Under the pieces are notes generated by a model. The model was given only the letters and a program-made list of their open reading frames with translations. It was not told where the DNA came from and searched no databases. Made by a program: the position numbers and the translations under genes. Below are positions 1-59,856 of a stretch of 59,856 nucleotides of DNA, in pieces; the first letter of the stretch is position 1; the number at the start of each line of letters is the position of its first letter. The DNA lies in assembly GCA_001275005.1 (NCBI GenBank), contig JWZX01003346.1:1-59856 (forward strand), given 5' to 3'. The stretch is from Chrysochromulina tobinii (lineage: Eukaryota > Haptophyta > Prymnesiales > Chrysochromulinaceae).

Positions 1-1615
1 GCGCCTCGGCGGGCGCGCCGTCGCGGGCGCCTCGGACGGTCTGCCGAGCGTCGCGAGATTGCGATTCACGGGAGAGAAGCTGCCGTTTCAGCGCCTGATG
101 GACGCGGCGCAGCCCTCACCTGCAACGGCCGCGGCCGCTGCGACCGGGGGCAGCACACCGAGTGGTGCGCCGGGCGCCGTCGCGGGCGACCTCCAGGGGA
201 GTCGTGTCAAGGAGCCGTTGGCGGTGACTGCGGCGCGTCGTTCACAGCCGGTGCTCGATGCCGTCCAGAGCCAGCTGCGCAAGCAACGGGTGTATGTGAC
301 CACCAACAGCGGTACTGTGCTTTCGCTGCGCGCGGGTGCCGACCTGCAGGTCGCCCTCGACGCTCTCAAGCTGCGGGGACTGCCCCATGAGGCAGCTGCC
401 ACGACGGCGCGCGTCAACGGGCGCACGGTACGGCGCGAGTACAAGCTGCCTAGCATGCACGCGCTCACCACGGCGCCCCGCTCTCCCAAATTAGGTACGG
501 CGCGAGTACAAGCTGCGCAACGGAGACGTCCTGATGCCGCTCGCCACGACGGCGCTCAACTCCTACGCCTGGGTAGCGACCGGTAGGACGACGTACGCCT
601 GGGGCGAGGCGGCCGACTGTGAACGTGAATGGGGCGAGGCGGCCGAGGCGCTCGCGGCGGCGCCCACGCCCGTCCCCTATCCATGGAATCTCGTCGGCTC
701 GCGCCGGGCCGAGGACGCCCTCAACTGGCTCCTGGAGGCTGAGAAGAAGCATGGAAGCGTCGCGTCGCTCGCGCTCGCCAACTGGTGCGCGCTCACGACG
801 GCGCGCTCACGACGGCGCGCTCGCTCCTCGGCGAGGGGAACGCCCTGCATACACGTGCTCACCACGGCGCCCGCTCCCCTCTTCCCCACAGGTGCGCACT
901 CTCGCTCCTCGGCGAGGTGAGCCTGGCGGCGGAGCCCCTCTCGAGCCTCTCGCGGCCCCTGCCCTCGATGGCATGGGCACTCCAAGGGGGGGCGGTGGCG
1001 CTTGTCGAGGCTTGGACGTTACACACGGCGACCTCGGCCCTCATCCGCGCCGTGCCGGGCGTCGCTGCGCGGCCGCCCGACGCGACGCCTACCGGCATCG
1101 CCGCGGACGACGCGACGAGTACCGGTACCGGCTCGTCGCCTACGGACGATGCGTGGGCGAGCGTGTCCAGAGATTTTTGGGTGGGCTTCGCTGCGGCCGC
1201 GCCGCCCGTGCCATTGCGCATCGCCGATGCGTGGGAGAAACTTTTGTGCGCTCTCGAGGTCGAGAAGGCGCTCAGCACGGCGCTCGTGGGCTGCTCCTCA
1301 CCGGCCTTTTTAGGTCTCCTTATAGGGCGCGTGGCGATGGTGCTCATCACGGCGCTCGCGCTGCACGCCGATGTGCAGTTCGGCATCCTGCACGACGTCT
1401 TCTCGCGAGGCAACATGCCCCTCACCGCCCGCGAGCGCCGCGCTGAGCGAACCGTCACCCGACCGGGCGCGCTCGCGCCGCCCGCGCCCACGACGGCGCC
1501 GTCGGCGGCGCTCGGCGCCGAGATGGATCTGGAGCGGCTGGCGGCGGAGGAATCCTTTCGTGACTCGCTCGCCTCCGATCTCGTGCTCCAGGACATCCCC
1601 CTCGAGCTCAACTGA
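1..1615 (+). CDS. Unknown protein, 5' partial, three visible exons
   Basis: The reading frame is open at base 2, so the start lies before the window. Visible exons are 1-427, 495-784 and 892-1615. Removing introns 428-494 (phase 0) and 785-891 (phase 2) gives one continuous frame to the TGA at 1613-1615. The joined protein starts with an Ala/Gly-rich disordered stretch, then a mixed region (QLRKQRVYVTTNSGTVLSLR), then an Ala/Leu-rich helical part. I recognise no domain. Both introns carry module B (GCATGCA..GCTCACCACGGCGC) and lie between direct repeats of exon sequence. The last exon ends in a 44-bp-period tandem duplication that copies the stop codon. Gene model confidence is good because the frames agree; function is unknown. 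Confidence 0.7.
428..494 (+). other. Introner-like intron (67 bp), module B
   Basis: Donor ACG|GTACGG at 428, acceptor TTAG at 491-494. Bases 427-448 and 494-515 are a perfect 22-bp direct repeat containing the splice junction, so the donor lies in copy 1 and the acceptor AG directly precedes copy 2. The unique part holds GCATGCACGCGCTCACCA and a C/T-rich tract. Confidence 0.8.
785..891 (+). other. Introner-like intron (107 bp), module B
   Basis: Donor TG|GTGCGC at 785, acceptor CCCCACAG ending at 891. Flanking copies at about 783-837 and 890-917 share GGTGCGC and CGCTCCTCGGCGAGG; the first copy is expanded by two ACGACGGCGCGCTC repeats. The filler has CATACACGTGCTCACCACGG and a pyrimidine tract. 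Removal restores the frame (Ala-Asn-Trp-Cys-Ala-Leu). Confidence 0.75.
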
Positions 1616-1660
1616 GATCCGATCTCGTGCTCCAGGACATCCCCCTCGAGCTCAACTGAG
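1574..1660 (+). repeat. 44-bp-period tandem duplication spanning the stop codon
   Basis: Bases 1574-1616 and 1618-1660 are the same 43-bp segment, including the last codons and TGA of the gene. The second copy is untranslated. It shows local tandem duplication in a gene whose introns also sit in duplications. Confidence 0.9.
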
Positions 1661-2235
1661 GGAGTCCAGGGACTGTCAGACGCTGTCAGACCCCCCCCGT
1701 CGCGCCGCCCAGGCTTCGCGCTGTACGATCTTTGTGTGTGATACACAGCGTCTCGCTCTCAGACTCAGTGTACATTTTCTGATTCCAGGCGCTACGTCGC
1801 GTGGCTGCAGACTGTAGTAGCAGCAGTGTATAAACATGCGGAAATACAGACGTGTTATCACACACATCCATTATCTCCAGATCCGCAACTCTAAATCTCG
1901 CTTGGCGTGCGTGCTCGTGGGGCCGTGCGTAACATTCATGGACCCTGAGTGCTGAGAATACAACATCACGAGTGACGAGATCAAACTTCAAAGATGAAGA
2001 TCGAAGATGTTCTTGTGTCTGTCACAGATCACTGTCTGCGCCTTACGCGAGTGTCTCCAGACGGCGGTCGTGCGTCTAGCCAAGAGGACTACAAAACTTG
2101 GCTGCGTAGGTGTGAACAGAGGACCATGAAGGTCGGAGGTTGAACCTCGGTCAAGCTCGCCCTCCCTACCCATGGTGTGTGGAGCCGCGCCGCTCATCAC
2201 GTGTCTGCCTCCTCCCATCTCGAGAAAACGCCACG
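1661..2235. other. Intergenic, 575 bp, no gene seen
   Basis: Lower GC than the surroundings, with no convincing frame. It should hold the promoter and leader of the oxygenase at 2236. No tRNA or repeat was recognised. Confidence 0.5.
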
Positions 2236-3075
2236 ATGGCAGCCATCGTTTTGGTGGCCGCTGCCACCAAGACGATGGCCTTCACGTCAACGTCTTTTCT
2301 ACACTCGGCTGATCGCTGCTCACGGAGTGCGTCTCCCGTAGCGCTCGCAAAGGCCCCCAAGTCAAGGTCAGGTGGTGGCGGATTTGGTGCACCGCCGCCA
2401 GCTGCTGTGGCCGTCAAACGGTCCTCAGGGCCAGCAGTACCCAGTCCTTATGACAACGAGCAGTTTGTCGTGTCTGACTATCCACTGCCTATTGAGCCGG
2501 GCCAATCGTCGCTCTTTCTCGGCACCTTCATGATCGAGGATGAATCTGTGTGCGATGACCTTGTGGCCGCATTTGAGGCCGATAAGGCATCGCACAAGGC
2601 GGGCGTCGTCGGCCGCAACAATGGCCAGGTGCTGGACAAGAACAGCAAAGATTCGATTGAGATCAAATTCTTTCCTGACGACCCACGGCCGGCGTGGCAG
2701 CGATACGTGGCCGCCCTCAAGCGGGTCACCAGCCGCTACGTGGAGCAGTACCCCTACGCAGCCAGAGTGGGTGAGTGGGGCCTCTCGTCTCCCACCAATT
2801 TCCAATACTACCCGCCGGGGGGGGGGTACAAGGTCTATCACACCGAACGCGTCGATCGCGTCGAGCCGGGCGCGTCTCGGCACCTCGTGTTCATGACTTA
2901 CCTCAACACTGTGAACGACGCTGGCGGGACGCAGTTCGTCCACCAGAACATTACCGTCCAGCCCGTTAAGGGGCTGACAGTCATATGGCCCGCCGACTGG
3001 ACCTTCTTCCACCGGGGCATACCGTCGCCCACCCAGGAGAAGCGAATCGCCACTGGATGGTTCAACTTTGCTTGA
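2236..3075 (+). CDS. 2OG-Fe(II) oxygenase, prolyl 4-hydroxylase type
   Basis: A 279-residue single-exon protein. The start ATG at 2236 (CACGATGG) fits eukaryotic context. Residues 1 to about 70 are Ala/Ser-rich and look like a targeting or disordered leader. The rest is the double-stranded beta-helix fold: YYPPGGGYKVYH with a following Glu (iron ligands of the HxD/E type), then RHLVFMTYLN, GGTQFVHQN, and KGLTVIWPADWTFFHRG..S, giving the distal His and the 2-oxoglutarate-binding Arg/Lys near KRIATGWF. This is the short soluble P4H-like form common in marine microbes and phages. Substrate cannot be told from sequence. A ten-G run at 2817-2826 encodes the PGGG loop and is a place for assembly indels. 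Confidence 0.85.
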   Translation: MAAIVLVAAATKTMAFTSTSFLHSADRCSRSASPVALAKAPKSRSGGGGFGAPPPAAVAVKRSSGPAVPSPYDNEQFVVSDYPLPIEPGQSSLFLGTFMIEDESVCDDLVAAFEADKASHKAGVVGRNNGQVLDKNSKDSIEIKFFPDDPRPAWQRYVAALKRVTSRYVEQYPYAARVGEWGLSSPTNFQYYPPGGGYKVYHTERVDRVEPGASRHLVFMTYLNTVNDAGGTQFVHQNITVQPVKGLTVIWPADWTFFHRGIPSPTQEKRIATGWFNFA

Positions 3076-3348
3076 GAGATCGCGGACTGTTCCTTTCTTT
3101 CCTCCGTGTTGTCATATTTGCCGACTCGCGCTTGAAATCGTTAAAGGTACCGGTACTCGAGCATGCAGGGGACCATTTGAGTTTCAAAATGTCCGTTCAC
3201 TAAATTTTCCGATTTCCGAGACCTCCGTTTCAAGCGGCTTGGGTTTTTTGTGAACCGCCGAGCCGTTCGCGTGTGGCCTCTCCCTCTATTGGAAGGAGAG
3301 GCGGCAGCTCCTCAGGGCGAAGAGAACAGAGAGGCTCCCCTGGACTAG

Positions 3349-4168
3349 ATGGCCAATGGAGCAGCCATGGCCGCCGCGCGCGCGAAGAAGAAAAGGGAAA
3401 GGGCAGCTAGAGAGCACCAGCTTGACCAGGAGACGGACAGACTGTTTGAGAAGTATGACACAAGCAAGTCAGGGTTGATCGAGAAGGAGGAGCTGCGTGC
3501 GATGCTGATGGCCATCGAGCAGGAGAAGGGGCAACTAACTTTGGTGAGTGAAGCCGGTCTGGAAAAGCTGCTCGATCGCATGCTCAAGAATTACGGCGAG
3601 GAGGGTCCCGAGGGATTGGGTGTCAGCCGCGAGAATGCGCTGACTGCCATGAAGCGGTACCGAGCGTGGCTCAAGCACGAGGAGATGATCGAGCGGCTGT
3701 TCCGGCAAGCAGACGCCAACGACTCACGTACCCTCGAAAGGGGGGGAGAGATCAAGGTCTTTTTGACCCTGGTCGTCAATGAGTTCCCAGAGCTTCGTGG
3801 GATCACGGTCGAAGATTCCGACGTGGACTTCATCCTCGAGCGATGTGATGGGTTCAAGGATGGGGTGAAGAACGAGGTAATAGACATGGAGGAGGCGGGG
3901 CCTGCCGTGGCCACTTGGATCCAGGTGGTCCGAGCCAAGGTGCGCCCACCACGGCGCCTCAAGCCACGCCATCGCGGCACCTCCTCACACTGAACCGCTG
4001 CGCTCTGCGCGACTCGCCGGCCCTCACCGCCCTCACAACCCTCGCCGCCCCTCGCCTTCGCCTCAACCTCGCCGCCCCTCGCCTCTTCTGATCCTCTCGC
4101 GATCGAATCGCTCGCCGTCGCAGCCGCCAAAACCACAGACAACGACCGCCGCGTGCGTCGTCCTGTGA
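3349..4168 (+). CDS. EF-hand protein with a predicted CaaX tail
   Basis: A 211-residue protein from exons 3349-3939 and 4124-4168. The N-terminus is basic and coiled (AKKKRERAAREH). A canonical EF-hand loop follows (KYDTSKSGLIEKEEL, about residues 31-45), then a divergent second one (QADANDSRTLERGGEI) and a third degenerate loop. Unspliced, the frame runs to a TGA near 3993 with a low-quality basic tail. Splicing GTGCGC at 3940 to GTCGCAG at 4123 gives a short exon ending Ala-Ala-Cys-Val-Val-Leu, a good geranylgeranylation CaaX box, and the phases match (591 nt then 45 nt). A calcium-dependent membrane-attached sensor is inferred. The intron is pyrimidine-rich; there is no transcript evidence. 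Confidence 0.65.
3940..4123 (+). other. Intron (184 bp) of the EF-hand gene
   Basis: GTGCGC donor, long CT/CG-rich tract, acceptor GCCGTCGCAG. Phase 0. Without its removal the protein loses the CVVL terminus. Confidence 0.55.
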
Positions 4169-4779
4169 ACACTTTGTGAACACTCTGTGAGCACGTCGTC
4201 GTTTGGGAGGCGCCGTAACGGGCGCGGTGGCGGTGCGGACTGGCGTGCGAGCTAGTGCGTGCGAATACAGGTGCGCGCGAGAGGTGCTGTGACACCGTGC
4301 GTAACCGTGCGTGGGCGTGGGCACACCTCTGAGGCGCACGCATGGGATACAAAATTGGTGGCGGCGGGGTACCAATGTTGTCTGGAGCGCTGCTACAGGT
4401 GGCTCGACACGCGCCGGTCCGATCAGACCACGGACGCGGCGTCCTCCGAGATGCTCTGAGAGATCGTACAACGTACCGAGATAACCTCCGAGATGCTCTG
4501 AGAGATCGTACACGGTACAGCGTACCGAGAGATCGTACTGGCCCGTGACCGTTAGTTGCCGCATGCCGGCACGCGGCTGGGCTTGTCCGTGTGCCTCGTT
4601 GCCTGGGTAGAAGCGTACCCACAACCCAGGCGTCTAGGGGTAGCGGTCCAGTCCAAGGGCGGCACGTTCCGAACGTCACGTTGTTGCAGTAGGGTAGAGC
4701 GCCCACGTACACTTGTTGTCCTACCGTTAACGCGTCCGCGCGGTCGCTCTATCGCGTAAAGGCTAATGCGCTAATCGCT
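4169..4779. other. Convergent intergenic region with short repeats
   Basis: Lies between two convergent genes. It contains GTGAACACTTTGTGAACACT near 4166-4185 and a direct repeat of GAGATGCTCTGAGAGATCGTAC type (about 4448-4470 and 4489-4511, with a third part copy near 4528). No gene is supported. Confidence 0.5.
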
Positions 4780-6348
4780 CTATCGACACCACAATCTCAG
4801 CTTACCATGCGTGTTGCACGGAGGCAACGAAGCCCAGAACGCCCTGCACACGTCACGAAAGTGCGACTCCCCCGTGCCAGCGCAACCCAACACGAGACGC
4901 TCACCCTCGAGAAAGTCCCGACGCGCACGCTCTCTGCTTGGGCTCAAGGATGCACTTGGCGTACGATCCTTGGCTGATGCGGAGGCCGACGCTCCCCGAG
5001 CCACCGCAGAGACGAGCGCCTTGGACCGCTGTGCGAGGGCTAGTGCCGACCAAAACGCCGACGAGGTGTTCTGCCCACAGAGCTCGTACAGAGTGCCTGG
5101 CTCTGTGCCTGGCTCGTACGAGGTGCATGGTGCGGCGGCCTTGCCAATCTTTGGGTGCGCCATCTGCATGCCGTGGCTGCACGGGTTGGCGCTCCACGTG
5201 GTGAGCGGATGGCAGAGTACGTGGCCATCCTCGCCCTCTGCCGGGTATCTGCTGGTAGGCGTGCCCTCGAGGCCATGCTGAGGGCCGTGCTGGGCGCCGA
5301 CGAGGCGGGGATCGCAGGCGCGGAAGGGCACGCACACGATGGGGTCGTCGCTGGCGGTTTGAGCCTCAGCGAGGGCGGCAGGGACCGCAAGTCGTTCGAG
5401 GCCCACGAGCAGATGGCTCAGCACCGTCTTGGCACGAGCGCACCGAAGAGCCTCGTCCGTACACATGGTGGCGTTCGACTCAGGCCACGGCTGGCCATCG
5501 ACCACGTCCGCCACGAGGGCGGCCCATGTGTTGGTGATCTGCGGCGGGGCGAGGCTCTGGTGCCCGCGCGAGGACGACCACGGCATGTGAACGATCACGG
5601 GCTTCGCCGAGCGGATGCGGCGCTTGGCTGCAGCCAGGCTCCAGTCGGGTCCTGCCGCGGTATAAAAGAGTGTGGACTGGTAGTCCAGCACCACGCCGAA
5701 GCGCGTCAAGTTACGCGCCAAGACGAAGCTGAAGAGCCACTGGTCGCTGCAACGACGACGGACTGGCTGGCCGCAGAGCTGGTCGCGGACTGGTGCAGCA
5801 TCGACCGCCGCACGCACAAGCACGGCCAGATCAGCAGCAAAGCCGATGATCCCTCCGGTGTTAAGGTATCGATGCTGCTCATCGTCACCGACCGCTTGAG
5901 TGGCGGCCATCTCCCAGAAGCGCCTGTCCGCCGTCGGTTGGTCGGAGAAGTTGGGTTCCGCGGCGAAGCAAATTCGTGCCTTCGTCGCCAAGAAGCGCGA
6001 CAGCGCAACGTCGCTTGGCTGAGCGACAAACGTGTCGTACGCATCGACCACCATGACGATCGCCTCCGGGCACTGCCCATCGAGGTGGCGTTGAAGGAGC
6101 AGCGGCTTCGAGGCGAGCGCTGTGCTCTCATTCTTGATGTGCAAGGTGCGCACTGTGTAGCCATGCGCGGAGGCTGTGCGAGCGAATGGGAGCGTGGGCG
6201 CGAGTGGAACCTTGTCCGCAAAGGTGACGATATGCAGATGATCACGGCGGCCGTGGCATTGTCGCAACGTGCGGCTTATCAGAGGAGGCTGCTCCTTCGC
6301 ATCGTTGTTGGCTGCTAGTGGCCAAAGGGTCGAAAAGCGAGAGTCCAT
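4780..6348 (-). CDS. PLOD/procollagen galactosyltransferase-like glycosyltransferase
   Basis: A 522-residue single-exon protein. Residues about 36-300 match the glycosyltransferase part of multifunctional lysyl hydroxylases: LHIVTFADKVPLAPTLPFAR, then IVMVVDAYDTFVAQP (acidic metal-binding motif at about 102-105), YLNTGGIIGFA, CSDQWLFSF and KPVIVHMPW. It should transfer a sugar from a nucleotide donor in the secretory pathway. The C-terminal 200 residues are Cys-containing and unassigned; no dioxygenase domain is present. I chose ATG 6348 (CGCCACATGG). An upstream in-frame ATG at 6468 would add 40 residues with some signal-like character, so the N-terminus is open. It is divergent from MLH3 with 186 bp between starts and a TATA-like AATTATATC near 6392-6400. 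Confidence 0.75.
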   Translation of the reverse strand: MDSRFSTLWPLAANNDAKEQPPLISRTLRQCHGRRDHLHIVTFADKVPLAPTLPFARTASAHGYTVRTLHIKNESTALASKPLLLQRHLDGQCPEAIVMVVDAYDTFVAQPSDVALSRFLATKARICFAAEPNFSDQPTADRRFWEMAATQAVGDDEQHRYLNTGGIIGFAADLAVLVRAAVDAAPVRDQLCGQPVRRRCSDQWLFSFVLARNLTRFGVVLDYQSTLFYTAAGPDWSLAAAKRRIRSAKPVIVHMPWSSSRGHQSLAPPQITNTWAALVADVVDGQPWPESNATMCTDEALRCARAKTVLSHLLVGLERLAVPAALAEAQTASDDPIVCVPFRACDPRLVGAQHGPQHGLEGTPTSRYPAEGEDGHVLCHPLTTWSANPCSHGMQMAHPKIGKAAAPCTSYEPGTEPGTLYELCGQNTSSAFWSALALAQRSKALVSAVARGASASASAKDRTPSASLSPSRERARRDFLEGERLVLGCAGTGESHFRDVCRAFWASLPPCNTHGKLRLWCR

Positions 6349-6534
6349 GTGGCGACCCACAGCGTCAAACACGTTGCTTGTGCAGTTCTGATGATATAAT
6401 TCGCCCGAGAGTAAACGAATCTTGCATGCATGTGCGAACAAAAGGCACTTGCAGGAGATCGTCTGCATCGGATTACGGAAAAGGCGCACCAAACCCTTTT
6501 TTTGCATGCATTGGAGGCCGCGACACATAGGAAT

Positions 6535-8793
6535 ATGGAGACTGAGCTGGCGAACCCGGCCATCCGCCGGCTGCCATTGCGCGAGGCCACGCTGGTGCGC
6601 TCGGCCTGTGCGCTGCCGTCGATCGCTGCGATTGCTGAGGAGCTCGTGCTCAACGCCCTCGATGCTGGCGCGAGTGAAGTGAGCGTCTCGGTCGACGTGC
6701 TCGGTTGCTACATCCAGGTCCGTGACAACGGCTGTGGCATCGACCTCGACGGGCTACGCATGATCGGCGACCGGCATGTGACCTCTAAGCTGGCCTCGCT
6801 TGCTGATCTCGATTCGGGTGAGGCATTTCGAACCTTTGGCTTTCGCGGAGAGGCGCTTCACATCCTTGGGACTGTCAGTGTGCTCGAGATCATCTCATGC
6901 GCAGCCGCGGCGCCATCCTCGACCCACGCCGCCGTGCTGCGTTTCGGTCTGCGGCAGTCCGTTGGCCCGGCACATGAGGTGCGAGCGGTGGGCACCACAG
7001 TCACGGCGAGAGATCTCTTCGCCAACCGATCCGTCTCGCGAAAGCAGCATCAGCGACCCGGGGCCGCGGCGGCCGAGGTGGAGCAGGCCCGCTCGCGCCT
7101 GATGGCGCTCGCCATCGCGCACCCGGCGGTGGCTCTCCGGCTGCACGACCTCGGGTGCAACCTCACCGTCTTGCGCACGTCCATCACCTCGTCGCCTCTC
7201 AGCAGCCTGCGCGCCAGCCTCGGCGAGCTCGAGCCCCCACCGATGGTGCCCTTGGCTTTCATGCACGCGGGCTTCTCGCTCGAAGGCTTCGCGGCCGTCC
7301 CGCCAGCCGGCCACCGCAGCCGCGAATGCCAGCACCTATTCCTCAACCAGCGGCCGCTCAGCCCACGCACCGAGCTTCACCAGCTTCTCGAAGCCGCCCT
7401 GACCAAGGTCGCCCTTGCACTCACCGCAGCGTCGGCTCCAACGGCCGGTGGCTCGGCGCAGGCGCCGACCAGCGTGCCGCATGCAGCCTTCGTCCTCTTC
7501 CTGCGCTGCCCACCCTCGTGCTTCGACTTGACGCTCGAGCCCGACAAGTCGGACGCGACCTTTATCGACGGCGGCCTGACCGCATCGCTCACACTCGTCC
7601 AGGCCATCACCCGCTTCGTGAGCATGCACTGCGAGCCTGCCCTCTCCACGCACGCTGCGTCGCGCCTGATCGAGGCATGCCTGCCCACGAGTAGCCGCCG
7701 AAGCGGCGGAGGGGGCGGCGCACGCAGCGGCTCCGCCTCCGCGACCGCGGGCACCAAGGGCACCAAGGGCAGCGGGACGGGCAGCCGCAGCAGCGGGGGC
7801 AGTCGCAGTGCGAGCGCGGCAACCGGCAGCAGCGAGGGGGGCGGGGCCGCAGGCAGCAGCGAGGCAGCGCGAATGCCACCGTCATCGCTCGCCTCGCAGC
7901 TCGGGCTCATGGCACCCCTGGCGCCCATCACGGCGCCTCTGAAGGCTCCCAAACGTCCGTTCGCGCCTCTCGCCACCATTGCGCCGCGCCAACGGCTCAA
8001 CACGGTACCGGTAGGAGAGGGATCCGAGTCCGCAAGGAGCGCGCTCGCCTTCGGAAGCATGTTCGACCCCCAGCTCCCGTGGGAAGCAGAGGCCGACACG
8101 CGCACTCAGGCTGGGCCTGCGAGCGCCCTTCCGGGCGCCCCGATGTCAGCCGCCGTCGTGAGCACCGCGCGCCTTGAACGGCTGATCGCTTTCGCTCAAC
8201 TCGAGCGAAAGTTCATCCTCGCGACCGCCGACCACGCCCTATACGCCATCGACCAGCACGCGGCGGATGAACGAGTGCAGTTGGAGGCCTTGCTACGGGC
8301 GACGGTGCAGCCGTGCGGCCGGCCCCTCGCTGGGAGTGTGGGGGAACGCGCGCTGCGACCTCCCGCTAGGCTCGTGCTCACTCCGCATGAGCACGCCACG
8401 CTGCGCCGCCACCGCGCGCGACTCGCCGAGTGGGGATGGCGGCTGCGAGAAGAAGGAATGGACGCGCGCACGCTCATGCTCGACGCCATGCCACAGCTTC
8501 AGTCTGTCGACTTGGGCGAAAGGGCGATGCTCGAGTACGCGCAGGCTCTCGAGGACACCGCGGGCGGCAGCACACTCGCGCCCCCGGCAGTGCTCCGCGT
8601 GTTAGCCTCCAAGGCGTGCCGGCGCGCCATCATGTTCGGCGATACCTTGAGCGTGACGCAGTGCCAGGCGCTGCTCGAGGAGCTCGCGCGCTGTGAACAG
8701 CCGTTGCAGTGCGCGCACGGCCGTCCGACGATCGCACCGCTCGTCGACTTGGCGGCGCTGCGCCTGCCCGAACGGATGGAGGGCGATTTGTGA
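6535..8793 (+). CDS. MLH3: DNA mismatch repair protein MLH3 (MutL homologue)
   Basis: A 752-residue single-exon protein. The GHKL ATPase half shows EELVLNALDAGA (about 35-46), RDNGCGID (about 63-70) and GFRGEAL (about 103-109). A Gly/Ser-rich linker follows. The endonuclease half shows IDQHAADERVQLE near residue 572, which fits DQHA(X)2E(X)4E and should be active, then ASKACRRAIMFGD and QCAHGRP near 725. QCAHGRP is typical of MLH3, whereas PMS2/PMS1 proteins have CPHGRP. MLH3 pairs with MLH1 in mismatch repair and meiotic crossover resolution. ATG 6535 gives the expected N-terminus just before the ATPase motif; an earlier ATG at 6430 is in frame but adds unlike sequence. Confidence 0.9.
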   Translation: METELANPAIRRLPLREATLVRSACALPSIAAIAEELVLNALDAGASEVSVSVDVLGCYIQVRDNGCGIDLDGLRMIGDRHVTSKLASLADLDSGEAFRTFGFRGEALHILGTVSVLEIISCAAAAPSSTHAAVLRFGLRQSVGPAHEVRAVGTTVTARDLFANRSVSRKQHQRPGAAAAEVEQARSRLMALAIAHPAVALRLHDLGCNLTVLRTSITSSPLSSLRASLGELEPPPMVPLAFMHAGFSLEGFAAVPPAGHRSRECQHLFLNQRPLSPRTELHQLLEAALTKVALALTAASAPTAGGSAQAPTSVPHAAFVLFLRCPPSCFDLTLEPDKSDATFIDGGLTASLTLVQAITRFVSMHCEPALSTHAASRLIEACLPTSSRRSGGGGGARSGSASATAGTKGTKGSGTGSRSSGGSRSASAATGSSEGGGAAGSSEAARMPPSSLASQLGLMAPLAPITAPLKAPKRPFAPLATIAPRQRLNTVPVGEGSESARSALAFGSMFDPQLPWEAEADTRTQAGPASALPGAPMSAAVVSTARLERLIAFAQLERKFILATADHALYAIDQHAADERVQLEALLRATVQPCGRPLAGSVGERALRPPARLVLTPHEHATLRRHRARLAEWGWRLREEGMDARTLMLDAMPQLQSVDLGERAMLEYAQALEDTAGGSTLAPPAVLRVLASKACRRAIMFGDTLSVTQCQALLEELARCEQPLQCAHGRPTIAPLVDLAALRLPERMEGDL

Positions 8794-9094
8794 GCCCGTG
8801 ATGGCGTGAGAGACGAGCCGCGTGGACAAAGACGCGGCCGAGGCCTCGAGGAGCGGCGGGAAACACCGCGCCTCGGTCCAGCCATGCCAAAGCGCTCACG
8901 CCCAGAGGTGACGTGTACAAGCGCGCCCAGCCCCGCTGGGGAAACGTGTCGCTTTCCGACAAATGAGGGAGACCGTGTGCAGCCGAGTTGCATGCATGCA
9001 TGCGTTCCTCATCGCACCCCGTAACGTTTCTATTGTTCAGCGTGAGACCGAGAAACGCAAATTGGACTGTGAGAGTAGTGTCTTTGGCATATTC
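8794..9094. other. Intergenic, about 300 bp
   Basis: No gene seen. It includes GCATGCATGC near 8991-9002 and two in-frame upstream ATGs (8963, 8996) that could extend the next gene. Confidence 0.4.
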
Positions 9095-10336
9095 ATGCCC
9101 CAGCTGGCACCGTTGTCGTCACCATTACCTACTAGACCGCCACCGGCACCACCACCACCACGACCACCACCACCTCCAATGCCACCGCCGACCGCCTCAC
9201 AGCCTCAAGCTTCGGCTCCAACGAGAGCAACACCAGCAGCGAGGCGGCAAGAGAATCCCTTTCAGCCATCGCATCCATCGGTTAGGAAGCAGCGTGGCGG
9301 GGAAGAGGAGCCATTTCCTCCACGCGAGGGCTGGCGACGGCCACCGCTGCAGCCATCCGTCGCCGAGTCCCATCACTCTCCTCGAAGGCGACCGACCAGC
9401 CCAAAGCCGCATTGTGCGTTGCCACCCGCGCTCGCCTTGCGAGGATGCTTCCAGCCAGTCCGCGTGCGATCGCGAAGCACGCCGGCTTCGAGGAGCGGCG
9501 GCGATGACGCGCGCGGGAGTGGCCACGAGAGCCCACGAACTCGTTCGCCGAGGGCAACGCCAATGGCATTGACCAAGGGGCAACTGCAGCACAAACATGG
9601 CGGCAGCGCCGGCGTCGCCGTCGGTGGCACGAGTGGCAGCGCGGGCTTGGTGAGCCGCAGTCGCAACGGCCGCGATCGGCGTGAGCCTTACCACATGCAC
9701 ATGAGCCTGAGCGATGTTCATTTCCTCATTCGGGCCTCGGACCGCAGCGCCGCCGCCTACTTACGCACCGAGCGACGCTCGCCATGCGGCAACGATTGGC
9801 TCCTACCCCTAGAGATCTTGCTTGCGCGGCAGGCATGTGCACGGCGCGACGCGGACTTGGAAGCGGAGGCCCTGCGGCGCGAGCAAGAGGAAGCGGCCGC
9901 CCAGCGCGCCCGAGAACAGGCTACGCGCATCCTCGAGGCAACCCTCGAAGCGGTGCTTGTCGACGCCCTCAGTTCGAGTCTCGAAGAGTGGACGGCGCAG
10001 GTGGCGTACGACATATGGGTCGATCAGAAGGCGGGCTTGGCGAGCGAGGCCGCCCTTGACTTCCTGCTGTCGAGCGCCATGACCCACTGTGGTCTCATGC
10101 TCACCTTTGAGAGCGGGGGGGATGGCGGGCTCCTTGTCGCTTGGGTGGCAGAGGTGGATCGTGCTCTGCAGCGGGAGGCCTTCGAAGCATACGCCACGGC
10201 TGAGAGGGAGAAGAAGGAGAAGCTGCAACGTTTGCAGATCGAAGAGGAGGAGAAGGCGAAGAATCGCGCGGAGGCGATGGCGAAGAGCAAGGCGCTCAAA
10301 GGAGGTAGCATGCGCCAACTGACGAAAGAGTTGTAA
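9095..10336 (+). CDS. Unknown protein, Pro-rich N-terminus and charged coiled coil
   Basis: A 413-residue single exon from ATG 9095 (in-frame ATGs at 8963 and 8996 are alternatives). Residues 1 to about 190 are Pro/Arg/Ser-rich and disordered. From about MHMSLSDVHFLIRASDRSAA the sequence becomes ordered, with a helical region rich in Glu/Arg/Ala (EAEALRREQEEAAAQRAREQ) and a lysine/glutamate coiled tail (EKKEKLQRLQIEEEEKAKNR). The helix LEATLEAVLVDALSSSLEEW resembles cilia-associated proteins in style only. No family is recognised and no intron is needed. Confidence 0.55.
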   Translation: MPQLAPLSSPLPTRPPPAPPPPRPPPPPMPPPTASQPQASAPTRATPAARRQENPFQPSHPSVRKQRGGEEEPFPPREGWRRPPLQPSVAESHHSPRRRPTSPKPHCALPPALALRGCFQPVRVRSRSTPASRSGGDDARGSGHESPRTRSPRATPMALTKGQLQHKHGGSAGVAVGGTSGSAGLVSRSRNGRDRREPYHMHMSLSDVHFLIRASDRSAAAYLRTERRSPCGNDWLLPLEILLARQACARRDADLEAEALRREQEEAAAQRAREQATRILEATLEAVLVDALSSSLEEWTAQVAYDIWVDQKAGLASEAALDFLLSSAMTHCGLMLTFESGGDGGLLVAWVAEVDRALQREAFEAYATAEREKKEKLQRLQIEEEEKAKNRAEAMAKSKALKGGSMRQLTKEL

Positions 10337-10638
10337 AGTCAAAAGTGATTAGTGTTCATGCGTAGCGCACGTTCCCGCCCGAGGCATCCGATCGGATACA
10401 CGACATTCGATTAGGCGAGTTCGCAATTCTGCTCGCCCGAATGTGCTGCGCTCTACCGGGAACGCCGTGGCCACGCCGTAGAAGCTAGAACCCAGAGCGA
10501 GACGACGCCGACTACAGCAGAATACAAGGCGTCCGAAGTGCCGACGTTGCCTTGAACATGGGCTGCGACATAAGGCATCGACCCAGGACCTAAGGCCGGC
10601 TTCTACATAGTACATACATGTAGATGTACAGTCTAGGC
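10337..10638. other. Convergent intergenic region, 302 bp
   Basis: Between two convergent genes. It has a TA-rich palindromic stretch ACATAGTACATACATGT near 10605-10621 that could form a hairpin at the 3' ends. Nothing else was recognised. Confidence 0.4.
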
Positions 10639-11485
10639 CTAGAATTCGGCATCGACCTTCACCTTGATCGGGCCCTTCTTGGACTGACGTCCCGGCAGCA
10701 GAGAAAACAACCTCTTCGTCATCGAGGATTTGTGCACAGGCGCCGCTGAGCTTGCAGCAGGCGCCGGCGACAGTGAGCGCACCGGTGAACGAGGTGAACG
10801 AGCGCCAACCGGTGCATGAGCGCCATGGCGAGCGCCGTCCGGCGAGCGTATCGCTTTCGGCGAGCGTATCGGTGAATGAGTCGATACGAAGTCGCTGTTG
10901 ATGTCGTCGCCGTCGTCGGCGTCGATCGCTGCGAGCGCCCAACTATGCAGTGCATCCGAGCCGAACTTGCCATCCTCGTCACCGTAAGTGTCCAGAGCAG
11001 CAGGCTCACCAGAGACGGTGTTTTCGCTCAGGCGCCCCGTCGACTGCCACACACGCGCCGTGCTGGCGACTTCAGAGGCGAACGCCTCGGCGCCGCCGAT
11101 ACGGTACATGCTTCTCTCAAAGTCCGAGAGTGGCTGAGGCAGGTGAAGGGGTGACGGCGCTCCGGTATGGAGACCCCAGATTGGTAGTGTCACCGTCAGC
11201 AGCGTGCAACTCACGTAGCCTCGGCAGTTCAATTACAGCAACATCACTTCCATTCTGCGCAGCTTCTTGGGCGGCGCGGTACCGGGCCAAGGCGGGTAAC
11301 AAATTCTCCTTTTCCAACTCCTTCTCACGCAACAATTTCTCCTTTTCCGACTCGGTCTCCACAGCGGACGCAGGCAGCTTTTCCATCGGTGTTGCAGGTA
11401 AGTCTCGCTCGCCACCAAAGAAGATGTTGACGAAGACATTCTTATCGGCGCGTTTGCCACCGCGATGGGCACAGCACCCAAACAT
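10639..11485 (-). CDS. Unknown Ser/Pro-rich protein, two exons, junction unresolved
   Basis: The start is ATG 11485 (MFGCCAHRGGKRADK). The first part has a Glu/Lys coiled stretch (EKEKLLREKELEKENL) and reads in one frame to about 11120. The second part reads in another frame from about 11165 to 10639, ending IKVKVDAEF. It holds SPIRSPKAIRSP and PRSPVRSLSP, Ser-Pro motifs typical of phosphorylation or microtubule-binding regions. A small intron or an indel between about 11120 and 11250 must switch frame. GTGAGT at 11207 and GTGACA near 11191 are donors but do not join in frame to the best acceptor CCTCAG, so I leave the junction open. The MFGCC start may be acylated. No function is proposed. 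Confidence 0.5.
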
Positions 11486-11676
11486 TGCCTTTGCTGTGCT
11501 CGCCTGGCACAACACACGAGACTCTCAACGTGTTGAGAGGCGCCGCCCCGCATGCAAATGCGAAGTAGACTTGAGACCATAACTGAACCTGCGACTTCAC
11601 GATAGCGTACTGTGGAGGGGGTTTTCTACATGCGTCGCAAGGACACTCCTAAAGGTCAGCCTTGACAAAATCGGCG

Positions 11677-12753
11677 ATGCCGTCGGCCGATCGCTCCTAC
11701 GCGGGCGAGCTGTGGCGCATGCCGAAGGAGCTCCTCTCGCTGCCCGAGGCCGATCGCAAGCTGCTTAGCAAGGAGTACGTTATCGAGTCACCGCCAGGCG
11801 GCTTCGCCGAGAACGCTCTCACGCAGCAGGCGCCAATCTCGCTTGCCGAGGAAGCACTCGTGATCGGGACGCTGCTCATCGTCATGGGCGGGCCGCTGCT
11901 GCTGCTGCCGACTCTGTTCCTGTGCCTGGTCTTCGGCTCGTGGACATCGGTTGTCGCGTGGGTGCTTGTGGTTGCCCTGCTCGCCATGCACCCGCTGCCG
12001 GAATGCTCGAAGGCTGCGCGCGAATCCATCTTTGCGACCGCCCTGTACAAGTATTTTACGTACCGCTTCGTGTGGTCAGGCGACGCGCGCGAAAAGGCCG
12101 AGGCCGCGCCGGCGTGGATCGGCGCCGGCCCTCCGCATGGCGTGCTGCCCTTTGCGAACGTGCTCTCGATCCCGGCGATCAACACCTTCGCGTGCCGCCA
12201 TTTCGTAGGAGCTGGCGCAAGCGTAGTGGAGAAGACGCCCTTCCTGCGCTACATGAGCCTGTTCGGCATGATCGACGTGAGCGCGCGCAGCATCACCAAG
12301 GCGCTCGCTCGCGGCACCTGCGTTGGCCTAGTACCCGACGGCATCGCGGGCATTTTCCGGACGAATGCGAGAGACGAGGTTGTCAAGCTCAAGGAGCGCA
12401 AGGGGATCGCGAAGCTGGCGCTGCGCACGGGCACGCCCATCGTGCCCGCCTACTCCGTCGGCAACTCGCGCGCCTATACGGCCGTCTTTGACCGTTGGGG
12501 CCTTCTTGAGATCGTCTCGCGCAAGGCACAGGCCTCGATCTTTCTCTACTTCGGCCGCTTCTACCTGCCCATCCCGCGCCGCGTAAACATCACGATGCTC
12601 ATCGGCGAGCCGATTATGGTCGACAAGGTGGAGGAGCCCACGCCCGCGCAGATCGATGCGCTGCACGAGCGCTATCTGATGGAGATGAAGGCCCTATTTG
12701 ATCGGCATAAGGCGTCGCTTGGGTGGGGGCACCTCAACCTCATCTACGAGTGA
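11677..12753 (+). CDS. DGAT2: Diacylglycerol acyltransferase, type 2 family
   Basis: A 358-residue single exon from ATG 11677. Two close hydrophobic segments (about residues 55-105) form the membrane hairpin of DGAT2 proteins. The acyltransferase region has GAGPPHGVLPFANV in place of the classical HPHG block, ARGTCVGLVPDGIAGIF, ERKGIAKLALRTGTPIVPAY and MLIGEPI. The enzyme makes triacylglycerol from diacylglycerol and acyl-CoA at the ER and lipid droplet. The PPHG variant and short N-terminus fit algal DGAT2 branches; a monoacylglycerol or wax-ester role is possible. Confidence 0.85.
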   Translation: MPSADRSYAGELWRMPKELLSLPEADRKLLSKEYVIESPPGGFAENALTQQAPISLAEEALVIGTLLIVMGGPLLLLPTLFLCLVFGSWTSVVAWVLVVALLAMHPLPECSKAARESIFATALYKYFTYRFVWSGDAREKAEAAPAWIGAGPPHGVLPFANVLSIPAINTFACRHFVGAGASVVEKTPFLRYMSLFGMIDVSARSITKALARGTCVGLVPDGIAGIFRTNARDEVVKLKERKGIAKLALRTGTPIVPAYSVGNSRAYTAVFDRWGLLEIVSRKAQASIFLYFGRFYLPIPRRVNITMLIGEPIMVDKVEEPTPAQIDALHERYLMEMKALFDRHKASLGWGHLNLIYE

Positions 12754-13202
12754 AGTTAAGCGGCAGTCTGTCGACCCCTCTTGGCTGTGTGGCCTTTGAC
12801 GATGTTGGAGAGGTGGTCACGGTGCTGTGGGGAGATGGCCGTTTTTGGAGCACGCGGAGAGCATTGGATACCGGGTACTGTAGGATTCCTAGCGGGTCCC
12901 GTGCTCAAGGAAGACTGTGCTGTGTGTAGCTCTCACAGCACTGTATAGGTGTGGCTCAAAAACCACTCGCAGTCGAGCCGATTTGTCCTCATGGTCCATC
13001 CGTTCACGGCGAAAAACGCCGTTCCGGGCATCCCCCGTGAGTTGCGTATCCACAAGAGTTGCGAGAGACAACACAGGAGTGCGTGGGGTGCCTGCGCTGT
13101 CAAGCGCGTCGTGACTCGCGTCCCCGGCCATCGCTGCGAGCAGCACACCCCACGGCCGTGACCCCGGTTGCCTCCCCAAACGCCTCCGCAGGCTGTGCCA
13201 CC
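12754..13202. other. Intergenic, 449 bp
   Basis: Holds the DGAT2 3' end and the NDUFB10-like promoter. No gene or repeat was recognised. Confidence 0.4.
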
Positions 13203-13590
13203 ATGTCGGGCATGTACCCGCCCACGCGGCCAGAGCTCACGGGCGAGCCCAAGGATGCTTTTGCCGTGCACATGGAGGTGGACACGCAGGTGCGCGAGTA
13301 CCTGATCGCCGTGGAGAAGGTCAAAATCATGCAGGCCAAGCTCAAGGCCTGCTACGAGAAGTCCGGACCCAACCACTTTGAGGACTGCAAAGAGCTGCGC
13401 GAGACGTTGTGGGAGAAACTCAACACGCCCAACTATGGCGCACCCGGCCCGTCACGATCGGTACGTGCGCGCAATCGCGCGCCCTCGCGCAGGAGCCCCG
13501 CCACCCTCCCATCGCGCACACCCACGCTCACCCCGCCATTGCTTCCCACGCGCCGCGCAGTCGTCCAAGTACATGATCAACAACAGCTGA
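13203..13590 (+). CDS. NDUFB10: NADH dehydrogenase 1 beta subcomplex subunit 10-like (PDSW)
   Basis: A 95-residue protein from exons 13203-13460 and 13561-13590. The start has a near-perfect context (GCCACCATGT). The sequence VREYLIAVEKVKIMQAKLKACYEKSGPNHFEDCKEL is cited here in part only: VREYLIAVEKVKIMQAKLK then CYEKSGPNHFEDCKEL, which lines up with plant PDSW (VREKWIQIEKAKILREKVK, CYRVEGVNHYQKC). This is a membrane-arm accessory subunit of mitochondrial complex I. A GTACGT/GCGCAG intron joins Gly-Pro-Ser-Arg-Ser to the terminal SSKYMINNS in phase 0. Confidence 0.8.
13461..13560 (+). other. Intron (100 bp) of NDUFB10-like gene
   Basis: GTACGTGCGC donor, C/T-rich tract, acceptor CCGCGCAG. 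It shows neither flanking duplication nor modules A/B, so it is an ordinary intron for comparison. Confidence 0.8.
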
Positions 13591-14163
13591 GAGGCGCAGC
13601 GGCTTTTCTGGGCCTTTGGCGCCTTGGCTATTGCGCATGGACGGTGCGCGCCGAGGGCAAGCTCGCCCGTCGGGGTACGGGCGTCGTCTCAACTGGCCTC
13701 CGTGGAACCGCGGCCGTTAGAGAGCCCTGATGTTGGCAGGAGTGCCCTCGCGGCGCCGCATGCGCGCGACTGGAAAGTGTATACGCGCCGCTTGACCCCG
13801 ACGGGTACTCTACATCGTAATTAACGTTTTCAAACCGGCTGTGCCGCTCGTAAAAAATAAAAGAACAGGCAAAGGGCATGACAGGCAGCTGGAGAACTGC
13901 CGCGTGCGCGCAAGCTTTTATTGGGCGGTTAAGGCGTAGATGGCACGCCGCAGGCGCAGCCTCTGACGCCTGACAGAGCCTCGGGCGGGAGCGAGCGCGA
14001 AGCCGCACGCGCGCGCACCAGCCACATAATACGCGGGTCTCGCCTCTCGGGTCGATGCGCGAGGGCCCTGGCAACGCCGCGGACCCGGCCGCCGCCCACT
14101 CGGCCCGATGCACCCACGCTGCGAAGCAAGCATGCAGGCGACGCCCGGGACGGCGCCTCCGGC
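13591..14163. other. Convergent intergenic region, 573 bp
   Basis: Between two convergent mitochondrial-protein genes. Open frames here are low-complexity Arg/Ala strings. Nothing else was recognised. Confidence 0.4.
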
Positions 14164-14859
14164 TCACGACTGCGCGATCTTGGAGATGGCCGCTTCCCGT
14201 ACGAGCGTGGCGCACCTGTCGAGGTCGTCGACGGCCTCCTGGCACTTGAACACCTTCTCGCCCGCGGGGGCACCGCGCATCGTCTGATAGCACAGCAGCA
14301 CCGCCTGCCGTTGCTCCTTGCACATCATATCCATTTTTGGCGCGCGGTACTCGCGCGCCTGCAGCGCCTCGATGCGCTTGCGCAGCTCGCGCTCCTGCTG
14401 TGCATTCGCACGCTGCTGCTCCTCGAGCTTGTCCTGTCGCTCCCCCGACTGCTGCACCGCCTGCGCACGCAGAGCGACGGGAGCATGTCAGAGAGCATGC
14501 CATCGTGTGTGCGTGCCGCTCCGCGGCGGCCTCGAGGCGTGGACACACCTGCTGCTGCATGGCGTCGTAGGCGCCCTTCTGGTAGGCCTGCTGCAGCAGC
14601 TCGTTCAAATCCTGCATCGACCTCGGCGCCTCCTCTCGCGGCGCCGTGGCATTCAGCAAGCCCGGCGTGACCTGGGGGCAGCGGCGCGGCGCAAAGTGGG
14701 TTCAAGTCTCTGTGTGCGTGCGTTGGGCAAGTGGGAGGGGGTGGCGCTGATGGGTGTGGCTGGTACACGGCGGGAGCGGCGCACCCGCACGCCGAATCCA
14801 CCCGGCGCCGGCGCCGACGCGCCAGCGCTCTCCGACGCCGCCGACTGTCGATTGCCCAT
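14164..14859 (-). CDS. MICOS MIC19/MIC25-like twin CX9C protein
   Basis: A 162-residue protein from exons 14859-14791, 14671-14549 and 14460-14164. It starts MGNRQS, an N-myristoylation signal as in animal CHCHD3/6. A helical middle (ERQDKLEEQQRANAQQEREL) precedes the C-terminal CHCH domain, with CKEQRQAVLLC and CQEAVDDLDRC, a twin CX9C pair. Introns 14790-14672 (GTGCGG..CCCCAG) and 14548-14461 (GTGTGT..GTGCGCAG) both join in phase 0. The family links cristae junctions and the outer membrane in the intermembrane space through MIA40 import. A TTGACTTG-rich array sits directly before the ATG. Confidence 0.8.
14461..14548 (-). other. Intron 2 (88 bp) of the MIC19-like gene
   Basis: GTGTGTCCAC donor after CAGCAGCAG, acceptor CTGCGTGCGCAG. 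Conventional. Confidence 0.75.
14672..14790 (-). other. Intron 1 (119 bp) of the MIC19-like gene
   Basis: GTGCGGGTGC donor after GGATTCGGC, acceptor GCTGCCCCCAG. Conventional; no module A/B. Confidence 0.7.
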
Positions 14860-14865
14860 CGTGGT

Positions 14866-14898
14866 CAAGCAAGACAAGTCAAGCCAAGTCAAGTGAAC
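14866..14898 (-). promoter_or_regulatory. TTGACTTG array upstream of MIC19-like gene
   Basis: On the minus strand this reads CACTTGACTTGGCTTGACTT followed by GTCTTGCTTGAC, ending 7 bases before the ATG. The same array type occurs before other starts in the window. Confidence 0.5.
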
Positions 14899-15172
14899 TT
14901 CGCGGTTTCATGTTCACAGCATCGAGCTCGACGACAAGAGGACAAGAACACACAAAATTGCAGTACTGCGAGGCCGTCGTGTTTAGTTCGCGCTGTGCGT
15001 TGGTACATGTACAGCGGTTCCGACCGAAAGCGACAGTCCCTTGGCACGGGATCCGCCTCAGTTTGCAACAGCCCCGGGGACCGAACCCTCGGGATTCTTG
15101 ACACGAAGGGAAACGGCGGCATGACACGTCTACAAACGGAATCACAAGTGAATCCGTCCATCTTTTTGTACG
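14899..15172. other. Divergent promoter region
   Basis: Separates the MIC19-like start (minus) and the small membrane protein start (plus). Besides the array at its left edge nothing was recognised. Confidence 0.4.
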
Positions 15173-15724
15173 ATGCAGAAATCAACGCCACAGATGGCGG
15201 TCGTCTCGCTGCTCCTGTTCTCTGTCCCTGCCGTATCTGCGACGGAGGGAACTCTCGCGTGTGCCGTCGTGGCCTGTACCGGTGCGGCGCTTTCCACGAG
15301 CGGCCTAGCCACGCTCGTTGACCCGTCATGGAGGGTATCCAGGAAAGATTCTCGACGCGAGCGAAAGGATGCGGCTGCAGACAAGCGCAAGGAGGCGCAT
15401 CTGTCGCTGCAGCCGGCCGTCGGCGGCCTCGCTCTTGTCAGCTGGGGCGTGGTCAAGCTTGCCGTGCTCAGGAGTGCGCCCAACCTCGTGCACGACCTCG
15501 CGAGGGTCAACTTGGTCGTGGTGATGGCTCTGTGGCTTCGAAACGGCAAGCGACTCGGCCGGTGGCTGCCCGGTCTGCCCGAGCGCGCCGTCTCCATCCT
15601 CGCCGGCCTCTACGCGTGCATCGGCCTCGGCCTCAAGGGCATTCCTCGTCCCGGGTCCGACCGCTTCCCCGACCGCTTCCTCACGCACGTGATGAAGCCC
15701 GGTGCCCCGCTGCACCTGGCATGA
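15173..15724 (+). CDS. Unknown small membrane protein
   Basis: A 183-residue single exon from ATG 15173. Residues 1-22 resemble a signal peptide (MAVVSLLLFSVPAVSA). Further hydrophobic helices are near 30-50, 82-105 (VGGLALVSWGVVKLAVL) and 108-122, with a last amphipathic helix near 140-158. A basic loop (RKDSRRERKDAAADKRKE) separates the first two. The C-terminus has FPDRFLTHVMKPG. Three to four membrane spans are likely. I do not recognise the family. Confidence 0.6.
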   Translation: MQKSTPQMAVVSLLLFSVPAVSATEGTLACAVVACTGAALSTSGLATLVDPSWRVSRKDSRRERKDAAADKRKEAHLSLQPAVGGLALVSWGVVKLAVLRSAPNLVHDLARVNLVVVMALWLRNGKRLGRWLPGLPERAVSILAGLYACIGLGLKGIPRPGSDRFPDRFLTHVMKPGAPLHLA

Positions 15725-16096
15725 GCCGACGCTCGCCCGCTTGTAACATATTGAGCCAGCCCCGGCTCTGTATCCTTTGTAATCTTGACCACGTGTCACA
15801 GCCCGTGGAGAGCATTGGCCCGACCGGGCCTCAGCCATGGCGCGATGTACATACGCTCTCCGCGCGCGCCGGCGGCCCGGCCCGGGGTGCCGCGCGCGAA
15901 TGAGCAGTCCGGAGACGAAGGTCAGAGTAGCTCTCATGCAATTTCGACCGCGTCCGCGAAGTTTTTTTGAATATATTTAAGAACCCAATAGTGATGGTGC
16001 TTGCGCCTTCGCGCGCGCGTGGGAGATCGATCCCGGCAACTAACATCGTGCGCTGGCGCGTCGGCTTCGGCTTCGGCGATGCTGGCATGGCGTTTA
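15725..16096. other. Convergent intergenic region, 372 bp
   Basis: Has an AT-rich patch TTTTTTTGAATATATTTAAG near 15963-15982, likely associated with the 3' ends. No gene was recognised. Confidence 0.4.
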
Positions 16097-16678
16097 CTAG
16101 TTGTAATTGAACGCAATCTCATGGATGGTCGAGTCGTTCGCGTCTAGGCCGAGCGAGTTCATCCGACGGCCCATCCTCTCGTTGCGCACCGGTGCCAGCT
16201 CCGGCATGCTCATCACGTGCGGCACGACGACGGGCGGCGGCTCAGGCTTGCGCAGCTTCGCTTCGAGGACGGTGCGGTCGACTGGCTTGACGTCCAGCGG
16301 GCGATGCGCGGCGAAGGCCTGCTTTGAGCATGAGCCTTGGCGCAGGTGCAGAAAAGGTGCAGGTCTCCTCGAGCGTGCTTCTGTCCATCTCGAGCTGTAG
16401 CCGGTTATCGGGTCGGAGTTGCCCTTGAGACCTGCGAAGCATGCCCACTCGTTGCACGACCGTCCTTTCTGCAGGTTGGGTGCGGGCGCATAGCACGGGT
16501 CCGGGTACAGCGACTTGGTCGACATGTGGTAGTCGAGCAGCTCGCGGTTCGCAAAGGTGGCGTACGAAGGCCGATGCGTCTGAGATAGCCGGTCCTCCTT
16601 GCTGACCCAGCGTTGCCAACCAATTAGGTTGGCACCGTCGGCGGCCTCAAAGGCCTTGACGACGCCATCCAATGGCAT
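16097..16678 (-). CDS. Unknown conserved-looking protein
   Basis: A 193-residue frame from ATG 16678 (MPLDGVVKAFEAADGANLIG). It continues upstream to 16945, but that part reads as low-quality sequence. Features are a Trp-rich start (IGWQRWVSKEDR), HRPSYATFANRELLDYHMS, a Cys pair in CNEWACFAGLK, and a C-terminus rich in Pro/Met (PPPVVVPHVMSMPELAPVR) ending STIHEIAFNYN. The middle (about residues 95-120) is Arg/Ser-rich and may hide an error or splice. No family was recognised. Confidence 0.5.
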   Translation of the reverse strand: MPLDGVVKAFEAADGANLIGWQRWVSKEDRLSQTHRPSYATFANRELLDYHMSTKSLYPDPCYAPAPNLQKGRSCNEWACFAGLKGNSDPITGYSSRWTEARSRRPAPFLHLRQGSCSKQAFAAHRPLDVKPVDRTVLEAKLRKPEPPPVVVPHVMSMPELAPVRNERMGRRMNSLGLDANDSTIHEIAFNYN

Positions 16679-17028
16679 AAGGAGTCGAGCTGTCTGTGAT
16701 CGTCTCCTGCCACAGCTTGCACACCATTGAAACGGTGCGAACTTGCCGAAAGGAGAAAGAGAGAAAGACACACGCTGTTCACGACCACTGGGAAAGGTGC
16801 TAGAGTCACAAGCGGGCGTACTCGTCGGCGCTTGAAATGAATCAAGCGCCTTGGGAGACGATGCCGAATACCGTACCGGTGTTACATGTTCAGTCACCGT
16901 ATTCGGTCTAACCACAAGTCCGTGCTGGGAGCACGGCGCCTTCATTTAACTTGACAGTGTTTTTAGAGAGCTTCCACGAGCGTGATCGTTTTCGGCAATT
17001 TGACTCAAGTAATCAGCAGCACCGCTTC
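16679..17028. other. Divergent promoter region, 350 bp
   Basis: Between divergent starts at 16678 and 17029. It contains a single TTAACTTGACAGTG near 16946-16959, similar to the TTGACTTGAC motif elsewhere. Confidence 0.4.
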
Positions 17029-19169
17029 ATGTCGAAGTCGTACTTGATGGCAGCGTCCACTCGCGCAGCCGACGCTGACGCTGCTGGAGGTCACTCTGCG
17101 CCGGCCGCGGTGCGCTTTGAGGGCGACGCGGATGGCGCTCTTGCGCGCGCATATGAGTGTGACGGCCAGTCCAAGGCCATGGAGATGAAGTACCCCATGC
17201 ATTGCATGAAGATGTCTGACTTCTTGCAACTCACTATGCTGGAGGCGCACAACGGCCTGGTCGAGCGCGGGCTCGTGGTGCCGCTCAACTTCGACGGTAA
17301 GCATGCAGGCGTGGAAATCCAGTTTGTGTCTCATCAGTGGTTGGGCTACACAGTCGCCGATCCCAACGGCGATCACCTCACGACGATGCAGGCCGCCTTC
17401 CGGATCGCTATCGACGAAGGCAAAGGGCTCTTCAAGAGTCATGAAGACTGGAAAGCTTATGCCGAGGGTATGACAACTACCAACGCGACATCCACAAGTT
17501 TGGTTCAAACGCGGAGAGTGCGTCTCTCGGCACTGGCTCCTCGGCCTGTGAGGCGGGAGCCAGTCCAGAGATGGACGTGGAGAGGCGCCTTGCCCTCAGA
17601 CACGAGACCTTCAAAGCCAACGTAGCGGACAGTTGGGTTTGGATGGACTTTCTGTCTGTGCCGCAGACTGTGGGCCTCTCGGATGTCGCGGCTGTCCAAG
17701 AGGCCATCAGCAAGCAGGCGGATGCCATTCGCTCCATCCCTTCTTACATCCGCCACGCCACCACCTTCTGGATCTGCACGCCGCAGGGCGCCAAGCACGA
17801 GAGCGGCGAGCTGTGCTCGTATGCCACGTGGAGCGCTCGCGGGTGGTGCCGGCTCGAGGAGACCACTATCGCGCTGCTCAACTTGGCGACGCACGCCCGA
17901 CCTATCATGCTCACCGACCCAGTAGGCGCTCGGCCGTTGGCGGTGACCCCGGACAGCGTCGACCGGATGTCAGTCCACGTGCAGCGGCGCAATTCGGTGC
18001 TCACAGGCGCCTTCTCGTGCTGCCGGTTGAAGCACCAGGTGCAAACGCTCAACGGTAACTTCGCACCGATCCCGTGCGACAAGATCATCCTGCGCAAGGT
18101 GCTTGCGGAGGTCTACGTAGAGGGCTTGAGCATCGCGCGCGACCTATGGCAGCGCGACAAGGAGCACGACACACGCGACATAGAAGGGATGGGCACGTTC
18201 TGGTCGAGCATGATGGCCGGCATCACTGGGCAAGATCCGAGTTTTGCGCTCTGGTACTTCCATAGGAGCCTGCGGCAAGCGTATTTCGCCGAGGGCGTCG
18301 ACGAGCCTGACTTTGTGGCGTTGGGCTGGTCGAAGCCGTTCGAGGAGCTCACGGCGGAGGATTGCGAGCACTACTGTGCGCGCTGGGGGATGAAGTGGCG
18401 GCCTGACCACTCTGTGGAGAAGGCGGCGGGATGCTATTGGCCTGCGCAGGTGATTGCATGCTGATTGCAGGTTGATTGCAGGCTGATTGCAGGCTGATTG
18501 CATGATTATTGCATTCTGATTGCAGTTTGATTGCATACTGAGTGCGTGCTGATTGCATGCTGATCGCAGGTGATTGCATGCTGATTGAAGGTTGATTGCA
18601 TGCTGATTGAATGCTGATTGCATGCTGATTGCATGTGGCAGGAGGGCAACTTGCCCATGCTGCGCTACTTTGTGGAGGTGCTCGGAATGGACCCAATGAT
18701 GGCTAATGTGATCGGTGTCTCGACACTGCACTGCGCGGCGCGCCATGGCTTCAACAAGATCATATGTTACCTCGTGGCGAAGGCGGGTGAGCGTGTGGGT
18801 CATGGCACGCCTGAGCTGCGCGCGTGGCTCAATCAGCGCACGAATAGCCTGAAGCTTTCGCCCATCGACGGAGCTGCTGTGTGCGGCCACCCGAGTACCA
18901 TCAAGTTGCTCGCTTCGCTCGGCGCTGATATCCACGCGCGCCGCTCCAACGGTCGTACGCCGCTGCACTCGGCAGCCGCGTATGGGCACGCGGCCTGTGT
19001 GGGTGAGCTGCTAGCGCTCGGCGCGGATCCCGAAGCGCAGGCAGACGACGGTAGCAAGCCTGCCGACCTCGTGACACACTCGTGCTCTCTCTCTGCATGG
19101 CCGACGACACAACATGACGAGTGTCTCGAGCTCCTCGACGCAGCCGTAAGGGAGAAGAAGAAGGCATGA
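17029..19169 (+). CDS. Sensor-like protein with C-terminal ankyrin repeats, one frameshift
   Basis: About 649 residues from exons 17029-18449 and 18642-19169. The N-terminal half holds EIQFVSHQWLGYTVADPNGD, DSWVWMDFLSVPQ, SIPSYIRHATTFWICTPQG and SARGWCRLEETTIALLN, a domain plan seen in protist HET/TIR-like proteins. The C-terminal half has ankyrin repeats (STLHCAARHGFNKIICYLVA, SPIDGAAVCGHPSTIKLLAS, TPLHSAAAYGHAACVGELLA). At 17466-17469 the frame breaks: GAG GG then TAT GAC AAC continues only if one base is added after GAGGG. This is more likely a homopolymer error than a dead gene, because coding quality stays high on both sides. The intron at 18450-18641 is a minisatellite. Confidence 0.7.
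18450..18641 (+). other. Minisatellite intron (192 bp) of CTGATTGCATG units
   Basis: CAG|GTGATT donor and GTGGCAG acceptor, phase 0. Nearly the whole intron is an 11-12-bp repeat (CTGATTGCATG, CTGATTGCAGG, TTGATTGCAGG), with many internal AG and AGGT steps. The core CTGATTGC is shared with module A of the introner-like elements. Confidence 0.8.
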
Positions 19170-19205
19170 AGAAGGCAGCAGCATGACGTGGCTGAGTGCA
19201 GCTGC

Positions 19206-19255
19206 CAACATGCAATCAGCATGCAATCAGCATGCAGTCAGCATGCAATCAGCGT
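19206..19255 (-). repeat. Inverted copy of the CTGATTGCATG minisatellite
   Basis: About 50 bp downstream of the ankyrin gene. On the minus strand it reads GCTGATTGCATGCTGACTGC and repeats on, so it is opposite to the array in the intron at 18450-18641. Confidence 0.85.
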
Positions 19256-19480
19256 GTAGACCGGCACAGGTCATGTGTGCAGGGACCGTGACCCGGGTGA
19301 ACGTGTGGTGCGGTGTGTGAGGTGCGCGGGTGAGGTCACGAGCTGCAGCTGGTGAATTAGGTGTGAAGAAACTGTTGTGCAACGAGGCGAAGCGTGTGTT
19401 CGCGGAAAGTGTCAGGGTGTGCTCTTCGGTGTTTTGCCGAAGACGTCATCCATGAAAAGAAAATTCAGATGTTCTGGCGA

Positions 19481-19513
19481 AGTCAAGTCTTGACTTGACT
19501 TGACTTGACTTGT
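19481..19513 (+). promoter_or_regulatory. TTGACTTGAC array upstream of the 19544 gene
   Basis: Reads AGTCAAGTCTTGACTTGACT then three more TTGACT steps, ending about 30 bp before the ATG. CAAGTC and GACTTG form an inverted pair at its left end. Confidence 0.5.
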
Positions 19514-19543
19514 CTTCACACTTCTGACGATCTCAATTGCGCC

Positions 19544-20089
19544 ATGAGGACGCTCTCGTTGATGATCCTGCTGCTCCCTTGCACCGTGGCGATCGCCGCC
19601 GTCGACGCGTCGACGCGCCTGCTACCGTTGCGCCCACTCGTACACCTGCCAGCGCGTGCTGCCGTCGCGCATCTTTCCGTCAGCATGCCCGAGTCCACGG
19701 AGCAGCTCGAGCAGTGGCCGGCTGAACTGCTTGGACCTTGGGAGCTGCGCACGACGCAGCCGGGCTCGAGCAGCCGCATGTGGGTGGAGCTGGCCGACGA
19801 TAGGAGCTGCTCGTGCAGCGCCGCCGTCGGCAAGGGCAGCCGCTGGCACGCGATACGCCGAGGTGGCAAGTGGCAGCTGAGCTTCGTGCTGCTGGACAAA
19901 TTGAAGCGGGAAGTCAAGTACGAGGGCGAGGTGCGCGAGGATGACGGGACGTCGTCACGCCGGCTGGTGATCGCAGGATCCATCAACGGCCCGCCGCGGC
20001 GCATGGCCGGCCTCTCGGGCGCGGCCTTGAAACTGCAGCTCGAGCGCGGCGAGAAAGTGGGCGAGTTCGAGGGCTGGCGCTTGGAATGA
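19544..20089 (+). CDS. Unknown leader-bearing protein, possibly plastid-targeted
   Basis: A 181-residue single exon from ATG 19544 (GCGCCATGAGG). Residues 1-18 are a clear signal peptide (MRTLSLMILLLPCTVAIA). The next 25 residues are Arg/Ala/Leu-rich, like a transit peptide of complex plastids. The mature part looks like a small beta-rich domain: LGPWELRTTQPGSSSRMWVE, KWQLSFVLLDKL, VKYEGEV, RRLVIAGSINGPPRR and a closing GEFEGWRLE. This strand pattern recurs in small plastid proteins of unknown role. No enzyme motif was seen. Confidence 0.65.
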   Translation: MRTLSLMILLLPCTVAIAAVDASTRLLPLRPLVHLPARAAVAHLSVSMPESTEQLEQWPAELLGPWELRTTQPGSSSRMWVELADDRSCSCSAAVGKGSRWHAIRRGGKWQLSFVLLDKLKREVKYEGEVREDDGTSSRRLVIAGSINGPPRRMAGLSGAALKLQLERGEKVGEFEGWRLE

Positions 20090-20370
20090 TCGTTTAGGGA
20101 GGAAAGAGAGGAGCGGCTAGGTTGCATGGCGAGCGTTGGCGCAGACAAGGAGAGGGGCAAGATGCGCGTGGAGCGATCTGAGAGACACTCGACGTAGGTC
20201 GTAGCGTAACGTACGGTACAACGCTCAGCGCTCTCTGTGAACGCTTACTTGCGCTTGCGAAGCACAGACGTTCTCAGAAATCACCCTCAAGCCGCAGGCA
20301 GCTGTTCCGCTGTTCACGCCTCTCCGCGTCTGTGAGCACAGGGGTCTGCAACGCCGGGTTCACGATACGA

Positions 20371-23049
20371 ATGGCGGCCGCCGCTCCAAACGAGCCGAAC
20401 CTGATCAGAGTGGACGGAGCACCGCCGGGAGGGCCGTCGGCAGCTCTACCTCGCTCTCCTGATGCCGCAGCCGTCGCGCGAAAGCTCAAGCAGGCGATCG
20501 TGCAGTTCATGCATGGCGATTCCGACGAGCGCCTCGTGGCTGCCAGGGCGCTGTACGACACGGCGGGCGTGAGCATCGTCATGTGCAGGCAGCTGCTACA
20601 GGAAGCGGGCGCGGCGCTCGTCGCGGGGCTCGACGAGCAGCTGACCAACGACAAGGCGTTCGTGCTCGTCGTGCTGCTCACGCTCAAGCGGATCGCCGGC
20701 CACCTGACGATGGAGGTGAACGATCTGAGAGTCGCGCCGCCGCTGGTCGCGCTGTTGCGGTCGTCCACAGCGTCACTCCGGCGCCACGCCGCCGCCTTGA
20801 TCGAGCTGCTCTGCGCCGAGGACGAGGCGGCCAAAAGCTTGCTCAACGCGGGCGTCGCTCCCGTGCTCTTGCGGCTCGCCCTCGGCGAGCGTGGTGATGG
20901 CGACGACGGTGGCGGCGGTGACGACGCCGGTAGCGGCGGGCAGGGCGGAGACGCCGATCGCAGCGGCGGCCACGGCCGCCGCCGCCGTGGCTGCAGCAGC
21001 GACGACGGCGCAGGCATCAGCAGCGGTGCCGCCGTGTTATGCGCATGCACGGTGCTATGCCGCCTAGCTGAAGACCGAGACACGCGCTATCAAGTTTCGA
21101 CTGCCTTTGTCGAGCACACGGGCCTCGTGCTCGCGCTCGTGGCGCCTCTCGAGTACGATGCGCCCGCGGAGGCCAAGCAAGCGCAGCAGCAGGTGCTCCG
21201 CGCCATCGCCGCCCTCGGGGTGATAGGAGAGTTCAAATCGTCCCTCGCGGCAGAGGGCAACTTCATAGGCCTGCTGTTCCAGCTGCGTGACTCGGCGATC
21301 GCGGGCGTGCCGGCGCTCGCGCACGCGATCGCGGCACACTGGGATGACGACTTCCTCGGATGGGCCTGGCAGACGTGCGCCTCGTGCAAGCAGGTGCGCA
21401 GGATGGCCACTCTGAGGGCTGACGAAGCTCTGAGGGCTGACGAAGGGCGCTCTTCTTCTCTTAATAGCCTCTCTCTCCTCTCCCCCGCTCCTCATCCTCC
21501 CTCCACCCTCCTCCCCCACCCCGCGCAGGTGGCCGCCGAGCTGATGCTCGACCCCGAGACGCCCATCGGGCCCGCCGACGCCTCGGGCGGCGTCGAGCGC
21601 TACACCGTACAGCTCTTCACGGCCCATCGGATCCTGAGGGAGTTCCTCAAGCAGGCACGTTGATTGCCACTGATGGCCTGCCGTGCATGCAAGTGCTCAC
21701 CACAGCGCTATCGGCTCCCCGTCTGCCAATTGGAAGGCGATTGCGACTGATGACCTACAGTGCATGCACGCGCTCACCACGACGCTCCTCTCTTCCTCAA
21801 ACAGGCCGATGAGGTGACGCATGGCTTGCTGCGCCTGCAGGCACAGCTCGATGAGGGCGTGGCCCTCACCGAGAGGTACGCCGGCGTGCTTCGTCAGCGC
21901 TTCGTCATCGGCTCCGACCCGTCGGACGCGCCGGCAGACCCCGACGCGCCGCTTTCCGCTCCACGCGCCTTCGAGGTGCACAACCGACAGCTGGCGCGCC
22001 AGCTCGGAGACCCGCGGCCCTCGGCATGCAAGTGCTCACTACGGCGCACCCTCGCGTCTCCCCACAGGTGCACAACCGACAGCTGGCGCGCCAGCTCGAG
22101 GCCTCCGCGCAGCAGGTGCGCACAAGCTACCGGCAGCTTCTGCTGCACTGCAGCCTGCTCCTCGACGGCGAGCGGACCGTGCAGCGGGCCGAGGGACACC
22201 TTCGCGAGCTCGACGAGCTCGTTCGCGCAGGGAAGGCGGTCGAAGTGACGTTCCTGTGGAAGCAGCAAGCACACGTCGCGCTGCGCCGGGCGCTCATCGG
22301 CCTTTCGCTTCGTCTTGAGCTCCATGTGCGTGCCCTTCTCGCCCAACGCGAGGGCTCCGGCTCGATGCTCGGGCTCGCGGAGCAGGTGCGTCTCGTCAAT
22401 TTCCTCTGATTGCCTCTGATGGCCTCTGATTGCCTCTGATTGCCACTCTCGATCGTATGGTGGAGCAGGTGCGTCTCGTTCATGGCCTCTTGATTGCCTC
22501 TGCTGATGGCCTCTGCTGATGGCCTCTTCTTGCACGCGATCTTGACCCTCCGGGTCGCGGAGCAGGTGCTCGAGGGGCTTCCGCTGCTTCGGAAGGAGGC
22601 GACGGCACTCGAGGGGATCGCCGACGCCGCCGACCGTCTCAAGAGGCGAGGCCTGGGCGAGGGCGGGGCGGGCATGGAGGGGGAAGCGGCCATCCCTGCC
22701 CCCTCCCCCTCCCCCTCCGCCTCCGCCTCCGCCGCCTCCCTTTCGTTTGCGTCCCGCTCCCGACCGGCGCGTACGCTCACCGGCGTGGCGCACGCAGCCA
22801 GCGCCTCCTCGTTCACAGTCTCGAAGCGCCCCCCGCGCCGTGCCGCCTCCGCATCGCGCCTACTCCACCCAGGCCGCCTCGGTGGTAGCCTCAGTGGTAG
22901 CCTCGGCGGCTGCAGTGGCGGCTGCAGTGGCGGCGTGGCCAAATCGCCGAGCGGCGCGACCGCGAGCGCCGACGCAGCCGCGGCGGGAGCAGCGGCGGCA
23001 GGAGTAGATGCGGCGGCAGGAGCGGCGGCAGCAAGCGCGAAAGGCAGCA

Positions 23050-23086
<37 letters not shown>

Positions 23087-25738
23087 GAGCGGCGGCGGCG
23101 GCGGCGGCGGCGGGAGCTGGCCATCCAGTGGGGGCTACCTGAATCCGATCTCGGGCTCCGAGATCATGCCCAAGACGACGCCGATCTCGGGCTCCGAGAT
23201 CATGCCCAAGACGACGCCGATCTCGGGCTCCGAGATCATGCCCAAGACGACGTCCCCCCGCCATGCCCCCGCGTGGCTCAGCTTGAGTCTGAGCCACCCA
23301 AGCCTCGGTCGTCCACTCACACCCTCGGTGCTCACCTACCGGTCGTTGCCGGCGCGTGAGCAAGCGGAGGTCGCGAGCGAGACGCGACTCGCCCTCGCCA
23401 TGGCAGCGCGGCGCCACGGCTCTGCCAACGTCCTACTCACGGCGCGGTCGGCTGCGGCCGACCGACCGAGCGCCGTACCGAGCGAGGCGGCGCTGCTCCC
23501 CGAGCGCCGTACCGAGCGCACCGACGGCGGCGCGAGTGGCGGCGAGGGCGAGGAGGCCGAGGGCGGTGGCGCTCGGTACGGCGCTGACGGCGAGCTTGGC
23601 GACGACGAGGGCGGTGGCGCTCGGCACGGCGCTCACGTGCGCTTCGAGTCCGACGAGACGAAACCATCGATGACGAAACCATCGATGACGAACCCATCGA
23701 TGACGAAACCATCGATGACGAACCCATCGATGACGAAACCATCGATGACGAAACCATCGATGGCACCACGGCCGTCCCAGGCACCAGCACCGCCGACGAC
23801 GCCCGGTCGACCCTACTCCGCGGGCCTGCTGCGAGCGCCCAACACGGCGCTGTCGAGCGGCCGCCCCACCTCGGCCGCGAGCACGCCCAACACGACGCTC
23901 GGTCGACCCGGCTCGGCCACGTCCACGCGCGCGAGCCTCGCGGGCGTCGTGCTGGGCGCGGGCACGGAGCCGCCGAGCTTCGCGAGCAAGCAGAGGCTCG
24001 CCACGCCCTTCCTCGCGTCCGACCCGCATGAGCGCCGTCGACGACGCCAGATGAGCGCCCCTGGCGAGACTGAGCTGCGTGAGCTCGTGACGAACCCTTC
24101 CAAGCTCGGAGGTCGCGCGAGATTTCTTCGGCTGCAGCAGATCTTCGAGGGCATCGACGAGGACTCGTCGGGCGCGATCTCGCAGCGCGAGCTGCGCACC
24201 TTTCTCGACCGCGCGGGCCTCGAGGTCACCGATCGAGAGCTCACCTCTGATTGCCTCTTGATTACCTCTGATTGCCTCTGATGACCGATGATTGCCTCCC
24301 TCATCAGGTCTCCGATCGGGAGCTCACCTCATGGATCGACAACTCGGCATTCGACAATAACGGCGAGGTCGAGTTTGTCGAGTTCATCGAGGTCATCAAC
24401 ATGCTCAGCCGGCGCGCGCGTGCGTACGAGCGCGAGAAGGCGGTGCGCGAGTACGGCGGCGGCGGTGCGAGCCCGAATGGTGCCGAGCAGTCTCGACAGC
24501 AGGCGGCGGGGGCTGCAGGGCGTGAAGACGCCGACGCCGACGCTGACACCGACGGGGAGGGGGGGGCCGACGACGCCCCCTCCCCGCCTCCCGCCGCCGC
24601 CGCTCGGGCTGGCGATCTCGAGGAGCTCGAGATCGAGACGGTCCTCAATGAGTCCCGCCGCAGCGCCGCGCCGCCGCCGCGCTGTGCCGCGATGGAGAGC
24701 ACGCGCCGCAAGGCGGCTCTCTTGTCTTATTACCTGCCCACGACGCCCTTCCAGCCTATGGGCATCGTCCGCAGCGCCGCGCCGCCGCCTTTGCTCACGG
24801 CGGACGCGCGGGCGGACTCGGCGCACTTCCAGCCTGCCGATGCGGATGACCGGCCAGCGATTCAGATGCACCGGTCGGAGCTCGCTGATCTGTTCCCACA
24901 GGCGGCGCACTACGCCACCGCCCTCGTCATTCACAGCTTCGTCGAGCCCACGGCAGCTGGGGCGACCGGCGGCAAGGCGGGCGGAAAGGGCGGCGACGAC
25001 AGCACGTCCGACGGCGTCCCTCTCATCACCCTATTGCAGCTACAGGCTTGGTCTCGCCTGACCGGCTTCCCCGACCTCTCGCCCCTCTCGGGGCCCCAAT
25101 GGCTGACCGTCCTCCTGCGCCGGATGAGCGTGGTCCCGGGCACCGCCCTCGTACTTGGCCCTGACGGCGCACCCATGCTCACGGGCGTGCGCTGCGCGGC
25201 GCCCGCGGCACGTCTGCCCCCCCTCGCTGGCTGGGATGCGCTACAGCTATTAGCGTGGTTTCGGTGTGCCCGGCTGCTCGATCTGCCCGAGGCATCGCCG
25301 CGCACGCTCGCCCGACTTCCCCTCGATCAGCTGTGGCCGACGCTTGGCAACTGCGTCAGCCAGACGCGCTCGCTCATCGTCGCCAACGGCGGCCGGCTCC
25401 AGCCGCCACCCGCGCCATCAGCGGCGGCCGCGGCCGTGGCGCTCAAGGCGGCGCTCGCTGGGGGAGATCTCGCTGGGGGAGATGGCGAGGCCGGCGTGCC
25501 GTCCGTGGCGCGTGCCGCTGCGCCCGCGACGGCGCCCGGCGCTCGCGCAGCCTCGCGCTACGACCAGGGCGCCCGCGTCGAAGGCTCGGTGCTCCTCGAG
25601 CCTCCGCCGCCGCCACCGCCTTCGCATTTGGTCGCTGCCAAGCTCGCAGGCGCGCGCCACCGGGCGGTCATCAACGCCGCGCCTACGTCTCGCTTGCGGG
25701 CGCGCAACAGCCACATGCTGCGGCGCATCGACTCGTGA
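20371..25738 (+). CDS. Large armadillo-like and EF-hand protein, six exons
   Basis: Exons 20371-21393, 21529-21654, 21805-21975, 22068-22385, 22566-24224 and 24308-25738 join without a stop into 1,575 residues. The N-terminal part has armadillo-like helices (FVLVVLLTLKRIAGHLTMEV, VAPPLVALLRSSTASLRRHA). A Gly/Asp/Arg-rich loop interrupts them near 20890-21020. Residues encoded by 21.8-22.6 kb are helical (HNRQLARQLEASAQQVRTSY). A disordered Ala/Gly/Ser region with three PISGSEIMPKTT units and seven TKPSM-like units follows. An EF-hand pair then appears: IDEDSSGAISQRELRTFL and DNSAFDNNGEVEFVEFIEV. The C-terminal 400 residues are unassigned, with Pro/Ala linkers. Four of five introns belong to the introner-like class, and one (21655-21804) needs a GC donor. 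A calcium-responsive scaffold, perhaps ciliary, is only a guess. Confidence 0.7.
21394..21528 (+). other. Intron (135 bp), in frame
   Basis: CAG|GTGCGC donor, strong C/T tract, acceptor CCGCGCAG|GTG. Its length is a multiple of three and it has no stop, so retention would add 45 residues. It contains two copies of CTCTGAGGGCTGACGAAG. Confidence 0.7.
21655..21804 (+). other. Nested introner-like intron (150 bp), modules A+B twice, GC donor
   Basis: TTCCTCAAGCAGGC (21643-21656) and TTCCTCAAACAGGC (21793-21806) flank it. Only splicing CAG|GCACGT to AACAG|GCC keeps the frame, making a GC-AG intron. Inside, module A followed by B occurs twice: TTGATTGCCACTGATGG.. with GCATGCAAGTGCTCACCA (to about 21706), then GATTGCGACTGATG.. 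with GCATGCACGCGCTCACCA (to about 21779). Confidence 0.75.
21976..22067 (+). other. Introner-like intron (92 bp), module B, 33-bp perfect flanking repeat
   Basis: Bases 21974-22006 and 22066-22098 are identical. Donor GAG|GTGCAC lies in copy 1 and the acceptor CCCCACAG abuts copy 2. Between them is GCATGCAAGTGCTCACTACG and a pyrimidine tract. Splicing leaves a single copy coding Val-His-Asn-Arg-Gln-Leu. Confidence 0.9.
22386..22565 (+). other. Introner-like intron (180 bp), module A array, three repeat copies
   Basis: TCGCGGAGCAGGTGC occurs at 22375-22389 and 22555-22569, and a third close copy (TGGAGCAGGTGCGTCTCGTT) is inside at 22461-22480. The filler is CTGATTGCCTCTGATGGCCT-type decamers. 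It looks like two insertions at the same splice-competent site. Confidence 0.85.
23042..23115 (+). repeat. GGC trinucleotide run coding poly-Gly
   Basis: An almost unbroken GGC/GGA run within exon 5 of the large gene, encoding about 24 Gly with few Ser. Assembly length may be unreliable. Confidence 0.9.
23145..23252 (+). repeat. 36-bp tandem repeat, three units, coding
   Basis: Three near-identical 36-bp units encode PISGSEIMPKTT three times. Each unit holds an inverted pair GATCTCGG/CCGAGATC that could form a hairpin. Confidence 0.95.
23658..23762 (+). repeat. 15-bp tandem repeat, seven units, coding
   Basis: Units ACGAAACCATCGATG or ACGAACCCATCGATG encode T-K/N-P-S-M seven times, a disordered Ser/Thr-rich array suited to phosphorylation. 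The alternation A/C at one position marks unit types. Confidence 0.95.
24225..24307 (+). other. Introner-like intron (83 bp), module A, 24-bp flanking repeat
   Basis: Bases 24224-24247 and 24307-24330 match at 22 of 24 positions. Donor GAG|GTCACC, acceptor CATCAG|GTCTCC, phase 0. Filler: CTGATTGCCTCTTGATTACC and further TGATTGCC units. It splits the EF-hand pair. Confidence 0.9.
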
Positions 25739-26069
25739 GATGTGCTAGAGATGTGCGGCCATGCCCGATCGCTACACACATCGTTCGCGAGCGAATCTCT
25801 ATTGTACATGATATGGGCATGAAAGTGGTCGGCTAACGTAGTAGCACGATCGTTAGCCGTCCCGGGTAGGAGAGTAAGGAGGCGAGGAGGTAGTCAATAG
25901 TCAAGACAAATGAGACCGCAGGTGGCTTTCCTTTTTCGAACTTTTGGGGCATGCGTGATGCGAAACCGAAAGTCATTCGACTATCGACCCTTTTTTGTCC
26001 CGGCACGCCCGTCGACTCTCTGAAGAAAAAACGACCTCGTCCTCTCAGTGACACTTCTTGGACCGCGTC
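25739..26069. other. Intergenic, 331 bp
   Basis: Contains GTAGTCAATAGTCAAGAC near 25892, weakly like the CAAGTC motif. No gene was recognised. Confidence 0.4.
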
Positions 26070-27680
26070 ATGGGGAATATCGTGAGCATCAATCTGCCGT
26101 GCTGCTCGGAGCGCAAACCAGGAAGGCCGGAGCTGGACCCGGAGTGGAAGGCCACCCTGAGGCCACCCGTGTCTCCGAACGCTCGCGGATTCTGGAACGG
26201 TTTTGGAGAGACAAATGCTCGCGCCAAATGCACCACGTGGGCACTGGATGGACTGCCGCCAAAGGAGATTGAGAACGCGCGCTCCCTCGCTGCGGAAATC
26301 CTCTCGTACGCGAAGCGTGGGCAATGCGATCGAATCGAGACGCTGTTGGATGCCGAGGGCCTGTCCTTTGTGGAGACTCGTTTGCTGCTGAGTGCTACTG
26401 ACCTGGCTAATGGAGACACCGCACTCATGCTTGCTACTCGGCATGGGCACACCAGTACAGCCTACTTCTTGATCGAGAGGGGCGCCGATCTCAGCGCCCG
26501 CAATCGCGACGGCATGACAGCTGCCCAGCTGGGCGAACAAGAGGCCGAGCGCAGGAGGAGCGCAGCACTTCCACCAGAACCTCCATCAAGGGCATCTTGG
26601 CATGAGCGCGTTGCCATGCCTGCAAAGATCCGGCCTACGAGAAGCCTCTCCGTGCCGCAAGGAGCACGGGCTGCCATGTCGGAGCTGACCACGGTGCTTG
26701 AAGATCAGAGCCCTCGACGTGGTGCTCGTGAGCATGCTCTTCATGGCGCTCTGCATGGGGATCAGAGTGGGTCTCAGCACGGCTCCGAGCCTTACTCCGA
26801 TCCCGGTTCTGAGAGCCGTTCGGAGCCCAGCCGAGCTCCAAACGGTTCTCAGATGCCCTTCTGGATCTCCAAGGAGCGGCCGGGCAGCGCCTCGTCCTCT
26901 CGATCGAGCAGCTTCTCGAAGGCGAACCCGTCGCCGCGCGAGGTCGTCATCGACTGGAAGAGCGCGCGCGGCGACCCCAACAAGCCCATGAACATCTCCG
27001 TCAAGGACCTCGCCAAGAGGCTCAGCAGCGACAGTGACATCGCGGGCGAGGGCGGCGGGCCGGAGGCGGAGGCCGACATGGCCTTCCTCGTCCGGTCCTC
27101 TGGAAGCGCGACTCCGACAGAGACGAGCGAGAGCCTGAGCTACGCGGAGCGAGCGAGGGTCGCCGTCGAGCGACGCAAGTATGACGAGATCCGGCGTAAG
27201 AACGGCCTGGCCAGTGGGCCGACCTCGAGCACTACGACGTCGAGGACTGGCTCGAGGCATGGCTCGCGGACGAATAGCTTCTCCAAGAGCGGCGCGACGG
27301 TGGTGGAGGACGGGGAGTCAATCGGCGCTGCAGCGGCACGGGTCGCGCAACAACACGCCGAGTCGATTGCGTTGGCGTACGCCCGGCTGGTCGCGCAGCG
27401 GGATCGAGCTGACGATGAGGACGACGCGCACACGACTGCCTTGGCAGCCGAAGTGCACGCCGATGCTGACGCGCGCGTGGCGGCACGTGCGGCCGCTCAG
27501 CCGCCCTTGAGGGTCGGGCGCGTACCGCCGTCGCCACCTCCGCCGCCCCCGCCGCCTCCGCCGCCCCCGCCGCCTCCGCCGCCTCAGATGCATTTGAATT
27601 TGCCTGGGATCCCATTTCTCAACCGCGGGGTGCGTCACGCGGAGTCGTTCCCGATTCCGAAGAAGACTTCGGCGATCTGA
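26070..27680 (+). CDS. Ankyrin-repeat protein with predicted lipid anchor
   Basis: A 536-residue single exon. ATG 26070 gives MGNIVSINLPCC, a strong N-myristoylation site followed by a CC pair suited to palmitoylation; the upstream in-frame start lacks this. Ankyrin-type repeats lie near residues 90-155 (GDTALMLATRHGHTSTAYFL, GADLSARNRDGMTAAQLGEQ). The rest is Ser/Arg/Glu-rich and disordered, with a helical YAERARVAVERRKYDEIRRK and a polyproline run of about 17 coded at 27533-27585. The C-terminus is basic (FPIPKKTSAI). A peripheral membrane adaptor is likely; partners are unknown. Confidence 0.7.
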   Translation: MGNIVSINLPCCSERKPGRPELDPEWKATLRPPVSPNARGFWNGFGETNARAKCTTWALDGLPPKEIENARSLAAEILSYAKRGQCDRIETLLDAEGLSFVETRLLLSATDLANGDTALMLATRHGHTSTAYFLIERGADLSARNRDGMTAAQLGEQEAERRRSAALPPEPPSRASWHERVAMPAKIRPTRSLSVPQGARAAMSELTTVLEDQSPRRGAREHALHGALHGDQSGSQHGSEPYSDPGSESRSEPSRAPNGSQMPFWISKERPGSASSSRSSSFSKANPSPREVVIDWKSARGDPNKPMNISVKDLAKRLSSDSDIAGEGGGPEAEADMAFLVRSSGSATPTETSESLSYAERARVAVERRKYDEIRRKNGLASGPTSSTTTSRTGSRHGSRTNSFSKSGATVVEDGESIGAAAARVAQQHAESIALAYARLVAQRDRADDEDDAHTTALAAEVHADADARVAARAAAQPPLRVGRVPPSPPPPPPPPPPPPPPPPPQMHLNLPGIPFLNRGVRHAESFPIPKKTSAI

Positions 27681-28099
27681 GATGCGATCCTGACATTACG
27701 ATGTCGCTCTTGGGCAGCTGAGGCTCGACGGCGCGCGCGCACTGGCGGCAGAGGCGTCGCGCGAGGGGACGTCTGTTACGACTAACATGCATGCCGTGCT
27801 TACATGCGATCGCACCGTAGCTGCTTACATGTACGATGTCCCGGTATTAGTCTGAAGTAGCGAAGTCATGTAGCAAGTACGCTGTCGTGTACGGTACGGG
27901 GTACTCGAAGCGGCCTAGCGGCCGTTTACCCCGGCGTACGCAGGGTCGTGTATACGCAATCGGCTGTGAGTTGTGGTTTTATGGCTGCGAGCGTTTCGTC
28001 AGCCTGTAGCAGCACCGACACCCGTGCCGCGGTCCCGCGACCGTCACAGCTACCTTCACACTGTCTCGAGGTCTGTGCATTGACCATTGTTTCCGGGAC
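27681..28099. other. Convergent intergenic region, 419 bp
   Basis: Contains GTGTACGGTACGGGGTAC near 27892-27909, a short repeat of GTAC steps. No gene was recognised. Confidence 0.4.
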
Positions 28100-29512
28100 T
28101 CACTGTGTGAAGCAGCCTCGGTCCTCAGTTCCCCGCGCCAAAAGCTGCTCCGTGAGGCTCGCGTTTTGAACGTGAGCCTGCCGGCGGCGGCGGGCCGCAA
28201 GAGCGCTCGCCATAACCGTCGCTCCGATGCAGACACTGGCGAGCATGCCGCCGATGAGCGCAAGGCCGCTGACGGCCGTTTCGCCGATCTCCCCGGGAGA
28301 TTCGGATCCTAGTATGGTAGTCGGCGGGAGCAACCTCTGAGTGCCCTCTCGAAAGGCGAGGCCCCACGGGGATGAAACCGTCGGTGGCGGCGGCGACGGT
28401 GGCGACGGCGACGGTGGCGGCAACGACGGTGGTGGCCGTGGAGGCGGCATCGGGGGTGGTGGACAGGGTGGTGGCGGCGACGTCGGTAAGGGTGGGGGCG
28501 GTGCGGGTGGCGGTGGTGGTGGAAGCGCGGGCGGCGGTGGTGGGGGCGGCGGTGGGGGCGGCGGACTTGGTGGGGGTGGAAGAGGTGGAGGAGGCGGCGG
28601 TAGCGACGGTGGCGATGGTGGTGGAAGGGGCGGCGATGGACCCGACGGTGGCAAGGGCGGTGGCGATGGTGGCGATGGCGAGGCGGGAAAGGGGGGCGGA
28701 GAGGGTGGCACGTCTAGCGCATAGACGCGCACGTAGTCGATCAACAGCGTCGTCCCGGGCGCCTCCAGGCTCTTCTCATCTGGGGGTTCGCCGGGCCCGT
28801 TGCCACCCACTGCAAGGTTCAAAATGAAGTACATGGGTGCGACGTATGGGTACTGGTCGGTTTGGCTCGTCGCAGTGAGGCTAGCGTCAGCCGCGCGTGC
28901 ATAGCTCCATATTGGCGCGGCGTCCTCATCAAAATAAAAGGAGACCTCATCCGGAGTCCATCGCAGCCACCAAGTGTGCCAACCGGGCTGTGCGTCGTCG
29001 AGAGGGCCGAGCTCCGCACATCCTCCGGCAAGCGGATCCTTCGTGCCCCAGCTGTGCATGTTATTGTGCACACAGGAACATGTGTTGCGGCCGCGGCGGC
29101 GGCCAAAGACCTCCATGATATCGATTTCGCCGCACGTTGGCCATCCCACCTCGTGCACATTCGAGCCCAACATCCAGAAGGCTGGCCACAGGCCTTTCAG
29201 GCACGGGGCGTTCATGCGCGCCTCCACGACGCCAAAGGTGAACTCGAAGAGGCGGTACGTGGAAATACGGGACGACAGGATCAAATTCGACTCGGGGTCG
29301 CGGATTGCCGTGATGGACAACACTCCGTCGCGTAACGACGTAGTGCGGGCTGTGTAGTTAGCCAGCGCTGAACTTGGGACGGCGTACTGCTGCATCTCAT
29401 CGTTCAGCGCTGGCGCCATCGATGCAGACGGCTCGTAGCGCCATTTACCCGCGTCAAGCGTGTCACCTTCGAAGTCGTCCGACCACACCATTTTGCCTTT
29501 CGGCGGCGCCAT
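28100..29512 (-). CDS. GH16 beta-glucanase with Pro-rich stalk and C-terminal anchor
   Basis: A 470-residue single exon from ATG 29512. Residues about 9-270 form a GH16 domain: MVWSDDFEGDTLDAGKWRYE, GLWPAFWMLGS, and catalytic GEIDIMEVFG with E129, D131 and E134 of the ExDxxE motif, then WHTWWLRWTPDEVSFYFD and IDYVRVY. A stalk of about 110 residues of Pro/Ser follows. A hydrophobic helix (VSGLALIGGMLASVCIGATV) and RRRR stop-transfer close the protein, so it is a type I membrane protein acting outside the cell or in a vacuole, probably on laminarin-like beta-1,3-glucan. No signal peptide is in this exon. The frame runs upstream to 29689 but a leader exon may be missing. TATTTAAA lies about 140 bp upstream. 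Confidence 0.8.
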   Translation of the reverse strand: MAPPKGKMVWSDDFEGDTLDAGKWRYEPSASMAPALNDEMQQYAVPSSALANYTARTTSLRDGVLSITAIRDPESNLILSSRISTYRLFEFTFGVVEARMNAPCLKGLWPAFWMLGSNVHEVGWPTCGEIDIMEVFGRRRGRNTCSCVHNNMHSWGTKDPLAGGCAELGPLDDAQPGWHTWWLRWTPDEVSFYFDEDAAPIWSYARAADASLTATSQTDQYPYVAPMYFILNLAVGGNGPGEPPDEKSLEAPGTTLLIDYVRVYALDVPPSPPPFPASPSPPSPPPLPPSGPSPPLPPPSPPSLPPPPPPLPPPPSPPPPPPPPPPPPALPPPPPPAPPPPLPTSPPPPCPPPPMPPPRPPPSLPPPSPSPPSPPPPTVSSPWGLAFREGTQRLLPPTTILGSESPGEIGETAVSGLALIGGMLASVCIGATVMASALAARRRRQAHVQNASLTEQLLARGTEDRGCFTQ

Positions 29513-30305
29513 CTCGCAAAGCAAAAGCGCGTGAGTTTCGCACACGCGATGACATTTTTGACGAGCTGTGGGAGATTCAGATTGAGATTTACGTGAAGAC
29601 CATCGGACCAGGTGAAGCAAGCAAGCAAGCAACACTCGGTTGCGCTTGTTTAAATACTTGTTTTCGTCTAATTGCTTGCTTCGGACCACAGGTGAAGGGC
29701 TCTAGGCTGCAGCGCGAAACGGCGAAGGCTATAGATAATAGAAAGGCTAACGCACCGATGCGCGATGGAGCCTCCTCGCTGTTTGAGTACGGCCAAGTAA
29801 ATATCATCTAAAGTCGCAGCGATAACAGAGAGTGCACGACACGCACGCACCGCGCATATGCTCATGCACACAAAACACGCGTCTGTCGGCGCATGCCAAA
29901 CAGGCGCATCGACAACCTGGGATGGGTGGTCAAAAGATCTGGCCGCCGCGCGCAGCTCACATTACAGAGGCGGCGGCCTCTCGTCGAGAGCGGAGATCAT
30001 ATCGGAGATTCGACGTGACGGAAGCCGCGCGGAACCGAGATGCTCTCTGACATGGTAGCTAGAGCGTGTGGGGGGTGAGGCAGGGGGCGAGGCAGGGAAC
30101 CGAGGCGGCGTCGGCAGCACCGTCTGACAGAGGCGGCGACGACTGATCAGGGCAGATCATCATATGGACGGGCAGCACCGTCTGACACAGGCAGCGATCC
30201 ACGTTGATCTCCGGTGTTCGGACCCCACAGCACGGCCTTCACAGCACGGCCTTCACAGCACGGCCCTCGGCCGCGGCGGCGGCGAGGGCGGCGGCGCGCC
30301 GAGCT
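29513..30305. other. Intergenic, 793 bp, short direct repeats
   Basis: Has GCAAGCAAGCAAGCAA near 29619, GGCAGCACCGTCTGACA at about 30112 and 30173, and three TTCACAGCACGGCC units near 30236-30266. A leader exon of the GH16 gene could lie here. No independent gene is supported. Confidence 0.45.
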
Positions 30306-31097
30306 CTAATTGATGCCTCGCACGCGCCCGTGCCGACCATCGGCGCGCCACGGCGTCGTTGTCGAGCTATCCCAGGATCCAGCGTCGAACTTCAAGAACC
30401 TCGTGGCGCCGCCGTTGTCCAACTCGGTTGCGGTCGCATTCTCGAGGAGGTCGGAGTCCTCGACCCCCTTGCGGTTCTTGTGATCCTGGACCCACGGCTC
30501 GGTGGCACCGGGCGCCGGCTTAATGCCGCGCAGCGAGTACGGCACCGAACGGAACGGCTGGCTGTTCCACGCCGGTGCCGGCTTGATGCGCCCCGGCTTG
30601 ACCGACACCCGCTGCTCAGCGTAGTCGATCCGATACTGGCTGAGCGGCGGGTCCATGTCCATGCCGTAGCGCGTGGGCATGGCGTAGTCGGTTGTGTCGA
30701 TCGCGTACTCGCCCTTGTTGTAGAACTGCGCGTCGATCGCCCAGGGCTCGCGCGTCTGCGGCTTGATGTGCCAGAGACTGGGAGGCGGGTTGCGGTGGGG
30801 TGACGGATCCCAGCCGGCCTCGAGGAAGCGCTCTTGCCGTCCGGTGAGCTCACGCGCCGACATCCGCTGCGACCCTGGGCTCGCGCCGAGCATCTCCATC
30901 AACTCGGCCACCTCCGCCTCCTCGTCCACGTCGGCGCCCGCGAGGCCCGCATACTTATCAAACAGCGAGCCGCCGCCCGCGGCCGCGCTCCCCTCTGACT
31001 TGGGATCCGCCTGCTTGCGCATCGCCGCACGCTTCTTGTCTACTGCCGCACCGCGCTCCTTGGCGCGGCGCTCCCGCTCTGCCAACGAGAGGCTCAT
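30306..31097 (-). CDS. Unknown protein, basic coiled start
   Basis: A 263-residue single exon from ATG 31097 (MSLSLAERERRAKERG). The N-terminus is Arg/Lys/Glu-rich, followed by a short acidic helix (DEEAEVAELMEMLG). The second half is Pro/Trp/Tyr-rich: PPPSLWHIKPQTREPWAIDA, YNKGEYAIDTTDYAMPTRYG, RIKPAPAWNSQPFRS. That style is seen in cilia and flagella microtubule proteins, but I cannot assign a family. It is divergent from the carrier gene with 206 bp between starts. Confidence 0.6.
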   Translation of the reverse strand: MSLSLAERERRAKERGAAVDKKRAAMRKQADPKSEGSAAAGGGSLFDKYAGLAGADVDEEAEVAELMEMLGASPGSQRMSARELTGRQERFLEAGWDPSPHRNPPPSLWHIKPQTREPWAIDAQFYNKGEYAIDTTDYAMPTRYGMDMDPPLSQYRIDYAEQRVSVKPGRIKPAPAWNSQPFRSVPYSLRGIKPAPGATEPWVQDHKNRKGVEDSDLLENATATELDNGGATRFLKFDAGSWDSSTTTPWRADGRHGRVRGIN

Positions 31098-31199
31098 GGC
31101 GGCGCAGCAGACGAGAGGATGCAGGGTCCAAGCCTCCCCAAAGTTTCCGAAGTTGTTTTTGGGCGTTTCACTCGACTCACCCTGACTCACCTAGGATTG

Positions 31200-31271
31200 T
31201 CTTGACATGATTTGAATTTGACTTTGACTTGAGTCATGTCAAGTCTACATGAACAATGGACTTGACTTGAC
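31200..31271 (+). promoter_or_regulatory. TTGACTTGAC cluster in a divergent promoter
   Basis: Between starts at 31097 and 31304. It has TTGACTTTGACTTGAGTCAT, TCAAGTC and GGACTTGACTTGAC, in both orientations. It is the densest of the four clusters. Confidence 0.5.
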
Positions 31272-31303
31272 TTTCAATTACAATTGTTACTGGTGTGAAC
31301 GCG

Positions 31304-32051
31304 ATGAGCGCCCTCACACGAGCGACCGCGGCCGCCGCGATGACGTCCATTCTCGCCTCTGCGTCGATAATCTCGCTCGGAGCCCTTGCCCGCCGCTGGT
31401 CGCTCCTGTCGGATCCCACGAGCAAGCAGCTGAGCGCCTTGCAGTCGACGCTGCTCGAGCCGCTGCTGGCCTTCTCATCGCTCTGCTCGCTCACGACGGA
31501 TGACCTCTACGCGAGCGGGCCTTTCCTGATGTGGCCGCTTGTGCACGCCGTGATCGGCCTCTGCCTCGCGTCGCTGCTGTTGCCGCGCTCGCCCCGGCGC
31601 GGTGCCGCCCTCGTGTGCGCCACCTTTGGCAACGCCGGCGCGCTGCCGACGGCGCTCATCCCTACGCTGCTGAGCGGCGGCGGTGTGGCGCAGGCGATGC
31701 TCTTCGTCCAGGTGTACCTGGCCACGTGGCGGCTGCTGCTCTGGTCGCTGGCGCCCGCGCTGCTCGCAAGCTCGCGGCCCCAAAAGCGCGACGATGACGG
31801 GCCGTCGACACCAACGACAGAGTCCCTGGGTCAGGGGCTGCTGCGCTTGCTGCTGCCACCTCCGAGCGTCGGCTCTATTTGTGGCCTCTCGCTCGCCTTC
31901 GCGCCCACCCTCGTGCGCGCACTCCTGCTCGACGGACCCCTCAAGTTTGCCTTATCAGCCGCCAAGTCGGCGGGCGGTGCAGGCCCGCCTCTCGTCCTGA
32001 TCAACCTCGGGTATTCTCTGAGTGGTGTCGGTGGCGGCGGCGGCGGCAGCG

Positions 32052-32097
<46 letters not shown>

Positions 32098-32419
32098 CGG
32101 CGCCCTGGGCCGCGGCGCCGCGTTCACAGCGTACGAGGTGGGTGTCGTGGCGGTGGTCAAGCTCCTGCTGCTGCCTGGAGTGCACCTGATCCTCTCGGCG
32201 ATCGTGCACCCGATCGAGCCCGGCGAGATGAGTCGAGATCGCGATCCGTTCCACCTGGTGCTCCTGCTACAGGCCTGCATGCCTGCGGCGGTCTCTGTTC
32301 AAGCGATCTTCCATCGCGAGGGTGTGGACACCAGGCCTCTTGGGCCGATGATGCTCACGCAGTATGCGCTCGCGGCGCCTACCATCGTCGCCATCATTGT
32401 CCTCGCGGCGTCCTTATAA
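31304..32419 (+). CDS. PIN-like/auxin efflux carrier family membrane protein
   Basis: A 371-residue single exon from ATG 31304. Eight to ten hydrophobic helices are split into two halves by a hydrophilic loop with a poly-Gly run (coded near 32030-32095). Helices include MTSILASASIISLGALARRW, VHAVIGLCLASLLLP and VVAVVKLLLLPGVHLILSAI. The family block CATFGNAGALPTALI matches the Asn-Ala-Gly segment of PIN and PILS proteins, and the second half has LLQACMPAAVSVQAI. The family moves organic anions out of the cytosol or into the ER; the substrate in a microalga is unknown. Confidence 0.75.
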
Positions 32420-32549
32420 GTTATAACGGATGGCTGGCCTTTGAAGTGCGGGGGGGTGCCGTTTCATTCACACCGTTTTCAAAAGGTTCAAGTTGCGAAA
32501 CTTTTGGCTGCCCGAGCATCGAGTGGCCCGAGAAAACGTGCGATTCGGG

Positions 32550-33311
32550 ATGTCTATCAACCCCAACAAGCGAAAGCCAGAGCCAGAGAACGAGCTGGCC
32601 ACCCACGCCAAGCGCAGCACAGCAGCGGCTGACTTCTCCGGCATTCGGCTGCCAGTCGAGGACCTCATGGCGGTGCTGCGTGCCGACGCGGGCCTCCAGC
32701 CCGCAGATTGGGATCGCCTGCAGGACTTGCACGGGCAGTACGATGCCGGCACCTTGAGCCGCCGCGATTTCGTAGACAACATGGCGGCCATCATCGGCAG
32801 CACGAACAAACTCTTCACCATGGTGAAGATGGCCCTCTCCAAGAGTGCGAGCGTCGCTGCCCTTGGTGCTGACGCAATATTGCCGCTCCGGCGCATCGCG
32901 TTGCAGCGTATGTCCTCGACGACGAGCAGTGCGTCGAGCTCATCCACGCCGGGCGGCCACGAGGTCGCCTCTATCCTCGGCCCGAATCGGCCGCCGTCCT
33001 CGTCGCGCACGCGCTCCGGCCCGGGAGTCGCGTCTCCGTCTACACCTGCGATCCACACTCTCGTGCACTCGTTCCATTGCGACGACGACGACTGCGATAG
33101 GCCCAAGTGCCGCGAGCTCAAGCTTGTGCTCAAGCGCATGGAGGCCCATGTCGGCACCTGCCCGGCCTGGCGCACGCCTCTCGGAGTGCCTGTGAAGGAG
33201 TGCAAGACCTGCCGGCTGTGGAAGACCCTCACGCGCACGGTCGACACGCGCAACCGGGCCACGCAGCCGCAGGAAGTGCGCTCCTCGAGCCCGGCCTCCA
33301 CGCTGCACTAG
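32550..33311 (+). CDS. TAZ zinc-finger protein
   Basis: A 253-residue single exon from ATG 32550. It starts basic (MSINPNKRKPEPENEL, nuclear signal-like). Residues about 30-95 form a helical domain (GIRLPVEDLMAVLRADAG, LQDLHGQYDAGTLSRRDF) that resembles RST-type domains of TAF4/RCD1, unproven. A Ser/Pro linker leads to the TAZ finger: HTLVHSFHCDDDDCDRPKC, LKRMEAHVGTCPAW and ECKTCRLWKTL, the HCCC arrangement of CBP/p300-type TAZ domains. It probably acts in transcription as an adaptor. Confidence 0.7.
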   Translation: MSINPNKRKPEPENELATHAKRSTAAADFSGIRLPVEDLMAVLRADAGLQPADWDRLQDLHGQYDAGTLSRRDFVDNMAAIIGSTNKLFTMVKMALSKSASVAALGADAILPLRRIALQRMSSTTSSASSSSTPGGHEVASILGPNRPPSSSRTRSGPGVASPSTPAIHTLVHSFHCDDDDCDRPKCRELKLVLKRMEAHVGTCPAWRTPLGVPVKECKTCRLWKTLTRTVDTRNRATQPQEVRSSSPASTLH

Positions 33312-33966
33312 TCTCGCACCGGCACGGCGTGCTCGCAGCCACGCCGATATCGGCAGACTTTGTCGAGTCGTTGCATCTCGCACCGGAGATCGAGGTGTCG
33401 CCCAAATTTTGGGGGCAGCGCCGGCCACTCACGGGATGAAATACACGCAGACCCGCTCGGCATCGGGGCCCGCGCGCATGGTAGCCCAGCTCGCTCGACA
33501 GCACTCGTTGCTGGAGCCAGTTTGGCATGTTCAGCATGCGGTTACACGAGAGTACTCCCCTATACCGCCGACACGCGAAAGCGCCGATCGGAGGCTTGAA
33601 CCGGCGGGACGCGCGCGCCGCGGCCGCCGCACGACGTTCGCGGTTCGGTTACGAAGCATGTAAGTCTACGAAGTCATACGTACAGAACGAGACAGGTACT
33701 CCACGAGAAACCGCGGAAACGATTATATCGGGCCGCCGGCGCGCCGGGCCACCCCGGCGGGCGGGTGGCTACCGCGGTCCGCGCGTACCGCCGAAACCGA
33801 TGAAAACCGGTCGACTTAAATTTCGTATAACAACCGGTGTATTCGCCGGGCTGCGGGTATAGGGGGTACGTGCCGGTTCGGCCTGACGCATGCCTCGTGG
33901 CGTGGCTTGAATCTCTCCTGTCCCATTGTTTTGACGACGCTTCGGTGGCTCGGTGCACTTTGCTCT
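33312..33966. other. Convergent intergenic region, 655 bp
   Basis: Between convergent genes. No gene or clear repeat was seen. Confidence 0.4.
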
Positions 33967-35412
33967 TCAGCTGATCCGTGTGAGCTCCTGCCGCCCCCAT
34001 CCTTTGAACGTGGTGCCACGCAGGTCGTCGTGCCGGAACTGCGCGATCATTTGCTCGCGCAGCCTAGCGGAGCGCTGCACCTCGGCCTTCTGCATCATGA
34101 CGGCCGAGCGCTCACCTCGAGCCGCTTTAATCGCCAAGTTGCAGTTTTGGCGCGCGGTGTCTTCGCGCTCCAGGGCGATGCGCAGCACCTCGTGCGTGGG
34201 CTCGTCCTTCAGCCGCGTGACAGCCGTGCGGTTGGTCGCGTGGACCACCTCGTAACGCGCGTGGTAATGGCCGCCCAGCGCGTCGTACACCTCCTCGAGC
34301 AGCCTCTGTTGATGCTCCAACTGCTCTTGATGGCCCGCGAGGTTCTGGTAGCCGAGAATCGCTATCTCCTCGAGCTCTTGCAGCGCCTCCACCACCGGTT
34401 TGTTCACCATCTCGCGCCTCCGGCGCTCCTTGCGCTGGCGGTGCAACTCGGCCTCGATCTGCGCCTCAAGCTCGTCGCGCTCGGGCGAGCGCCCAAGCTC
34501 GACACGCAGTCGCTTCTCTGCCGCACTAGCTGCGGCCGCGCGGTCGGCCGCACGTCGCGCATTGACGGCCGACTTGGCGAGCGACTTGGCGAGCGGCTGA
34601 TCCGAGGACCCGCCTTGTTCCTCCGCTGCTGCTGGCAGGATATCTTCGCTCAAGCTCGGATTGAGCTGGATGCTCTTGCGCACCGAAAGTACGATTGCTT
34701 CCACCTCTCCTCTCGTGCCCTTCACTATGGCGAGCGCCTGCCCGACCTTGCGCGTCATCTTTTGCATCGTGTCGCCGACCTCAGCGAGCTCCTTGTGAAG
34801 CTGCATCGACGACTTGGCGCTTCGAGGAGTGAGCGGCGCGGCCATTGAGCCGGGAGCGCGGCCTTCGGGCGAGGGCAAAAGCGATGTTGGGCTGAGGCTT
34901 CGCGCGTCGCTGTACGGCGTGGAGCGCGGGCGTGGTGGAGAAGGCGCCCGAACCGGCGCCGGTGGTGCTGTGGCCTTTGGCTCTGGCTTTGTAGGCCCCA
35001 ATGTTTCTCCGCCACGCTGCCGCAACGTGGCGGCCTGGGTGGGCGCAGGATTCTGATTAATGTTGCGCAGCTCTTCCTCCTCCGCCTCCGTGTCCTCCGG
35101 CTGTCTGCGCACGGTGAGCACGACGTCGGCACAGGCCTCACGCAGCATTCGGAGCACCCCATCGCGGTCAATGTCGGTTTGGCCGTCGACGGCCATCACC
35201 GCGTCGTCCGGGCGCAGACCCGCAGCATAGGCGGGGCCGCTGGGGTCGACATCGGCGACGACGGCTCGTGGGTCGCCGGAGGACGTCACCAGGTGATCAT
35301 AGTCCCAAAGATCGTCCTCGTCGAACTCAACGTCGTCCAAGAAGCGCAGCCGGAGAGGCTCTTTGGCGCCAGAGGAGCGATGGATGGTGAGCTTATGCGC
35401 GACCGGACGCAT
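33967..35412 (-). CDS. PDZ-domain and coiled-coil protein
   Basis: A 481-residue single exon from ATG 35412. Residues about 5-100 form a PDZ fold: KLTIHRSSGAKEPLRLRFLD, VADVDPSGPAYAAGLRPDDA, VMAVDGQT and VVLTVRRQ. A Pro/Ser-rich linker follows. From about 200 it is helical and charged (HKELAEVGDTMQKMTRKVGQ, RKERRRREMVNKPVVEALQE, LAGHQEQLEHQQRLLEEVYD), a long coiled coil, ending with a basic tail. A structural scaffold role, perhaps cytoskeletal, is likely. It is divergent from the HIR gene. Confidence 0.65.
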   Translation of the reverse strand: MRPVAHKLTIHRSSGAKEPLRLRFLDDVEFDEDDLWDYDHLVTSSGDPRAVVADVDPSGPAYAAGLRPDDAVMAVDGQTDIDRDGVLRMLREACADVVLTVRRQPEDTEAEEEELRNINQNPAPTQAATLRQRGGETLGPTKPEPKATAPPAPVRAPSPPRPRSTPYSDARSLSPTSLLPSPEGRAPGSMAAPLTPRSAKSSMQLHKELAEVGDTMQKMTRKVGQALAIVKGTRGEVEAIVLSVRKSIQLNPSLSEDILPAAAEEQGGSSDQPLAKSLAKSAVNARRAADRAAAASAAEKRLRVELGRSPERDELEAQIEAELHRQRKERRRREMVNKPVVEALQELEEIAILGYQNLAGHQEQLEHQQRLLEEVYDALGGHYHARYEVVHATNRTAVTRLKDEPTHEVLRIALEREDTARQNCNLAIKAARGERSAVMMQKAEVQRSARLREQMIAQFRHDDLRGTTFKGWGRQELTRIS

Positions 35413-35721
35413 TGGGGCTCAGAATTCCTCACGCCGCGCAGCGCAGCGCGCTGCGATCATACTGGTACCGGTTCAAAAACACCGGGGTTCTTATCAGTTC
35501 ACCGTTTCCGATGTGATGGATCCTGAGGCCAGACTACAAATCGCAAGCTCCTGTTTCGTCCTTCGTGTCGACCGTGAACGCTTGCTTTTCAAGGTTGCAG
35601 CCGCCGCCGCCGCGTCACATCTCACAAAATGTGGTGCCCCCTTAGCCTTTCGTGGTGACCCTAGTGCGTGCTCACTCACTTCTACTTCTGTGTGCTCACT
35701 CAAATCCCCACGCAGCGCACC
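35413..35721. other. Divergent promoter region, 309 bp
   Basis: Between the PDZ and HIR starts. It contains repeated CTCACTC near 35668-35702 and no TTGACTTGAC array. Confidence 0.4.
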
Positions 35722-36912
35722 ATGGCGTGCTGCCCCTTATACGCCGTTCAAACGAGCAGTGTGAAAATCATTGAGACTTGTGGTGCATTCAAAACAATCG
35801 CACGCCCCGGCTTGAACTGCTTGATCCCGTTCGTCGACAACATCGCGACCACCGTTTCGATGCGCCTCCAGCAGATGGAAATCGCCTGCGAAACGAAGTC
35901 CAGGGATAACGTACGCGTCGCAGAAAAGGAGATGGCGTGTGAATGCGCTGCCGCCGATGCGGACGCTGACCGCCGCCGCCGCTTCGCCGCCGCAACTCTG
36001 CCCCCGCAGGTGTTCTTGACCATCCGCGTCGCCATCCAGTACCAGGTCATCGCCAACGACGATGCGATCAAAGCCTCGTACTACCGTCTGACCAACCCGA
36101 AGCAGCAGGTCGAGTCGTACGTGTACGACGTCATCCGGTCGACGGTGCCCAAAATCAACTTGGACGACGGTGCGGCGACTTACCATAGATGGAACCGACC
36201 CCACCCGCTCACTCACGCTTGCCCCGCCGCCTTCGAACCACGCCACCGCGTGGGTGGAACGCTCCGACCCTCCCCCGCCTCTCAATACCCCCCGTCGTGC
36301 TTAGCGAGTCGTGCCTCGTGCTCGCCGCCGCGCCGCAGTGTTCACAACCAAGGAAGAGGTGGCGGCCGACATCCTCGAGAACCTCAGGGAGGCGATGAAG
36401 GACTTCGGCTACGAGATCCTCAGCACGCCCATCACGGACATCGACCCCAACCGAGAGGTCAAGAACGCGATGAATGAGATCAACAAACAGAAGCGGTTGC
36501 GCGTCGCGGCAGAGGACGAGGGCGAAGCCGTCAAGATTCGCTCGATTAAGGAGGCCGAGGCCGAGGCCCAACGCACGGAGATCACAGCTCATGCGGAGGC
36601 CCGAAGCCCAAGTACCTTCACGGCCAGGGCATCAGCCGCCAGCGCCAGGCTGTCATGGAGGGTCTGCGCGAGTCGTGCGCCGCGTTCCATGATGAGATCA
36701 AGAGCATTGATCCGAAGACGGTGCTCGACCTGATGGTTGTCACGTCGTACTTCGACATGATGAAGGATCTGGGCGCCCACGATAAGACGAGCGCCGTCTT
36801 CATGAACCACTCGCCCGGCGCACTGGAGGACCTCGCGGGAGCGGTCTCAAAAGGTTTCATGACGGGCCTGCCGGCCGCGCCGGGATTTGCGCAGCCGATG
36901 GGCCGACGCTGA
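35722..36912 (+). CDS. SPFH/hypersensitive-induced-response-like protein A, with two base insertions
   Basis: Exons 35722-35910, 36010-36169 and 36339-36912. The protein (about 306 residues) matches plant HIR proteins throughout: MACCPLYAVQTSSVKIIETC, MRLQQMEIACETKS, IQYQVIANDD, YVYDVIRSTVPKINLDD, GYEILSTPITDIDP, VKNAMNEINKQKRLRVAAED, ISRQRQAVMEGLRES and VLDLMVVTSYFDMM. The CC near the N-terminus suits palmitoylation. In exon 3 the text GAGGCC C GAAGCC C AAGTAC has one extra C at 36602 and one at 36609. Removing both restores E-A-E-A-K-Y-L-H-G. Both lie in CCC runs, so assembly error is the best guess. These proteins form membrane-microdomain scaffolds. Confidence 0.8.
35911..36009 (+). other. 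Intron 1 (99 bp) of HIR-like A
   Basis: AAC|GTACGC donor, CCCCCGCAG acceptor. It splits Asp-Asn from Val-Phe-Leu. No module A/B was seen. Confidence 0.8.
36170..36338 (+). other. Intron 2 (169 bp) of HIR-like A
   Basis: GACG|GTGCGG donor, GCGCCGCAG acceptor, phase 1, joining Asp-Asp to Val-Phe-Thr. Paralogue B has no intron here. Confidence 0.8.
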
Positions 36913-37515
36913 GTTCGCCGCCGCCCCGAGGAATCGTGACGCCCATCTGCGAATCGTGGCTGCTCCGCGAACCGAATCGTGAACATCAGAATGTACCCAT
37001 GAATGTACTGCTCTGGGTCGGGACCGCACTGGGTGGCGCCGCGCGGGACACGGGGCGCGCGCGCGCGGCGCGCCGGCCCGGCCCTTATAGCTACGAGTTG
37101 GGGGCGCGCGGCGGACCGTGCGTGGTTTTGTGATCCATGATGAATCTTGTACTAGGTCTTTCCATCCTCTTCTGCCCCACTTGAAGTCTTCTTACTACAT
37201 GGAACATGCTATGTATGGAACATGCTTATAGTCTTCCTTGAACATAAATTATCGGGGTCGTAGCTACTACGCTGAGAGGTTTCCGCCGCCGGCTTGCGTG
37301 TTCGGCGCCGGCGTCCGGTCGCGTAGGTCCCGCGCCACCGGCCCCTCAGGCTCAGCGACAGCCGACACGACGCCACACCAAAATGGCCCTTGGTCCGTTG
37401 GTCGCCACGGGTACACGCACCAACTGCCGACATCAAAATTTGGAGTTGCGGGACCTGCTTCGTCTCGCCACTCGCGCGTCTGAGAGCGTCGCTGCGCCGC
37501 GCGAGTCGCGGCTGA
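36913..37515. other. Convergent intergenic region, 603 bp
   Basis: Between the two tail-to-tail HIR paralogues. It contains ATGGAACATGCT twice (about 37199 and 37215). No gene was recognised. Confidence 0.4.
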
Positions 37516-38575
37516 TCATCGCGACATGAAGCCGCGGCTGACGGACTGAGTCAGATCCGCAAGCGACGAGGGCGAATGGTTGAGGAAGAGGGCGTTCGAC
37601 CTGGATTCCTTGCCAATCGACTGCATCATGTCGAAGTACTGCGTGACAATCATCAGGTCGAGCACTTGCTTTGGGTCAATCCCCTCGATCTCGCGCCCAA
37701 ACGCATTGACGGACTCGCGCAGGCCGCTCATGATGGCCTGACGCTGGCGTGCAAGGCCCACGCCAGCCAGGTACAGGGCCTCGGCGTCCGCCTTGGCGTG
37801 GATCTCGATCGACCTCGCACTCGCTTCGGCATCCTTAATGGCGCGCGTCTTCTTGGCCTCCCCTTCATCGCCCGCGGCCTCTTTGACGCGCCTGGCCTTA
37901 TTGATCTGGTTCATCGCGTTCTTGACCTCGACCGCGGGCTCGATGGCGGTGATGGGTGTGGCAAGGATCTCGTACCCAAACGAGCCGAAGTTCTCCTTGA
38001 GGTTTTCGGCCACCTGCTTCGCAGTCTCATCCTTCTCGAGGAAGACGTTGTCCAGGTCGAGTTTGGGCACGGTTGAGCGCACGACGTCATACACGTACGC
38101 CTGGATCTGGCGGTGGGGATCGGAGAGGCGGTAGTAGGCACTGTGCATCGCCGCCTCCTCCTTTTTGATCTGGTACTGGATGGACACCTGCAAGGCGAGT
38201 GACGATCGGTGGCAGCGCGAGGTAAAGAAGACCTCGGGAAGAGTAGAAGGAGACGCCCGCTTGCGTGCGTGGGGCGCGCGCTTGCGACTGGCTCGCGTGG
38301 CGCCTCTGCCCACTGCCACCTCGTGAGGATCGATAGGGCGCACATGACCGCCGTGCACCGATCACCAAGCGCACCTCGATGTTTGTGAAGACGTTGTCCT
38401 TCGTCTTTGTTTCGCACGTGACTTTGATCTGCTGCAGACGCATCGATACGTGATTGGAGGCCTCGTCGACGCAGCAAATCACAAAACTCAGCCCAGGCTG
38501 CATGATGTATGTAAATGCGCCGCATCGCTCCACCATGCGCACATTGCCCGTCTCAGTGCAAACCGGGTAGCACAC
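37516..38575 (-). CDS. SPFH/hypersensitive-induced-response-like protein B, 5' exon unresolved
   Basis: Exons 38575-38375 and 38187-37516 give 290 residues in the HIR family: VERCGAFTYIMQPGLSFVIC, MRLQQIKVTCETKTKDNVF, SIQYQIKKEEAA, YVYDVVRSTVPKLDLDNVF, GYEILATPITAIEP, NQINKARRVKEAAGDEGEAK, LARQRQAIMSGLRES and VLDLMIVTQYFDMM. The first exon shown begins right after a good acceptor (CTTCCCAG at 38576), so the start codon is in an upstream exon. Candidates near 38750-38790 encode Cys-rich leaders but none both starts with ATG and joins in frame. The intron 38374-38188 (ATCGAG|GTGCGC, CTTGCAG|GTG) gives an alignment without gaps to plant HIR. Confidence 0.75.
38188..38374 (-). other. Intron (187 bp) of HIR-like B
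   Basis: Sits about seven codons later than intron 1 of paralogue A relative to the protein alignment, so it is not the same intron. Confidence 0.75.
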
Positions 38576-38961
38576 CTGGGAAGCAAGTGGTGAGGGGTGG
38601 CGAGGGTGAGCGGCGCGCGGAATGTTGCACCTGAGTGCGCTTCCATGTTGGCTGCATCGCCAGGCACGAGCACAGCGGCCTGCAAGACTGCACGGGGGCA
38701 GCGCTCCTCACCATCCCTGGCAGGGAAGCAGCAGAGGTGGCTTTCCGACGAAGCCATTTTGCGAGCACTGTTTGGCAACACAGGCAACAGAAAGCCACCC
38801 CCTTGTTTCAGCTTGCCTCACGACACTGATTCTGTGAAGATGCGCTCACCAAGGCGCAACGAATCGGAAAGCCCACGACAAAAGCGTGGTCACGCCGCGT
38901 CTCGTCTCCTCGCCATTCAATCTACAAACTCAAGTCGACAGGTTCGCCTCCTTCTCTACGT
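38576..38961. other. Divergent region holding the missing HIR-like B start exon
   Basis: Contains the acceptor at 38576 and presumably the first exon. TCAAGTCGACAGG near 38932 lies just before the next gene. Confidence 0.5.
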
Positions 38962-39288
38962 ATGAAGGCAATCACAATTTTACTGGCCTCATTTGCTTCC
39001 ACCGGAGCAGCAATCATTCTCCAACCAGCGGTGACTCCAACCAGAGTCATCATGATGAGTGCTAGCAAAGATGGCAAAGATGGCAAAGACGGAAAAGACG
39101 GCGATAATAGGTTTATGAAGTTCATGCGGATGGCGGTGACAGGTTCCCCGGACGGCGTAAGCCTCCTGGGAAAGCCTCAGATTGATTGGATGACAGGCAA
39201 ACCCCTGAGCAAGCCGCGCGGGTATGACTGGAATGCTTCCTCCAAAGCCAAAGCCGGACGGGATGACAACCAGAAGAAAAAGGGATGA
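38962..39288 (+). CDS. Unknown small leader-bearing protein
   Basis: 108 residues, single exon from ATG 38962. A signal peptide (MKAITILLASFASTGAA) is followed by a Thr/Arg-containing segment and KDGKDGKDGKDGDN, a short tandem KDG repeat. The rest is basic and hydrophilic (DWMTGKPLSKPRGYDW, then a Lys-rich end). The bipartite leader and Met-rich TRVIMMSAS fit a plastid-targeted protein of a complex-plastid alga. No family was recognised. Confidence 0.6.
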   Translation: MKAITILLASFASTGAAIILQPAVTPTRVIMMSASKDGKDGKDGKDGDNRFMKFMRMAVTGSPDGVSLLGKPQIDWMTGKPLSKPRGYDWNASSKAKAGRDDNQKKKG

Positions 39289-39794
39289 GCCGTATCTACC
39301 CGGTAAGCAGAGACAGGGCCAAGAGCCGCTATGATTGAAGTTGCTCGCCTGCGACCGCACACAGTTGAGGTGCTGCCTGCATTCTGTGTAACGTACGGTT
39401 TTCCCACCCCATCTATTACTAGAGTAGCAGTAGGTTTTTATTATCATCCAATAGGGTGAGCGTCCGCTCAACCTCAAGAGCCGGGAGTTTCAAACTGGTG
39501 CTCACGCTCAGTGTCGAGAGGTTAACTGGTGTGACACATTTAACACGCCCCTGGTTTTGCAGATGCAGTGTATGGCGTGTGCGTCGCCATATCAATCTTC
39601 AATGCGTGCCGCACTACGTAGTATTGCTTGAGTGCTTGAGGTTGCTCCTGTGAATTCAGCTCGCAACAACATGGACGCTTCACGAACCTGAACCTACAAC
39701 TTCGTCACAACCGCCATGTTTGCGTTCGTCCACAAAGACGCGCAGCAAAGCGGTCAGGGACGAAGAGGCTCTTTTTCGGGGGTCTTGGCTCTTA
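39289..39794. other. Intergenic, 506 bp, with a short upstream frame
   Basis: ATG 39716 opens a 29-codon frame that ends at TAA about 39803-39805, overlapping the start of the next gene in another frame. This could act as an upstream ORF. No other feature was seen. Confidence 0.4.
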
Positions 39795-41586
39795 ATGCCA
39801 AGTAAGAGCGCCTCGCCGCGGTCGTCACCTCCGCCGACGCCGGCCAACAGGCTGAGCACGTCGCCCAAGGGACCCGTGGCCAAAGGGACCACCGTCACCC
39901 GTTATCGATGCGGCTTCCCTGGCTGCAACAAGCGCTATGCCTCAACAGACGGTGAGTGTTGCCCAAGCAGGGGCCCTGGCATCCCTGGCGTGGGAGGCGC
40001 GCGCGCCTGCTGGCAAGGTGCTGGTGATTCGCTGAGTGCCGGGGCTTCTCTGGGCGCCTCGCTTCTTGCGAGTGGCTGTGGCCGCCGCGCTGGCGTTCCC
40101 GGGATCCTGTCTCCAGGGAGGACAGTGCATGTGGCGTGTGCAAGGGCTCTTGCCTGACCTACTCCCGCGTGCGTGCCCGTCCTCCCCTGCCTCCCCCCCC
40201 GGGCTCTCCAACGCAGGCGTGCGCAAGCACGCGCGCAAGACGCACATGGCCTGGCTCAAGTCCACCGACGAGGCCGCGGGCTCGCGCGATCGGCAGTACG
40301 AATCCAAGCCCTCGACCTATTGCACCATGGAGCTCGTGGATGCGGATGAAGCGGAGGCGGAGAGCCAGGAGCCAAGCCCGGCGCTTCTGCCCATGCCCAT
40401 GCCCACCATGGTCGACATCCCCGCGCTCAGCTTACGGGTGCCCGCCGAGCCCCCGACGGGATTCTATCCTTGCGGCGTGCCGGCGATGCCGTTACCTGAG
40501 GGGTCGTCGGTGACGGCGCGCGGGTCGGCGGAGGCGAACGCGGTGACAATGGCGCAGGTGATGGCGCAGGTGACGGCCGCATCGGCGATCGTCCATGGTG
40601 GTGCGCCGCCCCCGCCCCTCGCCTGGCTCTTCTCGCACAGCGTGGCGATGCAGGCGCTTGCGCAAGCGCACGGGAGTCATGTACACGCGAGCAATGTGCA
40701 CGCGAGCAATCTATCGTCGTCGTCGCCGCCGCCGCATTCACACGCCGCCGCCGCCGCCGCCGCCACCTTTGCCGCCGCCGCCGCCGCCGCCGCCGCTGCT
40801 CAAGGAGGTGCGCCGCTACCCTCGGCCCTCCCCCCCCTACCCGCCCTCCCCCCCCAATGGACGGCAGCGCACGAGCTGCTCGCGGCGCATTTGGCAGCCG
40901 GGCAGCTGGCGAGCTACCCCGCAGCCGTCATGGCTGGCGCCCTCGGGAGCGGCTGCGGCGCCGGCGTTGGTGCCGGCGCCGGCGTCGGTGCCTATGGCGC
41001 TTGCGCTGGCTTTGGTGCTGGCTTCGGCGGCTTTGGCGCCGGCTTCGGCGGGGGCGCACCAAGCATGGGCCCGGCTTCACACAGCGTCTTCACACCAAGC
41101 ATGGGCCCGGCTTCGCCGATGGCGGCGCCAGGCAACTGGGACGATTTGGACGAGCTGTTTGCGCGTGCGACGGACGGGAACAGGAGGGAAGTCGACGAGG
41201 ACCGGGAGGAGGCGGACGACGAGGACCGCGACCGACCGGGCGATCCGCTGTGCCTCTCGCCCCCCCTGGCCTCCGCCATGGCGGCTGTGAGGGTCGACGG
41301 CGCCATGTCGCCGTTTGATCTTGAGAGCGAGAGCGCAAAAGCGCGAGCGGAGCGGCCGACGGTGCCGGCCTCGCAGTCGGCCTCGCCGCAAACGACGATG
41401 ATCATCGGCCTCGAAAGTCCGGCTGTGCCGGCGCTTCCGACGAAGCTGGCCGTAGGCGGCTTCTCGCCCACGCCACCGGCGCCAGCCGCCCCTTCGGCCG
41501 AAGAGCTGATAGAGGACGGCCTGGGGAGCGAGGTCAACTACACCGACTTCCTCGAAACGCTCCTCACTGTGGAACCTGTCGTCTGA
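39795..41586 (+). CDS. Single C2H2 zinc-finger regulator with low-complexity tail
   Basis: Exons 39795-39951 and 40217-41586 encode 508 residues. The intron (GTGAGT donor, CCAACGCAG acceptor, 265 bp) cuts the finger itself; the join gives RYRCGFPGCNKRYASTDGVR then KHARKTHMAWLK, a Cx4Cx12Hx4H finger. The remainder is disordered: poly-Ala runs (coded near 40740-40800), Gly/Ala/Phe repeats (GAGFGGFGAGFGG), two HSVFTPSMGPAS-like units, and acidic stretches. The C-terminal acidic-hydrophobic tail (VNYTDFLETLLTVEPVV) resembles an activation domain. A DNA-binding transcription factor is likely. Confidence 0.75.
39952..40216 (+). other. Intron (265 bp) inside the zinc finger
   Basis: ACG|GTGAGT donor and CTCCAACGCAG acceptor, phase 1. 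A run of nine C near 40192-40200 forms part of the pyrimidine tract. Confidence 0.8.
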
Positions 41587-42465
41587 GGTGGGCAACGCCG
41601 GCTGTGGGGACAACAGGAGGGGACAAGTGGCGCCCCTCTGCCGCCCCCCTCCCACTGCGTCCCACTATACCCAATTCGTCCCCCTCGTCGCCTCCTTCTG
41701 CCTCCCTCCGCCCTCGTCGGCTCCGACACACCGTCCGCCCTTCGGCGTGTGAATGGGAGCCATCTGTGAACGCTTCTCTGGCGCTACGTGCCCCTGTGTA
41801 ATGTACCTTCTGCCCGCCCGTCGGCAGCCGAGGCATCACCCCTTGCCTGTGTGCCTCTGTACCATTCAAGGCATTCACGTTGGCGCCCCGGGGCTCTTGG
41901 CCTCGTCGCCGCCGCGTGCGTGCCCCCCTGCCGTCGTTGATCGCGTGTGAATGGGTTCATCGTCCCCCGCATCCTCCGCGCCCGGTTGGTGTAGCTTATC
42001 GGTCTCCAGTCTCTCATGTTCGAGTAAACAACAACACAGTGTGTGATACCATGCCGAACATGCGTGTTAAACAAGTTTGAAGTAGTCGTCATGACTCATG
42101 TCGATTATATATTTGATTGATCCGGATACGAAGAAGCGTCTCAGAGTCAGACGCGCGTTATATACAACGCAGTACGCACTGTATGCCGGACTGACGACTG
42201 ACCACTCTGACAACCGCACTGCGGAACCGCCATGGGAACCTCACAGCATGAAATTTTTCGAATCCGGGAGACCGGAAATTTTTCGGATCGTATCCCCGTC
42301 CACCGCCGGCCTCTCGGGTCGGCGCGGGTCCCTCGACCCTCGTCGCGCGCGGTGTCGTCCCCGACCACCGCGTCGCCGCCATTGCATCCCGGGTCCGTCC
42401 ATGCCCAGGGTGCCGCTGACTGTCCCCCGTTCTCGACGCTCAGGTCTTGCCTCCACTACCGAACG
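41587..42465. other. Convergent intergenic region, 879 bp
   Basis: Between convergent genes. Frames here read as Arg/Pro strings. It includes GAAATTTTTCG steps near 42249-42285 (ATTTTTCGAATCCGG and ATTTTTCGGATCG). No gene is supported. Confidence 0.45.
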
Positions 42466-45164
42466 TCATGGGTGCCAGGCGTCGCCGGCGCCGCGGAGGC
42501 CGTACTTGAGGCGTAATGCAAGCGACTGCATCAGGCTATCGAAGGCGTCCGGCGCGTGCGCGAGGATAAGCCTCACCTCAAGGGGAAGTGCTTCGCGCCA
42601 CAAGAGGCGCGTCCACACCGCGGCGAGGGCATGCCGCTTGGACATCAGGGCTGTCGTGTTGGCGGCCAGACGGCGCAGGATCATGGGCAGCTGTGGCAGG
42701 TCGCGAGGCTCGAGACGCACGGCGATGGCGTCCCAGTCGAGTAGAAGCCCTTCAAAGGCCTGCAGCACGGGAGGGTAGGCCGAGGCCTCGTCCCGCTGGA
42801 TGAGCACTGGAATGCACCCGAGGGCTGCGCTGTGGAACACGCGCATGCCCCAGCCGGTGCCACTCGGGCACAAGCAGAAGATGGTCTGGAGCATCTCGGC
42901 GTCGAGAGAGACGTACGGCGGAGGCGGCTTGAGGTCCGTCGCACGCAGCTGGAAGCCCTCCTCCTTGTGGAATCGGCGGTAGACCTCCCAGCGCACCCCG
43001 AAGGAGTAGTGGTCGAGGAAGCCGTGCTTCTGACGGCACTTGCGCCCGAGCTCGGCAAGACCGTTCATGTGATCGTAAGTCTGCCAGCAGATGGCGCCGT
43101 GGAAGAAGAGGAGCTTGGTGCGCCCGTGCCATGCCTTGTGGTTCGCGTCGGCGGCGGCGGCGCGCGCGGCGGCGGCTGGGTCGGTGGGGAATTGTCGGTG
43201 GAAGGTGAGGAAGGGCGACTTGGCGACAATGTGGTCGCGCAGCACGCCTGGAATGACGAGGTCGCGCGTGGCGTCGAAGCAACGCTCCGTCGGCACGCCT
43301 CCGAGCCCCGTGACGGCACCCCAATTGCTCAGAAGGATCGAGGCGCGCGTCTGGTCCCAGATCGATCCCCAGGGGTTCGAGCACCCCGCCGCGTCGCGCG
43401 TGTTCGACCAGATGTGATCCGCGCCGCCCGACCTGTTGAAGTATGGCCACACGCTGCGCACATATTGGTGCGCACGCCAGTAGACCTCCGGATTGCCCCA
43501 CGAGCCATGGAAATCCCACACGGGCACGTAGTAAAAGTCCGCACGCGAGGGATCCGTCGTTCGGTGCGCCGAGCGGAGCAGCGAGATGTGCACCGCTTTG
43601 AAGCCCCGATAGTCGGCTGGCCCGTGTGAATAGAAGGCCCATGTCGGCTCGGCCTTGAGTGCCAGGACGTTCATGCGGGCGGGCAGCTCATACACGTACA
43701 CGCACGGGCGCACGCATGTGCCCGCGGCAGCGCCCATGCTAGCAGCGCCGGCGCCGCCTTCAATGCCCGCCTGTGAATGCCCTCGTGTGAATTCGGCGCC
43801 GCCTTCAATGCCGCCGCCGCCTTCCTCGCTGGCTCCGCCGCCGCCGCTGCCTCGTGACGTGAGGCTTGAGGGGATGGTGGGTGGCGCGGCAATTCCCAGG
43901 TGGCCAGCGGGCAGCGCATGCAACGCCTCCGTGCTCGCCCTGAACGGCTCCAGCGAACAGTCGACCCCGTAATAGGGCGGTCGACAGAGGCAAAAGCCAA
44001 AGTCGCACCGGCCGCGGTTGAGGCAATCTGAGACACAAAACCATCTGGGATGCCTCTCGCACGCTGCACCAAAGTAGCCTGGGATGCACTGGCACGTGCC
44101 ACCCTGGCACACACCCCGCCCATTGCACCGGTCGGGGCATTGGTCCAGCGGCGAACCGACGCAATCAATGGTCGCGCCGCTGCCATCGCCTCGGGTCGGA
44201 TGGCGCTCACCTGATCAAGGAGGCCATCAGAGGTCATCCGAGGCTATACGAGGCAATCCGAGGCAAACAGAGGGCTCGGATGGCACGCACCCCTCGAGTG
44301 CTCGCACACAGGCTTGTCACAAAAGAAGGCGGACGAGTCGTTATAGACGCACCAGCCGTGATGGGTCTGCGGGCGTGCGAGCGCAGGCTGCACGTGCAAT
44401 TCGCATTGGGGACCCCATCGGTGGCGTGGACAGTCGCAACGACCCAAATCGGGCAGGCACACGCCCTCGTTTGCGACGCACTCGCGCGGGCACTGTTGGC
44501 GGCCCCAATGCCACGCATTGCCGGTGAGCACTGGGATGATGCGTGTGGCGCCGCCCATGGCGCGCGGCGGCATCGCCACCACCGGCGAGTCGCGCTCATC
44601 CCATCCTGACTGCTGCATGATGGCCAGAAGCTCAGCGTCGCGCTTGGACATGCCGCTCGCGTACCCGACCTTGTTGCCGTGGGCGACAATGGCGACGCCC
44701 CATGAGTCACGCACGTCCGCCGAGGCATCCGGACGATTTGCCGGGTGCGCCGCCATGTACGCGAGGTGCAGCGCGTATGCGGACGGCAGCGGTGAAAGCG
44801 GCTTGAGAGGGCCAACGTCAATGGCCCGAGCTGCACTCGTTGCCACAGCGCCAGCGGCGGCACTGGCGGCGCCCTCGACGATGGTAGCGCTCGTGTTCGT
44901 CGTCGGTTCTTCACGGTTGCGCGCACGCGCTTTTCTCTGCCGCCGCCGCCGCCGCCGTTGCTTCTCCGCCAAGAACCTGTCCTCGAGGTCGATCTTGCAA
45001 GTAGGGCCCGGGCACTGCTGTAGGGCCCGGGCGTGGCGCGCGAGCCGCACGGGCTCTACAGCAACGTGCGGCGGCGGCGCGGGGGACGCGGTGCGGGAGA
45101 ACAAGAGCCCCGCCGCAATCGCGCCGAGAGCGAAGCACAGCAATGTGCTCCTTGCTGAGGACAT
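42466..45164 (-). CDS. EGF-like and exostosin-family (GT47) glycosyltransferase
   Basis: Exons 45164-44291 and 44210-42466 encode 872 residues. Residues about 5-25 are a signal anchor (STLLCFALGAIAAGLLF), so it is a type II Golgi protein. A basic stem follows (EKQRRRRRRQRKARARNR). Three Cys-rich EGF-like modules come next: CVANEGVCLPDLGRCDC, CNGRGVCQGGTCQCIPGYFG and CLNRGRCDFGFCLCRPPYYG. The catalytic part is exostosin-like: CVYVYELPARMN, ADFYYVPVWDFHGSWGNPEV, HIWSNTRDAAGCSNPWG, TKLLFFHGAICWQTYDH and FCLCPSGTGWGMRVFHSAAL with GCIPVLIQRDEA. It adds sugars to surface polysaccharide or glycoprotein. The intron is introner-like and joins Ser-Arg-Gly to Glu-Arg-His in phase 1. Confidence 0.85.
44211..44290 (-). 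other. Introner-like intron (80 bp), module A
   Basis: On the minus strand the donor is AGGG|GTGCGT and the acceptor CTTGATCAG|GTGAGC. A flanking repeat of about 18 bp (GTGNGNGCCATCCGANCC) contains the junction. The filler has CTCGGATTGCCTCG and CTCTGATGGCCTCC units, in sense orientation. Confidence 0.85.
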
Positions 45165-45870
45165 TCAGCCAGATTCGCGGCCACACACACGCGCCCGTTT
45201 CGCGGCCACACACACGCGCCCGCCACACTCCGTTTCGAGGTACGGGTCCTCCACGCACGCGAGCATTGAAAACGAATTTGCTGTGAAAGTGTTGAGAGTC
45301 GTTTTCAGAGCTGACCTTTTCGAGAAAGCGGTCGGTGTGCGCGTGTCCGTTTGTCGATTCAACTGACCTTTTCGCAAGGAAGCACCAACGATGTGTGAAT
45401 CGCCACCGGGATGCGACCGCACAGCGACAGTCTGTGTTTCGCGTGGGTCGATTGCTCGATTCCGAGTCTGACCGAGCTAACGGTTACCTTGTAGGGCTTT
45501 TCTCAAGAAAGCCGACCCGCGACCGAGCAGCAGGGTGAGGCCCGGAGGATCAAGCTCAAAGCCGTCTAGGTGTGCGCGCGTTCGCGCATATTAAAAATGC
45601 GCGTCGTTCTCGGTCGAGTCGGTTTACGATGATCTGAGCTGACCGTTTTCGCGTGCGACAGTGCACACACTAGAGGATGTCAGGTTTTCCCACTTGCACT
45701 CTTCATCCGATCTCAAATACTACGACACATCGGCGAGACGAACTGACTGAAGGTGCAGGCTCTCACATGCTGTCTCGTCGCCGTCTCGCGGCCTCAATGC
45801 CTCCTCCAGGAAACCCAGCGGCTCCCATTCGCATGCGCGTGATCGATCCGCACACGTCGCACAGAGCGCC
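45165..45870. other. Intergenic, 706 bp, with TGACCTTTTCG motifs
   Basis: Upstream of the exostosin-like gene. It holds three TGACC(G)TTTTCG copies and a tandem CGCGGCCACACACACGCGCC pair near 45176-45221. No gene was recognised. Confidence 0.5.
45312..45377 (+). promoter_or_regulatory. TGACCTTTTCG motif pair
   Basis: TGACCTTTTCGAGA at 45312-45325 and TGACCTTTTCGCAA at 45364-45377; a third form, TGACCGTTTTCGCG, is at 45640. GAGCTGACC context is shared with the minus-strand copies near 52.6 kb. Confidence 0.5.
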
Positions 45871-46482
45871 TTACTGGGCGGGCCCTCCGCATGGATAGCC
45901 ACAGCACTCGGCCCCCATCGGCACGATCTCGCCCGAGCGCACGTACTTAGTTCCCCCGTGGATGTAAACCACACGCTGGTCGCACGGGCAGCAGAATGGG
46001 ACGCAGGTAGCTGGCCAGCAGAAAAAGAGTAAGAGGAGGCAGATGATGAGGGTGGTGCAGCCGATGAAAGTCTCCTCCTGATAGACGCCGCCGGGCGGCG
46101 CGCCTGGGGGCGGAACCGCCACCGAGAACCCCGGTTGCTGATTGATCACGATAGGAGCGGGGGGAGCCTGCATAATGATCTGGGGTGGCGGCGCACCATA
46201 CGGCTGCTGCCCATACGGCTGCTGCCCATACGGCTGCTGCCCATACGGCTGCTGCCCATAGGGCGCACCCATCATGACCGGCTGCCCCATCACCGGGCCC
46301 ACCGGCTGGGCCACCGGGGCCATCGGTTGGGCCATCGCGGGCATGCTGAACATGAACGAGCTTCCCGGCGGGTGGCCCGGCGGCACTGTGAGAGTAACCG
46401 GGCCCGATGGGGTCATTATCTGGAACTGATCCCCCGTATTCAGGCCCATTGGGACGGTCGCCTGGAACTGCTGCTCGTGCAT
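45871..46482 (-). CDS. Unknown Pro/Gln-rich protein with Cys-rich membrane segment
   Basis: A 203-residue single exon from ATG 46482. The start (MHEQQFQATVPMGLNTGDQF, then SGPVTLTVPPGHPPGSSFMF) is a short conserved-looking domain. A PYGQQ tandem repeat (four units) and Pro/Met-rich text follow. The hydrophobic segment CTTLIICLLLLFFCWPATCV runs into PFCCPCDQR, a Cys-rich juxtamembrane part typical of palmitoylated proteins, and GGTKYVRSG ends it. The layout resembles BRI3-type or LITAF-like tail-anchored proteins, but no exact family is claimed. Confidence 0.65.
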   Translation of the reverse strand: MHEQQFQATVPMGLNTGDQFQIMTPSGPVTLTVPPGHPPGSSFMFSMPAMAQPMAPVAQPVGPVMGQPVMMGAPYGQQPYGQQPYGQQPYGQQPYGAPPPQIIMQAPPAPIVINQQPGFSVAVPPPGAPPGGVYQEETFIGCTTLIICLLLLFFCWPATCVPFCCPCDQRVVYIHGGTKYVRSGEIVPMGAECCGYPCGGPAQ

Positions 46483-46630
46483 CGTTCACGAGCAAGAGGG
46501 CAGCCTCCGCTTCCCGACAAACGAAGACGCCCTAGGTGTGACTGTGAAACCACAAAGAGCTTTGTATCTTGTGAACTTTCCTCCCTCGAGTGATTCACTT
46601 CTTAACTCTTTTCACACTTTTCGATAAGTC
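46483..46630. promoter_or_regulatory. Compact divergent promoter, 148 bp
   Basis: Only 148 bp separate starts at 46482 (minus) and 46631 (plus), so the two genes must share regulatory DNA. No TTGACTTGAC array was seen here. Confidence 0.45.
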
Positions 46631-47479
46631 ATGAAGTCGGTCTGGCGCGGCCGCGCCCTCGCCGTGGCTAGCCACCTGCTCATCTGGGTCTTCGTCGCGT
46701 TCAACTACGTGCAGCACGCGGTGTGGCGCTCGCCGCCGTGGAGCGTGGGCGTGTTCGCTTCCTCGCACCTCCTGCTGGCGCTCTTTGCGCTGTCATGGTG
46801 GCAGGTCACATTCAGCCGTGCACAAGGGCCGCCGCAAGCGTGGTACGACTCCGTCAACCCTATGGCCGAGGTGTGCAAACGCACGGGTGTCTCGCTGCCT
46901 CCGCGGGCGCGCCTCTGGGACGATGAGCTTGTGCTCGGCTTCGACCACTTCTGTGGCTGGCTTGGCGTGCCGATTGGCTTGCACAACCGCAAGTTCTTCG
47001 TGCTGCTGCTCTTGTACGGTTCGCTGCTGACGGCTGTGGGGGGCTCACTCTCGCTCCACGACTATCTCGTCAAGTCGAGCGCCACTCCCCTTTTACCGTC
47101 CGCCGGTGGCCGTGGCGGCGGCGAGGACGGCCATCCGTCGCTCATGTCTTCGGTTATGGTTTTCGTGTCGCCGGCGCTGTTCCTGTACAGTCTGTACAGC
47201 GGCGCTGGCCAGCTCAGGCAGCTCTCGCTCGAGGTGTACACTACGCTCTTCGACATGGCCACCTGCGTCGTTCTCTTCGTCTTCCTCGTGTACCACGTGC
47301 GGCTCGTCTTGCGCAACGGCACAACAATCGACCCGATCACCTCCCGATGGGACGTCGGCCGCCGCGCGAACTGGGAGCAGGTCTTTGGCCACAAGGCGAT
47401 CTGGTGGCTTGTGCCCTTGCGAGGGTCGGGGCCGACTGTGGATGGCGTCAACTGGCCCGAAAGGCTGGAGCGGATCTGA
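46631..47479 (+). CDS. DHHC palmitoyltransferase-like protein with DHFC and a lost zinc site
   Basis: A 282-residue single exon from ATG 46631. Four hydrophobic helices are seen, two before and two after the core, as in zDHHC enzymes. The core VLGFDHFCGWLGVPIGLHNR KFF (written in two parts) aligns with the family block FDHHCPWLxNxIGxxNxxxF. The second His is Phe107 and most zinc-binding Cys/His upstream are gone: PPRARLWDDELVLG stands where PPRAHHCxxCxxCV is usual. The catalytic Cys108 and a TTxD motif (GTTIDP) after helix four remain. It could be an atypical S-acyltransferase (yeast Akr1 and Pfa5 use DHYC) or a pseudo-enzyme. Confidence 0.75.
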   Translation: MKSVWRGRALAVASHLLIWVFVAFNYVQHAVWRSPPWSVGVFASSHLLLALFALSWWQVTFSRAQGPPQAWYDSVNPMAEVCKRTGVSLPPRARLWDDELVLGFDHFCGWLGVPIGLHNRKFFVLLLLYGSLLTAVGGSLSLHDYLVKSSATPLLPSAGGRGGGEDGHPSLMSSVMVFVSPALFLYSLYSGAGQLRQLSLEVYTTLFDMATCVVLFVFLVYHVRLVLRNGTTIDPITSRWDVGRRANWEQVFGHKAIWWLVPLRGSGPTVDGVNWPERLERI

Positions 47480-47618
47480 GACCAGCACAAATATCCGATC
47501 GTCACCGCCTAAGACGGCGAACGCTGTGACGCTGCCTCTGACGCCGGCGCCGTACGCATTGTGGGACCGCGCGAATAAGTCTAGAATCAATTAAGGTGGT
47601 AGCTCAAGATCCTAAATA

Positions 47619-48092
47619 CTAATCTGTCACTTTGATTGAAGGGCGCGCACAGCGTGCCCGTGCGCGGAGCGTTTTCGTTTTCTTCTTACCGCACACAATG
47701 TGCCGCATGCCGCTCTCAGACATCGGAAGAGGCTCAAGCCCGTCGTCATCTGAGTCGAGGTCGCAGCTGTCCAGACGCTCATTGACTGCGTGGGGTCTCA
47801 ATCGTTGTGGAGACGTGCGACGGTGTTGGGGCCGACGCCGTGGTTGCGGGAGTGAAGGGATGCACGTAGGCGGCGCCGCCTTTTTGTGGCCTAGCCTAAA
47901 TTTGGTGGCGTGCTGCTCGCACTTGAGGCGGCACGTCTCCAGGGCGTGCCAACCGGCCACCTGGAGCACTTGCAGCGACCGCAAGTGCCTTGCGTAAGAG
48001 CTGAGCAGGGCCCGGAGTGCATGCGGTTCGTCATCGCTCGACATGGGCGGGGTCGAGCCGGAGCACGATGTCGCCACGTCGGTATCGTCCAT
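47619..48092 (-). CDS. Unknown small protein (doubtful)
   Basis: A 157-residue frame from ATG 48092 (MDDTDVATSCSGSTPPMSSD). It has a helical segment (HALRALLSSYARHLRSLQVL, then QVAGWHALETCRLKCEQHAT), an Arg/Pro-rich part and an acidic stretch (SCDLDSDDDGLEPLP) before a basic tail. Composition is compatible with a nuclear protein. No family; it may be a chance frame. Confidence 0.35.
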   Translation of the reverse strand: MDDTDVATSCSGSTPPMSSDDEPHALRALLSSYARHLRSLQVLQVAGWHALETCRLKCEQHATKFRLGHKKAAPPTCIPSLPQPRRRPQHRRTSPQRLRPHAVNERLDSCDLDSDDDGLEPLPMSESGMRHIVCGKKKTKTLRARARCARPSIKVTD

Positions 48093-48595
48093 TGGAGAGG
48101 TGCACTCCTTAGCTAGTGAAGCGCACGTCTCGCTCCGGTCGGCCAGCACGGGCACATGAGCTCGCATTTCTGGATCGAGACGTTCTTGTCTCGGAGAAAT
48201 CGACGAAACCTACGTGCGAGACGAAAACGTTGCAGGCGGGTCACGTCCCGGCCGCAAAGCTCTCCTCTCACACTGAAATCTTCACCACCGCAAGCGAGCA
48301 CGGTTCGACCTGGACGTTTATTCTGGACGAGAGGTCGAGAGCATAGTATCTGAGCATTCGGCGCCATCGGCGGCCCCCCCCGTCGGCCCTCTGCTATCCA
48401 CCGAACTCGGCTTCGGCCGTTCGTTTCTGCCAAACTGATTCATTACCCGATGCAGCAGAAGTTTGCGCACTGATCACGCACCCGCGGTGGATTATTATAC
48501 GAGCTCTTCATGTACGTTCGGCTGTACCCTCGAGGCTGTACATGTAACACAGACCACAACCGCACAAGTGTCGGAGAGAATCAAATGCGCGAGAA
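48093..48595. other. Intergenic, 503 bp
   Basis: No gene, repeat or motif array was recognised. Confidence 0.4.
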
Positions 48596-50812
48596 TCAAG
48601 TGCGCAGCAATGAGCCCCCATCTGGCTCCATGCCGGCCCGAATCTCCTCCAGACGGCGGCGCTGTCGCCCCTCGCTGTCGAAGTTGGCCGGCGAGAGCCA
48701 CGCCGAGAGCGCCGCGCCCACTCGAGGCCACTCGGCGTCAAGGATCGAGAACCACGCCGTGTCACGGTTGCGCTGTCGGACGACTGTGGCTTGGCGCGTC
48801 ACGCCTTCGAAGACGAAGCCAAGGCGCAGGGCGGCTGCGCGTGAGCGCACGTGGCGCGCGTTGCACTTCCACTCAACGCGCCGGTAGCCGTTGCTAAAGC
48901 TCCACTGGAGCATGAGGAAGAGCGCCTCGGTCGCGGGCGGCGTGCGAGCCAGTTGCGGCCCGAAGCTCAGATGGCCTATCTCAAGACATCCATGCGCGGC
49001 GGCGATGCGGAGGAAGGCGGCGAGGCCGAGGGCGACGCCGTTCACTTCGAGCGCGAAGAAGAGCGGGTCGGCGCTCGTCGTCTGTGGACCGAGCCATGCG
49101 CCGAGCGCCGCCGGCGAGTCGAACGGACCGTACGAGAGGAATGTCCAGTGCACGTCGCCCGCGCCGGCATAGGCGGCGTGGAGTGCGCTCGCGTGCTCCA
49201 AAGCAAGCGGCACGCATGCCACACAGGCGCCGCGTAGCGTCAGTCGGACCGGCGACGGCGGCGGCTTCCAGTCGGAAGCCAGTTGAGGCCCGATGGGTAT
49301 GCTGACGGCAGGCAGGCCGATGGGCATGCTAACGGCAGCAGAGTCGTGCACTTGCCACACGGGGGCCTGCCAGTTGGTACGCGGAGGCGTCGCGCTCAGC
49401 AGCGGAGCCGTCATGCCGCTCAGGCTGGTCTTCTGTCTGTTGAAGAGTGTGGCGGCCTCGGCAGGCGCCGTTACGGGCGCGCTCGATAATCCCACGCCTT
49501 CACCCACGCCTTTACCAAAGCTTTCACCGATGCCTCCGGCCACGATGCCAAAGTTGCTCGGATCGAGCCATGCACAATAGCAGCGCTCGATGGCGGGCCA
49601 CTCCGGGCGCGTGATGGAGAACACTGCCTGATCGCTCGTGCGACCCTTTAGGACGAACCGTTGGCGGAAGGTGACTTCATACGTAAAGCCGAGTCGCTGC
49701 GCAGCCCGCATGGCGGGCTCATTGTGAGGATCGCACGACCATTCGACACGACGGTAGCCGCACGCGAATGCCTCGCGGATCTGGAGGATCATCGCCTCGG
49801 TGCCCGCGGCGGCGCCTGCAATCCTCGGCGAGATCATGATCTCCGCAATCTCCGCGGTGCCTCCCTCTGGAGCGACGCTTATCAGCGCGCCAAGACCCGC
49901 CGCGGTGCCACTCGCAAGGTCGACGTACCTGATGACGGGGGCACTCAGATAGCATGAGGTGCAATCAGAGGCGATCAATGGCCCGTCGCTCGCAAGGTCG
50001 ACTTACACGCCGAAGTAGGCGCCCGTGCCGGCCTCGAGGCTCGCGAGGTACGCCCACAGCGCCTCGCGACTTGAGAAGCCGCTCTGGAAACTGTACGCCC
50101 AACGGCTGTGGCTTGGATCGTCTTGGAAGGCTGCAAAGAGCTCATCGCAATGCCTGTCTGCCTCGAGAGGCTCGACGCGCACGAATCGGCCGACGTGTGT
50201 CGCGCGGTGCAGCCGCTTTGGTGGCGCCCACAGCGCGTCCGACGCTGCGGTGCACAGGGTGGGCAGGTATTCATCGAGCACCTGGTGGCCGCCATGAGGC
50301 ACGGCGTGCAGGACCACATCCGCCATGCCGTCCACGTACAGCTGCGAGAGCCCGAAGCTCCTGACAGGGTCGTCGCGCGCCCAAAAGAGCACTGCCGGCA
50401 GCCGCGCGATCCTGGCGATCAAAGAAGTGTCCGTGAGCGACGGCGCAACCAGCACCAGCATGCGCACCATCATCGGGTGAGCGGCAGCAAATGCCACGGC
50501 CTCACCGCCGCCCCATGACTTGCCCATGATGACTGCGCTTGTGGCACCCGCATGCTTGTAGATGCCCAGGAGTAGCTTCTCCGTGTCCACGCTTGCCATG
50601 AAGCCGGGCTTCGTGGCGGCATTCGAGTGCAGGTTAGGCAGCAGCACGCGCAGACCCACTGTGGCCAACTCACGGGCAGCTGGCTCCCACTCTGTGATGA
50701 CGTCTAGGTTGGCGCTCTTGCCCTGTATGCACAGGACGAGAGGCGCCCCGGCGCAGCCAAAGTCTAGCGCGTCCACGGGACCGAGGTGCGTCGCGAGCTG
50801 CACGGCCGCCAT
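48596..50812 (-). CDS. Alpha/beta hydrolase fused to two GNAT acetyltransferase domains
   Basis: Exons 50812-50007 and 49928-48596 encode 712 residues. Residues about 1-190 are an alpha/beta hydrolase: VLCIQGKSANLDVITEW, nucleophile motif GKSWGGG, an acid in FWARDDPVRSFG and HGGHQ. Two RimJ/RimL-like GNAT domains follow. The first spans the intron (RFVRVEPLEADRHCDELFAA, GGTAEIAEIMISPRIAGAAA, GYRRVEWSCDPHNEPAMRAA, QRLGFTYE). The second repeats the plan (GCLEIGHLSFGPQLARTPPA, GYRRVEWKCNARHVRSRAAA, LRLGFVFEGVTRQ). The domains share RVEW.C and RDTAWFSI-like endings. The intron lies inside GNAT 1, so the hydrolase and GNAT parts belong to one transcript. Substrates are unknown. Confidence 0.8.
49929..50006 (-). 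other. Introner-like intron (78 bp), module A
   Basis: Minus strand: GGCGT|GTAAGT donor, CGTCATCAG|GTACGT acceptor. GTCGACCTTGCGAG is repeated at both ends within a copy of about 20 bp. Filler: TTGATCGCCTCTGATTGCAC. Unspliced, the frame stops at TAA right at the donor. Confidence 0.9.
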
Positions 50813-50949
50813 GAACGTCGCGCGCGTCTTCAGCAAGTTTGCATGTGATCAGGAACACATCGGAGTTCGTATGACCAAAAAAGGAAAGAGGCTAAATAAG
50901 AATCTCTTTTTTCGTCCCCCCACGGTAGCGGACAACAGCCCTTTCGCTT

Positions 50950-52371
50950 CTAGCCAATGCGTGATCGCGCCCTACCTGTACAGCCGCCTCTCGCGCTCTC
51001 ATTCCACATGCGCTCCTCTATGAGGGAGGCCAGTGGGGTGACGAAAGCCGCAGCGCGCACGACCGCGATCAGGTTGCTGGCGCGCGGGTAGCAGTTGAAG
51101 AAGGCCTCCCCTAGGTCGGCGCTCTGCCAGGGCGTGAAACCGCCTCCGACTCGCGGAACGCCTGTTGCGTTCGGACTCGAGTCATAGCCCATCAAGTGCA
51201 TCAGGAGAGTCGTCCAGAGGCTCAGGGAAGGTGAAGGCGAGATGAGGACGGCCGCCCTGGAGGCCAGGTGCAGGTTCACGGCCGCCACTGCGGTCGGTGT
51301 GGAATGGTCGTCAGCCTTCCAGCCACCCCATGAATCTCCTTCCTCGCGAGGGTTGTCTGTATAGCTCACGCTCACATTGGCGGTGGCCGCCCACGCAAGA
51401 AATGTGCCCAGAGCCCGAGGGCTCGCAGTCTGCAACAGCACCTGGCGGAGCCCCGTCGCGTTGAGCACGAGCTGAGTGAGCCGGATGTATGCGCTTACAG
51501 GGGGCATGCGCTTGAACGCGCGGGCAGCCTCCGCCCTCTTCTCGGGCGAATCACGGATGTGGACGCTCACAAAGCCGCCCGAGCGGAGCCCAAACTGCTG
51601 TTGGACACAGCGTGCGAGGGCACGCACCCATGGGCGAGGCTCGAACAGGTAGCGTTGCGCGGCACGAAGCACGCTGAACGCGGCATCCCCGGGGCTCTCG
51701 TACAGGAATCGCATTCGGTAGATGGAGCTCAGCTTTACTCGCATCACCGCTGCCTTATGGTGCAGCAGGCAGCGGCCGCGGTCGTGAAACTCCTGCGGTG
51801 GCCGCGGTGTGCGTGACGAAGCCCGGCCGAACTCCTCCGCGGCGCGCATCTTTGCGTGATGATGGCTCTTTTCCACATTCCTCGTGCAGCTGCTAGCATG
51901 CTCAAACGGCCGTCCAGACCTCAGGCAGTTGCACTCCGTCTCAAACACCACGACGTCACGATCGCTTGGGGGTAGTGGGCAGTTCGTCCAAGGCTCGAAG
52001 GCGCACTGGAGTGTATACGGCGGCTGATCGCACCAGCGACCAAACGGTGTCCTCGAGGTCTCGTTGACCTGAGGCACTTCCAGGAGCACGCGGCCATGTC
52101 GAATGGCGAGCAGGAGCGCCGATGCAAGCAGCCGGCCGGTGAAACCAAGGCCCGCGCGTGACATGTCGTCTTCAATGAGCATGTACTGTGAGCACCTTTC
52201 TGGGTGCTGCAGCGTGCGAATCACCGGCAGCCAGCCATCGTCTGGGCGGATAGCAGCTGGCACGAACATCCATGGGTGCGCAAAGGCTCGGATGTTTTGC
52301 GATGATGCGAGGTGGCGCTCACGATCGTAAGGGATGGACGCGCTAGCATTAGTCTGGCACGCCGGCGGCAC
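50950..52371 (-). CDS. Fucosyltransferase-like protein, 5' end uncertain
   Basis: An open frame of 473 codons; the first ATG is at 52269, and a leader exon with the signal anchor is probably upstream (Ser/Gly-rich text at 52.4-52.5 kb reads in other frames). Motifs recall the GT23/GT65-type fucosyltransferase fold: SRAGLGFTGRLLASALLLAI (donor-binding Gly-rich loop), RHGRVLLEVP, SGGFVSVHIRDSPEKRAEAA (the His-x-Arg motif with basic residues), and VLISPSPSLSLWTTLLMHLM. Cys pairs (CDQPPYTLQC, CNCLRSGRPFEHASSC) imply a Golgi lumen location. The exact linkage is unknown. Confidence 0.65.
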   Translation of the reverse strand: MPPACQTNASASIPYDRERHLASSQNIRAFAHPWMFVPAAIRPDDGWLPVIRTLQHPERCSQYMLIEDDMSRAGLGFTGRLLASALLLAIRHGRVLLEVPQVNETSRTPFGRWCDQPPYTLQCAFEPWTNCPLPPSDRDVVVFETECNCLRSGRPFEHASSCTRNVEKSHHHAKMRAAEEFGRASSRTPRPPQEFHDRGRCLLHHKAAVMRVKLSSIYRMRFLYESPGDAAFSVLRAAQRYLFEPRPWVRALARCVQQQFGLRSGGFVSVHIRDSPEKRAEAARAFKRMPPVSAYIRLTQLVLNATGLRQVLLQTASPRALGTFLAWAATANVSVSYTDNPREEGDSWGGWKADDHSTPTAVAAVNLHLASRAAVLISPSPSLSLWTTLLMHLMGYDSSPNATGVPRVGGGFTPWQSADLGEAFFNCYPRASNLIAVVRAAAFVTPLASLIEERMWNESARGGCTGRARSRIG

Positions 52372-53367
52372 CCTCCTGCCATCCGCTCGACGTCGATTGC
52401 CAGCCCTTCGTCACACCGCACACACCTGACCCGAAGGCATCGTGGCTCCCTGAACTGCCGCCCAGAGCGAATGTAGCCGCCGTCACCGACGGGATGTCCA
52501 CGGTCAGCATGCCCGATGGCCGCGCGCGCTCGCACCCAGCAGCGGCCCGAGTCCGTGTCGAGTTTCTGTGTGTTGCGAAAGGGTCAGTTGAATCGACACA
52601 CAAGGTACCGACCAGCCACTACAGGTACCACGCGAAAACAGTGTGTTGCGAAAAGGTCAGCTCAGAACGACACACGCGTGCACGCACCGCCTTGGGCACT
52701 ACCACACGAAACAAGCGATCGTTTCGAATCATTTGAGAAAAGGTCAGTCCAAGACAGAGGTGCAAAAGAATGCTTTCGTCCGGCGTTCGTCGTCGCTCCC
52801 TAAGGGGCGACGGGCTACAGGAGATCGGGGGGGGGCGTGATTTGGCTGCTCGCGGAGCCGCACGGGGGCCAACGGGAGGCTGCTGCCGCAACCGCGATGG
52901 CCTTGCTGTGGCAAGGGCAGCAGCAGCAATTAGCAGCCGCGACAGCGGCAGGCCGCAGCAGAGCCACGGCATTACAAACAGTCACAGCCACAGCCCAACG
53001 GCATTTGTTGCCGCAGCTCCTGCCGCTGCCGCCGCCGCCACAGCGCAGCTACAGCGGCCGGGCAGCATCAGCTGGCAGCAGCTGCAGCTGCAGACGCCAC
53101 AGCCACAGCCAGGGCCCAACGGCGGACCCGGCCCCGTTGTCGCGAATCGGCGCATAAGGCCGAAACAGTCACAGTCACAGCCACAGACACAGTTGACGGC
53201 GGAGGCCGGGGGTGGATGGCGGCTGGTGTTTTTGCGCCCATCACGGCGCTGTGGGATTCGGGATCCCGCCCGGGAGTGGCCATCGGGTCGAAGTGGCCCG
53301 AAGGGCGGAAACCCGACTCGGCCGATCGCGGCCGCCCGGAGCCGCCACTCATCGGAGCCCGTCGGAG
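52372..53367. other. Intergenic, 996 bp, motif cluster and CAG-rich tract
   Basis: 52573-52746 holds three minus-strand TGACCTTTTCG-type motifs. About 52900-53200 is CAG/CAC-rich and open in several frames (Gln, Ala, Ser or His strings), so it cannot be assigned. It may be the 5' part of the following gene. Confidence 0.45.
52573..52746 (-). promoter_or_regulatory. Three TGACCTTTTCG-type motifs upstream of the fucosyltransferase-like gene
   Basis: Minus-strand sites: TGACCCTTTCGCAA (52586-52573), TGACCTTTTCGCAA (52659-52646) and TGACCTTTTCTCAA (52746-52733). The first lies in a 26-bp segment that matches 45352-45377 at 25 positions. Confidence 0.55.
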
Positions 53368-54435
53368 ATGGTCAAGAAACAGGTCTACAAACTATGCCGC
53401 GGCCGCCCGTGCGTGGGAAAGGGGTTTGCGCCGAAGTTCAAGGGAGCCTCGGCGTGGTGCCGCAAGTGCCACGTCGCAGGAATCGCAGAGGGTGAGTGGA
53501 TCCCGCAAGTCCAGCCGAGAGGCGTGGGTGCCCGTCCCTCACGGCAGGCAGTCAGTGGATGGCCTGAAACCCTGGCGAAGCTTGGGGGCAAGCAGGCGGC
53601 CAAAGCCGTGTACCCACGTCGTGTCGCGCTGTCTCTCACTCGCAAGCGCTCCAAGAAGCTGCTCGCCATGCCGCATATGCTCGAGCTGGCGGCGTGCGCT
53701 TGTGGCAAGCCATCGGCGGACTTCATCTTCAAGCTCCACGGGCGTTGGGTGCGCGACTGGGACGCGCTCGCCGCGCATGTCTCCAAGCACGCCAAGAACG
53801 CGCTGCGGCTTCTTGGAGCGCTTGAGGCCACTGGGTGCGTGTCTCGCCTCTGCCCAGCCTCGCTCCTTGCCTTGTGTCTCACATGTCTCCGTGCCTGTGG
53901 CAGGTGTCTCGTCTTCTGCTCAACCGATGTCGAGACTAAGCCCGGGGTCATCACCCAGGCGGGCGTCGCGAAGATCAGCTTCAAGAAGGGCTCCAAGGAG
54001 GGCGCCATCGAGGACGAGACGCTCGTCGAGACGCTCTTCGACATCGGCAACAAGTCGGAGGAGCTCTCGGCTCATCAGATGGCGGCGTACGGTGTCGCGA
54101 TCCGCAAGCAGGTGGTCCGGAACAATCTCATCGTCCATCATGGCGGCACGGAGGCCGCCATCTGCGAGAAGCTCGGTATCCCCGCGGACATGGTGTGCGA
54201 CCAGCTCGGCGTCATCCGGTTCCTGCTGGGCCACAAGGGCTCTCTATCGCAGTTGCCCCATGACAAGATGGTCCCCCTCGGCATGGAGTGGCTCGCCAAA
54301 CTCGTGCTCGGCGAGGTCCACGACCACACCGCCGCGGGCGACGCCATCCGGCAAGGCAAGGTGCTCGTGTTCATACTCCAGGCGTATCGCGACTTCATGC
54401 AGAATTCCGAGGCCAAGGCCGAGGCCGAGGCCGAA

Positions 54436-54471
<36 letters not shown>

Positions 54472-55104
54472 AACGATGACTTCTGGCAGGAAATGGCAGC
54501 TCGCGTCTCTGACGCCTCCGAGCTACTCTTAGCGCGCCAAGAGCCAGTGCAGCCACTTGCCAAAAAAAGCCGTGCGCTGCCGCCGCTTCAGCCGTCCTCA
54601 TCGCCGCCGGCACGCGCCTCGGCAGGCACCTCGGCCCCGCCACTGGCTCACTACCGCGCGTCGCAGCCGCCGACCCTCGGCTCTCAGCCCATCGGAGCGC
54701 TGACGCTGCGAGCGGCGCCGCCGGCACGCGCCTCGGCAGGCACCTCGGCCCCGCCACTGGCTCACTACCGCGCGTCGCAGCCGCCGACCCTCGGCTCTCA
54801 GCCCATCGGAGCGCTGACGCTGCGAGCGGCGCCCGCGTCCGAGGAGGACTGGCAGCTGTCGGACGAGGCGCTGGCAAGCTTGCCAGACGTGGTGCCAATA
54901 ACCTCTCAGCCCATCGGAGCGCTGACGCTGCGAGCGGCGCCCGCGTCCGAGGAGGACTGGCAGCTGTCGGACGAGGCGCTGGCAAGCTTGCCAGACGTGG
55001 TGCCAATAACCGCCGCGCCACCTCCGCTCGGTACGGCGCCCAACAACGAAGATGATTGGCTTTTCTGGCATCTGCCTGTCGAGGCGCTGGCAAGCTCGCC
55101 ATGA
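53368..55104 (+). CDS. Unknown protein with acidic tract and C-terminal tandem repeats
   Basis: 578 residues from ATG 53368 (MVKKQVYKLCRGRPCVGKGF) if unspliced. The start has spaced Cys residues (CRGRPC, CRKC) that might bind metal. Helical text follows (AMPHMLELAACACGKPSADF, EWLAKLVLGEVHDHTAAGDA), then an acidic EDEDEDEDED tract coded near 54431-54475. The C-terminus is two PPARASAGTSAPPLAHYR units of 38 residues and two SQPIGALTLRAAPASEEDW units of 36 residues, closing with related EDDWLFWHLPVEALASSP text. A 69-bp in-frame candidate intron (53835-53903, GTGCGT..GTGGCAG) would remove an odd Cys/Leu-rich piece. No family was recognised. Confidence 0.6.
53835..53903 (+). other. Candidate intron (69 bp), in frame
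   Basis: ACTGG|GTGCGT donor, pyrimidine-rich middle, CTGTGGCAG|GTGTCTC acceptor. TGTCTCG recurs at both ends. Retention also keeps the frame, so RNA data must decide. Confidence 0.5.
54603..54830 (+). repeat. 114-bp tandem repeat, two units, coding
   Basis: Bases 54603-54716 and 54717-54830 are near-identical and encode the same 38 residues. Confidence 0.95.
54796..55011 (+). repeat. 108-bp tandem repeat, two units, coding
   Basis: Bases 54796-54903 and 54904-55011 are near-identical, 36 codons each, and overlap the end of the 114-bp array by a shared SQPIGALTLRAA segment. Confidence 0.95.
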
Positions 55105-55287
55105 TGCGAGAGGCGCGCCGATCGGACGGCCAGAGAAAGCTCGAGGAAGACGAGGCAGAGAGCGGAGCGGAGCAAAGCGGGTAGGGACTCGCTCGCCATG
55201 ATGCGAGAGGCGCGCCGATCGGACGGCCAGAGAAAGCTCGAGGAAGACGAGGCAGAGAGCGGAGCGGAGCAAAGCGGGTAGGGACTC
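55094..55287 (+). repeat. 97-bp tandem repeat across the stop codon
   Basis: Two units (55094-55190, 55191-55287). The first holds the last codons and TGA of the gene; the second is untranslated. Confidence 0.95.
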
Positions 55288-55892
55288 GGGAGGCGGGCCG
55301 GATCAGATCTGTCCTCTGTCCTCTGTCCTATGTCCTCTGTCCTCTGTCCTCTGTCCTCTGTCCTCTGAGCCGAGGGTTTGGCTCGTGCTAGACTTTGGGA
55401 AATTTCCCAAAGTAGCCGCTTGTGTGAGCGACGGTCTGGCTTTTCGTTAGAAAAAAACGGGTTCACACGAGTCCCTCGATTGTGCCGGCGCTCAAGGCGG
55501 CGCTCGACCTGCGCGAGCGCACAGCGTTCCGTTCATTCTCGTGGTGGGTGGGCCCACCCCGCGTGAACGTTTTTGTGGGTGGGTGGCTGAGGCCGGAGGC
55601 CTTAAAATTTTAGTCTGAGTGGGTGGGTGGGTATGGTGTGCAAGCGGCCAGGGCCTCATAGTGAGTGGGGTGGGTGGGTGTTCCTGCCGCCGCGGCCAGA
55701 CCTCCCCCTGGTTTCCGACCTCAACGATACACGTGTCACGGGACAGGAGTCCGACATCTTGGTTTTCGAGCTTACTTTCGAACTCGTATGCATGCAAGAC
55801 AAATCAAGTCGAATCAAGTATGAACGCAATATTTCACAGCAGAGTAGCTGACTTTTTACCACGAAACGCAATCGAGGGAACGTGTGCATGCG
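55105..55892. other. Intergenic, 788 bp, repeat-rich
   Basis: Holds the 97-bp and 7-bp arrays, a GGGAAATTTCCC palindrome near 55397-55408, GTGGGTGGGTGGG strings near 55575-55680 (possible G-quadruplexes), and AATCAAGTCGAATCAAGT about 75 bp before the next ATG. Confidence 0.6.
55310..55368 (+). repeat. GTCCTCT heptamer microsatellite
   Basis: About eight GTCCTCT units (one is GTCCTAT) directly after the 97-bp array. Confidence 0.95.
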
Positions 55893-56741
55893 ATGCCTGA
55901 GTCCGCCGACCCAACGGAGGACGTGGCCGCCGACGCATTGACTCTGCTCTCGATCTGCGTGCTGCTCTGGCTCGTGTCTCTGCGACTGGGAAAGACGTGG
56001 CCGGTCGACTTCATCTGGTCGGGATGGCCGCTGCTGCAGTGCGCGCTGATCATCGCCAGGGACCCGCACGGCGGACTGTTTGCCAGGCGCGCTCTCACTT
56101 GCACGCTCGTTGCGCTGTGGGGCGGGCGACTCACGTACAATTTCGTCTCGCGCGGTGGCATCGGGCACGAGGACTGGCGCTACACCGACATGCGACAGCA
56201 GTTCGGAAGCCACTTCTGGTGGGTGAGCTTCTTTTCCGTTTTCCTCGGCCAGTCCATCTTCATGTTCGGCGGATGCCTGTCGCTCTACGACGCGCTCCTC
56301 GAGACGCACGCGCTCGACGTCTTCGACGCTGCCGCCGCCTGCGTGTCGCTAGGAGCGATCTCGCTCGAGGCGACCGCCGACTTGCAGATGGATGCCTTCC
56401 AACGCGAACGGCGGATGGTCACGACGGCGCCAGTCATCGACCGAGGGGTGTGGCTGTGGAGCCGGCACCCAAACTACTTCGCGGAGGCGTCGTGGTGGTG
56501 GGGCCTGTGGTTCTTGAGTGCGCGATCGGGCGGGCCGGGTGGGCTAGCATGGATCGGTCCAGCCGGGATCACGAGCCTCTTCCTCCTCATCTCCATCAAG
56601 CTGCTCGAGGACCGGCAGCTGCGTACCAAAGGGGCGGCCTACCTTGAGTACATGAGGGACGTGCCGTCGGACCTGATCCCGATCCCGCCGGCCCTGGCTC
56701 GCGTGCTGGGCCCTCAGTGGCTCACCCTCGGGCGGCATTGA
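55893..56741 (+). CDS. DUF1295 / steroid 5-alpha-reductase-like membrane protein
   Basis: A 282-residue single exon from ATG 55893. Six to seven hydrophobic helices are present. Family motifs: WPVDFIWSGWPLLQC, ALWGGRLTYNFVSRGG, GHEDWRYTDMRQQFG and RGVWLWSRHPNYFAEASWWW, the His-Pro-Asn-Tyr block that binds NADPH in the reductase and ICMT-like superfamily. LLEDRQLRTKGAAYLEYMRD is the typical closing segment. Members reduce steroid-like or polyprenoid double bonds or are uncharacterised; the substrate is unknown. Confidence 0.85.
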   Translation: MPESADPTEDVAADALTLLSICVLLWLVSLRLGKTWPVDFIWSGWPLLQCALIIARDPHGGLFARRALTCTLVALWGGRLTYNFVSRGGIGHEDWRYTDMRQQFGSHFWWVSFFSVFLGQSIFMFGGCLSLYDALLETHALDVFDAAAACVSLGAISLEATADLQMDAFQRERRMVTTAPVIDRGVWLWSRHPNYFAEASWWWGLWFLSARSGGPGGLAWIGPAGITSLFLLISIKLLEDRQLRTKGAAYLEYMRDVPSDLIPIPPALARVLGPQWLTLGRH

Positions 56742-56874
56742 AGCCTTGATCACGATGACGGAATTTGTATGATGTGACTCGACGGTCCGGTGAGATATCG
56801 GAGAATTATCCCTGACGAACCCTACCGGTACAGTTCTGTTCCATGCTCATCACCATAGTACTCATTCCAAGGCT

Positions 56875-57456
56875 CTATGAGTAGCCCCATGGCCAAGTGG
56901 TTGTCAACATTTCCTCGTCGCGACGGACACTCTCCAGTCGCTGGAGCTCGGTCGCAGCGAGAGCAGAGGCTCTCGCCTTCGCACTGGCAACATTGGCAGG
57001 TGCGGTGTCGCCAGAACGACGGCTCGCGAGCTCTAGGCACGCTTTGCTCGAGGCGTCAACAAAAGGCAGATCGCACGCCGACAAGCCCGATGCCCACAGC
57101 ATCAGGTTGAGGAGGATGACGGGCCCAACTGGCGTGCCGAAGAACGCCTCAACTGGCGTCACCTTGGTTGCGACGTAGGAGTTGATGACAGCCGTTATTT
57201 TCGCGTCGGTGAGTGGCGCGAGATCCGGATAGGCCGCACGGAGTGCGTCAAACTTCTCAGGATCAATGGCCACCTTTTCATCAAACGTCGTACCAGAAAG
57301 TGCTGCGACCGAGAACTCCGCCGTCTTGAAGGCTTCGACAAAGGCCTTTTGCTGCGGCGCCGGAAGATTGAGGCCGCGCGTCGAGTCGACCGAGTACTGC
57401 ATCGTCGGAGGTACGAAGCGCGTCGGCGAAAAGGCGAGGAGGTGGACGAGTTTCAT
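56875..57456 (-). CDS. Unknown small protein
   Basis: 193 residues from ATG 57456 (MKLVHLLAFSPTRFVPPTMQ; an in-frame ATG at 57507 is an alternative). The N-terminus looks like a weak targeting leader. The core has KAFVEAFKTAEFSVAALSG, KFDALRAAYPDLAPLTDAKI, VINSYVATKVTPVEAFFGTP and a hydrophobic VGPVILLNLMLWASGL helix. The C-terminus is helical (ASAKARASALAATELQRLES). A single-span membrane protein, possibly of mitochondrion or plastid. No family was recognised. Confidence 0.6.
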   Translation of the reverse strand: MKLVHLLAFSPTRFVPPTMQYSVDSTRGLNLPAPQQKAFVEAFKTAEFSVAALSGTTFDEKVAIDPEKFDALRAAYPDLAPLTDAKITAVINSYVATKVTPVEAFFGTPVGPVILLNLMLWASGLSACDLPFVDASSKACLELASRRSGDTAPANVASAKARASALAATELQRLESVRRDEEMLTTTWPWGYS

Positions 57457-57531
57457 TTTAATAATTGCGGAATTATTCACTTTGTTATGGAAAGAGAAGG
57501 GGCGCATGTACCGCGTCTCGTTTCGCGCCGT

Positions 57532-57566
57532 GTTGACAATGATTGACTTGCCTTGACAGTCTGACT
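57532..57566 (+). promoter_or_regulatory. TTGAC repeats in a 126-bp divergent promoter
   Basis: TTGACAATGATTGACTTGCC then TTGACAGTCTGAC, ending about 17 bp before ATG 57583. It also lies about 75-110 bp upstream of the minus-strand start at 57456. Confidence 0.5.
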
Positions 57567-57582
57567 CGTTGGCGCCAACAAA

Positions 57583-58200
57583 ATGGACGATGACACCGAC
57601 ACGGTGGTGCTGCGCGTGCAGTCGGAGAATCGGCTGCGCGGCGTGCCGGATGCAGCGCCCATCCTGTCCGATGGAACGCTCGCCGGTTCCGTGCTCGAAC
57701 TCGCGCAGACCCTCACCAAGAACAACGCAGTCCTCAAGGAGCGCACCGACGAGTGGTCGAGGCTGAACAAGATCCTCACCGAGTTCAAGCAGCACCTCGC
57801 GTGGCAGCAGCAACGCAAGCAGCAGCTGCAGCGCAATCTGGAGCGCCTGTACAACGAGACCTCCTGGCTCAGCAACAAGAGCGAAGAGATCAGGCAGGAC
57901 ACGCATGTGCTCGGGCATGAGCTGCGGCAGGCGGTGGGCGAGCTGAACAAGGTCAAGGCGCTGCGTGCGGCACGCCAGCAGGACCTGACGACGATTGAGG
58001 CCGAGCTCAAGCTCGAGACCAATGCGCACGCCGCCGTCAGCCACCTCTGCTCGCAGGCCAACAAGGCCTTGCTAGCGCACACGCGCGAGCGCGACGCCTG
58101 GCGAGCCGAGGCGGACCGCGCGCAGCAGGAGAGCAAGAAGCTCAAGGACCGGCTCGAGGAGATGGCGTACAAGGTCAACGGCCTCACAACCGCGCTGTAG
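57583..58200 (+). CDS. Coiled-coil protein of unknown function
   Basis: A 205-residue single exon from ATG 57583 (AACAAAATGG). After an acidic start (MDDDTDTVVLRVQSENRLRG) the rest is continuous coiled coil: VLELAQTLTKNNAVLKERTD, FKQHLAWQQQRKQQLQRNLE, TIEAELKLETNAHAAVSHLC and ERDAWRAEADRAQQESKKLK. No motor or binding domain was seen. A structural or adaptor role, such as in basal bodies or vesicle tethering, is possible. Confidence 0.7.
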   Translation: MDDDTDTVVLRVQSENRLRGVPDAAPILSDGTLAGSVLELAQTLTKNNAVLKERTDEWSRLNKILTEFKQHLAWQQQRKQQLQRNLERLYNETSWLSNKSEEIRQDTHVLGHELRQAVGELNKVKALRAARQQDLTTIEAELKLETNAHAAVSHLCSQANKALLAHTRERDAWRAEADRAQQESKKLKDRLEEMAYKVNGLTTAL

Positions 58201-58411
58201 ACGCGCGCACCGGGCAGCCAGCGAGCGAGCCCGCCGCTGCCATGAGAGTCGGCGTGCCAGCGGCGAGACCGCGTCTGCGTCCGGTCCGCCGGCCCCCCAA
58301 ACCACCCGTTCTCCTCACCTGTGCGTGTCAACACTGTATAGAATCAACCCATGCAATTTTCGTTGAATACTTAGATTATCATCACAGTGTGGGGGCTCGT
58401 CAGCATGGCGC

Positions 58412-59856
58412 TCAGCCGCACTCGTCAAGGAAGACGAGCTGGTCGACGAGAGGCCAGAGGCGCAGCTTCGACTCGCCCAGGATGCTGAGCAGCTCGGAGC
58501 GCATGCGCTCGTCACAGCGCTCGTCGTCGTCCTCGCCCTCGGCCTCCACGCCCTCTTCGTCGCGCCGTCGCAGGTACGCATACACACGCTCAAACGTGGC
58601 GACGCCCAACTCCCGCCGGCAAGCTTCACGCAGAGCGGCGGCCCTCTCGGCTCCGGCAAGGCCGTGAGGCTCAGCGACGTCGTGGGCGTCGGCGTGGGCG
58701 TCGGGGCCGTCGCCGCCCTCGCCGTTGTAGTAGTCATAGTCGGGGCCTTCGTACGCATCGTCGCCCTCGTACTCCTCGTACTCATCGTACCCTGCCGCCG
58801 CCTCACCGTACCCTTTGACGTCCCCTACGATAGCGAGCTGCGGCGCGGCCGGCAGCCACGCGGCATCGTCGGTCAGGGCACGAAGGGTGCCACCTGGTAC
58901 TACGCGCTGCGCCGCGAGTGCCACTCCGAGCGCCGTGTCGAGCGCGGAGAGCTGCGCGTCGTCGAGGGTACCCGAATGGTACTCGTACAGCGCCGTGTCG
59001 AGCGCGCTCTCGAGCAGCGCGTCGGCGTCGGCGGCGGCGGCGGCGTCAGCGTGGTCCCCGATGCTGCCGCTGCCGCTGCCGCCGCTGCCGGCCGAGCTCA
59101 TGTACCTTGACGGAGGGAGAGTCAAGCGCGCCATGGTGAGCACTTGCATGCAAGGCAGGTCATCAGTGTGGCAATCAACGTACCTTGACGGAGGGAGAGT
59201 CTCGCGCGCCATGGTGAGCACTTGCATGCAAGGCAGGTCATCAGTGTGGCAATCAACGTACCTTGACGGAGGGAGAGTCTCGCGCAGCGTGCTCAGCACG
59301 ACGCTCGACACGACAGGCTCGCAAGCAATGAAGCCCTCCACCGCCGCAGCGGCTTTGCCAGCAGTGCCGGCGGAGGCGGCGGGCGGGGGGCGTCGCTTCG
59401 AGTGGCTCGTAGCGACCAGGGTGGCGCGGAGGAGCTGAATGTTGAGCTCACACGCCCCAAGCGTCTCCTCGCACTCCTCGAGCTGCCGCTCAACCTCGGC
59501 ATCTAAAGAAGGCCGCGGAAGGAGCGCTGTGCTGAGCGCTGTGCTGAGCGCTGTGCTGGAGGCATGTTGCACGGCGGCGAGCTCGCGCGCGAATTCGTCA
59601 ATCCCCATCGGCGGCGGCGGCGGCAGCACGTCGGCGCCGTCGAGGCCCTCGGTACCGTCGGCGGTGGCGGCGAGAGGTTCCGCTGACTTGTCGCGGGCGG
59701 GCGTGATGGGCGGAGATTCGTCACGGAGGGCAGCGAGGGTATGGCTGAGGAGCTCGTCCGCGCTCTTCGACTTGAGGCGCTCCTCGAGCGACTCCTCGGA
59801 CGAGAGGGACGCATGCAGCGCGACGGCGTCGTAGTATGCAGCCTCCTCCGCCAGCA
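58412..59856 (-). CDS. Unknown acidic protein, 5' partial
   Basis: The frame is open to base 59856, so the start is outside the window. Exons are 59856-59262 and 59105-58412 around the tandem introner-like intron. The upstream part has coiled-coil text (SLEERLKSKSADELLSHTLA, DAEVERQLEECEETLGACEL). The later part holds an acidic Tyr-rich patch (GYDEYEEYEGDDAYEGPDYD) and a helical C-terminus (GVATFERVYAYLRRRDEEGV, SKLRLWPLVDQLVFLDECG). If the intron is retained the protein gains two 26-residue repeats of the YVDCHTDDLPCMQVLTMAR kind. No family was recognised; the C-terminal helices recall centrosome/NEK-binding proteins only loosely. Confidence 0.65.
   Translation of the reverse strand, partial: LAEEAAYYDAVALHASLSSEESLEERLKSKSADELLSHTLAALRDESPPITPARDKSAEPLAATADGTEGLDGADVLPPPPPMGIDEFARELAAVQHASSTALSTALSTALLPRPSLDAEVERQLEECEETLGACELNIQLLRATLVATSHSKRRPPPAASAGTAGKAAAAVEGFIACEPVVSSVVLSTLRETLPPSRYVDCHTDDLPCMQVLTMARETLPPSRYVDCHTDDLPCMQVLTMARLTLPPSRYMSSAGSGGSGSGSIGDHADAAAAADADALLESALDTALYEYHSGTLDDAQLSALDTALGVALAAQRVVPGGTLRALTDDAAWLPAAPQLAIVGDVKGYGEAAAGYDEYEEYEGDDAYEGPDYDYYNGEGGDGPDAHADAHDVAEPHGLAGAERAAALREACRRELGVATFERVYAYLRRRDEEGVEAEGEDDDERCDERMRSELLSILGESKLRLWPLVDQLVFLDECG
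59106..59261 (-). other. Tandem introner-like intron, two perfect 78-bp units with modules A+B
   Basis: Units 59261-59184 and 59183-59106 differ only at two bases near the end of the module. Each reads, on the minus strand, GTACGTTGATTGCCACACTG, then ATGACCTGCCTT, then GCATGCAAGTGCTCACCATG and a copy of the exon flank ending CCGTCAAG. The exon flank (ending CGTCAAG) precedes the first unit, and GTAC follows the second. Each unit starts GTACG and ends AAG, so each is a complete intron-like unit. Its length is a multiple of three without stops. Confidence 0.9.

What the first reader, a model, noticed from the sequence alone, without database searches (positions are those of the whole stretch)
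428..59261. A family of introner-like elements that carry their own donor/acceptor duplication
Nine introns in five genes (428-494, 785-891, 21655-21804, 21976-22067, 22386-22565, 24225-24307, 44211-44290, 49929-50006, 59106-59261) sit between direct repeats of exon sequence. The repeat always spans the splice junction: the donor GT (GC once) is at the duplicated site in copy 1 and the acceptor AG abuts the same site in copy 2. Splicing therefore restores the ancestral exon exactly. Between the copies is non-exon filler from one family: module A (CTGATTGCC/CTGATGGCC units) and module B (GCATGCAAGTGCTCACCA plus pyrimidine tract). Repeats run from 14 to 33 bp, longer and more variable than the 8-bp duplications I know for Micromonas and Aureococcus introners. 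Ordinary introns in the window (NDUFB10, MIC19-like, HIR) lack all of these features. I infer recent intron gain by insertion with long target duplication, or by templated repair of staggered breaks.
Basis: partly seen in the sequence, partly recalled or inferred. Interest (0 to 1): 0.93.

Follow-up and report, generated by a model that had tools for sequence, protein, structure and literature searches.

The report
Introns born from long exon duplications
In the genome of what is likely an alga, a short repeated piece of DNA sits between two copies of a stretch of exon in many genes, and because the duplicated exon carries a predicted splice site many of these inserts would be cut out as new introns, while in one open reading frame the same piece stays in frame as codons, which makes repair of broken DNA a likely source of introns here.

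Summary
All nine window introns lie between direct repeats of exon sequence that straddle both splice sites. Both modules are genome-wide in a 53-Mb photosynthetic genome: 2,235 module-B matches against 4 for the reversed pattern, 4,966 overlapping module-A matches against 0. In a sample, 74 clean module-B insertions have exon duplications of 15-57 bp, median 30.5; earlier introner families have 3-9 bp (PMC9860276). The same 24-bp core survives in three ways: with its own acceptor, taking the donor from the duplication; with its own donor, taking the acceptor; or unspliced and in frame (nine copies in one frame, eight antisense). Paralogues of two tested genes read through the site, and spliced proteins align without a gap to solved structures there. 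No terminal inverted repeats beyond chance, no fixed duplication length, and the nearest relative of a copy is on the same contig more often than in shuffles. I favour patch-and-fill repair of long-stagger breaks over transposase or LINE action. Splicing is predicted; no RNA or sister strain was available. New variant of a known kind (introners).

The parts
428..494 (+). Predicted intron 1, R type, core B with own acceptor; exon repeat 427-449 / 494-516 (23 bp, identical)
   Evidence: core at 453-470
785..891 (+). Predicted intron 2, R-like, core B; exon repeat 778-797 / 885-904 (20 bp, 0.80) with internal 14-bp tandem expansion
   Evidence: core at 847-864
21655..21804 (+). Predicted intron 3, GC donor, two core-B copies with 5' body; exon repeat 21643-21656 / 21793-21806 (14 bp, 0.93)
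   Evidence: cores at 21685-21702 and 21762-21779
21976..22067 (+). Predicted intron 4, R type, core B; exon repeat 21974-22006 / 22066-22098 (33 bp, identical)
   Evidence: core at 22024-22041
22386..22565 (+). Predicted intron 5, module A; exon repeat 22368-22389 / 22548-22569 (22 bp, 0.91)
24225..24307 (+). Predicted intron 6, module A, inside an EF-hand pair; exon repeat 24223-24247 / 24306-24330 (25 bp, 0.92)
44211..44290 (-). Predicted intron 7, module A units; exon repeat 44273-44291 / 44193-44211 (19 bp, 0.84)
49929..50006 (-). Predicted intron 8, module A units, inside an acetyltransferase domain; exon repeat 49989-50006 / 49911-49928 (18 bp, 0.94)
59106..59261 (-). Predicted intron 9, two tandem 78-bp units of core B with 5' body; exon repeat 59258-59299 / 59102-59143 (42 bp, 0.83); frame also open if unspliced
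   Evidence: cores at 59134-59151 and 59212-59229

Best explanation
These are introners in which a 24-bp core (module B) or an array of ~10-bp units (module A) lies between two copies of a stretch of exon (15-57 bp for the core), and the duplicated stretch supplies one or both predicted splice sites so that splicing would restore the exon; the duplication was likely made when a break with long staggered ends was filled in from both sides around a short patch copied from a nearby introner. Shown by sequence: the core, the duplications, the splice register, the open frames and the intron-free paralogues. Predicted: that the GT-AG introns are spliced, and that CTCAC in the core is the branch site (its A lies 22-33 nt before the exon in 28 R cases). 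Inferred: that insertion is blind to strand, frame and splicing, and that selection keeps three kinds of survivor. R: the duplication starts at or beside the donor GT, and the patch runs from at or near GCATGC through a pyrimidine tract to AG. L: the patch starts with the donor, typically GTACGTTGATTGCC or close to it, and the duplication ends in AG. C: no splice register, the core is kept as codons, and patch plus duplication add up to a multiple of three. Untested: the enzyme or lesion that makes the stagger, and whether the patch is copied from DNA or from intron RNA.
For: Duplication length is long and variable: 74 clean core-B cases, median 30.5, IQR 23-35, range 15-57; 40 clean module-A cases, median 27, range 13-62. 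Two unlike cores share one architecture, which argues for a machinery that does not read element ends. Terminal inverted runs of 6 or more: R 0 of 28, L 1 of 10, inside 1 of 11, no register 2 of 25, all near the shuffled rates. Exact GY-AG register in 49 of 74 core-B cases (28 R, 10 L, 11 inside) and 26 of 40 module-A cases. Conservation over 134 sites runs from position 0 to 23 and falls at once on both sides (positions 0-17 were used to find the sites, 18-23 and the drop to the left were not). Cases without register have a period that is a multiple of three more often: 22 of 39 against 20 of 75 (Fisher p 0.002; some cases are tandem neighbours and not independent). One frame in L040 holds nine core copies, eight antisense and one sense; of the three antisense frames the one with a TGA is used by none of the eight. 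Nearest relative of the acceptor tail is on the same contig for 16 of 54 sites against a mean of 3.6, none of 5000 shuffles as high (sites under 250 bp apart collapsed); module A 10 of 33 against 3.8, 45 of 5000 shuffles as high. Only a weak target preference at the ragged edge of 28 R sites. One Exo_endo_phos_2 match in the genome.
Against: 49 of 134 core-B sites had no flanking repeat at my threshold. 25 of 74 clean cases are not in ungapped splice register; some of these look R by eye if 1-3-nt indels are allowed, which I did not count by script. Two of the ten L cases (in L031 and L036) do not start with the GTTGATTGCC body and may be misfiled. A scan for repeats without using the modules gave 42 of 104 GT-AG compatible against 33, 22 and 18 for three mock motif pairs, so the signal is tied to the modules. 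For ten R-class fillers of 9 nt or more no convincing donor was found in the sampled DNA, only partial matches on other loci, so the local template rests on tail similarity. The R class has a constant 3' end and a ragged 5' end, as target-primed reverse transcription would give. Ten of the twenty 10-kb loci were chosen as introner-rich and L051-L065 were chosen for the long 5' body, so class proportions are not genome estimates.
Confidence: 0.5

Rival explanations
1. SINE-like retroposition: an RNA with the core, perhaps an excised intron ending in CACAG, is copied into nicked DNA by a LINE-type protein; 5' truncation gives the ragged left end and offset nicks give the variable duplication.
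For: Variable duplications and ragged 5' ends in the R class with a constant AG end. 26 RVT_1 matches in the genome, 22 over the cut-off.
Against: The L class has the constant end on the other side and a ragged 3' end, and the core-only class has neither. Only one Exo_endo_phos_2 match (other endonuclease types were not searched). Copies resemble those on the same contig more than chance, which retroposition in trans would not give.
Confidence: 0.2
2. Replication template switching or slippage: a polymerase leaves the exon, copies a nearby introner and returns upstream, so that exon sequence is duplicated without any double-strand break.
For: Local similarity of copies, tandem patch-plus-duplication arrays (11 of 85 repeats contain element pieces; 59106-59261 in the window) and perfect patch-free tandem duplications of 44, 97, 108 and 114 bp in the window.
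Against: Duplication lengths peak near 30 bp instead of falling off from short ones, though my threshold hides those under about 14 bp; no donor-recipient microhomology was demonstrated.
Confidence: 0.17
3. Non-autonomous DNA transposon as in Micromonas or Aureococcus, moved by an unknown transposase with a loose stagger.
For: Well over a thousand similar copies and splice-site supply by the target duplication, as in published introners (PMC9860276).
Against: No terminal inverted repeats beyond chance, no fixed duplication length, ragged ends, and two unlike cores with one architecture.
Confidence: 0.1
4. Ordinary old introns that happen to be filled with minisatellites, or an assembly artefact.
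For: Many sites have drifted repeats, and the array at 18451-18635 is intron-like without a long repeat.
Against: Duplications 50 of 84 against 2 of 78 with exchanged flanks; intron-free paralogues; frame kept at nine coding copies.
Confidence: 0.03

Closest known systems
Introners with target-site duplications (Micromonas, Aureococcus, Symbiodinium, Chrysochromulina; Gozashti et al. 2022, PMC9860276: abstract, first part of Results, the section on DNA-based spread and the TSD/TIR method read)
   Same: Repeated element creates introns in many genes; a splice site comes from the duplicated target; families that bring the acceptor and families that bring the donor are both described there.
   Different: That paper gives 3-9 bp duplications for earlier families and often inverted repeats, and describes the mode family by family; here 15-57 bp, no inverted repeats beyond chance, and one core used in both modes and also unspliced.
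Florenciella introners that carry neither splice site (PMC9860276, Fig. 2E legend read)
   Same: Both splice sites come from the insertion site, as in window introns 21655 and 22386 and the inside class.
   Different: Here the same core also occurs with its own splice site; duplication length there is not given in the part read.
Daphnia pulex new introns from staggered breaks (PMC4202315: passages read)
   Different: Repeats there 4-12 bp and the source of most new introns unknown; here about 30 bp and fillers from repeated cores.
Cryptococcus introns gained by repeat expansion (PMC2395259: passages read)
   Same: Near-identical introns multiplied inside one gene, as in the tandem units here.
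   Different: The passages read describe expansion of intron-bearing repeats, not a core that enters new sites.
Amoebophrya introner elements (PMC7789003: passages read)
   Same: Direct repeats over the exon-intron borders, introns spread like mobile elements.
   Different: Direct repeats there 3-5 nt with 8-20 nt inverted repeats and mostly non-canonical splice sites; here GT/GC-AG and no inverted repeats beyond chance.
Direct repeats near intron borders (Rogers and Bendich 2025, PMC11782384: passages read)
   Same: Reports repeats of 4-30 bp (mean 11.4) at borders of 213 introns and proposes break repair.
   Different: The repeats of 22 bp or more in the table rows seen are of plastid introns at 72-86% identity; here up to 57 bp, often perfect, tied to one core.

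Membership tests
Introner (Gozashti et al. 2022) | Many introns at different sites share sequence | tested here: met
   Core B 2,235 matches at up to 2 mismatches, 24-bp core 1,368 at up to 1, module A 4,966 overlapping; reversed controls 4, 0 and 0. How many of these lie in introns was examined only in the sample.
Introner (Gozashti et al. [quoted passage not shown]
   In 28 R introns the first 17-45 nt are duplicated host exon, in 10 L introns the duplication of 16-39 bp holds the other end; only one end is shared. The published screen would tend to miss them (inference).
Introner (Gozashti et al. 2022) | Insertion at a new site that duplicates the target and takes a splice site from it | tested here: met
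   49 of 74 clean core-B cases in exact register; 26 of 40 module-A cases.
Introner (Gozashti et al. 2022) | Removed by the spliceosome | not testable with these tools
   No RNA data. Indirect: 8 of 20 tested spliced products (20 chosen by eye from 50) have a Pfam domain over its cut-off that spans the junction; two of the eight are one tandem pair.
DNA-transposon introner (MITE type) | Terminal inverted repeats | tested here: not met
   Inverted terminal run of 6 or more in 0 of 28 R, 1 of 10 L, 1 of 11 inside, 2 of 25 without register; near the shuffled rates.
DNA-transposon introner (MITE type) | Target duplication of short fixed length | tested here: not met
   15-57 bp, median 30.5, sd 9.5.
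Non-LTR (LINE/SINE) retroposon | Constant 3' end, 5' truncation, variable target duplication | tested here: inconclusive
   R class fits; L and core-only classes do not.
Non-LTR (LINE/SINE) retroposon | Genome encodes LINE-type endonuclease plus reverse transcriptase | tested here: inconclusive
   RVT_1 26 matches, Exo_endo_phos_2 one; PF03372, restriction-like and GIY-YIG types not searched.
[quoted passage not shown]
Staggered-break intron (Daphnia type) | Presence or absence between strains | not tested
   No sister strain held. Within the genome, paralogues read through the site in 19 of 19 (phosphatase) and 26 of 26 (SNF2) other matches.

The most novel reading that the evidence does not exclude
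A transposase-free route of intron gain: a break-repair process that duplicates about 30 bp of exon and drops in a 24-bp branch-site core (or an array of 10-bp units), blind to strand and frame, so that one element family writes new introns in two mirror-image ways and, where splicing is impossible, writes new in-frame peptides.
Probability: 0.42. Interest if true: 0.88.

Novelty: new variant of a known kind. Interest (0 to 1): 0.76.

Why it matters
How introns are gained is a long-standing question; the largest survey puts most known mass gains down to DNA transposons (PMC9860276). Here the scar is long enough to read, the same core is caught as acceptor-bearing intron, donor-bearing intron and coding insertion, and the unspliced coding copies give a view of insertion before the splicing filter. 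That makes it possible to separate the insertion step from selection. The both-ends similarity rule of that survey would tend to miss such introns (inference).

Tried and rejected
Module-free repeat scan: 104 repeat clusters, 42 GT-AG compatible against 33, 22 and 18 for mock motif pairs; too weak to use alone, so the counts rest on module-centred searches. Donors of the R-class fillers: no convincing one for ten fillers of 9 nt or more. Target motif at the ragged edge: only a weak C before and G after the edge. Transposon with fixed ends: disfavoured. Rfam (gathering threshold) and tRNA scans of the window: nothing. Viral vector: an exact 24-base module-A word in no IMG/VR contig, core B exactly in one (L066), in the last 60 bases of a contig whose open frames look phage-like (my reading of the translations, no family search); a chimeric contig end is the likely reason, so I did not build on it. 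Organism: 58 chlorophyll-binding matches, some of them fragments, show a photosynthetic eukaryote; it could not be named. The nine-copy frame in L040 gives no domain over its cut-off (UIM 17.9 bits against 21; Zc3h12a-like NYN 19.9 against 23).
Full report
What is in the window. Splicing gives frames of 479, 1365, 573 and 590 codons in four genes, and keeping any one of their eight introns shortens the longest frame. In the fifth gene (59106-59261) the insert is a tandem pair of 78-bp units and the frame stays open either way, so it may be coding.

Genome-wide scale. The window is contig C2187 of a 53.15-Mb assembly in 2,253 contigs. Core B (18 bases, up to 2 mismatches) has 1,066 + 1,169 matches and its reversed control 1 + 3. 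The 24-base core GCATGCAAGTGCTCACCACGGCGC at up to one mismatch has 662 + 706 against 0. The 5' body GTTGATTGCCACTGATGACC has 177 + 234 against 0. The module-A unit pair has 2,391 + 2,575 overlapping matches against 0. The genome has 58 chlorophyll-binding matches, so the host is a photosynthetic eukaryote; it could not be named. Copies are clustered: of 84 sites in 260 kb, one lay in the 100 kb of L041-L050, while ten loci picked as rich held 76 and the window seven.

Duplications against chance. Pairing each site with its own downstream flank gives a repeat of score 20 or more in 50 of 84 sites; with another site's flank, 2 of 78. For module A, 52 of 81 clusters reach score 13 against 6 with exchanged flanks. 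In the larger set, 134 core-B sites (up to 4 mismatches, overlapping loci collapsed) gave 85 flanking repeats; 11 contain element pieces and were set aside; the 74 left have a median of 30.5 bp, IQR 23-35, range 15-57. Module A: 40 clean repeats among 71 clusters, median 27, range 13-62. Copies inside introns drift, so the upper lengths are probably underestimates (inference), and my threshold hides repeats under about 14 bp.

One core, three survivors. In 28 R cases the duplication begins at or beside the donor and runs into the downstream exon; the patch begins at or near GCATGC, often after a short filler, and ends with a pyrimidine tract and AG, so the donor is host sequence and the acceptor comes with the patch. 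In 10 L cases the duplication runs into the upstream exon and ends in AG, so the acceptor is host sequence; in eight of the ten the patch starts with the donor and GTTGATTGCC body, two do not and may be misfiled. L055 is the cleanest, with a perfect 35-bp duplication around a 48-bp patch. In 11 the register lies inside the duplication. In 25 there is no ungapped register. Among the cases of both modules without register 22 of 39 periods are multiples of three, against 20 of 75 of the others (Fisher p 0.002).

The coding survivors. In L040 a frame of 1,044 codons on the minus strand (plus coordinates 1548-4679) holds nine copies of the 24-bp core with 0-1 mismatch: one sense, read HASAHHGA; six antisense read GEHLHA or alike; two antisense read AVVSTCM. 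The third antisense frame, which holds a TGA, is used by none of the eight. Four clean ones have duplication plus patch of 35 + 25, 25 + 20, 31 + 29 and 21 + 27 bp: in three neither part is a multiple of three but the sum is; in the fourth both are. The same frame ends at an L-type intron (plus 1473-1553). No Pfam domain passes its cut-off in this protein; a Zc3h12a-like RNase match after the intron reaches 19.9 bits against 23, so the gene call rests on the open frame and the period rule. A second open frame, in L018, holds two sense copies with period 48.

Do the spliced exons restore real proteins? Fifty spliced products passed a length filter; I tested twenty chosen by eye. In eight a Pfam domain over its cut-off spans the junction: EF-hand (window 24225), SNF2, ion channel, armadillo (three, two of them one tandem pair of introns), filamin, dual-specificity phosphatase. 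Against solved structures, the phosphatase (2e0t), SNF2 (9ear) and the window's acetyltransferase (3tcv; intron 49929-50006) align without a gap at the junction; for the ion channel the alignments also run through. In the same genome, 19 of 19 other phosphatase matches and 26 of 26 other SNF2 matches read through the site in one frame; the nearest SNF2 paralogue is 74% identical over residues 2-94. The introner-bearing genes instead match in two overlapping pieces, the overlap taking in the duplication.

Mechanism. Against a transposase: lengths are not fixed, inserts have no inverted ends beyond chance, and two unlike cores share the architecture. Against LINE-driven retroposition: the ragged side changes between classes, one Exo_endo_phos_2 match was found beside 26 RVT_1 matches, and copies resemble neighbours: 16 of 54 nearest relatives of acceptor tails on the same contig against 3.6 expected, 0 of 5000 shuffles; module A 10 of 33 against 3.8, 45 of 5000. 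The reading I favour is that a break with ends some 15-57 nt apart is filled in and bridged by a short patch from a nearby introner; this is inference. Template switching during replication is a close rival; perfect patch-free tandem duplications of 44, 97, 108 and 114 bp in the window show that local duplication is common here. The core brings a CTCAC whose A lies 22-33 nt before the exon in R introns, which fits a branch site (recalled consensus), so an insertion at an AGGT-like site could splice at once (inference). The exon base before the donor is G in 24 of 28 R cases.

Known kinds. Introners with splice-site supply from the target are published (PMC9860276), with 3-9 bp duplications for earlier families. 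Daphnia staggered-break introns have 4-12 bp repeats (PMC4202315), Amoebophrya introners 3-5 nt (PMC7789003), and a survey of 213 introns gives 4-30 bp with mean 11.4 (PMC11782384); of these papers I saw passages or sections only. In six library searches and the passages read I saw no family with duplications of this length, nor one core in mirror-image and coding modes; papers outside the library (Huff et al. 2016 and later Gozashti work; recalled) were not seen.

Limits. No RNA, no sister strain, no whole genome in hand; rich loci were oversampled; thresholds miss old copies and short duplications; ordinary introns of the window were not compared.

Noticed in passing
window 18451-18635: Array of about 17 units TGATTGCATGC that starts CAG|GT and ends GGCAG|G, so it reads like an intron; its units share words with modules A and B, but the best flanking repeat is only 13 bp at score 10.5.
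   Followed up: partly
window 19209-19253: Four units of the same 11-mer on the opposite strand; best flanking repeat 8 bp.
   Followed up: partly
window 54602-55288: Three neighbouring perfect tandem duplications of 114, 108 and 97 bp, and one of 44 bp at 1574-1660; patch-free duplications may come from the same process.
   Followed up: no
L040:1548-4679: Open frame of 1,044 codons with nine core copies on both strands and in several frames, ending at an L-type intron.
   Followed up: yes
L066:4495-4554: IMG/VR contig of 4,554 bases whose last 60 bases are an R-type cassette with acceptor, after phage-like frames; likely a chimeric contig end.
   Followed up: partly
L035 (contig C90): Four of the six module-A inserts listed for this stretch share the local unit variant GACCGCTGAT and the tail GATTGCACTCCTCAT, as if spread within the gene.
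   Followed up: partly
L037, ion-channel gene, minus strand: Double insertion removed as one 138-bp unit, with the exon piece coding for SWKGLY present twice; the period is a multiple of three but the frame has stops if unspliced.
   Followed up: no
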